A DNA stretch of 64,000 bases, taken from the NCBI GenBank assembly GCA_027603945.1, contig JADIIU010000013.1, positions 1 to 64,000 of the forward strand. Reading direction: 5' to 3'. The DNA comes from Terramyces sp. JEL0728 (lineage: Eukaryota; Chytridiomycota; Chytridiomycetes; Rhizophydiales; Terramycetaceae). The notes under the pieces were generated by a model, which was given only the letters and a program-made list of their open reading frames with translations, was not told the DNA's origin and made no database searches. The position numbers were made by a program, and so were the translations under genes. Positions 1 to 64,000 of this stretch are shown one piece after another; within the stretch, counting starts at the first letter, position 1; every line of letters begins with the position of its first letter.

Positions 1-618
1 GTGGATATGCTTCCAAAGTTCATTGGTACATCTGGCCCTACTACTAACATCAATGGCGTTGCTACCGCTGGAATCAACTTTTTGGACGGCGGCGGTGCTG
101 ATGCTCTCAAGAAAGGTCTCCCTGCAAGTGACCCTAATACCAGGCAATTCAAATTGCTCACTCACTTGTACGGTGTCTTTGGTTCTCTGACTGGCTGTTC
201 CAAGATGGGCGGATCTGTATTCCCAAACTATGCTGGAAACCCTTCAATGACAGATACTCACAGATTCATGAACATCAACAAACCAACATTGGACTTTTTC
301 ATTGACCAAGTTGGACAAGCTGCAATCTCTCTCGGTGTTACTAAAGACGATGCTACCGCTGTTGGAATGGCCCTTCAATCCCTATTCAATACTCAATGTG
401 CAAAGCCAACCCAACTGACTCCTCAATCTCAGCCATTACCTCAAGGTTTCTGCTTTGGATCTGGTTGCACAACTGCCAATCCAGTCGATAAAATATCGTG
501 TCCAAATGGTGTTGGAAGTTTCCCTAATAGCAAAACTGGAAGCTCAACTTCTGGTTACTCCAGAATATTGAAATGTATCCCAAGAAATGGTAGCATTCAA
601 AAGAGAAGCGAACTCTAA
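1..618 (+). CDS. Secreted CDKYT-family protein, 3' part only
   Basis: The reading frame is open from base 1 with no start, so the 5' part lies outside the window. The 205 visible residues match either domain of the next gene closely. They share the block GVATAGINFLDGGGAD, the LTHLY..FGSL..CS segment, the DTHRFMN helix and a final NxQC motif. I recall such small secreted proteins from chytrids and Mortierella. The helical pattern recalls a truncated-globin-like fold, but I see no assured haem ligand and give no function. After the last Cys there is a short Ser/Gly-rich tail ending KRSEL, as in the neighbour, so the two are tandem duplicates. The stop TAA at 616-618 is followed by AATAAA at 630-635. 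Confidence 0.8.
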   Translation: MDMLPKFIGTSGPTTNINGVATAGINFLDGGGADALKKGLPASDPNTRQFKLLTHLYGVFGSLTGCSKMGGSVFPNYAGNPSMTDTHRFMNINKPTLDFFIDQVGQAAISLGVTKDDATAVGMALQSLFNTQCAKPTQLTPQSQPLPQGFCFGSGCTTANPVDKISCPNGVGSFPNSKTGSSTSGYSRILKCIPRNGSIQKRSEL

Positions 619-1421
619 TGTATAAATTCAATAAATATTTGTTCATATGATTAATTACGTTGCGGTAATCGTTGCGTCACTTTTTGGGTTTCATAGGTGT
701 TTCAATATAAGGTGGCACCACTTATCCAATAAACTTGAAGTCGAGCTTCTGGATTAAACTCCATGGACTGGGGATACCAGATCTTGAGTTAAAGCTTGTA
801 TTTGTGAGTGCTCTTGGCAAGTAATTTTATTGCTTGTGCAACACGTGGAGCCAGAATGACAGACTCGACACAAATCAGAATTCATCAACCGTTTAGTCAT
901 TCCAGTCTGCTTGAAAGCATTATTTTAATGATGAGATCGATCTGGGTCTTGCATCATCTACATTCTGTGGAATTCCTTGGCTTCGCGGGACCCTTGAAAG
1001 TTGTTTCAAAATCTGAAAAACTGACCTTGAACGATTTCCAATAATAAAATTCAAATTACTTGTAGCATTGCTTTTCGCAGTTAATGCTGCTTGATTAATA
1101 GTGCTCTGACATTGATTTATCCTCTTTTCGTTCACTATTTTTCGATTGACGCTCGGTGGAGGGGAGAAAAGTTGAGCCACCACCATTTACCACAAGGTAA
1201 ATTGGGATAATGCTGCCGAAATCAAATGAAATGCATCTTGGTAGGATATATCTGCCTTATTCAACAACCAGCTTCATTTCCCAGAAATTAGGTCGTCGCT
1301 ATTTGTATTTTTGTTTGCATGACATCATTGTTTGGTGTACCAGGGCTGATGAGCCCAATAGCCATTGTCGCAGGCTTACATATATAAATTGTCAGAAATA
1401 TCCCGTTTCTCATCCCTCTCT
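619..1421. other. Long spacer between two paralogues
   Basis: About 800 bp without a supportable gene. The short open frames on both strands (808-1044, 920-1186, 1210-1542) match no family, contain no credible splice joins and look like chance. The right end holds the TATA element of the next gene. The spacer is long compared with the 50-200 bp usual in this window. Confidence 0.5.
1381..1388 (+). promoter_or_regulatory. TATA box of the two-domain secreted protein
   Basis: TATATAAA lies 41 bp upstream of the ATG at 1422. That ATG opens a signal peptide, so it is the likely start. The spacing implies a 5' UTR of about 10 nt or less. Confidence 0.5.
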
Positions 1422-3038
1422 ATGTATTTATTCAAACTTGTTAATACTTTGCTTGCAACCACTGTTCTCGCAGCTGGACAGCCATTGTGTGATAAATACA
1501 CTACAGCTCTTTTCAAGGATAACACTGAAGATAATCAATTGAAATTGTTGACTGCCCTTGTAAATACTGTCGTCATCGGAAACTTTTCTGCGACAGTCAA
1601 CAACCAACCTGTTCCAGGTATCTTGGCTCCAGCTACCTTTAATGGCCAGCAAGTAAACATGCTTCCATTCTTTACTGGTCAACAAGGTGCGACTGCAAAC
1701 ATCAATGGTGTTGCTACTGCCGGAATCAACTTTTTAGACGGTGGTGGTGCGGATCCACTGAAACAAGGTCTTCCTGCCAATTCACAAAACACCAGACAAT
1801 TCAAATTGTTGACCCACTTGTATCAATTATTTGGTTCTTTGCTCGGGTGCTCAAAGCAAGGCGGACAGGTTTTCCCCAACTATGCTGGAAATCCATCTAT
1901 GACTGATGTCCATAGATTCATGAAACTGGACAATGCTACCATGTCTTTCTTTATTAACCAGGTTGGCGCGGCTGCTCTTTCATTTGGCGTTACTCTAGAT
2001 GACGCTACTGTGGTTGGAAACGCTCTCAACGCTTTGTTCAATGACCAATGTACTGCTCCAGCTCCATTAACTCCACAGGCTCAAGCACAACCACAAGCCT
2101 TCTGTCTGGGCCAAGGATGCTCGCCTCAACATGGTGTCGATCCTACTTCATGCCCGCAAGGCCCTGGAAGTGTACCAAGCAACAGTCCGTCTGGTGCTAC
2201 TGGATCCGGCAGCGCATCGGGTTCTCAATCTTCTGGCGAATCTCTATGTGACAAGTACACTGTAGCTTTGTTCAAGGACAACTCTGAAGATAATCAATTG
2301 AAACTATTGACTGCTCTCGTTAATAGAGTTGTCGGCGGCAACTTTACTGCCACTGCAAACGACAAACCAGTTACAGGTATTTTGGTGAAAGGACAGTTTG
2401 ACGGACAGCCAGTAGATATGTTGCCGTTCTTCACTGGTCAGTCTGGCCCAACTACCAACGTTGGCGGCGTCGCAACTGCTGGAATCAACTTTTTGGATGG
2501 TGGTGCTGCTGATGCTCTCAAACAGGGTCTCCCTGCCAACGATCCAAACAGCAAACAATTCAAGTTGTTGACTCATTTATATCAACTCTTTGGCTCGCTC
2601 TTGGCTTGCTCTAAACAAGGAGGACAAGTGTTCCCCAACTACTCTGGAAACCCATCCATGTTGGATACTCACAAATTCATGAACCTGAACAAAGCAACTA
2701 TGGACTTTTTCATTGACCAAGTCGGACAGGCTGCAATCTCATTCGGAGTAACTACAGACGATGCTACCAAGGTAGGACAAGCTTTGCAAACCCTATTTAA
2801 CAACCAATGTGCCCCATTAGCTAAATTGACTCCACAGACAGCTCCTGCTGAGCAGGGATTCTGTTTGGGAGATGGATGCCAAAACCTCAATGATCGAACT
2901 GCTTGCCCTAACGGAAGCTCATCCTCATCTGGATCAACTTCAAGCAGCGCTTCAAGCAATGGAAAAGTCATCAAATGTTTACCTAGAGGTGCAATTTCTT
3001 CTGGAGGATCCTCAGTCCACAAAAGATCCGAACTTTAA
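1422..3038 (+). CDS. Secreted protein with two tandem CDKYT domains
   Basis: A 538-aa single-exon gene. The chosen ATG gives a typical signal peptide (MYLFKLVNTLLATTVLAAGQP). The in-frame codons upstream, from 1365, begin with TTG and would bury that peptide. Two homologous domains follow. Each opens with LCDKYT.ALFKDN (about residues 22 and 275) and runs through GVATAGINFLDGG, LTHLYQLFGSL and a closing NDQC or NNQC. A Ser/Gly linker separates them and a Ser-rich tail follows the second. The C-terminus is KRSEL, identical to the upstream paralogue. KR could be a Kex2-type cleavage site, or RSEL could act as a weak HDEL-like ER signal; both are inference. Function is unknown; a globin-like fold is possible. 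The stop overlaps AATAAA (3038-3043). Confidence 0.85.
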   Translation: MYLFKLVNTLLATTVLAAGQPLCDKYTTALFKDNTEDNQLKLLTALVNTVVIGNFSATVNNQPVPGILAPATFNGQQVNMLPFFTGQQGATANINGVATAGINFLDGGGADPLKQGLPANSQNTRQFKLLTHLYQLFGSLLGCSKQGGQVFPNYAGNPSMTDVHRFMKLDNATMSFFINQVGAAALSFGVTLDDATVVGNALNALFNDQCTAPAPLTPQAQAQPQAFCLGQGCSPQHGVDPTSCPQGPGSVPSNSPSGATGSGSASGSQSSGESLCDKYTVALFKDNSEDNQLKLLTALVNRVVGGNFTATANDKPVTGILVKGQFDGQPVDMLPFFTGQSGPTTNVGGVATAGINFLDGGAADALKQGLPANDPNSKQFKLLTHLYQLFGSLLACSKQGGQVFPNYSGNPSMLDTHKFMNLNKATMDFFIDQVGQAAISFGVTTDDATKVGQALQTLFNNQCAPLAKLTPQTAPAEQGFCLGDGCQNLNDRTACPNGSSSSSGSTSSSASSNGKVIKCLPRGAISSGGSSVHKRSEL

Positions 3039-3496
3039 ATAAAGCATAATACATTGTTATTTACTCCAAATCTGTTTACATGCAGCGATGACCGTTGCGA
3101 CATATTTTGGAATCAACTTTGAGTACAATCCACCTTGGTTTATTCACACTTTCCGATGAGAAAATCTTTTTAGGGCATACTCATATCGGCTAGAACTATG
3201 CCGGAGTAATTTTCCGCCGTAATATCGTTACATTAATTGGAACCAATATGGATTGCAGGATAGTTGGATTTCAACTGATCTCGTGCAAGCAAATTCACTC
3301 GACAAATTATTCGCTCCCTATATGGGGATCAGTTTCTGGTGTGCGTGGGTTCTTAAATGAAAGATTCCGAGATTTCAAGCCAATCACGCGAAACATACCC
3401 CAAAAAGGTTGATTACTAATTGGTGCTACCTGGCACAGGACACACGACCGGTAAATGATAAAAAAAGAAGGACCAATTCTTTCCGATAAAGTTAGA
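3039..3496. other. Intergenic, promoter of the DUF3712 gene
   Basis: About 460 bp between the secreted-protein gene and the first exon of the DUF3712 gene. I see no gene or repeat; the minus-strand frame at 3307-3531 is unsupported. Confidence 0.4.
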
Positions 3497-6400
3497 ATGT
3501 CTCTGGCCAACAAGGATACCGATCCTGCCAAGAAAAAAGAAATTGTAAGCGAATGGTAACAGTAGGATACGTCCTCTCAAGGTTCTTTAAACAAGAGGAA
3601 CCAACGATTCTGCGGAGGAAGGATGAAAAAGTGGGAGTACATTCTACTGCATCTCTTCATAATCATAAATGTAGTTGGATTGGCATTTGGCACCCTGCTT
3701 TACACTTACTTGATCCCTAAATTTGCCCAGTACAAAGTAGATCAAATTGGTGTGGACGGAAATACAATTAGAATTCATAAATTAGACGTGGGACAGATCC
3801 AAAACAACCAGATCCCCATTTCCATTGATGCTCGTGTCGATGCTTTCACCGCATTCCCAGTCCAAGGTGGAATTGGAAATACAGTCATAGATATTTCCAG
3901 CGGGGGTAAATCTATTGGATCATTTAATCTCCCTGCTTTAGATTTTTGGTTGAACGAAGAAATTGTGGTTGTTGCAAACTGTACAGTCACTTTTACTGAT
4001 GCTCAATTAAAAAACGGGAATGCACTCTTAACCGCCCTTTCCTCTCCTGACGGAATCAACGATCTAGATATGTATCTGTCATTGAGCCCTCAGATTTATG
4101 GCCAAGGGATCATGTTTTATTCCCATTTGCCATTACATAGAGACTTGAATTTTGGCCATGTAACGAATGCCATCGGATCTTACTTTGCTTCTACAAATAT
4201 GAACCAGTTCCAGCCTTTGATTCTCTTTGGCCCAGACCACGATGCAGGTAATTCCTAGCTAATAAGCTTCCCAATTATTGCATTCCCATTTCGATGCAAA
4301 TGAAATCATGGTTCTTCCAGAGAGTCTGGGCAGCCTCGAGGTAGTATGGACGACCTTTCAACTACTAATGGATGACGTTAGCGCATTTTTGAACACTGAA
4401 TTTGCATTTGCAAATCCAAAATATGTTTCATTGTCGACAATAGACCAAGTGGACTTTTATTTCTCTCTCGAAGGTACCAAAGCTGCAAAAGTCACCCTAC
4501 AAAGAGTGGGGCTGCTTAATGGATTAAATTCAAATTTCACAATTGGGACTAAATTGACTTTTATCGATTCGCAGATTGATCCTGTCGCTGTTCAAAGCGC
4601 TATAGAAATGGCATCACAAAACTATGCCCAAAAGAGAAATTTCCAATTTGGATTAGTTGGACCAATATCAGTCTCTGGTGCTCCCTTTGTTGAGCACATG
4701 ACTGAAAACCTCCAGTTGAAAGCTTCTTTAGGTGACCTTGTGTTACTAGCACCTCAAGCACTTACCAGCCTTTTCAACATTGACTTTTCCTCGATATTTA
4801 ATGAACTGTCGCAAGATATAATTGGCAATTCAACTATTTCTGCTGACCTTACGAGCAATAGCATTACTGCCTCGCTCGGATTAAATCTCAAAGCATTCGA
4901 CTTTTTGAAGCCTCCAAAGAATGTAGATTTCCCTTATACAACGACTATCAGCATTCACGGTCCCAACACTAAAATCTTTGAAACGAATGTGAATCCAATC
5001 AGCTTTGGAATAGATGAACGAGGAGTCGTGCTTAAAACTAATGCAACTATTATTCCTGTAAATACTGATCAAGCAGCAACAGACTTGGCGGTAATGGTTA
5101 ACCCAATCATTTCTCGTAATCCAGCAAACTCAACCGTTGGAATCAAGGATTTGCTATTCGCTTCCCCTGGCCAAGCGCCGTTTAAATGGTCGCAGTCCTT
5201 GTTTGGCGAAAGAGTGTTGAATATTGGAATTCCAGCGGTAAACACTGAATCATTGTTGCTCGGTTTGTCTTCGCCAGCAATGGGAAACGCAATCAGCAGA
5301 ATTGTGCAAGTGGCCAACGGAAATATTGATGTTTCCCAATTAAATGATAGACCTGGGTTTGGTGCATCTGGTAATCTGAAAATTGAATACTCAAATAACT
5401 TGCCTGCCGTTTCTGTTGGTGTCGGATATTTCAATCTATATGCTACTGTCGAATCAAACAATTTGGTTCAATTAGAATTGCCTAACGGACTCGATTTTAA
5501 GCCTTCTCAAAGTGGTACAGCTGTGGATGCAACAGCAGTTATTCAACGAGGCGATGTGTTGCAAGCGAAAATACAGAGTTTGGCGAATGCAGTCCTGTTG
5601 AATGGATCATCTCCATCGTACTTTGGGTTGACAGGTCTACTATTTGGAGCATCCAAACAATCAAATATTGCAACGTTTTCCAAAGTTGTGCTTGATTTTG
5701 ACACTGACACTTTGCAAAAGGCGATTCGCAATGAAAACTTTACTGTTCCAGCGCTTCCAAACAATTTCGTAGCTTTGAAAGGGGTTGACTTTAAAATCAC
5801 TGATGTAAATTCTCTCTCTCTTGGATTGGGACTACAGCTTGAAAATTCGTTTGCTTTCAACTTGAACCTTGGAAATATCCAACTCAATGCTCAGCTACAA
5901 AACCAAAATGTTTTAGGTTTGAAAATCCCTCCAATTTCTATTTCTCATGGAAGTTCATCGCAGAACATAAATCTTGCAATGTCACTCCCAACTGCAGATT
6001 CAGTTGCTCAAAAGAATGTAGGAGAGTTTTTGCAAGCCATGTGGAACAAAGATACTGCTATCTCATCAATCTCTGGCATCTCTGGATTTGAGTTATCTCC
6101 GTCTAATCCAACATCCCCATCAGCTGTGATTGACCAGTTTTCCAGAATCGTGTTCTCGACAGAGTCTTCAAAAATCATCAAAGCAATCTACGATCAGCTG
6201 AACGGGGCAGGAGGATCTCCAGTTGATATCTCTGCATTGGTGCCTTCTTTGGATTTGTCAAAGTTTGGCTTGGCAGCTGAATCGCTGGATCTAAATGTTT
6301 TACCTAAATCTGCTCTCCAAGTTTCTGTTGGATTATCCTACAACAACTATTTGCCAATCACAGTCTCTGTTCCCTACCTGCAGTTTAGTGCTATGGTAGA

Positions 6401-9400
6401 CGATTCTCTTGTGACTAATATGCAACTAAATGGATTGGCCATTGCGCGAGACGCAGGTATTTCCATTTTAATCTAGCAAAAATGCAATTAAGTCCCACCT
6501 TAAGCTTTTCTGGAAATACTGCGGATAAAGTCGGATCACTAGTATCCGGTATTACTGGTGGGAGACTAAGCAACTCTGTTAAAATTGGCAATATTTTGTT
6601 TGGGCCTTCAAGTTCTCAACAAAACTCGATTATTTCCTTGGCTAGCTTTGACATTACCTCCATCGTCCAAAAAGCGGTTTCTGGGTTTAAAGTTTCCTCG
6701 AATACGATTGATCTTTCCCATATCACGCCAGATGCGACCAAGCTTGGCTTAGGTGCTTCGTCATTCGATCTGAATGTAATGGCCAACACTAAAATCGCTT
6801 CTTCGATCGGAGTAACCTTCAACAACTATTTACCAATCACCATCAACATTCCATATCTTCAAGCATCAGCAATTCTAGATAACGTGCATGCCGCTGATGT
6901 TCAAATTAGCCAGGGAATCGCAGTTTCTAAAAACACAGGATCCCTTACTGTATCACCTGTAGTTACATTCCAAAAAAACATTGCTGGACCTGTCGCAACA
7001 TTGGTAAACGGTGCAAAGGACGGTAAAATTACAAGCAGTATTAAGATTGGCGGTATTTATCTTGGAGCGTCTCCCAATGATCAAAATGACTTTTTATCTA
7101 AAGTCACTCTTGATTTATCAAAGTATATTCAAGGTCAGCCAAGTACAAATTTGAATACCATCTTGGATCTCTCCAAACTAACTCCAGGCGATTTTGGCAA
7201 ATTTGGAGTAAAGGCAAATTCAATCGGGGTTGGCATGCTTCCTTCTGCAACAATCTCCAGCAATTTCAATTTAATGTATAACAACTACCTCCCAATCACC
7301 CTCAATGTCCCTTACATCAAGATTACTGGTGGCTTGGATAACACTCCAACTATTGATGTTGAAGCGAATAATATAGGAATAACGAAAAACTCTGGTAATT
7401 GATTTGTAATCTAGCAACTTTAGATGCATCTGCCAATATTGGCTTCCGGCAAAACGTTGCGGATAGCATATCAAAACTCTGGAATCAAATTGTAGATGGA
7501 AAGGTAACCTCGGTTTTGTCAGTGTCTGGAATTACATTTGGTGCATCCAATTCGGATGAGAATGATATGCTGTCTCAAGTTGAATTCGTTCTTCCATCAA
7601 GCTCAAGTGCCAACTCAACGTATGTTACTGAACAATTAAAATCCATTTTGGGAATAACTACTAGCGCGCAAGCAGTGGCTCTTGACAATTTAAAAGCTGA
7701 TATCCAGCCTCAAAATATTATTGGAACAACTGTTTCTTTAGATTTGGGAATCAAAGTTCCAGTGCACCTTGATATTCCTTATATTGCAGGAAATGTGTTT
7801 TTGGACAATGAAAAAGTTGTAAACAAACTAGAAACTGGAATCAATGTGCAAGGCGAAAATCCCAAACTTGAAATTGGTGCAAATATAGCAATCAGCGATT
7901 CTAGCAACCTGGGCAAAAAGATTAGCGATATTGTTACAGCTCTAATAGACAAAACAAGCATACCGGGCACACTGTCTGCGTCTGGCTTTATCTTGGGATA
8001 TAGTTCGTCAGCTACGATCGATGCATTTTCCAAGATAGATATATCATACGCTCTTGATTCGATTATCCCCAAAAACATTTCACTGTCGCCTTCTGATATT
8101 TTGAAAGAGCTGAATCTTGGAATTTCAAGCGTTAATGTACAATCGAAACCTGGAAAAGTTATCGAAGCACAAACCGGCATTTCAATGGACTTTAATTATC
8201 CTTTCACCCTTACTGGATTGAAATACTTTTCACTAGCTGTGCAAATGGATCAAACGCCACTGTTATCTGTTTCCTCAAACTCTGAATTGCTCCTTTCAAA
8301 AGGGAATCTGACGCTTAATCCTGTTGCCGACCTTGGATTTATTTCCAGCCCCGCCGGACAAGACGGAATTGCCAAATTTGTGTCAGATATTCAAGAGGAA
8401 AACAAACTTTTACAGGTAATCACTGTTACTGGCATCAATTTTGGTAATGACAATACTTTGCCATTCAAGTTCTTGAGCGATTTGAAGATCAATGTCAATG
8501 CTAGCTCTATTTTGACTAAAGATCAAATTCAAAAAATCAAAAGCAAGATTGATGTTGACACAATTATCGGCAATCTAGGAGCTCGAAAAGTTCATTTAAA
8601 AGCAAACGACGACTCTTCTCTCTCGACTTCCTTGGGAATTGACTTGAGTGACTTTACCCTGGGGGCTGGCGGTACATTTGACTTTTTGTCTGCTGGGATA
8701 AGTATTGACGACCAAAGGTACACATTTTCTTATATAGCTTACTTGACGTTGTTGGCGGTTTAACTTTTGAAACAGAGAATAAAGTGCTAATCGCGGGATT
8801 GGACAGCACAACCAAACTATCTGATGGAGACGCGATCAAGGCAATTATCAAAGATATAGCTCAGCAAACTGCCAACGGGGAGAATGTAACAAACACTCTT
8901 TCAATAGGAGATATTGTCATTGGCAGCGGATCGAGCGATTCGATTGATTTATTCAACAAAGCACAGCTGAAAATTCCATTGGGCCCAATTGTATTCAAAT
9001 TGAAATCTCTAATTGAAGATATTATTTCACAAAAAGAAAAAGTAATGAATACCGTTGGAATTAAGCCCCAAAATATCGACTTGGATGTGCTTGATGAAAA
9101 CACGCTGGTTGCTAACGCAAATGCACAGATTGAAAAACTTGATGCGGACTTGGATATTGATCTGCCTTACATCTATGCTCAGGTTGCGTACAATCGTAAC
9201 AAGTTTGTTGATAATACCATTCAAAAACTAACAATCAAGAACAGCGTGTTTGATGCCCAAGATTTGATTTATATGCATGATGATAGAGGAACGATCCAAT
9301 CATTTGTAACTGTATTGGGAAATATAGTCTTTTCTCGAAATGTCACCACCAGCGATGTTGTAACGATTAGTTCTGTTGCTTTTGGGTACAGCAAAACCAA

Positions 9401-10538
9401 TCTGATTGAAACTTTCTCTGACATTTCAGTGGATTTAAAGTTGGATCCTATTCGTAAATGGGCCACTACGCAATTCGACACTATTTCAATCGCAAACATC
9501 GATGCTTCTATTGAACAGGAAGGTATTGTAGCAGTTGCAACTATGCCGACTTTGTCTTTCAATTTGCCCTTCAAGATGTTGGCAAATTTCCATTCTGACG
9601 CGAAATGGGCCATCAACGGCACTACCGATCCTTCAAAGTACATTACTGTATTGTCGGTCGATGCAAAGCCATTCAAATTTCCTCATGTTCCTGTGCTTGT
9701 ACAGTTGAATTTGGATTCCAATTTCCCAAGCTTTATGCAGGATGTTATATCCTCCCTGGTACAATGGGTTAGCTATGCAAGCAACTCTAGAGTTGGCTAC
9801 TTGACACTTACAGGAAGTAATAGCAAGGCCTTTAGGCTGTTCGATAGTGTCAGTTTCAATGGGCCTGATGATCTTACATTTGCAGATATTTTGGAAATTG
9901 ATGTATTCGAGGACGATAGCTATGATTGGTCGGGATATCCAAACCCTGGCCCTACATCGCCATTCCTGATGGCACTGTCTGCAAAGAACCTGTCCCCATT
10001 CCACTTGAATGTTGGTAACCTCAAAGTATCGAGCGGCAATACCCCAGTTGGTGCTGCTGATCCTGACGAAACACAGGGTATTTTCAACATGGTATCCCAA
10101 GGAGAATTGATTTTAATCAACAAGAATGAAGGTGGAACTACGGAAAGCATGGCTGGACCACCAACCCAGGCTATCTTGCATGGAAATATGTGGGCACTAG
10201 CTGCACTAGGACCGCTAACGCCTGATTTATGGAAAGCGTTCGCTGCACTACAAGCAACACCAGGAGTTGAAATTCGTACATTTATTAGAAGTTACAGGGA
10301 TGACCACAATATAGCATGGTTCCAGAAATTAACTACTATGCTTGATGATGCCAAATGGCTCACTTGGCTAACTCCCTACTTTGATATTATGGGAGAGCAC
10401 TTTGTTTACAGCAACTACCGTGATCCAAACGGAACTGTTCCGGTTGATAGTAGAGTAGTTTCGGCAAGTGTAAGCAACTTGTCGGTTTCAGCTGGAGTAA
10501 AGAATTTGGCCAATCATATTGCACTCGCAAAGATTTAA
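3497..10538 (+). CDS. Giant repeat-built DUF3712-like membrane protein
   Basis: Exons 3497-3544, 3566-4247, 4267-6456, 6477-7394, 7415-8717 and 8738-10538 give 2313 aa. The five introns are 21, 19, 20, 20 and 20 nt. Each junction restores the frame exactly. The N-terminus is a short basic cytosolic stretch, then one membrane span at about residues 40-63 (ILLHLFIIINVVGLAFGTLL). The rest is a long beta-rich extracellular or lumenal part resembling fungal DUF3712 / LEA-2-like proteins. A module recurs: NNYLPIT..(I/V)PY(L/I).......LD, followed by about 100 residues containing (S/G)G(I/L).FG.S. It is clearest at DNA 6342-6405, 6822-6885 and 7278-7341. Two introns sit at equivalent phase-1 positions in different repeats. 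DUF3712 function is unknown; a wall or membrane surface role is inference. The final TAA lies inside AATAAA (10537-10542). Confidence 0.8.
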
Positions 10539-10664
10539 TAAATTGGTTTATTGCACATGTAGATTTCCAATAGCAGCGCACACAACCGGTAGTTTTCCGT
10601 CTGTTTCGCTGTACTGACTTCCAGATGTATCATTTTGTCGTGGGCAATTTTTGCCCGAATTTCG

Positions 10665-11824
10665 ATGGACCAGTTCAAATTGCTGAGGGGAAATGTTCCG
10701 AATTCATTCGCATATTTCACAATCAAGGACAGAATGCCTACCATCTTGACCAAAGTAATCAACAGTCTCTCAATGCACATGTTTGAATACGATGAAAATA
10801 CCGCCAAAATCAAAGATATTATCAGTCATATTGCTCAACTGAAATACAACATGACCAGGAACAAGACCCTTCCGAATCTACCCTCAACCCCCGACAATGA
10901 AATATATAACCGATGTATAGAGCAGAGTGAAAAGACATGGTTTGATGCCCCCTGGCTATTAGTAGAATGTCTGATGTACAGGTACCCACGATCTAACGAG
11001 ACTGTTGCAAGAGATTGCTCTAGAAAGCAAGCTGGATATCGACTTGTTTCGCTGGATAAAGCAAGAGGCATTCAAGGAAACTAATGTTGAACTGGAAATT
11101 GCAGATTTGCCAACAATGATGGAGCTGGTTTTGTGGGGAAATCAGTCGGACTTGTCGCTTCATATCAATGGTAGAGAGGAAGGAAATGTGCGCCAAAGTC
11201 ACATCATTGTCAATCACATTGAATCAGTATGTAAATTATTACCAGCTGAAAAGACTATTATCTATGTATTGGACAATGCCGGATTTGAATTATATACAGA
11301 TCTGATGTTTGCGACTCTATTAACTCGTGATTATGGAGTCAATATTATTTTCGAGTGCAAGCAGTATCCGTGGTTTGTAAGTGATGTAACACCAAAAGAT
11401 TTCCATCAGCTAGTCGACGCTAAAGAAAAATACACTGAATTATGGAAAGGATACTTGAATTCTTCCAAATGGCAGCTGCGCGCGCATTGGTTTTGGACTA
11501 GTCCTCTGCCATACTGCTACATGGAAAGGGAAGCACCGGATTTGTACCAGGAATTAAAACAACACTTTTCAATATACAAGGGGGATTTGAATTATAGAAA
11601 GGTAAATGGATTTAATGCAGATGGTCCACGACGCCGATCATCAAACTGATTGCAAATTTCAAGATGTCATTGGGAGTATGAAAGAAACTAGGTTCTGCAT
11701 CGTGCGCACATGTAAAGCAAACACTTGCTGTGGATTGGTAGCCGGACAAAAGGAAGAATTGGACAAACTTGATGCCAACTGGATGGTCAACGGTAAATTT
11801 GGAATTGTCCAATTAAATGAATAA
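10665..11824 (+). CDS. ARMT1-like DUF89 damage-control phosphatase
   Basis: Exons 10665-10981, 11001-11601 and 11621-11824 (introns 19 and 19 nt) encode 373 aa. The family (human ARMT1, yeast YMR027W) contains metal-dependent phosphatases acting on sugar phosphates and other damaged metabolites. Family landmarks are in order: SFAYFTIKDRMPTILTKVI near the N-terminus, PWLLVECLMYR before intron 1, the metal-binding YVLDNAGFE (D197, N198), KGDLNYRK just before intron 2, and RTCKA..C.GL with the closing W...GKFGIVQ. The ATG at 10665 is the first in frame; it starts close to the conserved fold, so the N-terminus is shorter than in animal homologues. Skipping either intron would break the family alignment. 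Stop TAA overlaps AATAAA (11820-11825), 71 bp from the end of the convergent THADA gene. Confidence 0.9.
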
Positions 11825-11895
11825 AACTTCGCAGATTTGGCTTTATATTGCCGTTTGTCGCAAGCAATATTCGCAAATGGATCAATTAATTCTAT

Positions 11896-14800
11896 TTATT
11901 GTTCAAACAGCGGAAGCAGCAACTGATGAAGTTTCAGGTTCCTAAAACTATTGTACCAGCTGGCATTTCCATTGAATTTCAGTATTCTGGATATCGAAAT
12001 GATTTGAGCAAAAATATTAAACACAAGCTCATAATTGCTTGACCATTCAATATCTGAAAGTTTTGATAGTTCTGTCCATACTGTTTGGATATGAGCAGTG
12101 AGATGATCCAGATATTTGGCTGCAAGGGGCTTTTCCATGGATTTCAAGCTATTTATAATATTCTTGAATGGCTGCTTATAGGAATTCATTTCTTCTTGAT
12201 CAAACAGCCCAGAGTTCATGCTGTAAAGCCGTTCTAGATTAGTATTAGCGTACTGTAATCATCTGTACATAGCACAGATACGTGAAAGCCAATCGGGTCA
12301 AATTTCTCAATGTATTTCAATATCAACGACCTTGCAAGCGTGTCGCACACACCCAACTCCACAGAGGATAAATGCGAAACTGCTGCACTTGCTGCACCCC
12401 TTACCTCCTCATCATCGTCTTCCAATATAGACAGAAGTAGTACGCAATAATCTAATTCTAGCTGTTCAAGTTTTACAAATCTGATACCATTCAAAGATTG
12501 GGCTGCAGCGAGCCTTAAATCGACAGGCTACAGTTAATATTTATGTACTTGATCGTCTTGCAGGTAGCGTTTACACTTGCTAATTAATAGCTGCGCATAT
12601 TGTTTAGTTTCTATGACGACCAAACTCAACAGGCTCAGTAGAGATTTAATCAAATCAAATGTAGTCTGTTTGTCGAGCCAGTAAATGATTGCATCGATAA
12701 CTTCCACTTTGTTTTCGTAATTGGAAATTACTTTAGCGCAGGCTGTGACCACAGCATCAATCTTGCTATTATCCATGAAATATTTTACCGCCAAATTGCG
12801 AACTGATGGATGAGAGGTTCTGGAGGGGATTAAATCGAATAGCATCCAGATTCTATTCGAGTCTTCTTTTTCCAGTACAGACACGATAAATTCGATATTC
12901 TGTTCATAATTTAGCGGATGGCAAACAGTCGAACAAGCGGTTTGAATGTGATATTGAGGGCAGTACATGAGTGAAGCCGTTCCATCCAACATCTTTTTGC
13001 TAGTTTCCAGAGCAATTTGGCGCACTTGATCAATTTCGGTATTCTTTTCCAACTCAAAGAATTGTTTGTGCAAGACACCTAAAAACACGCCTCTGGCAAC
13101 TGCAAATTTATCGTTTGAAAATATCCAGCCGATAGAAATGAAAGCTTTGGCCAGATTCGTGTTTGCGTCTGGGTGAGATGAAGCATATTCATGCCAATGA
13201 GCTTCCAAGATTTCAGACACTTGAAGAGAAACTCCATGTGCGAAATTTGCTGTAGATACAGGTTTCAGTTGAGATAGAAGAGCACACGCCACTTCATAGC
13301 ACCTTGCACTGTCTACGAGAGCTGCTAACGTTCTAGAAGATATTTCACGTACTTTCCATTGAACTGCGTGTGCACACTCCTTAACCAGGACTTCAAATAC
13401 CTTGGAGGAATATAATGCATCTTCAGATTCTAAAGGTACAGGCTTTGCTAAGTTAAAACTGGCGTACTTCTAGACAAAATTCCAAGTAGAGGATATAGCA
13501 GCGGACATACTTGATTCTGTTTCAAAAGTTTAACGGCGTTTTGCAATTCATCCAATATTACCTTGTATAGTGAAGGATACTTGCTAAAGAATTCTCTAGC
13601 AAACACTAAATTGACCAGATCACCTTCCGATTTGGTCTTTTTGGTGCCAAACGATTTGTTTACAAGGGAAGAGAACAGCATTGCCGCGCAGTTTCTGATA
13701 GGGAAGTAATCGCTTTTAAATTGCATAATGCAAATTTCAAAGCAAGCCCCAAGGTAATCTCTTGTGATAGTTGTCAGTTCAGAGTCCAGAACTAGTATTC
13801 GAAGTACGTTCATTGCATGAACTTGAGGTAAATCAATTTGGATATTTTTAGAGTCGACCTCGGTTTTTGCAATAAAAATCACCTTTTCGATTGTATAATG
13901 GAGCAACGCTGCTTTGCGTTCGTTGTTTGGAGCTGAAACGATAGCTAGTATAGCAGCTGGTAATCCGGCACTGCGTCTAGTAACTGAAACTTCCAAACTT
14001 GAAATTTGGCCGATAAAATTCTAATGTTAGAAATATTTACATCCAACCAATCTTGAAGTAAATGATGATACTTTTGATTTGACGACACTAGCTTGCACAC
14101 AATAGACAGATTTTCTTGTACAGAATTGAATGCCCCTCGATGCCTAACAGTAGTCAGCAAATCTGAAAATAGTTCTCCAGCAACTTTCACGTATTCGTAC
14201 GCACTTTGGTGCTTCCCCCCTAAAAGTATTTCCGAAATCAAAGAAATACAACTTGCTGCTTGTTTGATGGACCGGAAACAATGTCGAAGCAAGATTTGTG
14301 CAGTTTGCGATTCAGTTCCAGCCTCTACTTGAACTGGCAGGTTCCCTTCTGGTGACGGATCCGAACATACTTTTTGGCATAATTTGCAAACACTGATACA
14401 AAGCCTTGTTAATCCATCGATTGAAGATTCCCATGTTGCGTAGTCTTCAAACTGTATTTCCTGCAAAATGTTGTGGATTGCATTCAAAATGGAATATAGT
14501 GGATGGCTGATTGATGCATCCACCAAGTTATCCACCGCAAAATCATAATGCGATTGTAATTTGCCAATTAATAGGTTTAAAAAGTCAACTTCTGGACTTG
14601 CAATGACTTGATCTAAGGGGAAACAGTGCTTTCTGATATATTCCACATAAATGATGCGGCAAATATAAGCTGCTGAATCTGAATCGGCTGCTCGCTTGCT
14701 GACAAAAAGTTTCTCCACTTTTGTAATCAAATACTGGCAAAACGATTGGTTTCCGTATTCCAACTTTGGTAAATCATTTTTCTTTAGGTACATCAATAAA

Positions 14801-16791
14801 TCTCTTCTGCTATCTCCAAAAGAATCAAATACGATCCGTGAGAAAATGATTTGATAGATTTTGGAAGAGCTGAATTCCAGCAGCTGTAAAGAAATTGTAG
14901 CTGATATATCCACCACTAGCTTTTCTGTTTGGTTCAGTAAATCAAGAATAATAATAGCGCCGATAGTTCTCGAAAAGGAAGACCCAGGATATAAACTGCC
15001 GAGTGCTTCATTAAATATCCAGTTAAAGAACTCTTTTTTCATATTCATTTGATTTGTAATTTGGAGTATTTCCGGTTGAATCTCATTAATCAATTCTTGT
15101 CGATTTGACAGTTTCTTTTCAAGAGAAAAGATATCTCGCTGGTTCTTGTAGATGCTACGTTTCAATCGTCCAAAATATCTGGAGTATGTTGCCGAGATTT
15201 GTTGTCGGTAGTCTACAGTTTCGCCGCATCCATCTAATATCCAATATTGCTTTACAAAATCTATTTCTTGTACAGTTACGTCCTGATTAGCTTTTGAAGA
15301 TTCGGTGACATAGCAGAATGCTTGGTAGCGTAATCTACTTACAACGGAAGTGATACTCTTTTGGATTATTTCATATTCAGATTCAATTTTGATTGGCCTT
15401 CCAAAGCCTTTTGCTACTTTCATGCACGATACAAGGGCCTCTAAACATACTTCATCTCCTTGTTCAATCGCTCCAGTGATTAGATTCAGCCCTTCAAAGT
15501 CCAGTTTTGCGAATACAGGAAGGATTCGTTCTGCGGTATTTTTTCTGATGATTTCACTGGGACTAACTAACGCTTCAGCAATATCCAAATAAAACCTTTT
15601 GATATCTTGCTTGTCTTGGGCTAGTTTTTTCAGCAAATGAATAATAAACGCTGCTGCAGACTGGTTTAATGACGGTCTATCAAGGTATTTAATTGTATCC
15701 TTTAAAACATTTGGGTTTAATTGAAACAAGATATTTGACGGCACTTTTGTTGCTAGGATAGTAAACAAATCGTATTTGACTTTTCTTCCATAAATTTGAG
15801 ACAATTTGGTAATAATAAACGGCAGTATCTCATTATCTGATAGCACTAGTTCAACCATTCCTCCAAATATTTCCCTGAAATAAATAGTTATTTACCGCAA
15901 CTTTTGCTGAGATACCGCTGAATCATCCCACTTGTCAAGCACAAGTATTAACGATTGAGTAATAATATCTTTTGGAGCATCCATTTTCTTTAATAATGCT
16001 ACTTGGAACCATCTTGATAGTGCTTGAAAGCCAAATGTTTGCACTTTGGATTCGCTATGCGTGATAATCAATGCATGCAAAGTATTGTATAGCGAGATGA
16101 ATGATTCGAGTGGTAATGCCAACAAACTATGTGGATTGCACTGTAAAATTCCTCCAATAACCAAAATCTGCTTTTCAGGGTTACGAGTAACTTTTGAAAT
16201 TAATTTCAACTCTCCATCCAAATCCTCATCTGTACAATTAGATAAAACTTTGATTGTTTTGGATATAGGCATTTCCGAATATTTCGACAATAATGTTCCT
16301 ATTAATACACTTGCGAGTAAACGAGATTCCAAAGAACTGTCTAATGCGGCGATTCCAAACTCCAGGTATTTCTGTAAATCTATTTGAATGGAGAGTTTAG
16401 TCATCAATGCCACTAGTGGTTTCAAGAATAAAAACAAACCAAACTCCAATTCATCTAGCAATTCAATTTCGTCATTGATAATTACCAGTACCGCTTCGAT
16501 TGTATCTTTGATAATCTCCATCCCAAAGTTAGAGTCAAGGAAAATCAAGAGCAAGACGTTGAACTGCTTGTAAAATGCAGCATTTCTTTTTTTGTTTACT
16601 GTTTGAATCCAGTATGGAGCGATTGCTCTCCACAGTAATAAATCTTGTTTATAATACTTTTTGAATTTCTGCAGTAGTACGTTCCTGAATATCCTGTCGT
16701 AGTCATCAGCTGTACTGGTAAATATCTCTAGATATTCCTCGATATTTGATTCGTCTAGCACCAAGCTTTGAAGTGATTTCAAATTCTGCAT
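11896..16791 (-). CDS. THADA / Trm732 tRNA methylation adaptor
   Basis: Exons (descending) 16791-15896, 15874-14041, 14020-13468, 13447-12549, 12527-12254 and 12233-11896 give 1597 aa. Introns are 21, 20, 20, 21 and 20 nt. Trm732/THADA proteins are huge HEAT/ARM solenoids that bind the methyltransferase Trm7/FTSJ1 and direct 2'-O-methylation of position 32 in the tRNA anticodon loop. The diagnostic DUF2428 core straddles intron 2: SVTRRSAGLPAAILAI (about residue 924), then LPQVHAMNVLRIL and FPIRNCAAMLFSSLV. KVREISSRTLAALV after intron 3 and VDLRLAAAQSL after intron 4 also fit. Length is close to the family norm. The short introns were placed by requiring these motifs to be continuous. The stop overlaps AATAAA (11895-11900, minus strand). 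Confidence 0.9.
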
Positions 16792-16885
16792 ACCAAATTA
16801 TTCAACAAAAAAAATTTGATTGGTAATGATTTTACATGCGTGTTGATATAGGCGATACAGCCAACAATGCGCTTGATACTTGAAT

Positions 16886-17736
16886 TTATTTTGGCTTTGC
16901 AGAGTTGTCCTGCATGGTAGTTGCGATGCCCGACTCTGACACTTTAGCCTCCACTTTCTTCAATTTGAGTTGACTCGCAATCATGCCTTTCAGTTGTTCA
17001 AACAGGTAACTCGCTAGAACAGAATGAATCGCGTTTATCCCCACGCCATAGTTGCCCAAATAGAAAAATACATTATCAGACAAGGTACTCATGCGCAGAG
17101 TTTGGTACAGGTAAACACCGATATTGATCCAATCAAGAGCGATAAGCATTGATACGGAAAGCAGCGCTCGGTGAAAGTTTTCTTTAGCGTTTTTCGATTT
17201 CCGTTTTAGCATTCGGTAAATCCTAATTGTCAGCCATATTCCTTGTAGATTTGTATAGACTGCCCCGCAGAATATTACTACTACGAATGCGCAGTAGTAC
17301 AGCTGGATTAAATGCAGATTACCATGAGATACACGGTCTTGGTAGTCATGTAGTACAATATTTGAAATACCTGTATCCAAAGTGCCCAAATAGAAACAAG
17401 CAAAATCCCTCCTTTAATCCACCGCACATTCAGTCTCTCTTCTATACTCGAAAACAGAATGAGAATATTTAAATCCACAATCACCAATCCATAGAGTACG
17501 AAATTGGTGCAAAACCCTTTAATTATCTCTAAATAATTGATATTATTGGAATCAGTTTGGAAATAGAAGCGCAGGACTGCTCCTATTATATGCACGGATT
17601 GGATTGCGAGGAAATACTGATACACGAATTTGTAAATGTATTTCCGCTTACAGAAATTGATTATGCATGCGATGGATAGGATTATTGATATTGCCAGTAC
17701 TGTGAATGATGATATTTCTAGTGGTAATTCAGACAT
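16886..17736 (-). CDS. 7TM protein, family A, copy 1
   Basis: Exons 17736-17323 and 17302-16886, with one 20-nt intron, give 276 aa. Seven hydrophobic segments of 18-24 residues are visible: near FTVLAISIILSIACIINF, FLAIQSVHIIGAVL, FVLYGLVIVDLNILILF, GGILLVSIWALWIQVFQIL, YYCAFVVVIFCGAVYTNLQ, LSVSMLIALDWINIGVYLY and YGVGINAIHSVLASYLFEQ. A basic cytosolic tail follows. There is no signal peptide. It shares the signatures (V/I)DLN, YTN(L/I)QG, LDW.(N/D)..LY.YQ and FEQ(F/L)K.M with the next three genes on the same strand. I do not recognise the family; a GPCR-like or sensory role is inference from topology. It is the most divergent copy and lacks the intron before VDLN. The stop overlaps AATAAA (16885-16890). 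Confidence 0.8.
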
Positions 17737-17915
17737 TGAAAAGAATTACATCACCCTTGTTTTTTACTTGGTTATGTTATATCCGCCATCCTTGACTATC
17801 ACAGTTAGAATTCCCCTCTTATATTACTCGAGTTTAATTAATAGATAGCTGAAAGGCAATAAACATTGTATTAATACAAGAAATAGTTGATAACTCTGAA
17901 TAAAATGACTACTAA

Positions 17916-18751
17916 TCAGCAATAGAGGGTATCTTTGGTTTTAGGAGTTAAATTCGGCTTCCTAATTTGTGTGGAAATCATATTCTTGAATTGCTGGAAT
18001 AGGAATGAAGCCAGTATCGAATGTAAATCAGTCATGCAAACAATAATTTTTCCTGTAGAGAGTTTATTCCCATCTATTGTTAATTCTAATTACTCTCCAC
18101 CAGAGTCCTTTGGTAGAGGTAGAGAAAGACATCGACCCAGTCTAGTATAATCATTGACACAAGTGAAATGACAGAAACCGTAAATATCCATTTCGCTTCA
18201 TCTGTAACACGTTTCAAATTGTAGTAAATCATTCTTGTCAAATACACTCCTTGAATGTTGGTATACAGCACTCCAAGAAATACATAAACTAAATACGGGT
18301 AAATGTAAAACTAAGTTACTGTAAAATTACATTTCCAATAGAATCTTTTCCTCCAAATGTGACTAAATAATACATTACTTCATTCCAAACAGCCCATATA
18401 AAAGCAATAACTATAACAATCCTAATAGCTCGTTTAGAAATACGGCTGTCCAAGTTTTCAAATAATCCGATAATATTCAGATCGACAAACACTATTCCAT
18501 ACTACATTAATACGAGATACCAGTACCGCATCTGTGCAAATAGAAATCACCGTTGATATTCCGGGAGTCATGTTATCTTTATACACAACACGCAGCAATA
18601 ACCCAAGTATATGTGTAATTTGAATCATTATAATGAATTGATACACAGGCTTCTTCCACACTTTGCTATGTAAAAAGTATCCTATGGTTGCTGCTGCGAT
18701 AGAACTAGATATCCCCATAATTATGTACGCTGTGATTTCCAATAAATTCAT
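17916..18751 (-). CDS. 7TM protein, family A, copy 2
   Basis: Exons 18751-18521, 18501-18331, 18310-18094 and 18073-17916 give 258 aa. Introns are 19, 20 and 20 nt. The coding reconstruction joins TDAVL to YGIVFVDLN, DSIGN to FYIYPYLVYV, and LVE to NGNKLS. All three joins keep the frame and rebuild the seven hydrophobic helices of copy 1. Signatures present are VDLN, YTNIQGVYLTR, LDWVDVFLYLYQ and LFQQFKNMI. The protein is about 18 residues shorter than copy 1, mainly in the tail. Only 179 bp separates it from copy 1, and all four copies point the same way, so they arose by tandem duplication. Function unknown; receptor-like topology only. Confidence 0.78.
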
Positions 18752-18945
18752 TTTTAATATGAAAATGGGCTTACATCATCTTAGAAATACCAGAATGTGA
18801 AAAATAAGCGAAATAGGAACCATCAGTTGATTGAATATTCAGATGCTATGATTTCAGAGGCACATAATTCTACATTGTGCTTGTATCCCGGGTTTACAAA
18901 TATTTTAGTGTGTATTTTAATTTATAAAAGTTTGGAAATATCCTG

Positions 18946-19787
18946 CTATACAGTATTTGGATCAAGCTTTTTCTCTTTGGGAGTCTTTTCATTTGATTTT
19001 TTGACTTGAGTGCTGACCATGTTTTTGAATTGTTCAAACAGCAATGACGCCAATATCGAGTGCAGATCATTCATGCATACACAAATGACACCGATATAAA
19101 AGTAGGTCTCATCTACTGTTAATTTATCTTACGATCTGTAGTTTCTTTTTGGTAAATGTACAGTGCTACATCAGCCCAATCGAGGCAAACCATTACCAGT
19201 ATGCAACACGTCGATAGGAAAAAGAATCGCCTTGCTTTGACTGTAATACTCTTCAAATTAATATAATTCAATCTCGTGAGGTAAACCCCCTGCAGGTTTG
19301 TGTACACGATACCCAGTATGACATATGCAAAGTATGGATAGAGATAAATCTACATCAGGAAAATAGACCTGGGTATTTTCTAATCCGCCGTAATTTGTCA
19401 GATAAAAAAGAATTTCGTTGTAGATTGACCATATTGAACATACTACTATGCCCACGCGGATTGCTTTTTTGGATATCCTGCTGTCAAGGCTTTCAAACAA
19501 CCCCAAAATATTCAGATCAACGACAACTATGCCGTACTAGTTAAATATAGATTTACCAGCACTGCGTCGACACAGATAGCTCGTAATACTCCCATTGCAG
19601 GCGGGAATTCGTATTGGTAAATCAACCGAACAACCAACCCGATCATATGGAAAATCTGAATGACTGTAATGCATTGGTATATTAGTTTTTGACGGTATTT
19701 ACTCTGCAAAAAGTAAACAGTACTGGCTAGTGATACTAGGAATGATAATGCTGCAACTACGTATGCCACAAGCCCTAAAACATTCAT
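18946..19787 (-). CDS. 7TM protein, family A, copy 3
   Basis: Exons 19787-19557, 19536-19369, 19349-19133 and 19112-18946 give 260 aa. Introns are 20, 19 and 20 nt at the same three positions as copy 2, so the introns predate the duplication. The middle one has an unusual GTCT donor. Seven hydrophobic segments and the signatures VDLN, YTNLQGVYLTR, LDWADVALYIYQ and LFEQFKNMV are all present. Exon 1 has exactly the same length (231 nt) as in copy 2. Copies 2 and 3 are the closest pair. A short Lys-rich tail ends the protein. Same caveat on function as the neighbours. Confidence 0.78.
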
Positions 19788-19933
19788 AATAAAATAAAAA
19801 AAGAATTACATCATTCTGCTGAGCAAAAGAAATTGATCTTACCAGATTGATGCAGCCAGACATTGATATGATTGAAATGAGCGACTACAATCTACTAATA
19901 GAACTAGACTGCGATGATTCTCCAAATCCAAAT

Positions 19934-20865
19934 TTAAAGAATAATTTCATCTTTATTATGTAATATGGTATGATCCGATATATTCTTGGTATCTTTAATC
20001 GTCTTTTCACGCAACGTTTGCTCATCTTTTTCAATTCTGGCATTAACAGGTTTCTTTAATTGAGTCATAATCATATTCTTGAACTGCTCAAACAAAAACG
20101 AGGCAATGATGGAATGAAACCCTGTAAACGCAATTAGGATGTTTCCCAAGAAATAAGCCAGATCAGCTGATGTTAGTGATATTTACGATCCTGGTTTACT
20201 TTGAGGTACGCGTAGATAAATACATTCGACCAGTCGAAAAACACCATCAAACATAGCGCTGCAATAGATAACTGCAATATCGTTCGCAGTTTATCCGTTA
20301 CAAGCTTCATATTAAGATAAATCAGCCGTGTCAAGTAAATTGCTAATTAAGCAGCAAATACCTTGGATGTTGACGTAAATCACTCCGCAAACCAAGTAAA
20401 ACACGAATGTATAAACAGTCAGCAAATCAAATGTCTCGATTAATGTGTAGATATATATGTAATATGTCAATTCGATAAACAGTCCCAATATGGTGATAAC
20501 AAATAATGAAAAGTTTATCGCTCTTATGTTTATCCTGTCATCCAGATTCCCAAACAGCTTCAACATGTTGAGATCTACAAATAGTATTCAGTACTGCGAT
20601 TAGCACCATTTACCAGAGCCCCGTCAAGAAAGAATGACCGAATACACTGCAAATAATCAGGAGTGTCATCTTTATACGCTATTCGAAGAACTCCACCGAG
20701 GATATTCGCAGCTTGAATTGCAATAAAGCACTTGTAAATCGCGCGATTGTACTTTGATTGAAGAAATATTAGAATTGAAAGGAAGGACAGTAAACAGCAT
20801 ATTCCCAACACGCCGAATGAAATTATTGATATTATTGACATTTGAAAGTAAGAGGATGAGGTCAT
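19934..20865 (-). CDS. 7TM protein, family A, copy 4, possibly damaged
   Basis: Exons 20865-20595, 20574-20362, 20342-20187 and 20166-19934 give an open frame of 290 aa. Introns are 20, 19 and 20 nt. The signatures YVNIQ.IYLTR, FDWSNVFIYAYL and LFEQFKNMI match the other copies. Splicing at the intron position used by copies 2 and 3 (20594-20613) puts TGA at 20588-20590, exactly where the others have Gly of YGIV.VDLN. The frame survives only with an overlapping intron at 20575-20594, which turns the old intron into coding sequence and weakens TM3. So this may be a shifted intron or a decaying copy. It lacks the YIYPY-proximal intron and has a private one inside the YVNIQ signature. Confidence 0.6.
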
Positions 20866-21172
20866 ATTCGCGATGGTAGGTTATATCTTTAGTTGATCAC
20901 TTGAGGAACACGAGGCAATTTGACTGAAATTGTATTCAAATTACGCGTATAGCTAGGCACTAGGGAACTGATGCCGAATAACATATGCTCTATCATGTTG
21001 TGTTGGCAGATTAAAGGGTAATTTTCCACCTGCTTTCAAACACTGTTGGTGATTGATTAGAATGTGTATTTGCAACGCTTTCAACTGTGAATCGAAAACG
21101 AACAATTTAAAGTATCTTTGTCTTTTCCAGATCCTGTGGGCTGAAATCGAGAATCGTGGATGTTTCCTAAAA
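20866..21172. promoter_or_regulatory. Divergent promoter region between two 7TM arrays
   Basis: A 307-bp spacer separating the head of the minus-strand 7TM array from the head of the plus-strand 7TM array. It probably carries both promoters. I see no clear TATA element shared by both. Confidence 0.45.
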
Positions 21173-22918
21173 ATGATATTCGAGGCAAACTGGAACATAA
21201 CCAACTGTAATGGCCCACCAGTAGTAATGTGCTTGTTTGACGAATCCAATTTACCACCAATATACAGTTATCCGAAACAGGAAAATCCTGTGCCTATGTG
21301 TGGACTAGACCGATTAGATAATCCACAGCAATGCTGTTTATCTTCACTGAATCCAAATGCAACTTTAGGATATCTCTCCACTCATTACGAAATTTCTAAT
21401 TCAACGTCGATACCTGTTGGTGCAAATGGACACAACTATTGCAGTCTTTCATCGTGGAATATATACTCACAAATACTTGTTTTGGAAGGATACTGTTTTG
21501 ACGATGTGTATAAATGCACCGCTGATGGATTCAAAATGTTCAATAGCAGCAACTGCACTGGCAATAGTTCAATAGTATCCAATTTCACCATTTCCACGGT
21601 AACTTCTGGATTGTCAACATATAATTGGATAGCCCTTACTCCATCTCCGCTATACATTTTACGATTCGATTCGCCGTTGGTTATCCTTGCACATGTATCA
21701 CTGTATTTCACACTGGCAGGATACTTTGTGCTAGCATTCTTTGCGATCAAAGAAACCAAAGAAAAAGGTTACTTGAATGTACTCCTTCAGTCAAGCTGGT
21801 TTTCAGTTTCTCTATTTTGGATGATATTTACTTATATTCCATTTTCGCAAGAGCAAAAGTCGGTCCTAAATTTCACATCAACAATGACTCAATTGCCAGC
21901 TTATTTTACCAGTAGCAAAAGCGCCAACACTATATTAGAAATATTTGGCATGGATATCTCTCGCAGCAACATAGTGTTTTTCAACGGAGTTGTTTTTTTG
22001 GTGTTTGCTTTGGTTTATGGACCGGTTTTTTACTATTACAGCCTCAGCATCACGAACCTGGATCAGTATCAATTATCTATACCAACTGCCGGAAACCTTG
22101 CTCTAGCCTGGATACTATTCTTTATGTTATTCACAACTATACCAACAATTATTATCAGAGCCATACTTCAGATTCAAGTGAACAAAGAAATCTCTTCTGG
22201 AACAGCTTTGAATTCTTCCAAAGATCAATATCTGCAAATTAGAATAACGCTGGCTTCACAACTGGTCAATATCATTTTATATGGAATTGCCACTGCACTC
22301 AAGACGAAAACCAGGATATTGGGTTCAGATAGGAATTACTATGCAATGGAAGTATTCCAGAGTTTGCTTATACTAATTCACAACATATTATTGTACCAAT
22401 TCGAACGAATATATCGTTCGTTAAATCAGTCGGTCTTGAAACCATACAGAATTGACGAGACGACGTATTACGAAGATTTGACTTCTAAAAGTGATAAAAT
22501 AGCCTCCAAAAATACAAAATTAGAAATTGGGGGCCAGGATTATAATTCTGTTTTGCATAACCAACAAAACCCCAAAGAATCTCAAAAAAAAGTTGTAGAT
22601 TTTGGAGATTTATTGCAAGATAAATTAAACAAGATTGCTGATGATTCGGATACCCGGTTTAATTTAGAATTTAAAAGCAATATCTCTGACTTGGACTCTA
22701 TCAATACACAAGCTAGGGGAGGTTTACTAAATCCAGAGGCAGCGAGCGATAATAACCAATTCAAAGACTTGCTAGCAATGAAACTTCAAGCCTTGTGTAA
22801 TTCAAGCACTGAAAACGCGGATACAATTACCCAAATTGAAAACACATCCGCCAACCAACATACCAATGCAAGCAAGCTTCGCAACAAACCAAATTCAGCA
22901 GTTTATTCTGTTAATTAA
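21173..22918 (+). CDS. 7TM protein with Cys-rich ectodomain, family B, copy 1
   Basis: A 581-aa single-exon gene. The frame is open further upstream, but the ATG at 21173 gives MIFEANWNITNC, which aligns with the start of copy 3 (MLEANWHLTKC). The first 180 residues are a probable ectodomain. It has Cys pairs (C.GPP, CGLDRLDNPQQCC, NYCSLSS, GYCFDD..KC, SNCTG) and many N-glycosylation sequons. No classical signal peptide is seen. Six to seven hydrophobic helices follow, from about LVILAHVSLYFTLAGYFVLAFF to LLILIHNILLYQFERI. A polar 140-residue cytosolic tail ends the protein. The topology resembles a class of ligand-binding 7TM receptors, but I recognise no named family. Tandem with two paralogues on the same strand. 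Confidence 0.75.
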   Translation: MIFEANWNITNCNGPPVVMCLFDESNLPPIYSYPKQENPVPMCGLDRLDNPQQCCLSSLNPNATLGYLSTHYEISNSTSIPVGANGHNYCSLSSWNIYSQILVLEGYCFDDVYKCTADGFKMFNSSNCTGNSSIVSNFTISTVTSGLSTYNWIALTPSPLYILRFDSPLVILAHVSLYFTLAGYFVLAFFAIKETKEKGYLNVLLQSSWFSVSLFWMIFTYIPFSQEQKSVLNFTSTMTQLPAYFTSSKSANTILEIFGMDISRSNIVFFNGVVFLVFALVYGPVFYYYSLSITNLDQYQLSIPTAGNLALAWILFFMLFTTIPTIIIRAILQIQVNKEISSGTALNSSKDQYLQIRITLASQLVNIILYGIATALKTKTRILGSDRNYYAMEVFQSLLILIHNILLYQFERIYRSLNQSVLKPYRIDETTYYEDLTSKSDKIASKNTKLEIGGQDYNSVLHNQQNPKESQKKVVDFGDLLQDKLNKIADDSDTRFNLEFKSNISDLDSINTQARGGLLNPEAASDNNQFKDLLAMKLQALCNSSTENADTITQIENTSANQHTNASKLRNKPNSAVYSVN

Positions 22919-22983
22919 TATAAATATTCCGCAATTTTTTGTCTCGATTGCCGTGGATAATTCGTGGTCCACTTTTTCCAATT

Positions 22984-24813
22984 ATGCAAAAATACACGTA
23001 TCAGTCGGTATGGGAAACAGGAGAGTGTGGTGGTCCGCCATTGGCAATGTACGTATTCCCACAGTCGAAAGGATTACTCAACTTTACCAGTTTTGAAAGT
23101 TACACGTCGGATTGTGGAAGCAGCCCGGTTGAAATGGATGTAGGATGCTGCGCAGTCTCGTTGAATATGGAGTTGACACAGGGCTATCATTCAATGTCGT
23201 TTCACAATTTGACTGCGCAATATACCATATCGAATTCAGCACCAGTGCAGGCAAACGGTGCAAGCTATTGCAGTTTAACTTCAACTCAAGACTCATTGCT
23301 AGGAAACTCTGTCATTTATTATCTATATTCGAATCGGTGTATGGATTCCCACTTTAAATGCTTAGAAAATTTGACGTTTTTCAGCGATAGTAACTGCGGG
23401 GGAAATTCAACAGATCTGCAAGTAAATAACCAATACTTCTTTGATGGCTTTGGTAATTTCACAGTGTCGTATTTGAAGATTGCAAGCGGGACTGTACAGT
23501 ACACATGGACGACGTTTATTGGCGGAACTTACTTGCTCAATGATTTCAAAATACCAATGGAGGTAATCTGTATGTTTAGCTACTTGTTTTCATTGACTGC
23601 TTTCCTACTGCTCTCAATCAAATATATATTCAAATACACTAAAACCGGAAAAGTCAGCAATGTGATTTTCTCGTTCATTACTTTTATTTGGGGAACCAGC
23701 ATTCTCATAAAAATGATTGACTCGTACGTCGCCATCAAAAATCCTGTTTCGCTGAAAGCAATGACAATTCTGTTGGCATTTACCCTAATCCCATCCATGA
23801 TAAACTCGATAATCAGCACTTTTATTTTATGCAAAATGGCCAAGTTGAAGAAATACCACTATTGGATTGTAATTGCCGCAATCACCCTGATATTTGGATT
23901 CCTGCTGTGGCAAGTGTATATGAATATCGCACTGTCGTATCTTCATGAAGAGCAGTCTCCGGATTATGGCCCACCCGGCAAGGAATTAATATGGCACATA
24001 CTCTCCCTAAGCATTGACATACTACCCCCAATGGGAATGTGCCACCTGCTATTCAATTTCAACAAAGCGGAAAGCATAAAATCTGGAAGAAACTATGCTC
24101 TGTCGAACGATTTCCTATATCCAACAAAGAAACTAATATTTTTTGCTTATGCACAGTTCTGTAACTACATGGCGTTTGTCGCGCTGCTAATAATACGGGA
24201 TACTACTCAGTTGATTGGGAATGACAAAAATTACGAATCGATGGAAGGTGTTTTTGCGTTCATGTATTTGATCCATACGAACTTGCTCATTGACATTATC
24301 GAAGAATTCGAACACTACACATTTGAAATCACTGGCAATACATCTGTGAATAGACGGTTACGGAATATTAGCGGGACATCTGTATCGGTGATTGATCCAA
24401 TGTCGCCTACGCTATCTGGGTTCAAAGCAAAGCACAGCCAATCCTACTCTGTAGATTCAAATGTTTCAAAACAATACGACAGGGCCAAATTTACGATGCA
24501 TAAAAGTGTTCCTTCAGACGACAGTCGCTTTCCGCGTCACACTCCGAATGGAAATTCAAGTATTATCTGCTCTATTCCAGACAGCAGCTACCCCATAGAT
24601 GAAGTCATGATGGATAAGCTTCAAACTATGCAGATTAACACATCACTAGGAAAGGAAGAAACGCTTGAAAAAGGAAGCATGGAGTCTTTCCATTCAGGAA
24701 ACTCAGAACATTCGCCTACCGATTTTGAAATGGTGGATACACTGAACCATAAGCTTAACAATTTAATTGAACCTGTTGCAGAAGAGGAAGATGACGAGCC
24801 ATGGAGAGAATAA
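22984..24813 (+). CDS. 7TM protein with Cys-rich ectodomain, family B, copy 2
   Basis: A 609-aa single-exon gene starting 65 bp after the stop of copy 1. The ATG at 22984 (MQKYTYQSVWETGECGGPP) keeps the W..(T/N).C.G.P opening shared by all three copies. The ectodomain carries the Cys pattern EMDVGCC, SYCSLTS, DSHFKC and SNCGGNS. Seven hydrophobic helices are clear: for example EVICMFSYLFSLTAFLLLSI, VIFSFITFIWGTSILI, WIVIAAITLIFGFLLW and FFAYAQFCNYMAFVALLII. The tail is long, Ser-rich and acidic at the end (EEEDDEPWRE). Stop TAA overlaps AATAAA (24809-24814). No family name can be assigned. Confidence 0.75.
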   Translation: MQKYTYQSVWETGECGGPPLAMYVFPQSKGLLNFTSFESYTSDCGSSPVEMDVGCCAVSLNMELTQGYHSMSFHNLTAQYTISNSAPVQANGASYCSLTSTQDSLLGNSVIYYLYSNRCMDSHFKCLENLTFFSDSNCGGNSTDLQVNNQYFFDGFGNFTVSYLKIASGTVQYTWTTFIGGTYLLNDFKIPMEVICMFSYLFSLTAFLLLSIKYIFKYTKTGKVSNVIFSFITFIWGTSILIKMIDSYVAIKNPVSLKAMTILLAFTLIPSMINSIISTFILCKMAKLKKYHYWIVIAAITLIFGFLLWQVYMNIALSYLHEEQSPDYGPPGKELIWHILSLSIDILPPMGMCHLLFNFNKAESIKSGRNYALSNDFLYPTKKLIFFAYAQFCNYMAFVALLIIRDTTQLIGNDKNYESMEGVFAFMYLIHTNLLIDIIEEFEHYTFEITGNTSVNRRLRNISGTSVSVIDPMSPTLSGFKAKHSQSYSVDSNVSKQYDRAKFTMHKSVPSDDSRFPRHTPNGNSSIICSIPDSSYPIDEVMMDKLQTMQINTSLGKEETLEKGSMESFHSGNSEHSPTDFEMVDTLNHKLNNLIEPVAEEEDDEPWRE

Positions 24814-24849
24814 AAAATAGAGCGATGACGTTTGCAAGCTCTTTTAAAT

Positions 24850-26330
24850 ATGAATTTAATGCTAGAAGCAAATTGGCATTTGACCAAATGTTCAGGATTT
24901 CCCACTTCAATTTATTTATTTAGCGAGCAAACGCCAACGCTATTATCCCAATACATGGACATTGAAAACCCGTATCCCATTTGCGGATTAGACAATTTGG
25001 ACAATCCTTTCGGCTGCTGCATCTCTTTCCTTGATCTTGCACAATCTTACGGATATCGATCGAGTTTCAGGATATCTATTGATGATAACCACCCACTTAG
25101 CAGCGCGATTCCAAAAAGCGCCAATAATGGGAAATACTGCCTATTGGAGTTTGATCAAAGCCAATTTAACGGAACCCTGCAGTCGTACTATTTGGAGCAG
25201 AGCTATTGCAGTGACAGCCACTATCTATGCTACGACAACAGTCTGTACTATTTCAATGCTAGTGGATGCACAGGCACACCGCACATCTTTTCACCGGGAG
25301 TATACAATGATTTTACTTTATCTATAGTCACAATTAATTCTGGCACCTCTGTCATAAGCTGGGTGGGATATCAGCCAAATGAAAAGCTGTTGCCGGATTT
25401 CAATGATCCAATTTGTATTCTGGGGGGTATATTTTATATTGTCTCTCTAATTTTAATTTCAATGGCGGCCTTTTACTACTGGAGAGAGTACACGCTTACC
25501 AAACGAAATCAGGTGCATTTTCCTAATTATAGAAACTTGCTCTTTTTGTGCTGCAAATACTAACATTTGGGTCTATTGGGATGCAGATTGCGTATGAATA
25601 TTCTGATCTTATCGTTGACTGGGAATATGTGGCCATAACGATACTAACTAACATTGAAGGATTTCTTACATTAATATCAACATTTATTTCGGGAGCAATG
25701 ATTTTGGATTTATTTTCTGCAACGCATTCTCTCTTTTACTGTTTAGCGATGTACGGCTCATTGATTTTATTACATTTTGGACTGATGGGTCTATATTACG
25801 CAGTATTTACATATGGGCTATTTGATTTGGCATTTTACAACGATAAATTTCCGCTAGCGGCAACTTTAAAAGGAGTGTGGTACGGATTCATGTTTGTATT
25901 TGATTTTATGCCAATTGTGCTCTACGTTTCAAAAGTCATTCAAGTTTACAAAGTGCTTTGGAAAAAAACCAAGGCAAAATCCACATTATTGAAATTTATG
26001 TTTGAAAAAGGATGGAAAATTATACTGTACTTTTTACTGCAGGTAGTGAATACAATTGCATTCGGTGCCGTTAACGATATTCAATACTATACAGATATAC
26101 TAGGGAGCGATCAAGGGTATATTGCAATGGCCAGTTTCAAAAACTTTATTTTGACAGTTCACCGTGTATTACTCTTACTGTGCCTTGAAGAATTAAAAAT
26201 CATCACATTTAAATTAATGGCTCCAATTTCTGCAAAATCAACCTCAATTGATATGTGCAAGATCGAGAAAGCTGATGCAGACACTTTATTTACAACGCAA
26301 CGTGCAAATAGTATAAAGTGGACTCTTTAA
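24850..26330 (+). CDS. 7TM protein with Cys-rich ectodomain, family B, copy 3
   Basis: Exons 24850-25512 and 25533-26330 with one 20-nt intron (GTGCAT donor) encode 486 aa. Removing the intron joins TKRNQ to KLALFVLQILTFGS and completes a transmembrane helix. The N-terminus MNLMLEANWHLTKCSG repeats the family opening. The ectodomain has CGLDNLDNPFGCC, YCLLE, YCSDSHYLC and GCTG. About seven hydrophobic helices follow. The cytosolic tail is much shorter than in copies 1 and 2. Copies 1 and 3 share CGLD.LDNP..CC exactly, so they are the closer pair. It is convergent with CFAP61, whose stop lies 49 bp beyond this one. Confidence 0.75.
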
Positions 26331-26379
26331 TCAATTATTTACAAATCATAATAATAAACATCTAAAGTATCTTCATCTA

Positions 26380-29300
26380 TTATGGATAAGTTTTGAATAT
26401 CCTAGTATTCATCATAAATTCAAATACAGACTCGTTCCATACTTGTCTATCTGCAGATTTATCAAATTTGCTGTAGTATTTCTGGATTTTCTTTTCTGTC
26501 ATCTACAATTAAGTAATATTACCTTTTTCTCTTGCGACAGTTCTTCTGCTAGCTTTGCGGTTTCTTCTAATTGCAAGCCGGCAGTTCTTGATGAAATAAT
26601 AAATTCAGGGAACCTGTCGTGGAACATACATAAAGCCCAAGTTTCGTTAAAGAACCTATCATCAATGAGAGCGTACGCAATGAAATCAGGGATTACACCT
26701 TCATCAAATCTCGCAATTAATCTATTAAAGTATTTTTCATGTCTAGAGTACAAACACTCCAAATTAGAAATAGGAATATCCCGTGGTCCCAAATAGGTGA
26801 ATGATTGAATATAGCCGTTCGGGTCTATATGTATATTGGTATATTCACCATCCTTGACGATTTCAAGGTCTCTGCAATTTGGTTCAACTTGAAAGTGAGG
26901 TAATACTGGCTTGTTGTAGTAAAAATATTTCAGGTTTCCTGGTAGGATTGCAAAACGTTTCACAGAGTCTGTGAATTTATGGATTTCATATGTTTGGCAC
27001 AGTGTATATGGATCCAAAATTGGACAAAACAAGTGCAGTACTACCCATGACAACCGCTCGCCAACCTCCTTGGAATTGTATAAAGAGAGTTTCCATTCGG
27101 TTACTTCATTCGTTGCATACTTTGTAATTGGACCTGCTCCAAAGATATACTGGTCAGTGGTTCTAAAGTGTTTGTCGATTACCAATGCGCCGTCATACAC
27201 CAAATGAGCATCATTTATAGTCTTGTGAATAAATGGGTCGACCGACATTTTGTCTGCATACAGCAAAACATCAACCCCTCCAATAATGACTTTCTTGTTG
27301 TATTTATCCAACAACACTATTCCAACAATTTTTCCATCCTGTATTTGCACTTGGGAGAATGTGTAGCCTTCATATTGTACCACTGCGGCAGCTTTCAGTT
27401 GATTGGAAACAATTTTAGATTGCACAGCGTTTGAAAACTGCGCAGTTTGCGTGGGTTCAATTAAATAAATTCTGGTTCCGTCAATTCCACTCGCTAAACA
27501 ATGCTGAACGGTGGCATGTGCTTGCAAACTAGACCCGAAACTAAATTAAATACAGGTTACACTACAATCTTGCCAGAATGTTCTTTTTGTGCTTGCAGAG
27601 TGTCATCAATTTGTTTTTTAGTTGTTTGGCCTACGTTGTACACTCCACCCAGATTCGCCAGCTGTGGATCTAGAGTCCTTGCAAAATATTGCAAGCCAGG
27701 TGCTAGAACAAGGTAATCATATTGCAACAACGTTCCATCCGTTAACGTGATGGTTTTTTCATGACGATTCAATTGATCGCTAGCCCCTGTAATTATATTT
27801 GCGTAATAATCAATTGCAATTTGCTTGAGACTTATGTTAATAATAGTTACCTTAGCTGGGTGTAGCATCTGTTGTTTACAATCCAGTCGTCATCGAGGCG
27901 TTCAGGTAAGCCATTCTTGGATATCAAGGTAAGATTAGTAAAGTGCAGGTGGCCAACCTAAATTAATGCATATTACATAGATCAAAGTTTCCAAGAATGA
28001 AATGCCAACATCTGAAGCTCCCAAGACCACTATTCTTGTATTGATTACCATACGAGGCTCGTACATTAGGGGCATGGTGATAATCTGCAAATTAATGGGT
28101 AAATCTGCATAAAGTAATTGGCCATCACGCAAGTTGCCTGGATATTGGACTGTTCTGCGTGGTTTGACAGGGACAAACTCTCTCGTAGCAGTTCTTTTAC
28201 TCGCATAATCATTCACGTCGTTTATATTTCTAGGGTACAGGATACAGTTGAGGTTCAGCTGGCGCATAATCTCTCTGCAAAAATACCGGGTGTGGTTTTC
28301 AAATAATGGGTTCATTATCATATACTTGGCGACGGAATATTTGTCGTGAATAGGCTTATGCTTGATATCATAAAACCTGTCAATATCAAACTGGTCCAGG
28401 TATCCGATAGATTGGTCCTCGTTAATATATTCAAGAATTGCCAGCCCAATTATCTGTTTGTTGTACTTTGCCAAATACGTTTTGTGAGTCTTGTCGTTGA
28501 ATTGTGCATCGATAAGCTGTTTTAATTGATCAATGTCGGGCAAATTATCAACCAAATTGTACATACTAGCCACATCTTGCTGAGCAGCTAGAGCGACATC
28601 AATATTGCTCACACAATATCTGTTTGTAATATATAATCGATCTTGGCAAGGCGGAACACTAGGAACTAGGGAACACTGTCTTGTTAAAGGAGTATCAGGA
28701 TATTCTGGAGATAGAGTCATTACACAATATTCCAGCTCTTCAAAAACTGTAAATGCGTGCTGGATGAACTGAAGCGAATATTCAGCGTACTCTGAATCAA
28801 TACAAAACTTTGTAACGCAAAACGTGTTTGCATCCTTTAATTCAGACGACGTTCCAGCTCCCCCTGTTGAAACTACATTAGTATTTCCTACCTTTTTGTA
28901 AATCATTGTACATTTCCAAGTTGAAATTGTTTAGTAATATGCTTTCGTCGATTGAACCATCCAGACAGATAAAGCCAACAATGTCGCCATTAACCTGGCC
29001 AACAAGGGATAATTTTGTCGGATCGCTGTTGTCTATAAGTCTAGCGACAAAGGAATCTTTAGTCTCCATCAAATTATTCTTTAATAGTATTGGTACGACA
29101 TCATCGCAATCTTCGACCGTACTTTTTCTTATTTGGAATGGAGGGCAAAAGTCCTTGCGTTGACATCCATGCAAGCTATAAGGATAATTGCAGGAGTTGG
29201 TCGCTGGAAATTCAGTAAAGAAATGGATTGACAGTTTATGTTTTTGGATCCTGGAATGGCCCAGCTTCTCTGTATTCTTCTTTGCTGGCGGCCTGGTTGA

Positions 29301-29794
29301 AGAAAACGGAGGAAACAGGATAAGCTGATCCGGCAAGAAATAGCATATAGTTTCTATACTTGGTACTAGATGGAACACCTTTGTAAATGCTTCCTGTAGG
29401 ATTATGGATTGGTCTTCAGCTGTTGAACAAAAGAAATTGACAAAGGCCATGTTGTGTTCCTTGGCAACCGGGCACTTGTAATTTGATTTTATCCATTCAG
29501 CAAAATCACTGTCGTGTAGGGTTATGTCGCTTGGCGGCAAGTATGACGGTGGACTAACAGACAAACTAAGAAACCCGTCGATATTACCGTTATTTATACA
29601 CACAAGAGAAATCGCACACGTATCGCTTATTAACTTGTTCTTACATTAAGTAATTGATATTGAAGTCGCCATACCGTCTTTTCAGCGCTCTTTCCATATC
29701 ATCCCTTCCAAATCCGCCTTTATTAGCATAGGTCACCTTTGATAAGCTGCTTTATCTGTGGAATATCTTTTACCTCTGCTCTTCTAAATTGCAT
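26380..29794 (-). CDS. CFAP61: CFAP61 homologue, axonemal protein
   Basis: Eight exons (descending) 29794-29737, 29717-29645, 29625-28892, 28872-27977, 27957-27851, 27830-27561, 27540-26523 and 26502-26380 encode 1092 aa. Introns are 19, 19, 19, 19, 20, 20 and 20 nt. CFAP61 is a conserved axonemal protein of the calmodulin- and radial-spoke-associated complex, needed for motility. The family pattern is clear: an N-terminal acetyltransferase-like half opening MQFRRAEVKDIPQIKQLIKG, then an FAD/NAD-binding half with VVLGASDVGISFLETLI, a CYTQLSLK block, YDYLVLAPGLQY and VVFGSSLQAHATV. The first two tiny exons were recovered only by applying the short-intron rule, and they restore the family N-terminus. 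Its presence argues for a motile flagellum. Confidence 0.88.
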
Positions 29795-29981
29795 TTTTGA
29801 CAAACTTACGTCACCAGTATTTTGACATCTTTGACAATTACACACGCTGAATTCCTGATCGTGTTAACCAGAGCATGGATCTCAAAGCATTATTATATAG
29901 ATAAGCTTATAATCCAAAAAACTGACCTTGCACACCAGGGAGTGGTTACAGAGACGCAAATTAAAAGACATGATTATATAT

Positions 29982-30236
29982 TTATTCTTGTACCAGCAAT
30001 TGAAGCAGATGCTCTCCAGAGACCATAATATATCCCAAGTACCTTGAAACCGGTTCGAAATCAACAGGTCCACTTAATTTCTTTAAATAATGTGGAGGCG
30101 GCTCTCTATACTCTGTTGTTTCCGCAAGAATAATATTCACCTGCTGATCAACGCAAATAAAATTCCCAATGAACCATCGCTTGTCTTTAATTTGAATCAA
30201 GATTCTTTTGTCCAAATATTTCTTTAAATCAAGCAT
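29982..30236 (-). CDS. NAA38/LSMD1-type Sm-like subunit of NatC
   Basis: An 84-aa single-exon Sm-fold protein. The Sm1 part reads KRILIQIKDKRWFIGNFICVDQQVNIILAE. The Sm2-like end reads SRYLGYIMVSGEHLLQLLV, where NAA38 proteins carry GL.MVPG.HI..I. NAA38 (yeast Mak31) is the small auxiliary subunit of the NatC N-terminal acetyltransferase. An ordinary LSm would have a stronger NG motif in Sm2. A 19-nt GTCT...AAG stretch overlaps the start, but splicing it out would remove the good ATG, so I keep the single exon. Stop TAA overlaps AATAAA (29981-29986). Confidence 0.75.
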   Translation of the reverse strand: MLDLKKYLDKRILIQIKDKRWFIGNFICVDQQVNIILAETTEYREPPPHYLKKLSGPVDFEPVSRYLGYIMVSGEHLLQLLVQE

Positions 30237-30323
30237 AGACCCTTTGTAACTGTATTATGACTGGTGAAGTGTGCTCCAGATATCCAGTCCTCAAAGCTGC
30301 AATCTGGTTTTTGAAAAAAAATT

Positions 30324-31454
30324 ATGAGCAGACTGATTCCATTCACAGAATTAAAGCACAGGATAAAAAAACACCTGACAAAGACGGAAACCTCCAGTTT
30401 GCTGTTGAATAAATACATAACCGAGCGTAACGTTACAAAGGCATTCCATCAGTATAAACAATTACAAAACAAGTTGACTTACAAGGAGCATTCACAAATT
30501 CTTTCTTTCTTGACTGAACACATCCAGCCGCACTTGGCTAATAATTACTCTTTATTTATTCAAGACCAAATCAATCCAAAGAAAATCGATCACCACAATT
30601 TCATGGCTATTTATTTACGGGATGGTGACCATGCAAGATTAGTGGAATATTTTGAATCCATTAGGTTGTACATGAAGCCATCAATCAGATGTTTCAATAT
30701 CCTCATGGCTTCATTTTTATACCAACAAGAATATGACCAAGTGATTCAAGTATGGAAAGAATGCTGTTCAGTTTGGAAAGGAAGTAAATATATTAACGTT
30801 GATGGTTGGTGTTTTATTGTTGAAGCGTATGGAAAAGCCAAGTTGGATAATCAAGTGCAAGAAATTTACAAAGTGCTGAATGAACGAGGAATTTGCAAGT
30901 ATTTTTTAATTCTAGATGGAGAAAATATTGAATTGCTAAACAGCGCATTTATTAGAGCATTTGGGATCGAGAAAGCAAAGGAGGTTTTTGAATCAAGTCC
31001 AAAAACAATGCAGGTTTACGATGCAATGATTGAAAAGGCAATAGAAGCCCACAAAGACCCGACCGCATACTATAATCAACTGCTTGCATATTGCGAGTCC
31101 TTGGATCAATTGTTAAACCAACAGAGAACAGACAAGGGCTATTTTAGAACAAACGAAAAGAAGGAACTCCGAAAGTACAACTACCCGCTGCCGATTACAA
31201 TAGAAAGATTAATGAAATATTACCACGAAAATCAAGAATATCAAAAAAATATTGACTTGTTCAACTACTATTACCAAGCAATAATGTGCACAAGGGAAAT
31301 CATGGAGCTTGGTAGCTGGGCCTTCATTAATAGCAATCAGGAAGACGAAGGACAGTACGTTGCTTACTTGATGGTGCAAGAGTATTATCTTGTCAGCAAA
31401 GAGTTGAATCAGACTGTTTCGCAAATTAGAAAAAAGCACAAGATGAATAAATAA
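30324..31454 (+). CDS. PPR-like helical-repeat protein, probably mitochondrial
   Basis: A 376-aa single-exon gene. The N-terminus is basic and hydroxyl-rich (MSRLIPFTELKHRIKKHLTK), compatible with a mitochondrial presequence. The body is made of paired helices of about 35 residues typical of PPR proteins, for instance PSIRCFNILMASFLYQQEYDQVIQVWKE (within residues 110-140) and VDGWCFIVEAYGKAKLDNQVQEIYKVL (about 160-190). Repeats later in the chain are degenerate. Such proteins commonly act in organellar RNA handling; the target here is unknown. The codons AAT AAA immediately precede the stop. Confidence 0.6.
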   Translation: MSRLIPFTELKHRIKKHLTKTETSSLLLNKYITERNVTKAFHQYKQLQNKLTYKEHSQILSFLTEHIQPHLANNYSLFIQDQINPKKIDHHNFMAIYLRDGDHARLVEYFESIRLYMKPSIRCFNILMASFLYQQEYDQVIQVWKECCSVWKGSKYINVDGWCFIVEAYGKAKLDNQVQEIYKVLNERGICKYFLILDGENIELLNSAFIRAFGIEKAKEVFESSPKTMQVYDAMIEKAIEAHKDPTAYYNQLLAYCESLDQLLNQQRTDKGYFRTNEKKELRKYNYPLPITIERLMKYYHENQEYQKNIDLFNYYYQAIMCTREIMELGSWAFINSNQEDEGQYVAYLMVQEYYLVSKELNQTVSQIRKKHKMNK

Positions 31455-31516
31455 TGCGATAATGTTATTTTTAGTAATGGTCGTTGGAATCCAATGTTGG
31501 TTTTTTTCGAATCTAA

Positions 31517-33556
31517 ATGTCGGGAGAATTGGACATTGCAAAAACTGTCTATGCTCTGGAAAACGGATTTGAAGGAGATCACTGGAAGGTATATTCTAGG
31601 TAATTAGATGGAATCGATAGACTATGACAGCGATAGTGATTGGACCGAGGAAGATGAAGCTGAAGAGATGGAACAACCCCGGCCTGTCCCCGATTTCGAT
31701 AATTATCATCAATACGAAGGATCACCATTAGATTTATTCCAACACTGGAAGAAATCACTTCAAATTCGGAGCAGTAGTTTTGATTCAAGCGATCCATATA
31801 CTCTTAGTAATAGCTGATTAATGAGACTCGTCAATAATGATACAGCAATCTCAATCAGCAGATCATTATTATAGACCGCCAAATAATCACTATGTGATGG
31901 AAATAGACCTGATTCGAGAAGTGCTATTTATCCTGCAAGGGATGGAATCCAGCACTTTTGTTAAACGGGATGGTTATCATTACGAAAAGAAATTTTCACT
32001 GTTTACATCAAGTGATGGAATCCTTACTACCCTAATGAAGGAGTTTACAGGAATAGCAAACGATTTACTCAAAGTTAAAGCATTTATCAACGATTTGCTT
32101 TTGGCTAAACAAACTATCATCCAAGCATTTGCTAGCAGTATTAAAAATGAATTTCAGCAAACAATCAAAGAGTTTTCAGAGTTGGAATATCAATTTATTA
32201 AAGGAGGAGAACAGAAAACATCCATGATAGACTTATCATTCATTGTCAAGCAGAAAACAAAACGCATATATCGAATTAAAGAGTTTCTTGATTCGCATCT
32301 TTCAGGGCCAATTTGCGGAGTCAAAATACTGAATGCACTGTATGAAAATGATGATTTTCATCAAACTTTCATTGCCACAGTAAAGCCGTTACTGGAAATG
32401 ATTGGAAATTGTATTTCGAACGGGCTGCCAAACGATCCGTTTGATGAATTCTTTTTAGAAAAGTATTTTTGGCTTAATTGTAGGAAAAATGTCGAAAATG
32501 AGATGGATTTTCAAGAATGCAGCAAAATTTATCCTGAAAAATTGCCCAAATTTTTGAAAGAATACTCTGTTTCTATACTGGAGTGCTATAGATCATATCT
32601 GCTGTTTGGGATTACACACCCTGTTCATTTCAAGAGTATTTATAATAGATCTCAAACAGTACCTAAAAGAAATACAGATCTGCATAATTGGCTATTGTAC
32701 GAATCAAATGCAAAAGTTGAGACAGTAATTGCAATGGATTTCACAGATTTCCATGCTTCATTTGACAGCATTCTTAGAGATTCGTTGGAACCTGCGTTTC
32801 AGTCAATTGCCAAACAAGTAAGGAAGTTCTTGTACAAAAAGCACAATATTAAAGAGACTATTGACTCTATCCAGCAAATATATTTCCTCTTTTCGGTTGA
32901 TATGAAAATGATTGTTGAAAAACTGCTGCTAAAAGAACCGGCAGCGTGGCAGATCAGCAATATTCTCAGAGATGGATTGCAAACGTTGATCAATACTGAA
33001 AATATGACAATTGAATTCAGAGATGGTGCAGGGACAGTGTTTGATAGATTTGATTTGCTATTCAATGTAGATTATGCTAATTTAGTGTCCATGGCCAGCT
33101 AATCAAATCATAAATCAGTCAATTCAAAAGAGGTACAATAATATCATGCGATACTTGATTCGCATACAGAATTGCATGAATACTCTTCATTCGTATAGAA
33201 CAAGCACTGAAACCCAAACTGACAGACTGTACCTACTTTCGTTCTTGCAAAGTTTAACGCTGTACAACTACACAATAATAACCAAATCCAGAAAGGAGTC
33301 GACTGAGCATACGCTCAGCGAATTGGTTATTGGCCATTCTGAAGTTATTGGTAGCATTGAAAAAGGACTACTATTTAAAAATAATGTTATATTTGGGTTG
33401 ATTGGCAAGATTCTTGACAAAACGAAACTATGTCAGGTCGACCAAGAAGTGTTCAGGATGCTCCGCGATGCATTGACGTTTGTTGGCGGTGATATAGGTC
33501 ATACTATTTCTAATTTAGACGGTTTAATTTTAAGCTTGGAATACAGCGCTAACTGA
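31517..33556 (+). CDS. Gamma-tubulin complex component, GCP5-like
   Basis: Exons 31517-31588, 31608-31806, 31826-33066 and 33086-33556, with three 19-nt introns, encode 660 aa. The gamma-tubulin ring complex nucleates microtubules at spindle poles and basal bodies. An acidic N-terminal stretch is followed by the grip1 opening EIDLIREVLFILQG. The grip2 end reads FDLLFNCPWPANQIIN..IQKRYNNIMRYLIRIQ, where W-P and K-Y are hallmarks of all GCPs. The last intron (33067-33085) is invisible as a gap: it has no stop in frame, and only the WP..I motif reveals it. The N-terminal half matches GCP5 better than GCP2/3/4, but the subtype is tentative. The stop abuts the stop of the convergent gene with no base between them. 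Confidence 0.8.
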
Positions 33557-35102
33557 TTATATGCCTAATTTATTTTTTATCCTTTGGATTTCTATTGACA
33601 ATGAAATAACAGTATATAATAAAATGGCAATTACAATTAATTGCCACTTTTCTTTGATAATCTCCAAAACCTCCCTCTTTTCTGTGGTTTGGGTTTCTTG
33701 AACCACTTTAACCGTTTCCCTCACAGTTACGTGTCTCACAGTTCCATTATCGTCAGGTAATGGCTTTAAACTTTCTTGTAAAACTTGAATCAAGTCGTGA
33801 TAATATTCCGGGATTCGCGAGCGAATTGCTTGCTGAATTGGCATTTTTATCATTGAAAAAGTGTTGGATTCGAATTCTACCGAATAACTAGTAAGTAGAT
33901 TTGCATAGTTTGGGGTCGTCTTGTTGCGCAAAATGCATGTCCATAAAACCGTGCAATAGCTGTTACTAAATGGAGCCCCGGTATTGGTTGTAACGCTTTT
34001 GACACATATTGAATCGTTAGATTTGGAAACTATGGTGTCCACTGTCACTGATCCAATGGTCTGTATGCCGACAAACATGTCAAATTTAATAGTTCTGGAA
34101 TACCCTATCCTTGCGCGATCAAAATCCAGCACTGCTGCATCGTGTCCTTTTAGTTTCCAATGGGTTTTCCGTAAATTCAATATTCCTCGACGCGATTGCA
34201 TAAACCAGTCCATAAAAGATTGGGATTCTCCGTTGGAACTTGTTTCTGCAAGCGGTGCGAATTCTTCGTTGGTAATCTTACAATCGCCAAATAGTCTGTC
34301 CCAGAGTAAGTGAAAGTTCACAGGGAAGGCTTCGTCTGAAAGCACATGTCCTTTGTTTGCATGCGCGCAGCTATCCTGTGTTACATCCACTAAAGTTGCG
34401 CTTTGGTTGATAAGTGGAGGCGCTTGTATACTTTCGGCTTCCTTGAGTTTGGCGATACTTGCTGGTGATACTACCGAATCGACTGTAATCTCATCAATGC
34501 CAATATGCTCGGCAGAATTTGGCGTGGAAAAGTAACTTTCAGCATTGGATTGCTTCCATATCGATACTAGTCTTTCAAAAGCGGAATCTCTAGATATAAA
34601 ACTTGCAAAGAGATACTGGGATTAGGTTGATTTTACGCTTTGGTTACCGCTCTTAATTTCAATTGCGTTTGGTATAAATCCTGCTGTCGATTTGCGTCGA
34701 ATCACTTCAATATCGTCGAAATATATTACAACCTGGTATAAGAATGGAGATACTCTGTGGGTGATTCCCAATATCGAAGAATGAAAGCATATTCTTCTGT
34801 GCGTCATGTAGATACGTCCTTGAGCCAGCCCAGCTCCTCGTTTCAACGCACATAGGTAATCTATATTAATCGCAATAACCATCAATCAGCAATTCAGATT
34901 TTGATATCTCTGGAAACCTGCAATGTAAATCTTTGTTCCGACGCGAATTTTCTTTCAACGGAGGATTTGAAGCTATTGAACTCCTCCAGTCTAGTGTTAT
35001 CTCTGAGCTTCTTCCTTCATCAACATTCATTTGAATTAGGGATTGTTTTATCCTTGTTGACGTAACAGATAAATTAAACAATAACGGCCTCATGACTGCC
35101 AT
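33557..35102 (-). CDS. GRAM/VASt sterol transporter (Lam/Aster type)
   Basis: Exons 35102-34880, 34860-34637 and 34615-33557 (introns 19 and 21 nt) encode 501 aa. The GRAM domain spans about residues 60-165: FPEISKSELLIDDYLCALKR, then GRIYMTHRRICFHSSILG, RRKSTAGFIPNAIEI and YLFASFISRDSAFERL. The VASt domain starts at about 238 with GHVLSDEAFPVNFHLLWDRLF. A coiled region and a C-terminal membrane anchor (LIVIAILLYTVISLSIEI, about 475-495) follow. Lam/GRAMD1 proteins move sterol between ER and plasma membrane at contact sites. The order GRAM-VASt-TM is complete, though the protein is shorter than yeast Lam proteins. Both introns interrupt the GRAM domain; removal restores it perfectly. Confidence 0.85.
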
Positions 35103-35176
35103 TTTTCCACTCTGAGATGCTCACAGTGGCCAGTACGATCCCGCAACTATATAATTTTAAACTGCAATATATTAAT

Positions 35177-35466
35177 TCAAGACTGTTTCTTGGCCTTGAC
35201 TGACTTTGAAAGAACGAACGAGACAAATCCACCGATTAATGAAATTCCGACTACTAATAAAAGAACTGGGATTCTGATTGCCCATTCGTAAGGGAGAAAC
35301 AAAGAGTGAAGGTAATGATCCGGTGCTAAAAATGGCTGCATTTAACTACTATTTACCACTATGAATACCCAGGTAGAGTAATATGTAAATACAAAGAACG
35401 AAATGAACATCATTATCGATCCGACTATTTTATCAGATACAGACTATGTGAGGATTGGATTACCAT
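35177..35466 (-). CDS. DPM2: DPM2, regulatory subunit of dolichol-phosphate mannose synthase
   Basis: Three exons 35466-35464 (the ATG itself), 35443-35357 and 35335-35177, with introns of 20 and 21 nt, give 82 aa; human DPM2 has 84. DPM2 is a two-span ER protein that stabilises the Dpm1 synthase, which makes dolichol-phosphate mannose for N-glycans and GPI anchors. The reconstructed protein opens MSVSDKIVGSIMMFISFFVF and has TYYSTWVFIV, then PFLAPDHYLHSLFLPYEWAI and a second span before a KAKKQS tail. All three blocks match the family in order and spacing. A frame upstream of the ATG stays open for eight codons to another ATG at 35487, so a slightly longer start is possible. This gene is invisible to simple ORF calling. 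Confidence 0.88.
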
Positions 35467-35572
35467 TTGCGTTTTGGAAAAAAGCATCTCTGAAAATAAA
35501 GTAGAGACCAATCTCTCCCTAGCAACAGCCGCACTTGGACAACGTAAAATAACAGCGGGACAATTAACTTTA

Positions 35573-37483
35573 TTATACTTCTTGAGAGAGCTGTTGAACA
35601 AGCGACAAAAACCCATTCTGCTTCTTTATGTTCTACATTAACAAAAACTACTTCATTCCTTTGATTCTCAATCAATTTTTTCAAGTCGTTACTCTCAGTT
35701 TTGAAAATCCTTAGTTTGTCCTTTAATTGGTTAATCTTGGATTCGAATAGCTGCTGCTGCTTGTCCAATACATTTTCCATTGTTTCCAATTTTTCCAGTA
35801 GTGACAATTTTTCTCTTGTTGCTGATTCTATCTGTTGGATTAAGGCTTGCTTGTCCTTGGAGTAAAACAGTTTTTGTCTTTCGATAGTGTGTTCGTAAGC
35901 CTCGCCCTCCCTTTGCAGCTGATCTTGAATATTATCAAACTGTTCCTGCAGCGCTTTCTTTTCTGCCTCGATGGAATCCAATTTTTCGCTTTATTAGCAA
36001 TATTTACTTTGTAGACGATATCTGCCTTGTTAAGGATTCCAATTTGGAGGCGTGATTATTCAGCAAAACAGCTTTTTCATCGATCCGTTTCCTTAGCTGT
36101 TCAATGTTGATGTTTGCTTGTTCTTTATCCATCAACAAGGACCTATTAGTCGATTCTAGCACTTCGGTTGTTGAATTCAAATCTACAACTTGTTTTTTAA
36201 TTCTAGAGCATTCATTATCCAGTTCCTTGCGTATCAGATCATTTCTGTTTTCAATATCAACCGAGCGCTGCTTTAATGTATTCAATTGTTTGTCCAATTC
36301 GTTTTTTTCAGTTTCCAGTAACGATATTTTAGACCAGTCATCTTCCCTTACAAGTGCAATCTTTTCCAGAGAGTCTTTTTCAATTGTACTGATTTTATCT
36401 CGCAATTCTGCAATCAGTTCATTGTTGGCAATAATTTCGCTCTTCAAACTAGTGATTTTCACCCTGTAATCTTCAATGGCATTCTGGTTGTCAGTCTTTT
36501 CTTTGATTAGTTGCATTTTCAAATCAGAAGTTTCCATGTTATATCGATGCGCATTCTCCTCGACCAAATTCAAGTTCTTGTCCAACTCTTTGCGCAATCT
36601 ATTGCAGTCTTCTTTTGTGTCATCTTGTTTACGGAGTAATAGTCGCATTTCTTCCTCCATTGAATAGCATTTTGATTGCAGACTTTCTTTTTCAGAATGG
36701 AAACCTTTTGAAGCAGCAATGTATTCTGCCAATTGTCTCTTGTGGTTCCTCTCTTCTTGCTCTGACAATAATCGCAAATCTTCTTTTTCGGATCGTAGCT
36801 GGTCAAGTTCTTGCAATAAAGCTCTTACGCGCAGCTCCAATTCGGTTTTCTCTCTTTGGGTGCTTCTTAATCGCTCAATGTTAATCGTATCCTCTATTGT
36901 TATTACAGAATACCAGAATTATCCTGCAGCATCGATATCTTTGATTTCATATTAGAAATAGCAACTTCATGCGCTTGTTCGTGTTCTTTTAGAGTTCGCT
37001 GCATATTTGAAATCTTTAATTCACAGTCATTTTGAGTGGATTCAAATTCGCGCTTGATTTTGTAATACAAGTTACGAAATTTGACTGTTTCCTTCTCCAG
37101 AATACCAAATTTTTGTTTCTGCTGTCTCTCTACATCATGTTGGATATTAATTTTCAACAATTCATAGTCCTTTTGTAAAATCGGCTTCTTCAACTGAGCC
37201 AAGTATTCTTGTTCTTTTTCTGTTAATTTCCTCTTCAGCTTTTCTTTCTGTTCGTCCAAATCATTTAAGAGTGACGCTTTCTCGTTGCAAACGATTTGGT
37301 ATTCCTTCCCTAGCTTCTCTAGCTTCTCTTCGACATTTTGGCAATTTATGGTGAGCTAAATCAGAGCGCTTTTACTTGGTCGAAATTATCTTTGCAAGTC
37401 TCGTTTTCCTTTTTCAGTACTTCTACTAGGGCCAGTGTTGCTTTTAGTTTGTCTAATATCGATTCCGGAGTTGAACTGGTCAT
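35573..37483 (-). CDS. Coiled-coil protein resembling CEP83
   Basis: Exons 37483-37376, 37355-36914, 36893-36008, 35988-35652 and 35632-35573 encode 610 aa. Introns are 20, 20, 19 and 19 nt. Nearly the whole chain is heptad-patterned, charged coiled coil. The segment LQKDYELLKINIQ ... FRNLYYKIKREFE ... RLRSTQREKTELELRVRALLQELDQ resembles CEP83/CCDC41, a distal-appendage protein that docks basal bodies. The assignment is moderate, because coiled coils align easily. The last intron (35633-35651) matters: without it the frame runs into a hydrophobic tail that mimics a membrane anchor and overlaps DPM2. With it the chain ends LVQQLSQEV, still coiled coil, and TAA overlaps AATAAA (35569-35574). 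Confidence 0.6.
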
Positions 37484-37542
37484 TAAAACGCGTAAATTTC
37501 AACTCGCAAATGAACATAAAAAAGCATATATTAACAAACCAC

Positions 37543-39045
37543 TCATCTGCTGGAAACGAAAACTGGCAGCCGTTCCAACCCGAATGTTAAATACTGGGTT
37601 TCAACAGGCACAAAGTTATCCTGCAGCTTGAATCTAAACTTCTTTACCAATTCAACCAAAACAATTTTAATTTCAATCAGTGCCATCTTTTGACCAATGC
37701 AATTGTGTGGGCCATCACCAAACGGAAGGTAATACTGTTGCAAGTTTTCATTCCATCTGTCGGGATTGAATTTCTTTGGTTCTGGGAAATACTCTGGATC
37801 TTGATGTATCGCAGCTACATTGATAACCAAACCAGTGTTTTTTGGGACATGGTACCCTCTGATTACCACATCGTTTACGGTCTCTCGCAGGATAATTGCA
37901 GCAACAGTATTCAGCCTCTGACTTTCTTTAACGACTTTGTCCAAGTACTTTAACGAATCCAAAGTTTCCACAAGATTGCCAGTGCTGAAATCAACATTTT
38001 CGACTTCATTAAACAACTTTTCTTGTATTTCAGGATTCTTGCATATTTCAAACACTATCCAGCCAAGGGTATTGGATGAAGTTTCGTGCCCGGCAATAAA
38101 GAAGCCAAGCAGTTCGCCGTGAATCTCTTCCTTGTTCATGGCCTGAGTTAGCGCAGAGTACCTTGTCAACAAGGAGTCGGTGCAAGACATCCATATCTCC
38201 ATTGTGTTGGTCAATCTTTTTCAATCGCTCTTGAGTCAATTCATCCAAGAACGAATTAATCTTTTCCTTGGCATGAACAATGTTTGGAGAATCGTTTGCA
38301 ATCTTTGCCCACCTCCAAAACGGTTTTGGAACGACACCGCGCAATAACATGGGATTAGTAATTAGTTCTTCAAGCTCGTTCCATTTCTAAATAAAACCCG
38401 AATTACCCATTCCAAATCGTCTTGTAATTTTTCAACTGCTTTGAAAGAATATCCAAACGCAACCAACGAGATGACATCCAGTGTCAATGATTTGAAAATA
38501 GTAATGAAATTCATTACCTGGCCCTCCTTGGTTTTCAATATTGTATTCAGTTTGGTAACAGTTTCCAAGGACATTCTGCCAGCATGTCGGAGATGGCTTG
38601 GACCGAATGCAGGTTGAATGAGTTTACGGTGACGCTTCCATTGCGGACTGGTGCTGTAACCAAAGAGGGTGTGGTCCAGCAACCCACCCAACATGTCTTG
38701 AAATAAGGTTCCTCTGACAAAGTTGTTTTGGTCACTAAAGATACGCTTGGCATCTTCAGCTTTGTTAATCATCACCCGCTTGCCAATGAATGGCGAATCA
38801 AAGTACACAATCGGTCCGTACTTTTCGGCTACATCCAAAATCAAATGAACATGGGCTTGCGCAGAGTTTCTTGTCTTTAATTTGTTGAAATAGAGCGGAT
38901 GGAGCAGGTGCAACAGGAATGGATATGCGGGTGTGCTTGGCATTTTTGTCAGTGGATTCAATCTACGTTTTATCCATCTGTAGATTGAGACCAGAGCAAT
39001 CGCAGATACTACTGCTGCAGTTGCATTTTGAAACGTGATTGGCAT
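37543..39045 (-). CDS. Cytochrome P450 monooxygenase
   Basis: Exons 39045-38407, 38386-38162 and 38142-37543 (introns 20 and 19 nt) encode 487 aa, normal for a microsomal P450. An N-terminal signal anchor (AAVVSAIALVSIYRWIKRR) is followed by a proline-containing hinge. The I-helix oxygen-binding motif is AGHETS (about residues 305-310), the K-helix ESQR (361-364), the PERF-like NPDRW, and the haem loop FGDGPHNCIG with the ligand Cys near 436. All catalytic elements are intact. I cannot assign a CYP family or substrate. It is a stand-alone gene 60 bp from the start of the CEP83-like gene. Confidence 0.93.
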
Positions 39046-39128
39046 TCAAAATTGGAATTTAATACGCACAAATAAAGGCTATATTCAAAGCTTCAGCTAA
39101 TTTAACCAGAAAGATCTGCGAGCGTAGT

Positions 39129-39779
39129 TTATTGAAGCAGTTCCAGTTTCTCTTCATCTGGCAATTTCAGAGAGTCAAGCAGTGTTAATTTATCATTAAA
39201 ATATCGCATTGAAGCCAAACATTTCCTTATAGATTCATTCGTCAGCTGCGGTGCAATTGCGAGGCAAGTCTTTAGTCTACTGCACTCGTATTCGAATTCC
39301 GACAGTACAAATGTAATCTACACATTAACAAGGGTTACATTTTCATTCAACTCGTGTTGTTCCTGCACAAATTTCAAGCGCTGCCTGTCGTTTGTCCTCT
39401 GCTGGATGTCAAAGATCTCTTTCACTACAACGCTGTTATTACTCCTTCTCCGCATCCGCATCCACTTTCTTCTACGCACAAAACTAACGCTGTGTTTATT
39501 AACTGTTGCTTCCCAGTGATCATTATAAAACGTGGTATTGTAAGACCATCCTTGGTCGTCTACCGACCCATTCATATCCACCATCCAGTCTGAAAACCAC
39601 TCGTAATTAGGAGGACATTGGTAATATTTGATATCTACAACATATGAACTTGATTCGTTTGAGAACGGTGATACATCTGTAGGTAGGAGCGCTTTTTTGC
39701 CGAAATTATATTTGCCAAATATAATTGTTCCCCTTTCATTTTCATATATGCGATCGCAAAGCACCTCGTCCTTTTCCAT
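39129..39779 (-). CDS. Stand-alone dysferlin-domain protein
   Basis: Exons 39779-39339 and 39317-39129, with a 21-nt intron, encode 209 aa. The dysferlin fold (as in Spo73, peroxisomal Pex30-type proteins and TECPR1) is recognisable by order. It opens YENERGTIIFGKYNFGKKAL, continues LPTDVSPFSNES and YEWFSDWMVDMN, then GWSYNTTFYNDHW and VRRRKWMRMRRR. Small dysferlin-only proteins act at membranes; yeast Spo73 shapes the prospore membrane. The C-terminal part is helical and unassigned. No membrane span is visible. Which subfamily it belongs to is open. The stop overlaps AATAAA (39128-39133). Confidence 0.7.
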
Positions 39780-39831
39780 CTACCTCTACAGAAAATATTT
39801 CACAAAAATGTGGCGAGTTTGAAATGTTTGT

Positions 39832-39863
39832 GGCTAAAAATAGAATTGGCTAAAAATAGAATT
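39832..39863. repeat. Two-copy 16-bp direct repeat
   Basis: The unit GGCTAAAAATAGAATT occurs twice in direct succession, followed by GGC of a third copy. It sits just upstream of the dysferlin-domain gene, possibly in its promoter. Confidence 0.6.
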
Positions 39864-39949
39864 GGCAAATACCAGGATATTAGCGCTTTAATGAACCCGC
39901 AACGACTGAAAGATTACAGCGCTGCAGACTAGGACTGAATGTCCGCGAT

Positions 39950-40456
39950 TCAAGCTTTTATTTGGTATCTACCTTTGGCATCTATAACCAGAGATCCATC
40001 AATACAAATCATCCCCTTGTTTCCTTGTACAGAATAAAAATTCTCCAGCTCATTGCAAATGCAAATAATATTATCATTAAACTCAAGTTCGTCAATCACA
40101 CAACAGCAAATATCAACCGAACCAGTATTATATAAATGAAAATAATTGATACTATTGTTTGCCATTACGATATGCGAATTCGTTTTTACGAATAGTGTTG
40201 CGATTTGACAGTTGGAGATTGACAGGTTGCCGGATTCAATTTTCAATGTGTTGATTCTACCACCGGTGATCATTGCTTTTCCCCTGGTTTCCAATTCAAT
40301 GCTGTAATCGTATGGTATTGTAATGTAAAAGTCAATGTTTTTTGTTATGAGGATTTTGTCTTCTATTGGATATCCCGTTTGGTTGTAAGATATATGGTCG
40401 ATATCTTTGATGGTTATAATAATCCGCGAATCGGCTGTAGATGTAATCTTTAGCAT
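39950..40456 (-). CDS. Hypothetical beta-rich protein
   Basis: A 168-aa open frame, read as one exon. It is rich in short alternating beta strands (RIIITIKDIDHI, KILITKNIDFYITIPY, LKIESGNLSISNCQI) without signal peptide or membrane span. The pattern recalls DUF4097/FAM185A-type beta-solenoid proteins, but no signature is decisive. Several Cys (ICCCVIDEL, IICIC) cluster near the end. A GTAGAT...AAG 18-nt stretch near the 3' end could be an intron and would alter the last residues. Codon use resembles neighbouring real genes. Confidence that it is a gene is moderate. Confidence 0.5.
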   Translation of the reverse strand: MLKITSTADSRIIITIKDIDHISYNQTGYPIEDKILITKNIDFYITIPYDYSIELETRGKAMITGGRINTLKIESGNLSISNCQIATLFVKTNSHIVMANNSINYFHLYNTGSVDICCCVIDELEFNDNIICICNELENFYSVQGNKGMICIDGSLVIDAKGRYQIKA

Positions 40457-40713
40457 TTGCTTTTACTAGTGCCTGGCTATTTTATCAAGCCAGATACGTG
40501 GCACTTACGTGGCATCTGTTACCGACACAACCAGCTCTAAATAGTCTTGGCTGTATCTTTGCTCTGGCGATTAGATTGGTGGTATACCGTACTATCATGT
40601 AATGGCAAATCCACCATTACTAGATGGCTTCCCAACTGCTTGTCCTTTTGATTGATCAACATCCTATGTGCCAATGATTTGCTCAAGAGCCAGAGTATTT
40701 GTTTACTTTTTCA

Positions 40714-41517
40714 ATGGATATTACGAATGAAAAGGTCGCTGCACAAATGATTGCATCAAAAGAATTCAATCAGCAATTAGTATTACTGGGCTGCACACTA
40801 GACTATGCAATAGCAGGAGATCCAGAAGCCACAAAGACAATTGTAATCCTCTCACAGCATCGATATCAAGCATGTTTCATTACTCAAACAGCAATCGAAA
40901 AGAAGGTAAGAATAGTGTTGCTAGAGTATCCGGAAACAAATAAATTTATACCAGATATGCGAATTGCTAAACAATTCAGTACCGTATTCAAACTATTCAT
41001 TGGTCAGTTAAAATTGAAAAAATTCGGTTTGATGGGTAACGAAAACTGCGCTTTGTTTGCACAATTCTTGGCAAACGAATACAAAAGTCAGGTATTACAG
41101 CCAATTATTTTATTGGCACCGGTTTTTAAACATTCTTTTCAGTTACCGATCGCATCTTTCTCTCCCATCCTTTCGCCATTGTCGATGCTCACAAAACCAA
41201 TCCTGACTGCGATTAATTCATTCACAAACCTGCTATTAAGCGAGTCTGAAAAGGAATTACTCAATACCAACGGCGGCCAGTTAGTTTACGGCCAAATCAC
41301 AAACAAACAAATACCAAAGGATGATTTTAATGTAGAAAACAAGACTCTGACCATGGTGTACTACGGATCAAAAGATAGCAGTGTAGATCATGCCAGATCT
41401 ACAACAGAAAGGATGCCGTTTGGAGTTTTCCATATCGTAAAGGAGGGGACCAACAACCTCATTTACGACCAGAAAGTCTTGTCTATGGCGTTTGACGAGT
41501 TCAATGGTCGAAATTAA
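40714..41517 (+). CDS. Alpha/beta-hydrolase-like protein lacking the nucleophile
   Basis: A 267-aa single-exon gene; I start at ATG 40714 because the frame above it begins with TTG. The order of elements resembles an alpha/beta hydrolase: a strand TIVILSQHRYQ, then KKFGLMGNENCALFAQFLA at the nucleophile elbow, a hydrophobic IILLAPVF strand, a cap region, and TMVYYGSKDSSVDHA near the usual acid-residue position. The elbow reads G-N-E-N-C rather than G-x-S-x-G, so the serine is missing and the protein is probably non-catalytic, if it belongs here. No signal peptide or transmembrane span. Assignment is tentative. Confidence 0.5.
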   Translation: MDITNEKVAAQMIASKEFNQQLVLLGCTLDYAIAGDPEATKTIVILSQHRYQACFITQTAIEKKVRIVLLEYPETNKFIPDMRIAKQFSTVFKLFIGQLKLKKFGLMGNENCALFAQFLANEYKSQVLQPIILLAPVFKHSFQLPIASFSPILSPLSMLTKPILTAINSFTNLLLSESEKELLNTNGGQLVYGQITNKQIPKDDFNVENKTLTMVYYGSKDSSVDHARSTTERMPFGVFHIVKEGTNNLIYDQKVLSMAFDEFNGRN

Positions 41518-42086
41518 GTTGTTGAACAGTGGAGATTTTCAGATTCTAAAGACTCTTTGATATCCAGGACCCTGGTACCCTGCTTCCCAGGGACTACTTC
41601 GCCTGTGCAGGTAATCAAATCCCCGAGTAATTCCAAATCAGTGAACAATTCAAGACCCTGGAAATAGACTTACTGAATAGGTGGCTTTTATTTGATTGGT
41701 GGTGGCTGGATAATGCAGAGTTGTGATTGGAGAGAGCGGGATGTGAATACAATAAACAGGCAGAAATTGTTTTATCCCTCTTTTTGTAATTTATACGTTG
41801 GCTCAACTTGCGGATGAGTTTGTTACACCTTTTAATATTCACATGGATAATAAAATATCCCCGCAGGTTGTGTTTGTCGTGTGCGGATCTTGAATATTTC
41901 CTTAGCATATGATATACCAGTATTTGCATATGATATACCAGTATCCGCATATGATATACCAGTATTCGCATATGATTACCAGCAATCTCATTATTCTTGA
42001 TCTAAGCAAATACACAGACCGGCATGGTTCATTCATGAAAACACGATAAAACCAGATTAATAATTATAATCTACTATTTATTAAAT
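41518..42086. other. Intergenic with 21-bp tandem repeat
   Basis: About 570 bp between the hydrolase-like gene and the convergent APSES gene. Apart from the repeat at 41905-41983 I see no gene. A minus-strand frame of 118 codons (41615-41971) is only the translated repeat plus random sequence. Confidence 0.5.
41905..41983. repeat. 21-bp tandem repeat, three full copies
   Basis: Copies at 41905-41925, 41926-41946 and 41947-41967 share GCATATGATATACCAGTAT, differing only in their last two bases. A degraded fourth copy follows to about 41983. Because the unit is a multiple of three, it mimics a repetitive peptide on the minus strand. Confidence 0.85.
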
Positions 42087-42848
42087 CTACATATAAGTGA
42101 ATTCAAGCTTTGTAGGTTCCTGTTCGAAAGGAATTTCAAGTGACTGAATCAAGTTGTCAAGATTATACTCGGGAAATTCATTAAACGGTTGATAAAATTC
42201 AGGTGTAAGTGGGTATTGCTTATGGACTGGTTGGAAATTAAATTGATAGTCGGTTGGCGGCATGTACATTTGTTGATTATCCATATTAATTGTCTTTGCA
42301 TTTGGGACGAGTCCTTTAGGGTATGCAGAGTAATAAGCAGTGTTCATATATTTTGTAGATTCGGCTGGTGATAGTGGGTGCATTTTTGGTGGGCTATATG
42401 GTGAGTGTCTTATTGTTTTTTGAGGTGGCGGTGAAATAGTTCTTTGCATGACACTATTTGGTACTGGAACGCCGTCTAGAACATATTGTAGATATTTAAC
42501 ACTGGTGCCAGGTTTGACTTGCGCATCCTTCTGGTTATCGAGAAACAAGATTGGAGCCAGGATATGCATTACTCCGAATCTTTGTGCAAGAGCACGGGCA
42601 GACTCCAAACTAACCCAAGTGCCTTGAAATTTACTGTATCCACCTCTGATTTTTTGGTGACGCCCGATTTGCGATTCATTATCAAGTATTTTCATTCTCT
42701 GTGACTTTGGAAGCCCCGCAATCTTTAGCAGTTGAGTTGCATTGCAGAACGAGTCGTGGATTCGGCGCATCATGAGTGTGCCATCTACCGTCATTTCATA
42801 CACTGGAGTTTGCGAGTAAATAGCAGAATATACTTTGGACATTTGCAT
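42087..42848 (-). CDS. APSES (KilA-N) transcription factor
   Basis: A 253-aa single-exon gene. The APSES DNA-binding domain covers about residues 8-110. It starts YSQTPVYEMTVDGTLMMRR, continues with SFCNATQLLKIAGLPKSQRMKIL and ends TWVSLESARALAQRFGV...LAPIL. This matches Mbp1/Swi4/StuA-type proteins, fungus-specific regulators of cell cycle and development. The Mbp1/Swi4 ankyrin repeats are absent. The rest is low-complexity, Pro/Tyr/Gln-rich (SPPPQKTIRHSPYSPPK), likely disordered activation sequence. A very long spacer lies upstream, suggesting complex regulation. A stretch with AATAAA lies about 15 nt past the stop. Confidence 0.88.
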   Translation of the reverse strand: MQMSKVYSAIYSQTPVYEMTVDGTLMMRRIHDSFCNATQLLKIAGLPKSQRMKILDNESQIGRHQKIRGGYSKFQGTWVSLESARALAQRFGVMHILAPILFLDNQKDAQVKPGTSVKYLQYVLDGVPVPNSVMQRTISPPPQKTIRHSPYSPPKMHPLSPAESTKYMNTAYYSAYPKGLVPNAKTINMDNQQMYMPPTDYQFNFQPVHKQYPLTPEFYQPFNEFPEYNLDNLIQSLEIPFEQEPTKLEFTYM

Positions 42849-44219
42849 GCTACTTTTTTTCTGTAGGGTTTTATACTGAGTTTTAGTGGCAATTTTTCAC
42901 AGTCATTGAGAAGCTCGGGCTCCAAAACCGGGTCTTCTTGAATTGTCTTGGGGACCCTTGAACCCACATGATTGTTAAATAAAGTTGGTTTGAGCTGGAT
43001 CTAGTAGATTTAATTTGTGAAATACCTACGGAACATGCTTGGCTTTCCAAAAGCTCTTTTCCACGATTTGTTTTGGCTCAGTCGAGCCTTGTAATTAGGA
43101 TAAACTCTCTCAACTGCTGCGCCACATCGTCCCCTTTTGAATGGGATGAGGGAAATTGAAACAGAAACTAGAAACCCAGGATAAATCAAGGCTAATATTA
43201 TCTTTTATACTAAAAAGCAACTGGGCTTGTGCTGTTGATTTTACATACCTCGGTATGCATTTCTTGCCTAATGTGAAAAGTAATTAAAATTTCAGGCTTC
43301 TGAAACACAACAGATCCCAGTATGTCAATTATTTTAGCGCATGAAATGAAACGAAATCAACCCTCCTGGATCTAACCTGCGTTTCAACTAATTATCACAG
43401 TATCAAGACCCAAGTCAAGTTAAATTAGCACGTTGGTGTTTTTGATCAGAGAACTGTCAAGTGCAAATGTTTACAAATGACAGTGAAAAAACAAAATATC
43501 GCACCTACGTTGGTTCTATTTATCATGGCGAACCCACTCTGAAAAACCCAGTCCTTTTCTCCTTTAGAAAATGCTGTTCTTTGATGTAGGTCTCTGCCTC
43601 CAAGTCAAAGAGGTACCGCACGACGGTAGATCAGGTTTACTCTAAAGGGCGAAATAGCCTCAACAGTGTCCAAATTCGTAAACCAAGTGATTCCCAAACC
43701 CCATTTGGCAACTCAAGAAGTGTCAAATGAATGGAAGGGGTCTTGGCAGTTTAATTATTCCACGCATCAGTGAATTCTACCATGCTTGTTGCACAGGTGC
43801 TGCTGGTCTATGTTGTGATATCTCTATGATGTACTTTTTTGATCATGCAAGCTTAATGGCATTGTACTCGCACCATCAGCAACTCTTGATTTCGTTTCAA
43901 TACCGACACTATGCAGCTAATCCTAATCATAGAATCACAAATCTGGATTAAAATAACTTGGAATTGGTTCGAACCAACTACTTTGGTTTTTACTCCATCA
44001 AATGAGCAGGATTCGAACCAGCCATCAAAAATCTAGCCTTCAATCGGGGACAGGGCGACAGTAGACCCACTTGGCAATATTCATCAAATTTGAATTAAAC
44101 TATTGCGAGAAATTATTTCGTCCCACAACTATTCTGCCTATGGATATTAGCCAAACTGCGAATGAGTCAAATCGCATGTTCACAGAGTCCCATATTAATT
44201 TCACTATTAATTATACAAT
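42849..44219. other. 1.37-kb spacer upstream of the APSES gene
   Basis: The longest gene-free stretch in the window. It separates the APSES gene from the 3' end of the small TIM gene, so most of it is upstream of APSES. I found no convincing ORF; a 74-codon frame at 43727-43951 has no support. Two similar TTCGAACC motifs occur near 43968 and 44015. It could be an extended promoter, hold a non-coding RNA, or simply be unconstrained. Confidence 0.5.
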
Positions 44220-44468
44220 TTATTGATTCTGTTGCATATATTCCTGTGATTTAGCCTGAGCTCGTTCAAAATACGCCCAATACTTTTGCGAGCAATCAGT
44301 AACACATCGTCTCTCTTTATCAGTCATTTTTCCAGTCGAGAAATCAGCGCTGCATTGGTTGAAACAGTTGTTTAGAATTCCTAGTAGCATTTTTTGCATT
44401 TCTTGGTTTTCTCTTATCATGCTGTGGGCTTCCAGGAGTTGCATGTCTGAACTTGAAAGATTGTTCAT
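44220..44468 (-). CDS. Small TIM chaperone (Tim8/9/10/13 family)
   Basis: An 82-aa single-exon protein with the twin CX3C motif: CFNQC and CVTDC, 20 residues apart, flanked by helices. Small TIM proteins form hexameric chaperones in the mitochondrial intermembrane space and carry hydrophobic precursors to the inner membrane. The N-terminal helix and the spacing fit, but I cannot decide the paralogue. The stop overlaps AATAAA (44219-44224). Confidence 0.88.
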   Translation of the reverse strand: MNNLSSSDMQLLEAHSMIRENQEMQKMLLGILNNCFNQCSADFSTGKMTDKERRCVTDCSQKYWAYFERAQAKSQEYMQQNQ

Positions 44469-44578
44469 TTTTGTTTTTTTGTGATTAGAGAGAAAATTGT
44501 ACTCAAATACAACGAAGCGGGACCATTACGAGTGGTTTTGCATGGACAGTTAAATAGCAATGTTTTATTAGGTATAAA

Positions 44579-45130
44579 TCAACCAGAGTGCTTCTTTCGA
44601 TGTCGTATTAACGAAGTCCTATTTTTATATACACAAGCACATTCCTCACACTTGAACACCTGTTCAACCTTGTTATGAGTCTTTTCATGTGCAACCATAT
44701 TGCAGTGCTGAGTAAACCTCTTTTCACAAATGGAACACTTGTAATTCTTGATCCCCATATGCGAATTTAAATGCTCTTTTAGTCGTGAGCTGGTAGTGAA
44801 CGCTGATGGACAGGCAGTGCATTTGTACGGCTTTAAACCTGTGTGAGAGAATGTATGAGTCCGCAGTCCGGATTTTTGTGTAAAACTTGCACTACAGATT
44901 GTACATACAAATGGTTTGATGCTTTGGTGTATCCGCTCATGCTCTTTAAACGATTTCAGTGATTTGAATTCCTTTTTACACTGCAAGCATGTTTTCTTGA
45001 GTCCTTCCAGTTTTACATACAAGTTGAACAGCTCGATTTCTTTTCGTCCAGTGGTACTTTTTATTTCGTTTGTGAGTGAAGCTTCCACAGCTAGCGCCAT
45101 CAACAAGTCCATTGGATTCTCCTGTTGCAT
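44579..45130 (-). CDS. C2H2 zinc-finger protein, five fingers
   Basis: A 183-aa single-exon protein. Five C2H2 fingers cover the last three quarters: CLQCKKEFKSLKSFKEHERIH, CTICSASFTQ.....HTFSH, CTACPSAF......HLNSH, CSICEKRFTQ...VAHEKTH and CEECACVYKNR.....HRKKH. Linkers 2 and 3 approximate the TGEKPY consensus (HTGLKPYKC). This points to sequence-specific DNA binding; targets are unknown. The N-terminal 50 residues are acidic and hydrophobic, a possible regulatory segment. The ATG is the first in frame, and the next gene starts its 3' end 40 bp away. Confidence 0.88.
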   Translation of the reverse strand: MQQENPMDLLMALAVEASLTNEIKSTTGRKEIELFNLYVKLEGLKKTCLQCKKEFKSLKSFKEHERIHQSIKPFVCTICSASFTQKSGLRTHTFSHTGLKPYKCTACPSAFTTSSRLKEHLNSHMGIKNYKCSICEKRFTQHCNMVAHEKTHNKVEQVFKCEECACVYKNRTSLIRHRKKHSG

Positions 45131-45170
45131 TTAAACTTTGAAAAAAAATCAGTTCCAAATAATTGGTTTA

Positions 45171-45947
45171 TTAACAAATGCACTCTTTACAGTTTCTGAT
45201 ACCGTCATTGTAAACAGAACATTTACCGCAAATCAGTCTACCACACCCTCTACAATGGTGCCGTCTAAGAAACAAATTGAATTTCGATTTGCAAACCAAA
45301 CAGCAGTTGCTCTCGTAATCCTTCATCCATCGGTTTCGAAGGATAGATACTGTCCCTATAAAGTCATTCTGATCCTTTAAATTTTCAAATTCAATTTCAA
45401 TTCCATTCAGATTTACAGTTTCATTGATTTGTAGTGTAAGATTGTGTGTAGGAATGAGGATTGATGGCGGGTAAATTAGTACTAGATCATTAAACAAATA
45501 CAGTGTTTGGCAAGTGTTGATCTTGTCTTGGCGGATGTAAATACGTGTGTTTGATATTAATGGCAATTTTACAGCATGCTCAATTTCAGTGATTTTATAC
45601 AGGTTTGCGAATGAGACTGCAGGGTTTGATTGCGGTTTGAGCGTTGGCATTGAGACCGAATGCCTTAACTTTCTGATAGGCTTTCTTGCAATAAAGTCTC
45701 CTTCGCCGTGGTTATTGTTTGGCTGTTCAGTGACAGTCGATTGGAATCGTACTGGCAATTCATCTGCCGCAGTAGATTCAAGTTGATCTGTCGACGAGCT
45801 TATTGTTAAATTGGAGGTTTTCCTGGCCAGTGAAATACTGTTTTGTCTCTTGTCCTGGAATTTCGGAATCAGAGACGGTCTATCCAGAGACTCTGTTGAA
45901 TCTGTGCTTTTGACTCTGGGCTTGATTTTGGGGATTTTTGTTTCCAT
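45171..45947 (-). CDS. FYVE-finger protein with PH-like domain
   Basis: A 258-aa single-exon protein. The first 110 residues are Ser/Thr-rich and disordered. A probable PH-like domain follows, at about 115-205 (YKITEIEHAVKLPLISNTRIYIRQDKI..CQTLYLFNDLVLIY). The C-terminal FYVE-type finger contains CLVCKSKF, the diagnostic RRHHCRGCGRLICGKCS and CKEC. FYVE fingers bind phosphatidylinositol 3-phosphate on endosomes. The classical WxxD element is only partly visible before the first Cys pair, so lipid binding is probable but not certain. The arrangement resembles PH-FYVE or RhoGEF-derived fragments. The stop overlaps AATAAA (45167-45172). Confidence 0.82.
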   Translation of the reverse strand: METKIPKIKPRVKSTDSTESLDRPSLIPKFQDKRQNSISLARKTSNLTISSSTDQLESTAADELPVRFQSTVTEQPNNNHGEGDFIARKPIRKLRHSVSMPTLKPQSNPAVSFANLYKITEIEHAVKLPLISNTRIYIRQDKINTCQTLYLFNDLVLIYPPSILIPTHNLTLQINETVNLNGIEIEFENLKDQNDFIGTVSILRNRWMKDYESNCCLVCKSKFNLFLRRHHCRGCGRLICGKCSVYNDGIRNCKECIC

Positions 45948-46154
45948 TTATTTTGTAAAGTCTGTTGGCTCAAAACATGTGATTTAGACTAACCATTTAT
46001 TAACCAGACATGGAATGGCCGAGTTCATGAACTGATGAGGTGCTGTGAACCTTGGTATGCGGCCATGCCCATTGATGGTCGAATCCATTGGTGTTCACAA
46101 TGGCATTGGCGACATAAAGTAAATCCATAAATTAAATAGAATATCAAAACGGCA

Positions 46155-46733
46155 ATGAATAGAATATCAATCATTGCTACTAGGCTTGCTATTTTCACTC
46201 TCATTACCGTGTTTGTATGTTGGAGAATATCACTTGCAGGTATAAGCTACTTTATCTACCTGACAAATTGGAACTGGACGGTACTTGCACTATACTACTT
46301 TTCCTGCATTACCAATCTCATGTTCAAATCCGCACTAGCAAAACAAGTCAAACTGATCCTCTATAGCATTGCAATTGGGATTTGCTGGTTGGTCTCAAGT
46401 ACATTTTGGCTTTTGCTTTACAAACAACTAGAATGGGATCTACAAGGCGCTGTACTTGGATTTGAGCATTTATTCAACTTGGTTGTTCTTTTCGATTTGC
46501 TGGGGATGGAAATCACGATGGAACATGCTGTATTTCCTTGTTGCACTGTATTTTTCTATCTGGTTCAAATCGCTGTAGTTGTAAAGAGTACTGGCTGCGA
46601 TTGGCCTTATGGGTTCATGAATTACTGGCTGGGATCTGGAATATTTCCACTCAAACTATTGCTTTTGGTAGTCGTTGTCCAGCTATTTGTGTTTGGTTCC
46701 TACTGCTTGGTATTAAAAGCAACCAGCATTTAA
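46155..46733 (+). CDS. Polytopic membrane protein, five or six spans
   Basis: A 192-aa single-exon protein. Hydrophobic segments are at about residues 8-30, 40-60, 64-88, 100-120, 125-145 and 165-190. The motif YLTNWNWTVLALYYF and the late loop DWPYGFMNYWLG recall the rolling-stone / FAR-17a (AIG1)-like membrane families, which include lipid hydrolases. I do not see their conserved catalytic residues clearly, so function stays open. No signal peptide beyond the first span. Stop TAA overlaps AATAAA (46732-46737). Confidence 0.65.
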   Translation: MNRISIIATRLAIFTLITVFVCWRISLAGISYFIYLTNWNWTVLALYYFSCITNLMFKSALAKQVKLILYSIAIGICWLVSSTFWLLLYKQLEWDLQGAVLGFEHLFNLVVLFDLLGMEITMEHAVFPCCTVFFYLVQIAVVVKSTGCDWPYGFMNYWLGSGIFPLKLLLLVVVVQLFVFGSYCLVLKATSI

Positions 46734-46916
46734 TAAATTATTTAAATCGCCGTTTAATTCGAAATTGCAGATCTAGATAGATCCAAATGATTCGATCCGA
46801 TAGAACTTGACGAGACAGGTCCAATTTGATTCTGTCGACTTTGTAAATACAAGTGTAATAACTATATGTCGGTGCACATAAACCATTTTCCTATTTTTTC
46901 GAAATCTGATCTTTGA

Positions 46917-48216
46917 ATGACAGACGCAAAATACCTTGCAGCACTGCAGGAAAATCTATCACTGGAAAAGGAAAAGCTTGCTCTACATGAAAAAGTAGCG
47001 CGACAAGCTCAAGAAATCGTTGATTTGAAAACCAAATTACTGCAGGTGGAGCAGCGTGTTGCTGATTTGCACAAGATTGCACATACATTGGCCAAAGGAC
47101 CTAGTAATTCCAGTTAATGCAGATGGAACTGATTCACCAGAAAATATAGTGGAATCGAAAAAGAAGATGGAGAGGAAAAGTGCTCCGAAAGTTGCAGAAA
47201 AAGTATTGACAGAAAGAGCGATTCAAAATGATGAAGACGAGTATGGAGAATTGGTTTGCTGGTTGGTTGTAATCAGAAAAAGCCATCCAGGATCGCTATC
47301 TAGCTTGAAAAAGTATCATAGGGACATTATCAGAGATGCAACTAGAGAATTCCTGAGAATGAAGATTGGAGATGAGACGGCGGCTAGGTACTTGCAACTA
47401 ATTCAGATGCGAAGTAATGTATCAAAACAAAACAATTGAACCACATATCCCTGAAAATCTAATTGACGATTTCTATGACTGGTTCAATGACAAATTAGAT
47501 GAGGGGCTATTAGAAAACGAAAAGGAAAAGCGCAAATCGGCTGGCGGAAACATAAAAGTATTTTTTGCTAATGAAGATGTCGCCAGTATCACACAGGAGA
47601 AAAGAGCCATTGATTAATACTTCACCAACTGTACATACACTCAATCTGATTCAAAAGCAGTACCCAGACTTGTCATTTGATATTAAAGAGTATTCGAGCT
47701 TAATGGACAAGTATATCAAAAAGTGTAAGAATAGTATAACCGCAGATGATATCATTGGATCAGAATTGACACCAAACTTACTGACCCAGTTCCTAATAGA
47801 ATTTGAAAAGTATTTTGAACAAGATTTCAGAGATTCAAACGTGAGATTCCAATATTACAAACCGCAAAAAAGACAAATGGAAAAGGACGACGAACCGCAA
47901 CCAAAGAAACCAAAAACAAGCCTTGAACCCGATAGCACAGGGCATATTCGTTACACAATGTAATTTATACTAACAAAGTGTTTTGCAAGACATGTACCCA
48001 GATTACAATCGTAAATTCTCGGTGGAAAAAAGAGTAGATATGAAGCGGAAAGTCAAACATTGGCTGAAGCAGAAACTAGGAGATCAATTTTCAAAGTGCA
48101 TGATGCAAATCACAAGTAAAGGAAATGACAATCATCAAACTTACGGAATATCTGTTGATTTGATGGAAGAATTCAAGAAATGGGCTATTGAACAATTTAA
48201 AGTGATGGTTGAATAA
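46917..48216 (+). CDS. Unknown protein with coiled coil and three repeats
   Basis: Exons 46917-47103, 47123-47387, 47407-47557, 47577-47959 and 47979-48216, with four 19-nt introns, encode 407 aa. Residues 1-60 form a leucine-rich coiled coil. Three related modules of about 90 residues follow. Each has a Pro near the start (SHPGS, QYPDLS, MYPDYN), a basic helix, and a closing helix with (L/I)...F..(W/Y)F or a variant (ENLIDDFYDWF, LLTQFLIEFEKYF, DLMEEFKKWA). A basic patch (PQPKKPKTS) lies between modules 2 and 3 and may be a nuclear signal. I do not recognise the module. The exon joins are supported by frame alone, not by homology. The stop overlaps AATAAA (48212-48217). Confidence 0.65.
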
Positions 48217-48927
48217 ATGCTGGGCTAGAATTTTCATTTTGGATGAGTGTTGCGGTAACTCGCTTGGAGGATATACCTTGCGCAATACATGCAGCTGAGG
48301 GAAACGTCATATCTACGAATGAACAACCAACAGGACTAGCAAAGAATTACGTGGCTATGGCAATGTGCGAATTCTCTTTAGCTGACACCTGGTAACACAC
48401 TTTGATTCAAAGCCTTTCTGTAAAAGTAAATGCAGGTGATCCTTTTCCATTACAAATGTCGTTCTCAATGATAAATAGAGCCACGTAATTTCTGTCATGT
48501 TGATTTCATGAGAAGCAATTGCGGTCATTGAATGAAAGCAATAGTATTTGTGAACAAAACGTGATTCAGGCGGTGATTTTGCAGCAGACAGATACACAAA
48601 TATTAAACGCATGATCTCAATAAGCCTTGAGTGTTTTCTACTTAGCCTACATTAGCCAGAAAATTATTGAGGCGTCAAGAGGCACTTCTTGGACTTTGTG
48701 GTCCAGGCAAAAATAAACAAACGGGCATCCACATTTTGTTCTAGGAGGGTCGAGTGTCTTTTTGCAATGCTCTCTTATCGTTTATTTCACCGGCAATCTT
48801 GTTTCAAAATCATCCCCTGTCAACATCTCTTTGTCTGTGCCTAAATTGGACTTAGGCTTGCAACCAGTAGCCCCTACCGCCCTCTTGTTACAACATATAA
48901 AAACCCGCCAGTTCGCTCCATCCCATC
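48217..48927. other. Spacer with a possible small or broken gene
   Basis: About 710 bp upstream of the SEL1 gene. On the plus strand an ATG at 48243 opens a 50-codon frame (MSVAVTRLEDIPCAIHAAE...) with protein-like composition. A 21-nt GTAACA...AAG stretch at 48391-48411 could be an intron and extends it to about 77 codons. On the minus strand 48355-48612 is open for 85 codons. Neither matches a family I know. Either may be a short orphan gene or a remnant; I do not call a CDS. Confidence 0.3.
48896..48903 (+). promoter_or_regulatory. TATA box of the pseudokinase-SEL1 gene
   Basis: TATAAAAA begins 32 bp upstream of ATG 48928, implying almost no 5' UTR and supporting that start. Confidence 0.5.
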
Positions 48928-50894
48928 ATGACTTTGAACCATCCGTGTATACTAGATGACGCTAATGGATTTAAAACAATTCAGAATACCTATGAAGTAC
49001 TGCTGAAACAAAAAGAACGACTGTCATCTACTATGAGGTACCAAATCGCACTAGATATATCCAATTTAATGAATGCCGTGCATTCGAATGGGTATCTCGA
49101 CCCCGATTTGTTACCAGACAGAATATACTTTGACAAGGACGGACAGCACGGGCTGTGTATCATTGAAAAGGATGATTTGATCCCTTCTCAGTCCACCGTC
49201 ATCCTTGAAAAGGACGAACAGTTCCAACCGCCAGAGCTGGAGACTGGCCAAGTAATCTGTGTTAACAATAGCCATACTCTGCCGCCTCTGATGTATATAG
49301 ATACGGAATCGTTCTTTACTATTTGATATTCTCTTGCTATCCGGCTCGGCTACCTCTTGGACCAGAACTGAACCACTGCCCTCCATATTTAAAAGACCTT
49401 TTATTGAAATGTACAGCATCTACCCCAGCACACCGTTATAAATTTGGAGAAATTTTTGATATCCTGTCAACCAATTTTTTAGAGTTTGACACATATGATA
49501 TTGGCTGGGCTCAATCTTGCACTTGCGCTTTTGATAGTCTCATGAACCCAACCCGAATTAGTGTTCTTCTACCGCACGATAAAAACGGCTCAATGCACAA
49601 ACGTAAACATAGTTGGGATTCTGGGATTGTTGCTTCTCCCATTGAAAACGGATTTGAATACTCTGCTGGGGAATTGGTGTTTCTCCAGATTTACAATATC
49701 AGCAAAGAATCGGTTGTCCAAGAAAATGAAGAAACCATGCTTGAAAGCACACATTTCGCCAAGATGTTTGTAGATAGATTCAAACCAAACAAAGATGTGG
49801 ATATTGACGCGGTTACTGCACTATTTCAATCGTGGGGAGACTGCATTTCATCAAACACACTAGATGCAGCTTTATTTCAGGATTTTCAAGATATCACCTT
49901 CAAAACTATTGAAAATTCCTTGCTATCTGCAATTATTTCATTTTTGGATCAGTTTCTTGTTGAAGATTGCAACGGGATGATTGCTGCTGGGCTCCGACAT
50001 TTTGAAGGCACACTGGGACAAGTTGACTATGAGTTTGCAGCCTATTGGTTTGAAGAAGCTCTTGCAAAATATCCAAATAGTCCAGAAGCGTCGATCTGTC
50101 TAGGTCTTTTACACTTGGAAGGACTAGGCACTTCAAAGAACCCACCGGAAAGCGTAAAACTACTTTTGGAGGCTGCAAAGAATGGAAAAGATGTGATAAC
50201 AGACCTCGTGCAAGCGTATACCAACGGTTTGGGGATTCAAAAGAATACCGATAAAGCTCTGTGGTGGTTAATGAAGTGTGTTAAACTCAATCATGCTCGT
50301 TCCCAATTTTTACTTGGACAGTGGTACAAAGCAGGGAATCTCGTGAAAAAGGACTACGCTAAAGTTGTTAAATTGTATAGAATGGCTGCTGAAGGCGGGG
50401 ATGTTGAAGCACAATACCACTTTGCCAAATTCCTAGAAAATGGCGAAGGCAACAACGAAAACAATTACGAAGCATTCCGGTGGTATTATAAAGCTGCCCA
50501 AAAAGGATATATTAAAGCAACCAACAGAGTTGGCTACTGCTTTGAAAAAGGCATCGGCGTTCCGCAAGACCATCCTCGTGCTCTGCAGTTCTACAGAGAA
50601 GCAGCCAACAAGGGATACGCAGCTTCGCAATACAACCTTGGGCTGTGTTATATGCATGGGATTGGTGTTAAAAAGAATGCTGGTCTAGCGGTGGAGTGGT
50701 TCCAAAACAGCGCTTCGCAGGATATCGCACTGGCTCATTTCCAGTTGGGCAAGTGTTTTGAAGAAGGATTGGGAGTAGAAAAAGATGCTCATAAAGCATC
50801 TCTATGCTACAAAAAAGCAAAACAGCTTGGATTTGTCGATAAACCGCCTAGTCCCAAGACTGCTGATTCTCAAATATTTAAGCTATATTATTAA
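48928..50894 (+). CDS. Pseudokinase fused to SEL1 repeats
   Basis: Exons 48928-49251 and 49272-50894, with one 20-nt intron, encode 648 aa. The N-terminal 200 residues resemble the C-lobe of a protein kinase. They have MNAVHSNGYLDPDLLPDRIYF at the catalytic loop, then PYSAASDVYRYGIVLYYLIF (subdomains VIII-IX, rebuilt by splicing). The HRD Asp context is altered, there is no DFG, and the ATP-binding N-lobe is absent, so catalysis is unlikely. From about residue 330 on there are SEL1/TPR repeats, e.g. ASQYNLGLCYMHGIGVKKNAG and AHFQLGKCFEEGLGVEKDA. Kinase-SEL1 combinations are expanded in several early fungi and often act as scaffolds. The TATA spacing supports the short start. Confidence 0.8.
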
Positions 50895-50955
50895 TATATC
50901 ATCATTCATTTCTCAGTTTTATCAGAAGCAAGTTCATTTAATTCTCCGATATTCC

Positions 50956-53900
50956 ATGTCAACTCCAGAATTGAATCAGCCAGAAAAATTAAGGCCGTGG
51001 AGCGGAAGCATAGTGTGTCCAAAGAAGGAAAAGGTATCTTCAATCCATCGTAGATATGAAGAGTCATTTGCTTTGCCTGTCATTAATATTTTTCAAGAAA
51101 CAGGATCGAGTTTTGACAATGAATCAGATTGTAATTCTATCACAGACAAGCGGGGTAAATTAGCGAATTCCCAGGATTTTCGAAATGGAATTGCAACACC
51201 TGTCAGTCCAAAACCAAATTACGTGGAAAAGATTATTCAAATCCAAGAAATGCAGAAACCAATGCATATTAAACGAGATTTCCCCAAAGTAAGACCAAAG
51301 ACACCGCAGAGATGCTTTGTCGAACATACCAGGCTGAAACGTCCAAATACTGCAGTTAGCTTTCGAGACAATACGCCTGTTGATATCAATGATACAAAAA
51401 CATCAAAGAATCGGCCGGCAACTGCGAAAAGTTTAATCTCTGATGTTAACTGGGACTATTTAACGCGGAGTCAATCAGCTGCAACATATTCAAAACCAAT
51501 TTCAAGACCAAATACTGCAAAGTGGTACAACCCACTCGAGCCTGAGAGTAAAACTCGCAAGATTAATAAGCTTATCAGACGGCAACACCAAATAGAGATG
51601 GCGAGACCTTCTACTGGACGGCCGTCAACTGGGAAAACCTTATATGGTGCTTTTTCGGAAAAGATGATTCCCCAATCAAACAGTCCATGGCCTGGAATCC
51701 AAGATATTTCTGGTACAGCTCCTTCACCATCAACTCTTTGCACACCAGGAACCGCAAACAATTCCATAGCTGACGGATCTACCCCTGAATTATCAATCCC
51801 AATAGATAACGCAGCATCAATCATTGTCATGAATGGAGAAATTGCACACACTTCAGCATCATACAATAATTTTATGCAAAAAGTGCAACATTTCCCGAAA
51901 GATTTGTTGGATTACTACATGTGCCATTTAGAACAATATTTGCGGATGACAAGATGTAATTTTCAATAATTCTAGTTGAGTGGGCAGAGTGTAATGTTGA
52001 TAAAATAATCAAAGCTCTCAAACATCCCTTCCCATGGAAGTTTGCCAGACCCAAGGATTTCCTTGATCTATTTGTAAACCAACAGGATGTACATTAAATT
52101 AATATAGATACAAAACTATTTAGCAACTCCAGGATCAAAATACATTGGACCTTTACGTTTTCATTACGCAGCTTTAAAAATCCAAACCTTTTGGAGAATG
52201 TACTGCAGCGTCAAGCAATATCACAAGCTCCTTCGAATGAGGAATGATGTCAGCAAAGTGTGGAAAGCTTGGCAACGAAGAAAAAAGAGAATTGAACGCA
52301 GAAAGGCATTTCAGGTAATTTGCTTTAATCAAAGGAGCGACTGGATGAGGCAAAATTGGCTTTTCAAAAGCACAATGACAAATTTTACATGCAGTGGAAG
52401 ACTATTGCGGAAACGGATAGGATTGTGGTCAAAGTGAATTCCGCTAGTTTTTCAAAGTTTTATCGGTGCTCAATGACGGACCAAGACTCGTATGAGAGTG
52501 GATGTTTTGCAAGATTTATTGACTTGTTCGACCCGAAAATATCTATGATTTTTATTACAAAGGAAATGACTCCAAATGAAAGGATGGACATGCAACGGAT
52601 TATCAGTAGCTTGTAGTTTACCACAGATATTAATTTCAGCTACAAGGAGCTGATAGAAAGTAAAAGATTGATACTGGTCGAGCTGCCTTCGTTGGACATT
52701 TTTCCAAAAAACTATTCGCTGGGGAACTTGCTTCTTGGCTCGCCCGAGTCTCTTTCATGGATAAAATTCAGTATCTCAGGAATGCCGGCGTATATAGAGA
52801 GTACCGCCTTGGGGCCAGAAGAATGCTTTCTCTCACAAGTAAACAGCCATAACCATAGTATTTTAAAATACCCGTATTGGGCTCTTTTACAGCTTTCGAC
52901 TTACTAACCAATAAAAGGGAGAATCAACGAAAGTTTGCTGAAACATGCAAATGCGAAATACCACCAGGAATAGGGTTTTCGCACTTGGAGCTTTGTTCAA
53001 TACAAGATATAATTCCCAGGCTAGAGACGCTGCTTCAAGAATTTCCGTCAATTACTACCTGGGTTTTTAAGATGAATGAAACTACAGATAAATTTGGACT
53101 AGCCGAATTTACTCGCACTAAAGAAAAGTCTTTAGTGCAGGATTTGCTTAGAAACTTGAAATGCATAACGAGTCACAATTGGGGCAATCCTGCCGCCTAT
53201 TTCCATCTATTTGTGCGACACGGCGGCGTGATAGAAGCCAAAGTTCCTGCTGACTACAAAAAAGTGCAGCATCCATACTTTTATTATCAAATTCTACCAG
53301 ATTACACAATGGCTTGCCTTGGATCTTGCAACATGGTAAGTGCCATGTTAATTTAGCTGCCGTACAGAGAATACGAATTTTGCGGAATGTTCACTCCTTG
53401 CAATGTCGCAAACAAACATGAGCTGAGAGAGAAAGCATCACGCATTGCTAAAAATTTTGAAAATCAAAAATATATGGGGTTCTTGGCCATAGAATTTATT
53501 CAATGGTTTGATGATGCAGAGGTAGCTATAAACTAACAAGCAAAAACACACTACCTGGGTAAAGTCAATCAAGCCGTACTACACTGCGGAACTTGGCCAA
53601 CTTCAATACACCAGATTAGTTTCAAAGTGTACCGCATTTAGAGATGAATCATTTATTCATGTACCATCCCCAGATGAAGAGCCGGAATTTAAACATCTGA
53701 AAAAGCTAAAACACTTTGAAATGGTATGTTTATGTTAACTTTGAACAAATTAAGAAAAAAAGCAAGATTGGCACAAATATTCGACCGCGTGGGGATCTAT
53801 CTGTGGGGACTGCACAATGATATGATTGCTGGGCTATCAAACAAATCATTTGAATGTCTATGTGTAGAAAATAATATCATAATGGATTTAAACTATTGCG

Positions 53901-54511
53901 GAACACATTTACCAGACTTGGGGCAAGACGATCTTACGAAAACCTTCAATATGCTGGTTATTGATCAATCGCTGGAGCAGGTGGTAGAAAGACTCTTCAA
54001 GAATTTTATATTGCTATGCAGGACACTTCACCACGAAACAACCCACAACTTTTTAGAACTTTGCCAAATCATTTATGATAGTGTTGTTGATAAACTTCCG
54101 CAGTACGAAAAATGCCCTCTACCTTACGAATTAAACGAGCTGGAACTATTTGTGTACGAAAAAGTCCACGCATGGGGTCTATTTAACGACACCAAAGAAG
54201 GAACTGAGAAACTGCAGGCTGTTCAAATGCTGTCAACAGCCGCCATACAATTGCTTAATCTCGACATCCCATCCAGCGAACTGAAGCTGGATCCATTTTA
54301 CGGAAGAATTAGTATTGTCAAACCCCAAGTTTCAAAGACCAAGATTCAGCCTGGTACTACCTCTGTGGAAGAGTATTTGAAAATTATGAGCAACCTCGCA
54401 GATTTGGGTATTGAATCTGATGCCAAAACTAATAGACGAGCCAGTATTTTGAGGGAAAGGAAGCGCAGTACGTATAGAAAGCCAAAGCAGGTATCGACAG
54501 TCCCTGAATGA
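50956..54511 (+). CDS. IQCH: IQCH homologue (IQ motif, ciliary-lineage protein)
   Basis: Nine exons: 50956-51955, 51976-52088, 52108-52314, 52335-52612, 52640-52838, 52859-53335, 53357-53521, 53541-53723 and 53744-54511 (1129 aa; human IQCH 1027). Introns are 20, 19, 20, 27 (or 24 if it starts at 52616), 20, 21, 19 and 20 nt. IQCH is a calmodulin-binding protein of flagellated cells. An IQ motif is at about residues 392-410 (LKIQTFWRMY). The conserved core reads YFKIPVLGSFTAFDLL, NWGNPAAYFHLFVRHGGVIEAKVP, KYMGFLAIEFIQWFDD and DRVGIYLWGL. The first 330 residues are disordered with recurring RP.TA motifs. The last intron (53724-53743) ends TG, not AG. The extreme C-terminus could differ if a 20-nt GTCCCT...GAG stretch near 54500 is spliced. 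Confidence 0.8.
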
Positions 54512-54632
54512 TAATCGAGTTCGATTTGCTTCACAGAACAACCAAATTTTGTGAGATATTATAATACCATCAAATAATATAGAATTTGCAATACAACTTT
54601 GCTTTTTTCCAAAATTGTTGGAATCTCCAAGC

Positions 54633-57600
54633 ATGGACATTGGTGAATTAAGTGGAAAAATAATCAAAAGCGAGCGGAGAGAGCAACTCAAATTGATCCA
54701 TGGATTGAATGACATGATGCTGCTATCCCTTTCAAAGGCGATTCGATACAAATTCAAATCCGACAAAAATCTGCAATACATTCAAATCGGTACGTTGCTG
54801 ATACCGAGAATGATAAAGAAAATGTCGAATTGTGGAAAGCACGAATTGGTTAATTATTACAGGTAACATCAAATTCACGAGATACGAAATCCAATCAATT
54901 GTAAATTTAATCTTGGCTTCAGGGCTAGCAGTGAAAGAGATTTACAAGGAAATATCTACCATAATGGCGAGTGTATTGGAATCAAGGGGAAATTTTATAT
55001 ATTTGAACGAATTGAACCAAAGCAACCTCGCTAGATTTATCACAGAGTTTTCAGGGGAATTGATTACGAGCTACAAGCAGGATGAAAAAGCTTGGAAATT
55101 ACTGAAAGTGATTGCATCCAGAGGACTGATAAATCAGCAAGTGTCAGTGAGTGTGTTATCGAGTATACTGGAACTTCTTGAAAATGATTCTCGATGCTCG
55201 GTCAATTTAACTTATATTTTATCCAAAATTATACCATTGCTTCCTGCAGACACCTATTCCAATATTGCAATCATTTTACTCAAGTTTATAAAACGGCTGA
55301 ATCTCAATATCACAAATATTACGAAATATGGGGTAATCAGCAGCTTAATTCTGGAAGATATTGTTTTACTGTTGAAATCGAATCATGTAAGGACTATTGT
55401 CGGAAAGCAAGAGCACATGGAGATATTTTCTAGACTGATTTCACTATTCTCTAAATCTGTTATCGCATTTCATAATCAATCTCAACAAGCGCAGCCAAAT
55501 GATGGAGTGGAATCTAAATTTGTAATGGTGAACTCGCATACTCTGCAGATATTCACATTGCTCAAATACACCTGTCAAATAATGACCACAGTCAAGCATC
55601 CTACGGCAGCAGACTTGAAAAAGATTTTGTTTATCTTCAAGTTTTTGATTGCAAATATTGACGATATGGAAGAGTTTGAGCCGGACGATAACATGTCTGA
55701 CGTTGAAGGAGACCAAGAATCACAATATAATCGCACTACTCTGATAGAAATCCTTCGTCCATCACTCCTGTTTGCAGCGACAGAATATATTCTGCAACTG
55801 TTTAAACTTTCATCCTGTAATTTCAATATCAAAGACTATGTAGTGTGGATAAAGATAATGCAATTAATCGAAACTGCTGAATATATTTTGAAATATTCTG
55901 CACATACAACAATGCAGAGTATTAAATCCTCGATTGTGAAGATATTAGCATTTGTATGGACCGATTTCTTGAAAAATCCAGAACCAGACCTCATGCTAAT
56001 CAACAAGTCCCTGATTCCATGTCTGGTATCACCATGCGGCATTATTATACAAAACTACTTTAGTGGAGCTGCTAGTGCAACCGAATTTAATGCAGGGCTT
56101 GTTCTTCTTTCAAAATTTCTACTGTTTAGATCTTACAAAAACATTTCAATAGATAGCGGGTTATTAGATTACATTGCATCTTCAAGCTACATCGATGCAT
56201 GTTTAGCAAAGGAAAACTTTGTTTACCTGCAATGTATTGAAAAAATATGCAACGATTCAAGCGTACGGTTTAAACTAAGCAATGCTGCCCCCGAAAAGAA
56301 TATTCTGAACTTTATGACAGGTCTGGTTAAAAGATCGCTTCTTAGAGTGGGCACAGAGGGCAACGAGCATCTGCAAGATGTGCTAAGTAAATCATTTTAA
56401 ACTAGGCAATGCCCTCTCGTTCTTGAATCAGCACTTTGGCCATGACAAGGTTATTTGCGATTTATTTTGCACCAATGATGATTCAACGATGGCTGAACTT
56501 GTCCAGTTACTGACTAGTGTTATAGCTGATATGCTATCACTTGACCTGATGGAAGCAACAACAAATTTAACGCCGCACACCATCATACAAATCTCACACT
56601 TTCTCGATTCTCTTCTTCGTTTTGAAAAACCCCAAGTTTATGTGCTGTCTCATAATTTAATTCGTGATCTGGCAAAAATCATGCTTCAAATCAATCATTC
56701 TGATGTCCCAGAGATTTTTAGTAAAGTCATTGGTAGAATCCTAACAGATCCCAACCTTACACTCAGAATAGTAAAGTATTTGACGATACCCAAATATTAT
56801 GAAAGTATCTATCCGAATACAGCAAACAAAGTGCAGGAAATACTGGAATCACACCTGCCACAGTACCAGCCAATAATGCTATCCTTGCTGGAATACAATA
56901 ACTCGGATGTTGATTTCGAGGTTCAATCAAAGTGTGTGTTGGCGTTGGGGTATGTTTCTAGTAAGCAGCTGGTCAGAACTGTGTTATCTAGTTTACCTTA
57001 TACTGAAGGGGGGATCTCGAAATCACAAGCATTTCAGATCATGTCGTTTATACTCGAAATCAATGAACTTGAAAGTCTGTATTTGTCAAGTGCTCAAATG
57101 CTTATCCAGCACATGGCAATCCAGATCCCAGCTGCAATTCAATCACTCGGGCCAAGTTACTATTTTGCAAAAGAAAGCAAACCAAAACCGCAATCCAGTC
57201 TAATTCAGCATATTTTATATGCGCACGAGCCGATATCAGTCCAGCTCACAGATACAGATAATATTGTTACATTTTTATTACCAGATGATCCAAATTACCA
57301 TACAATCCGATGTAAATGCGACAAAAAAGTGTTTTGCGAACAATCCGCAGTGTTTGCACAGATGCTAGACAGTACATTTATTGAAGGACAGTCGCAAGTT
57401 ATTACTATCCCGCAAGTTACCAGAAGGAGCTGGTTCCTATTGATGGATTGGATCAATTTAACCAAAGTATGGTCAGATTCTGTGCCATTTCAGAAAACAC
57501 AGACTTCTGATGTGGAACTTGTCTTTCAGGTAATGCAGGTCGCAGATAAGTACATTCTCAACGAACTATATCAAGTGTGTGCCGACTGGATCACTGACCT

Positions 57601-57757
57601 GCTACATTATGCAGCTCACAAGAATCTCCCTGATATTTGTAGAATTATTTATAGCTTAATTTGTACAAAGGGAGAATTCATGAAAAATGTAGAATACTGC
57701 CATATAAATGATTTATGCGTACGGGCAGTATTTGCAACACAAAGTTTCAAGAAATAA
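54633..57757 (+). CDS. ARM/HEAT solenoid with C-terminal BTB domain (ARMC5-like)
   Basis: Exons 54633-54862, 54882-56386 and 56406-57757, with two 19-nt introns, encode 1028 aa. Residues 1-800 are helical throughout, with ARM/HEAT-like pairs (LDYIASSSYIDACLAKENF...LQCIEKICNDSS; VQSKCVLALGYVSS). A BTB/POZ fold follows at about 870-1000: TIRCKCDKKVFCEQSAVFAQMLDSTFIEGQSQVITIP, then LVFQVMQVADKYILNELYQVCADWI. ARM-then-BTB is the layout of ARMC5, a cullin-3 substrate adaptor that regulates RNA polymerase II degradation in animals. Orthology is uncertain because the solenoid is divergent. The stop overlaps AATAAA at 57753-57758, part of a palindrome shared with IFT122. Confidence 0.65.
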
Positions 57758-57770
57758 ATTTATTCAAGTA

Positions 57771-60700
57771 TTAGTTTGAAATATCCTTTTTCACTCTGCA
57801 GAACGGGCACTGTCCTTCAAGCAGCACCTGGTAATTCCATTCATCTTCAATAAAAAAGTGCTGGCACGAGTCACACATAATAATATGGATGTCGCTGGGA
57901 CAAAGTCTGTAGTATTCTTTTTGACCAAGAGTTCTGGTAAAGACTTCTTGCGGGTCCAAATTTATCAACTGTTCTTTGGAGTATTCTGTCGGCTTATACT
58001 CTGAATGTTCCTGGCTGATTCCTAGTAGCTGTGAATTGAATAAATCTCCACCAGGCTTGCTAATTGGAGGGTCGGTTTGAATATATTTCAAACAGTCTTC
58101 TTCGCTGATATCAGGATGAGGCACAAATCTGGTTAGTGGCAGATTTTCAAAGGAATAGAATGAATGAACGGCCGGTTCTCTGCAATTTGCGCAAGATGCA
58201 CTTTTTGGATTGAATAAAAGATTCGTTGTTCCACAATTGTAACAAATTGGTAAAAAATCATCCTTGTCGGTCACTGGCATAGCTCTGACAGATAGCGTCG
58301 CAAGATCTACTGTTTCTTGCCAGTTTAGTGGCAGTTTCATTGCCATTAGCTTTTCAAAGGCAAATCTACTGAGCTTGTAACAACCCAGTTTGAATGATAT
58401 TTTTGCCATGCAATACAGTGTGTAATTCTTTGATATTCCAGGTACTGCTGGCTTGTTCAAGATGTAATTCAGAACAAACTTTGAGGAATTTAGCAATGAT
58501 TCCGGCGATGAGAATGTGAACGGGTCTTCAATATAAGTGTAAATTTGATTGTAGGCGTAGTAGACTTCAGCCAATTCGTAATACAACTTCCAAGCTTTGG
58601 GAGAATTAATATTATGGTCTCGCTGTGAAATTCCAAATCGTTTGTTCATGAAATTCAATGTTTCCTTTGCTAAAGACCAGTAGTAGTAGGCTGCATCTTT
58701 GTATCTATGCTGGATTATTGCATTATCTGACAAAAGCCGTAGTACTCTGATCGCTTCGTCAGCTCTACCAGCCTTTGTATAGTACACTTGGGCTTCTTCG
58801 AACCGGTCATTCATGGCTAACCAATTTCCGTATGGTAAATAGGTTTGCTCATTAAACTCTGGATTTGTTTCGCCGATTTTGAAAACCTCCTCCCATTGCT
58901 GAGACGAAATATATATCCCCAAAAGGGATAGAATATCGCCAGACTTTTTCAAAGTTTCAATCGCATATGCAGTGTTGTTTTTCTTTTTGAATATTCCAAC
59001 GCATTTGGTGAGCAGGTCGGTTTCGTTTGCCGGTAGTTTTCGGACTACTTCGATTAATTTATCCGTCCATCCACCAACGCCAAGTAACTCGATTGCGTGT
59101 GCATAATCCCCAACCTGTTCATATGTCATTGCAGCTGCCAAAGTATCGTGGTGGTCCTCTTGAATTTGTGCTTTTCGTTTCAGAATATCTTGAGTGTTTT
59201 CATGAGATTCTTCAGCAATCTGCGTTGCATTCTCCCACATGTTGAGCTGGGTGAACATTTCAATAGCCCTTTGTGGATTCCCACTGCGTTTGAACAGCCG
59301 TGCAGCCTAAGTTAAAGGCAAAGTACTTCGTGGTAGTTTTCGAAATATGCAGCAACTTCGGCCAGGAACAAATCAGTTTCTTTTCTCCCTTCGCTCTTCA
59401 TTTTTTCAATTATCCGTATAGCGTCCAAGTACTTGTACTCTTTGATTCTTATAAATGATTTCTTTGAAATTTCCATATCTAGTTTTTCCATTGCTTGGAT
59501 TGCCAACTTTCTCCAATCTGATTCTGGCACTCCTAGACACGCTATTTGATATGCCGATTGGAAATCAGCGTCTTCGATAAACCTATTCATTTGTATTGAA
59601 AGTGGAATGTCAATTGCAGCCATTGAGTTGTTGTTTAGAGTAAATACCTTGGCGCCTTTAAAGCCTATGGCCAGTCCTTCCAATCTTTGCTGGTGTGATA
59701 AAAAGCTGTTTACTTTGATTTGCAACTCTCCATTACCAGATATGCATACTGAATCTTCCAACTCCATATTCCACGCCAAACTAGAAACATTTTGTTCTTG
59801 ATAAAGGATATCCTTGGTGGCGAGGTCAAATACGAGACAGGTGTTTTGATCATCGACTATGGCCAACTTTTTTTTAGACAGATTGATGTCAGCGCAGTTT
59901 ACTGGATGAGAGTGCTTTACCAGGGTAATTGGGAAAGGGTTGTTTATGAACAGTTGCAAAACCTCACCACTTTTCAAGCCCAGTAGCACTCCTTCCTTTC
60001 GCTTTGGTCCTCCTAAAACCCTGATAAATTTGATTGTTGACTCAAAAGTCCATTCGTGTTCGTGTTCCCCCGACATTGAATACATTTGCAATTTGTTGTC
60101 GTTGCACAACAGTATATTGTGAGATGCTACCACAAGCATATCGCACTCTAAATCTTTCTGAATTTTTTCTTTAATTCTGTAGTGCATATCACCCTGTTCG
60201 TCGTGGAAAAGTTCATAAACAACAACTCTATCAGGAATTTGAACAGCAAGGCATTCCTTGTATAGCGCAATCTTTTTAATATAATCACGGCATTTGATTC
60301 TTGCACAATGTGCGGTTGACAGATTTTGAATGACAACATCAGTCAAATTCTGACGATAAGCATATTTATCTTCATAGAAACCGTGGACAGTGTTGAATAC
60401 CACTTGATACATTGAAATGGTTCCATCAGCACTCCCTACTACAACAAAAGGAGAGGTTGGACTTGCTTTGCATGACCAAATCCAGCCGTCTTTCTTGCAA
60501 ATTTGTCCAATTTGAATTCCATCGGCTGTCCACAAGTTAACCTTGGATTAGCAAGACATTACTTCTCTATTTGAGCCTCCCAGGATGATATATTCGCCAT
60601 TTGAAAAATACGAGACACATGTAGGGTCAAAGCCTAAATACCGGTCTTTGCCAAGCTGACGACCAGAGAGCTGAAAGAAAGACAATTTCTGGGACCAATC

Positions 60701-61340
60701 AGCTACCGCAAGTATGTTTGACTCTAACTCTGGTGCTTGAGACCATGCTAGAGACCATATAGGACTGGTTCCCCTTTCAATCCGAACTTGCTCTTCTCCA
60801 GTGACTGACCTGATTGAAATATGTCCATTATATAATCCTAATGCGAATTGCTGACCATCTGGTGACCAGGCGGAACAGCAGATTTTTGATGGAATCTGAA
60901 TTCAGCCGAGAGGTACCTTTGCTTTGGGAACAGCTTTAACATCCGGTGTCCACAATCCAAAATCAGATCCAGTACAAGTTAAAACAACTCCAGTTATTGG
61001 GTTCTGACTGATAGACTGTATAGTATCTGAATGCGAATATTTCAGAATCCCTTGAAACACATTTGACCAGATTATTACCTGTTTGTCTGCACCTCCAGAA
61101 GCAAACCCGTCCCCTAATAACGGAGATAGACAAATAACACTGTCTCTGTGTGCTTTTAGAGCTTTAATCAGATTTCCCTCTGCTGCGTTGTAGATTAGCA
61201 ACTCTTGACCAGCAGCAGCCACCACTTTAGTTCCATCTTGAATGAAAATTACATCATAGATGGGCTGCGCAACTCCATTTGCATCTTGAACCTATATTAA
61301 TGTTGCGTACTCTGTCTGTCCAATTTTGCAGCGTCTTCAT
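57771..61340 (-). CDS. IFT122: IFT122, intraflagellar transport complex A subunit
   Basis: Exons 61340-61311, 61291-60917, 60895-60563, 60541-59327 and 59306-57771 encode 1162 aa. Introns are 19, 21, 21 and 20 nt. IFT122 is a core IFT-A protein that carries membrane cargo into cilia and supports retrograde transport. N-terminal WD40 blades include [27 protein letters not shown]-like [10 protein letters not shown] and [18 protein letters not shown]. Middle and C-terminal parts are TPR helices ([30 protein letters not shown]). Two Cys clusters end the protein: [12 protein letters not shown] and CDSC....CPFC. Every join lies within a family-conserved block. The 30-nt first exon gives [10 protein letters not shown]. 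Direct evidence for a ciliated life stage. Confidence 0.93.
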
Positions 61341-61399
61341 TTCAAAGAAACGCGTCAACAAAAATCATGGAACCAAAACTTATCGTGGTATCAGATTTA

Positions 61400-61748
61400 T
61401 TAATGAACGACATTCAGTGCAGACACTACCGCAATAACAATGATAACCCCAGCTACCCCACCGATTATCGCCATCAACTTCATGTTTTTCCACCACCTTT
61501 GTTAGTGAAATATTACATTTCATTCTTTACTTGCACCGAAGATTTTTTGAATGACAATGCACCGTTTTGCAGTTCTTGTGTCTGTGCCTCTAGTTTCTCT
61601 AGTTTTTCACCTCTCTGAACTACCTAAATTACACTGCGGTTACTTTGTCGATGTTGGTGTGCATTATACCAATGACTTCATTTACTTGCTGTTGGACTTC
61701 AGCATTTCGGTTAGGAGCCTGTTGAGCTACAGCTTGTGCTTGAGTCAT
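61400..61748 (-). CDS. Synaptobrevin/VAMP-type R-SNARE
   Basis: Exons 61748-61644, 61623-61517 and 61496-61400, with two 20-nt introns, encode 102 aa. The longin-less layout matches Snc1/VAMP2: a short N-terminus, an R-SNARE helix opening VNEVIGIMHTNIDKV, the zero-layer Arg in VVQRGEKL, the juxtamembrane EMWWKNMKLMA and a tail anchor of about 20 residues (IIGGVAGVIIVIAVVSAL). Such SNAREs drive fusion of secretory vesicles with the plasma membrane or of recycling vesicles with Golgi. The intron 61624-61643 lies just before the zero layer. No single uninterrupted frame covers the gene. The stop overlaps AATAAA (61396-61401). Confidence 0.92.
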
Positions 61749-61870
61749 GCTGATAAACTAATTTTTTCTTTATTTATAGTGGAGGTTGTGAAACATCCAC
61801 GATTATTAGAACAATGTAAACAAATAAAATAAATAGGTGATTGTTTGACTGTCCGGCAATCAAACAATGG

Positions 61871-62599
61871 TTAGCAGGACCCAGCCCTACCTCTCATCAG
61901 AGCCTCGTTCTTTTTCTTGGTATTCCTTCTTCTATAGCAGGCATTACATAAATAGGTTCCCTTGACATCCTGGTTCAAATACCATTTGGAGGTTTTATCA
62001 GCACCGCACGACTGACATATTCTATTATTACTACTTGGCTTTGTAATTTCTCGTTTTGATTTAGGTTTAAGATAAGGTGTTTCAAGGGTTTGCTGGGAAC
62101 AATCACCACACAGTATCTCGTTGGCAGATTTGACCCACCGAGATGAATTTGAAGTGTGGCATTTGGAGCATGTCTGCTTGGCTGGTTCAGGATAGCTGTC
62201 GGAAACCAATTGCGAAATGTCAATTGGGCTGCCCGAGCTTTCGATTTTGTCTGACTGTACAGACTCTCTGCGTTCTAGTTTTTTCTCCAGACTGATTGCA
62301 GGCAATTGGTTGTTCACCAGCACATCATTAATGACGGCATATAACTCGCTTTCCGGTATTAGCGAGATGTTCTTGTTTCCTATCATTAAGTAATACCAAC
62401 CATAAGCACTTGAATTTGCCAGCAATATTCTAATAACATGGTGTAGCCCAGCTATGCGTGCGTATTGGTCTCTAACAATGTCCGAAAGGTTTGTGATTTC
62501 TTGTTCCTGTTCTTTGATTGTTCGATATAATTTAACTTGCTCTTCCAATCCATCGAAATACTTCTGCTTAAACAGGTCACTGGGTTCTTCCGAATTCAT
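61871..62599 (-). CDS. Two-finger GATA-type protein
   Basis: A 242-aa single-exon protein starting at ATG 62599. A leucine-rich coiled segment (residues 10-60) comes first. Two C4 fingers lie in the second half: CSKCHTSNSSRWVKSANEILCGDC and CQSCGADKTSKWYLNQDVKGTYLCNACY followed by RRRNTKKKNE. The second has the CxxC...W...G..LCNAC shape and basic tail of GATA DNA-binding fingers. The first lacks the basic tail and may mediate protein contacts. It is probably a transcription regulator. A TATA element 32 bp upstream of the ATG supports this start over an upstream TTG in frame. Confidence 0.82.
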   Translation of the reverse strand: MNSEEPSDLFKQKYFDGLEEQVKLYRTIKEQEQEITNLSDIVRDQYARIAGLHHVIRILLANSSAYGWYYLMIGNKNISLIPESELYAVINDVLVNNQLPAISLEKKLERRESVQSDKIESSGSPIDISQLVSDSYPEPAKQTCSKCHTSNSSRWVKSANEILCGDCSQQTLETPYLKPKSKREITKPSSNNRICQSCGADKTSKWYLNQDVKGTYLCNACYRRRNTKKKNEALMRGRAGSC

Positions 62600-63368
62600 T
62601 CCTGGGCTACACAAAGAGCTGAGTATTTATACATTTCGTAATTGCAAGCCCGTCCCCTTGCATTTTTGGGTGTTAGGGTTAAATCCCGGATTGTATTTGG
62701 GCATTTGAAGGGCTCATTCGCTGATCTCATTTTCGAAATTAAGCTTTCAGGATTGGACATCTTGCGAAACAAAGGTTTATGCTGGCAGTGGTAGTGGTGC
62801 CTGTTTTTATTGTACATTTAGCAATGGCAATCCTGGCTTTTCGAGGCACCATTTGCCATCTGTGTGCTGACAAGCAAAGTGTCCAACTGGCAGCCATCAC
62901 TGAACTGGAACTAGCTGGGATAGTACCATGAATTGATAAAATCTCACTAGAACAACTAAAAGGAAAAGCAATTTCCAGGGACGTGAGACCCGAATTTGCA
63001 CTGTCATATCGAAATGTTTCAAGTATCTATGCATGATACAATGAGAAAATGCTGCTGCGAATATTCAGTGGTGCTGGTAATTACTCCAATCCACATTGAA
63101 TAGTAAGAATCAATTGGTTCTCAGTCGATATTTATGGTTTTGGGTTTTTAATATAATGGATTGGGGATAATCCCAAGTGTGACGTAATCACGAGGGGCAG
63201 TGCCTACACACAAAAAAAATAGATTACAAAATAACCAGAAGGGCCTGTGCTCTCGCTTGCGATTGAAGTTGACTCTGCGGCTCTGCAGTTTAGCAAATCC
63301 CTGAATAAAACAAAGATAAATGTAATTTTTGTATGTAGTGAAACAAATGTTAAGCCCGGACAAAATAT
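62600..63368. other. Spacer upstream of the GATA gene
   Basis: About 770 bp. Minus-strand frames at 62596-62817 and 63148-63363 are open but have no family match; the first overlaps the GATA promoter. The TATA element is the only feature I trust. Confidence 0.4.
62624..62631 (-). promoter_or_regulatory. TATA box of the GATA-type gene
   Basis: TATAAATA read on the minus strand, starting 32 bp upstream of ATG 62599. Same tight TATA-to-ATG spacing as at 1381 and 48896. Confidence 0.5.
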
Positions 63369-64000
63369 TTATTCAGCCAAAGCACAGAGATTAAACCTTT
63401 TTTTTGCAGTCAAAAACTTGTAATCGCCTCGGATTTGGCTGGACCAAAACTTTACTTTAACACTCCATTGGTCACCGTAATACTCGCCTGGCACTTTGAT
63501 GCTGAATTGATCCTGGTATTGTGTGAGTGGCTGGCGATCCCCATCAAACCATTCGATTGACAAAGTTTCATTGAATTTTTTGATTGAAGATCTGAATTGG
63601 GCTAGGGACAGTGGGATTACTTGTACTTTAATCAGACTTTGACACGATAGCACTATTTCGTCAATTAGAGACAGCTGGCTTAACAAATTTGCCCAAAGAC
63701 CTTCAATGCACACTAGATTAGGAGCTCTTACCATCGCAAAAAGTATCTCTGCTCATATCTCTCATTAGACAAGCATCGTTGGTCGGTCGATAAGACACCC
63801 GTCCATCAATATCCCAAGTGGGAAAGGCGCCGATAAACGATTTGCTTTTATGGAATAGTGGTTCTTTTGCAAATTCGTGTAATCTAACAGAACACAACTG
63901 TCGGATTGGAGATTCAGGAGTAGAAGGAGGCAGCCCTTGTTTGAATACCAGCGTATGCTGTCCTTTTGCCAAGGTTTCCCCTTCCCATGCTGAAAATGCT
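63369..64000 (-). CDS. Peptidase M64-like protein, C-terminal part
   Basis: Exons 64000-63732 (open at the window edge) and 63712-63369, with one 19-nt intron. About 204 residues are visible. The sequence FSAWEGETLAKGQHTLVFKQ, FIGAFPTWDIDGRVSYRPTNDACLMRDMSRDTFCDVCIEGLW and LLSQLSLIDE matches the region after the zinc site in fungal M64 (IgA-peptidase-like) proteins. There a NCLMR...FC..C block closes the catalytic domain. A beta domain follows with IEWFDGDRQPL and YYGDQWSVKVKFW. The zinc-binding HExxH lies outside the window, so activity cannot be judged. Most fungal members are secreted. The stop overlaps AATAAA (63368-63373). Confidence 0.72.

Follow-up and report, generated by a model that had tools for sequence, protein, structure and literature searches.

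A near-uniform class of predicted 19–21-nt introns in the chytrid fungus Terramyces sp. JEL0728

Introduction

The literature searched reports introns of about 20 nt or less in ciliates, mikrocytids and nucleomorphs. Chlorarachniophyte nucleomorph introns are reported to be mostly 18–23 nt long, with a mode of 19 nt, GT-AG ends and AT-rich sequence (PMC4035089). Size class, GT-AG ends and AT-richness are common to Bigelowiella natans, Lotharella oceanica and the Terramyces introns described here, but the nucleomorphs, with 951 and 1,011 introns, are remnants of endosymbiont nuclei, whereas Terramyces is a fungus with about 25,000 (extrapolated) and ordinary-looking U2, SF1, U2AF65 and U1C.

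Stentor coeruleus introns, of 15–16 nt, are described as length-locked with GTA donors and a fixed branch A, as in Terramyces; 5 nt follow the branch A, and the commonest intron starts with GUAAUU, like the Terramyces donors (PMC9505925). According to the same report, the Stentor branch A lies at position 10 without a strong consensus and all five snRNAs were found, while in Terramyces it falls at position 14–15 in a clear YTAAY and U1 and U6 were not recovered. Mikrocytid introns (16–17 nt) share with those of Terramyces an extremely narrow length range and a conserved sequence, but mikrocytids are presented as parasites whose spliceosome is reduced, M. mackini having 224 predicted introns (PMC10245619), whereas Terramyces shows no reduction among the four components found. 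In Paramecium the ultrashort introns are also the sole class, although longer (mode 25 bp), and a constraint on 3n length and in-frame stops is reported (PMC5014332).

Cryptococcus neoformans is a fungus with mostly short introns, many per gene, which its authors class as short (60–100) or ultrashort (<60 nt); the average is 56 nt, splicing is optimal at 40–60 nt, and introns below 40 nt are a small, badly spliced group (PMC11913375). In Terramyces, by contrast, the usual length is about 20 nt. In humans, SPF45/RBM17 is reported to replace U2AF65 on short introns with a truncated polypyrimidine tract, the model intron being 56 nt, compared with about 20 nt in Terramyces (PMC8363638). The openly licensed literature searched yielded no fungus, chytrid or other, in which introns are typically about 20 nt long. 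An earlier note on this DNA had compared it with Paramecium, Stentor and nucleomorphs; these are indeed comparable systems, but as PMC10245619 indicates, the mikrocytids have to be added. The Terramyces introns belong with the ultrashort class of Stentor, mikrocytids and nucleomorphs, and the size class itself was already known.

Results

Intron census. The window is the whole stretch of 64,000 nt from contig JADIIU010000013.1. The host, taken for a fungus in the earlier note, is a chytrid (Rhizophydiales). A gene finder without length preference, in which GT...AG was the sole imposed motif, was applied to 264 kb and gave a single length peak at 19–22 nt. After self-training, with a length distribution made up of the learned prior and a 40% flat prior, 427 of the 443 predicted introns were 17–23 nt long, and 15 of the 16 outside this range measured 40–214 nt. 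In the window, 71 introns were predicted in 26 genes, 68 of them of 19–21 nt (26 of 19 nt, 27 of 20 nt and 15 of 21 nt), together with one of 22 nt and two long ones of 94 and 119 nt. This agrees with the earlier reading, which resolved 66 introns from 22 genes and put 65 at 19–21 nt, and whose limits at 3545 and 63731 are the ends of the finder's first (3545–3565) and last (63713–63731) introns. Loci L020, L021, L038 and L040 had 61 of 64 predicted introns at 18–23 nt, a tally that includes the 20 introns of L020, which belonged to the training set. A near-uniform class of predicted 19–21-nt introns in Terramyces sp. JEL0728 is confirmed at the level of sequence. The gene finder has difficulty seeing stop-free introns whose length is a multiple of three.

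Chance and blind controls. Without any gene model, the window contained 50 GTA...TAA[CT]N2-3AG pairs spaced 19–21 nt where 7.4 were expected (Poisson P 7e-25); in 200 kb drawn from 17 further contigs there were 206 where 22.4 were expected (P 6e-121), the expectation being taken from spacings of 31–130 nt in the same DNA. In a blind run, with a flat length prior of 12–300 nt and GT...AG as the only requirement, 122 of 258 introns predicted in the 264 kb were 19–21 nt long; 115 of these 122 had a GTA donor and 96 had TAA just upstream of the acceptor. Intron by intron the blind run was weak, since only 24 of its 46 predictions in the window were among the final 71. The GT-AG and GC-AG ends were imposed by the finder, while the length peak and the branch motif emerged unimposed. 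The introns claimed by the earlier note are very probably real and genome-wide.

Introns of the window. The positions below come from the trained finder; b marks introns also placed by the blind run, d those with a domain match and p those with a protein comparison. The plus strand opens with 3545–3565 (21 nt) and 4248–4266 (19 nt, b), followed by 6457–6476, 7395–7414 and 8718–8737 (20 nt each, b). Two 19-nt introns, 10982–11000 (d) and 11602–11620 (b, d), lie within an ARMT1-like domain, and a weak 22-nt one (12440–12461) belongs to a 51-aa gene model. On the minus strand, the gene first read as THADA contains 12234–12253 (20 nt), 12528–12548 (21 nt, b), 13448–13467 and 14021–14040 (20 nt each, b) and 15875–15895 (21 nt). 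Further minus-strand introns are 17303–17322, 18074–18093, 18311–18330, 19113–19132 and 19537–19556 (20 nt each), 20167–20186 (20 nt, b), 18502–18520 and 20343–20361 (19 nt each), and a weak one at the end of an 86-aa model (20594–20613, 20 nt). After 25513–25532 (plus strand, 20 nt, b), the minus-strand gene first read as CFAP61 has 26503–26522 and 27541–27560 (20 nt each, b), 27831–27850 (20 nt), and four of 19 nt at 27958–27976, 28873–28891, 29626–29644 and 29718–29736, the last with a GTG donor.

A plus-strand GC-AG intron with donor GCAAGT (30895–30915, 21 nt) was obtained by allowing GC donors. In the GCP gene (plus strand), 32463–32483 (21 nt, d) and 33067–33085 (19 nt, d) lie within the N-terminal and C-terminal domains, while 31589–31607 (19 nt), 31807–31825 (19 nt, b) and 33498–33518 (21 nt) lie outside the matched domains. 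The minus strand then carries 34616–34636 (21 nt, b, d) and 34861–34879 (19 nt, d) within a GRAM domain, 35336–35356 (21 nt, d) within DPM2 and 35444–35463 (20 nt) near the DPM2 start codon, outside the matched domain. These are followed by 35633–35651 (19 nt), 35989–36007 (19 nt, b), 36894–36913 and 37356–37375 (20 nt each, b), by 38143–38161 (19 nt, d) and 38387–38406 (20 nt, b, d) within a P450 domain, and by 39318–39338 (21 nt).

The plus strand continues with 47104–47122 and 47388–47406 (19 nt each, b), 47558–47576 (19 nt; in the blind run another intron of 19 nt was called instead, 28 nt farther downstream), 47725–47745 (21 nt), 47960–47978 (19 nt), 49252–49271 (20 nt, in a gene first read as kinase-like), 51956–51975 (20 nt), 52089–52107 (19 nt), 52315–52334 (20 nt) and 52606–52626 (21 nt). 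Within an IQCH-like ATP-grasp domain lie 53336–53356 (21 nt, b, d) and 53522–53540 (19 nt, d), and beyond it 54863–54881 (19 nt) and 56387–56405 (19 nt, b). The remaining introns are on the minus strand: 59307–59326 (20 nt, b, p), 60542–60562 and 60896–60916 (21 nt each, p) and 61292–61310 (19 nt, p) in IFT122; 61497–61516 (20 nt, p) and 61624–61643 (20 nt, p; in the blind run the 20-nt call lay 11 nt off) in a VAMP gene; 62380–62400 (21 nt) and 63713–63731 (19 nt, b).

Protein colinearity. Spliced IFT122 could be aligned to a protein of Boothiomyces without a single gap along 1,161 residues, a stretch that includes all four introns, and was colinear with solved IFT122 as well. Spliced VAMP was colinear with its relatives through two introns, and matched domains spanned introns in DPM2, GRAM, P450, ARMT1-like, GCP and IQCH. 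Taking the domain set, IFT122 and VAMP together, 17 introns in 8 window genes fall inside matched stretches. Among the splicing factors, the U1C zinc finger was restored only on removal of 21- and 22-nt introns flanking a 10-nt exon, SF1 was colinear with relatives through a 21-nt GC-AG intron, and so was U2AF65, which has four ultrashort introns.

Signals and spacing. The intron consists of three fused signals, a GTAATT-like donor, a YTAAY branch site and AG. With branch sites assigned by consensus, not mapped, the branch A occupied position 14 or 15 in 373 introns out of 414 and was followed by 5 or 6 nt in 364 of 414; among introns with exactly one perfect YTAAY, also by consensus only, position 14 or 15 was found in 238 of 268. 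The near fusion of branch point and acceptor described in the earlier note holds, the AG coming 5–6 nt past the branch A. A G at +5, which normally pairs with U1 and U6, was present in just 80 of 415 GT donors, and the donor of the ultrashort GC-AG introns was GCAAG[TC] in all four cases. A fifth GC-donor call, of 214 nt in L016 with donor GCAATA, is probably false.

The correlation between donor–branch and branch–end distances depended on the counting: r was −0.04 for 418 introns assigned with a positional prior, −0.31 for the 268 with exactly one perfect YTAAY, and −0.67 without the positional prior. Independent distances, as in the first counting, would mean two windows rather than one total length, but on the other two values total length may be controlled as well. 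Of the fixed ruler proposed in the earlier note, the tight spacing stands, and the ruler may measure two distances or one total length.

Duplicate loci. Between duplicate loci, the 1,160 nt of predicted introns differed by three single-base indels and the 20,513 nt of predicted exons by one, of 7 nt (Fisher P 0.0006); the latter is a deletion inside a predicted exon of one duplicated region. The doubtful 119-nt intron of L038 was left out of this test, as was the L040/L041 pair, because the homology of these two loci ends somewhere after about 3.7–4.4 kb. From these sequences, the duplicated loci appear to tolerate intron length changes of one base in either direction.

Spliceosome components. 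The U2 snRNA is canonical (140 bits) and carries GUAGUA, and the YTAAY branch motif is complementary to the U2 snRNA with GUGUAGUAUC. Genes for SF1, U2AF65 and U1C are present and look intact by sequence. The factor losses suspected in the earlier note are not seen among these four components, all of which are present. With U2 as the sole eukaryotic positive control, the assembly gave no Rfam match to U1 even at E 10; the canonical 11-nt 5′ end of U1 had four matches, compared with twelve in the reversed control, none of them with a U1 Rfam match. Under the same control, U6 was not recovered from the assembly by Rfam, consensus BLAST (no match) or patterns. Two sub-threshold Rfam candidates (27 bits) lay in coding-looking duplicated DNA, overlapping a predicted 21/20-nt intron, and were rejected. 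The pattern ACAGAGA..AGCATGG had two matches, as did its reversed control, and CCCCTGC..AAGGATGA had one, itself lacking an Rfam match, against none in the control.

Discussion

Very likely, what this chytrid carries are U2-type spliceosomal introns of the usual kind, reduced across the genome to nothing but their splicing signals. In favor of this reading, besides the length peak and the excess of spaced motif pairs, are the colinear spliced proteins, the single-base differences inside introns at duplicate loci, the GUAGUA of U2 and the GCAAG[TC] donors of the ultrashort GC-AG introns; weighing against it are the unrecovered U1 and U6, the introns outside 17–23 nt, the scarcity of G at +5, the GCAATA donor of the 214-nt call, the 7-nt deletion in a predicted exon, the learned part of the length prior and the negative correlation of the two distances in two of three countings. 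The layout would begin with a GTAATT-like 5′ splice site of 6 nt, followed after some 3–4 nt of spacer by an [A]YTAAY branch site, then 2–3 nt and AG. The [A]YTAAY would pair with the canonical GUAGUA of U2 snRNA, and the interval between branch site and AG would be too small for a polypyrimidine tract. Intron definition would work because donor-to-branch (mostly 14–15) and branch-to-end (mostly 5–6 nt) distances are each held within a base or two, and since SF1, U2AF65 and U1C are kept, early recognition probably uses standard contacts squeezed into about 20 nt. The sequence itself gives the introns, their lengths, the spacing of the motifs, the U2 and the protein genes; splicing in vivo, the identity of the branching A and the factor that reads the acceptor are what we infer.

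Whether length is measured at all is a separate question. Deletion bias may have shrunk the introns to the smallest spliceable size, the narrow width being a floor below which shorter forms are selected against; this is a possible account, somewhat on the doubtful side. Lengths of 17 nt or less occur in only 2 of the 443 introns of the trained set, 20- and 21-nt forms are joined by two of the three single-base variants at duplicate loci, and the introns are AT-rich with little in them beyond the signals, as a floor would have it. A floor alone, however, predicts a tail of longer introns, while the trained counts, 92 at 21 nt, drop to 26 at 22 nt, 10 at 23 nt and 0 at 24 nt, which suggests an upper bound too, although this drop is perhaps partly due to the learned length prior.

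A more speculative extension of the U2-type reading, which we regard as improbable, is that U1 and U6 diverged or became intron-split alongside a donor shift from GTAAGT to GTAATT while U2, SF1, U2AF65 and U1C kept their usual form. The spliceosome would then be retuned on its 5′ side, with the 20-nt intron as a fused donor–branch–acceptor module.

That longer introns are common genome-wide and were overlooked, the window showing the short class alone, is very unlikely. The trained set does include 15 predicted introns above 24 nt, a few of them with strong GTAAGT donors, and some may be genuine, for example those of 52 and 65 nt, which start with GTAAGT. Yet the flat prior up to 300 nt gave only scattered calls above 24 nt, with a GTA donor in 44 of 101 and TAA upstream of the acceptor in 22 of 101, and IFT122, U2AF65, SF1 and U1C, viewed whole, need short introns only. 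The individual long calls also fared poorly. The 119-nt intron (37476–37594) joins the end of the P450 domain to a stretch that by eye resembles a coiled coil, and looks like a gene fusion; the translation of the 94-nt one (19350–19443) resembles, again by eye, a neighboring paralog, so it is probably a frame-broken coding stretch; and a 63-nt call in SF1 became the 21-nt GC-AG intron when GC donors were allowed. Least credible of all are sequencing errors, pseudogenes, translational bypass or DNA-level elimination, for which the unrecovered U1 and U6 might speak, but which leave unaccounted the GT/GC-AG ends, the fixed spacing, a U2-matching branch motif that was not built in, the position of the sites within conserved genes, the 20-nt gaps that the deposited model has at three of them, and the single-base length variation within introns at duplicated loci.

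As U2-type introns, with lengths among the shortest known, they would make this free-living soil fungus a system for finding the minimum size of a spliced intron. Ordinary-looking SF1, U2AF65 and U1C beside so many introns of this size would help to part miniaturization from spliceosome reduction, and structural biology would gain a fungal substrate with 14–15 nt from donor to branch point.

There is also a practical side. At the IFT122/VAMP locus, the deposited protein model has 20-nt gaps at its three 20-nt introns (59307–59326, 61497–61516 and 61624–61643), ignores all four introns of 19 or 21 nt (60542–60562, 60896–60916, 61292–61310 and 62380–62400) and joins three genes into one, so the deposited proteome may contain many such missed-intron and fused-gene errors.

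Intron lengths in the window and across the assembly

Genes were predicted with a self-training finder, which combined an order-4 codon-phase model with an antisense shadow state and explicit introns, in the window (bases 1–64,000 of contig JADIIU010000013.1) and twenty 10-kb stretches out of seventeen other contigs, in total 264 kb or only about 2% of the genome (assembly of 15.0 Mb, 231 contigs). In a blind run, the length prior was flat from 12 to 300 nt and GT...AG was the sole requirement, the GTA donor and the TAA before the acceptor not being supplied to the model. The 258 predicted introns showed a single sharp length peak, with 122 at 19–21 nt, 144 at 17–23 nt and the others scattered. 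A GTA donor was present in 115 of the 122 introns in the peak versus 44 of the 101 longer than 24 nt, and TAA directly preceded the acceptor in 96 versus 22. For individual introns the blind run was weak, as 24 of the 46 that it called in the window are among the final 71.

In the trained run, donor and branch motifs were learned and the length prior was 60% learned and 40% flat. With GT donors only, 423 of 440 predicted introns in the 264 kb measured 17–23 nt; with GC donors added, 427 of 443 did (113 at 19, 179 at 20 and 92 at 21 nt), and the sixteen exceptions were one of 15 nt and fifteen of 40–214 nt. The window total was 71 predicted introns in 26 genes: 26 of 19 nt, 27 of 20, 15 of 21 and 1 of 22 nt, plus two calls of 94 and 119 nt regarded as artefacts. 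An earlier note, made by reading the sequence alone, had claimed that the window introns are nearly all 19–21 nt long; the finder reproduced this, and its first and last window introns coincide with the limits reported there. A straight extrapolation gives about 25,000 introns genome-wide, from an assembly that contains duplicates.

The chance control used no gene model. GTA...TAA[CT]N2-3AG pairs at 19–21 nt numbered 50 in the window and 206 in the other 200 kb, versus 7.4 and 22.4 expected from spacings of 31–130 nt in the same DNA. GTAAGT donors were seen on a few longer predicted introns in two stretches elsewhere in the assembly (a 52-nt intron at L016 2307 and a 65-nt one at L015 9789, both on the minus strand), perhaps a minor class needing canonical signals.

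Colinearity of the predicted spliced products

After removal of its four introns, IFT122 aligned without gaps over 1,161 residues to a Boothiomyces protein; its top-scoring match is from Boothiomyces (88% over 100%). Most of IFT122 also matched solved IFT122 chains, in an alignment that shows three of the four junctions and is gapless there, and the VAMP alignment continued across both introns. Domains also span introns in DPM2, GRAM, P450, ARMT1-like, GCP and IQCH. Overall, 17 introns of 8 window genes, IFT122 and VAMP included, lie inside matched stretches, gaps being inspected only for these two. Outside the window, the U1C gene (L033 1140–1733, minus strand) has a 10-nt internal exon, and the 24-residue start of the protein was obtained only when the flanking 21- and 22-nt introns were removed. 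The SF1 alignment runs across a 21-nt GC-AG intron.

The closest protein to IFT122 by identity (99% over 80%) is from Terramyces sp. JEL0728 itself, a free-living soil saprobe classified in Rhizophydiales, Chytridiomycota. This deposited model, P0002, fuses a zinc-finger gene (GATA-type by eye), the VAMP gene and IFT122 (window 57771–62599, minus strand), and its pieces are identical to the window translation save one residue. It skips part of IFT122. Of the seven introns of the locus, it leaves all four of 19 or 21 nt unused and shows gaps of 20 nt at the three of that length; thus, the public annotation already contains some 20-nt introns implicitly.

Natural length variants

Near-identical stretches (about 99%), either segmental duplications or uncollapsed haplotypes, occur within and between contigs: C18 (L020/L031), C3 (L038/L039) and C199/C111 (L021/L022). 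These three pairs differ by three intronic indels of one base each (23/24, 21/20 and 21/20 nt), that is, three per 1,160 nt of predicted intron versus one (7 nt) per 20,513 nt of predicted exon (Fisher P 0.0006, with exclusions chosen after the data were seen). In a fourth pair, L040/L041, the two loci are homologous only along part of their length, so the pair was left out; within the homologous part, neither introns nor predicted exons carry an indel.

Splice signals and their spacing

GTA donors were found in about 92% of introns in the trained run. The commonest donor hexamers (n = 414) were GTAATT (70), GTAAAT (34) and GTATTT (29), and only 80 of 415 GT donors have G at +5. The branch motif is YTAAY. 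Of 414 introns, 373 have the branch A presumed from this consensus at position 14 or 15, and 364 have 5 or 6 nt downstream of it; among the 268 introns with exactly one perfect YTAAY, the figures are 238 and 233. When the positional prior was removed, 30 of 418 presumed branch sites moved to positions 9–13. Introns have 30% G+C versus about 40% for 200 kb of other contigs, and T is the most frequent base at most positions upstream of the branch site.

Either one total length or two separate distances may be constrained. The correlation between donor–branch and branch–end distances differs by counting method: the two are uncorrelated with the positional prior (r −0.04, 418 introns), but r is −0.31 in the 268 one-motif introns and −0.67 without the prior.

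Splicing machinery and possible mechanism

The earlier note had suggested inspecting the U1, U2, U2AF and SF1 homologues. U2 snRNA is canonical (140 bits, GUAGUA), and U1C is present in the assembly. SF1 retains a helix-hairpin, a KH domain and two zinc knuckles. In U2AF65, both RRM1–RRM2 and the C-terminal domain (UHM) match solved U2AF65, and the N-terminal part matches the large-subunit fragment of fission yeast. U1 and U6 snRNAs were not recovered from the whole assembly with Rfam models and patterns, plus consensus BLAST for U6, although U2 scored 140 bits.

A divergence or splitting by introns of U1 and U6, with the 5′ side of the spliceosome retuned to a GTAATT-like donor, could be imagined. 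Against this, for U1, the ultrashort GC-AG introns (three in the 264 kb and one in SF1) all keep GCAAG[TC], as if a normal U1 end offset the C, so U1 may still read ACUUAC, although the argument is weak.

The best-supported picture from these signals would be intron definition on a substrate cut down to its signals: donor hexamer, about 3–4 nt, branch hexamer, 2–3 nt and AG. A polypyrimidine tract would have no room downstream of the branch site; U2AF65 might bind upstream, act only via U2AF35 at the AG, or be replaced, as by SPF45, which takes its place on some human short introns (PMC8363638). The branch A at position 10 of the 15–16 nt Stentor introns (PMC9505925) suggests that a 14-nt loop is not too small.

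Ultrashort introns have precedents, so those of Terramyces join a known phenomenon. Published lengths are mostly 18–23 nt for nucleomorphs (PMC4035089), 16–17 nt for mikrocytids (PMC10245619), about 25 nt for Paramecium (PMC5014332) and a minimum of 23 nt for the short introns of Trichomonas (PMC12316389). Among fungi, Cryptococcus introns average 56 nt, those below 40 nt forming a minor group that is spliced poorly (PMC11913375), or have a mean of 63 bp (PMC8476143), and the introns retained in Blastocladiella ESTs measure 55–333 nt (PMC2773782). The portions of openly licensed papers returned by a literature search held no report of such introns in chytrids. What is notable in Terramyces is that a fungus very probably has them, in large numbers, with the early splicing factors looked for in place.

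Other genes in the window

By eye, a tandem array of related membrane-protein-like genes lies at 16886–20865 (minus strand); one copy (18946–19646) appears frame-broken, and a Pfam scan of one copy gave no match. Two adjacent intronless genes at 1–618 and 1422–3038 (plus strand) appear by eye to consist of one repeated domain, seemingly in two copies in the second. The predicted protein at 3455–10538 (plus strand) has 2,328 residues and, also by eye, similar repeated units and an N-terminal hydrophobic stretch.
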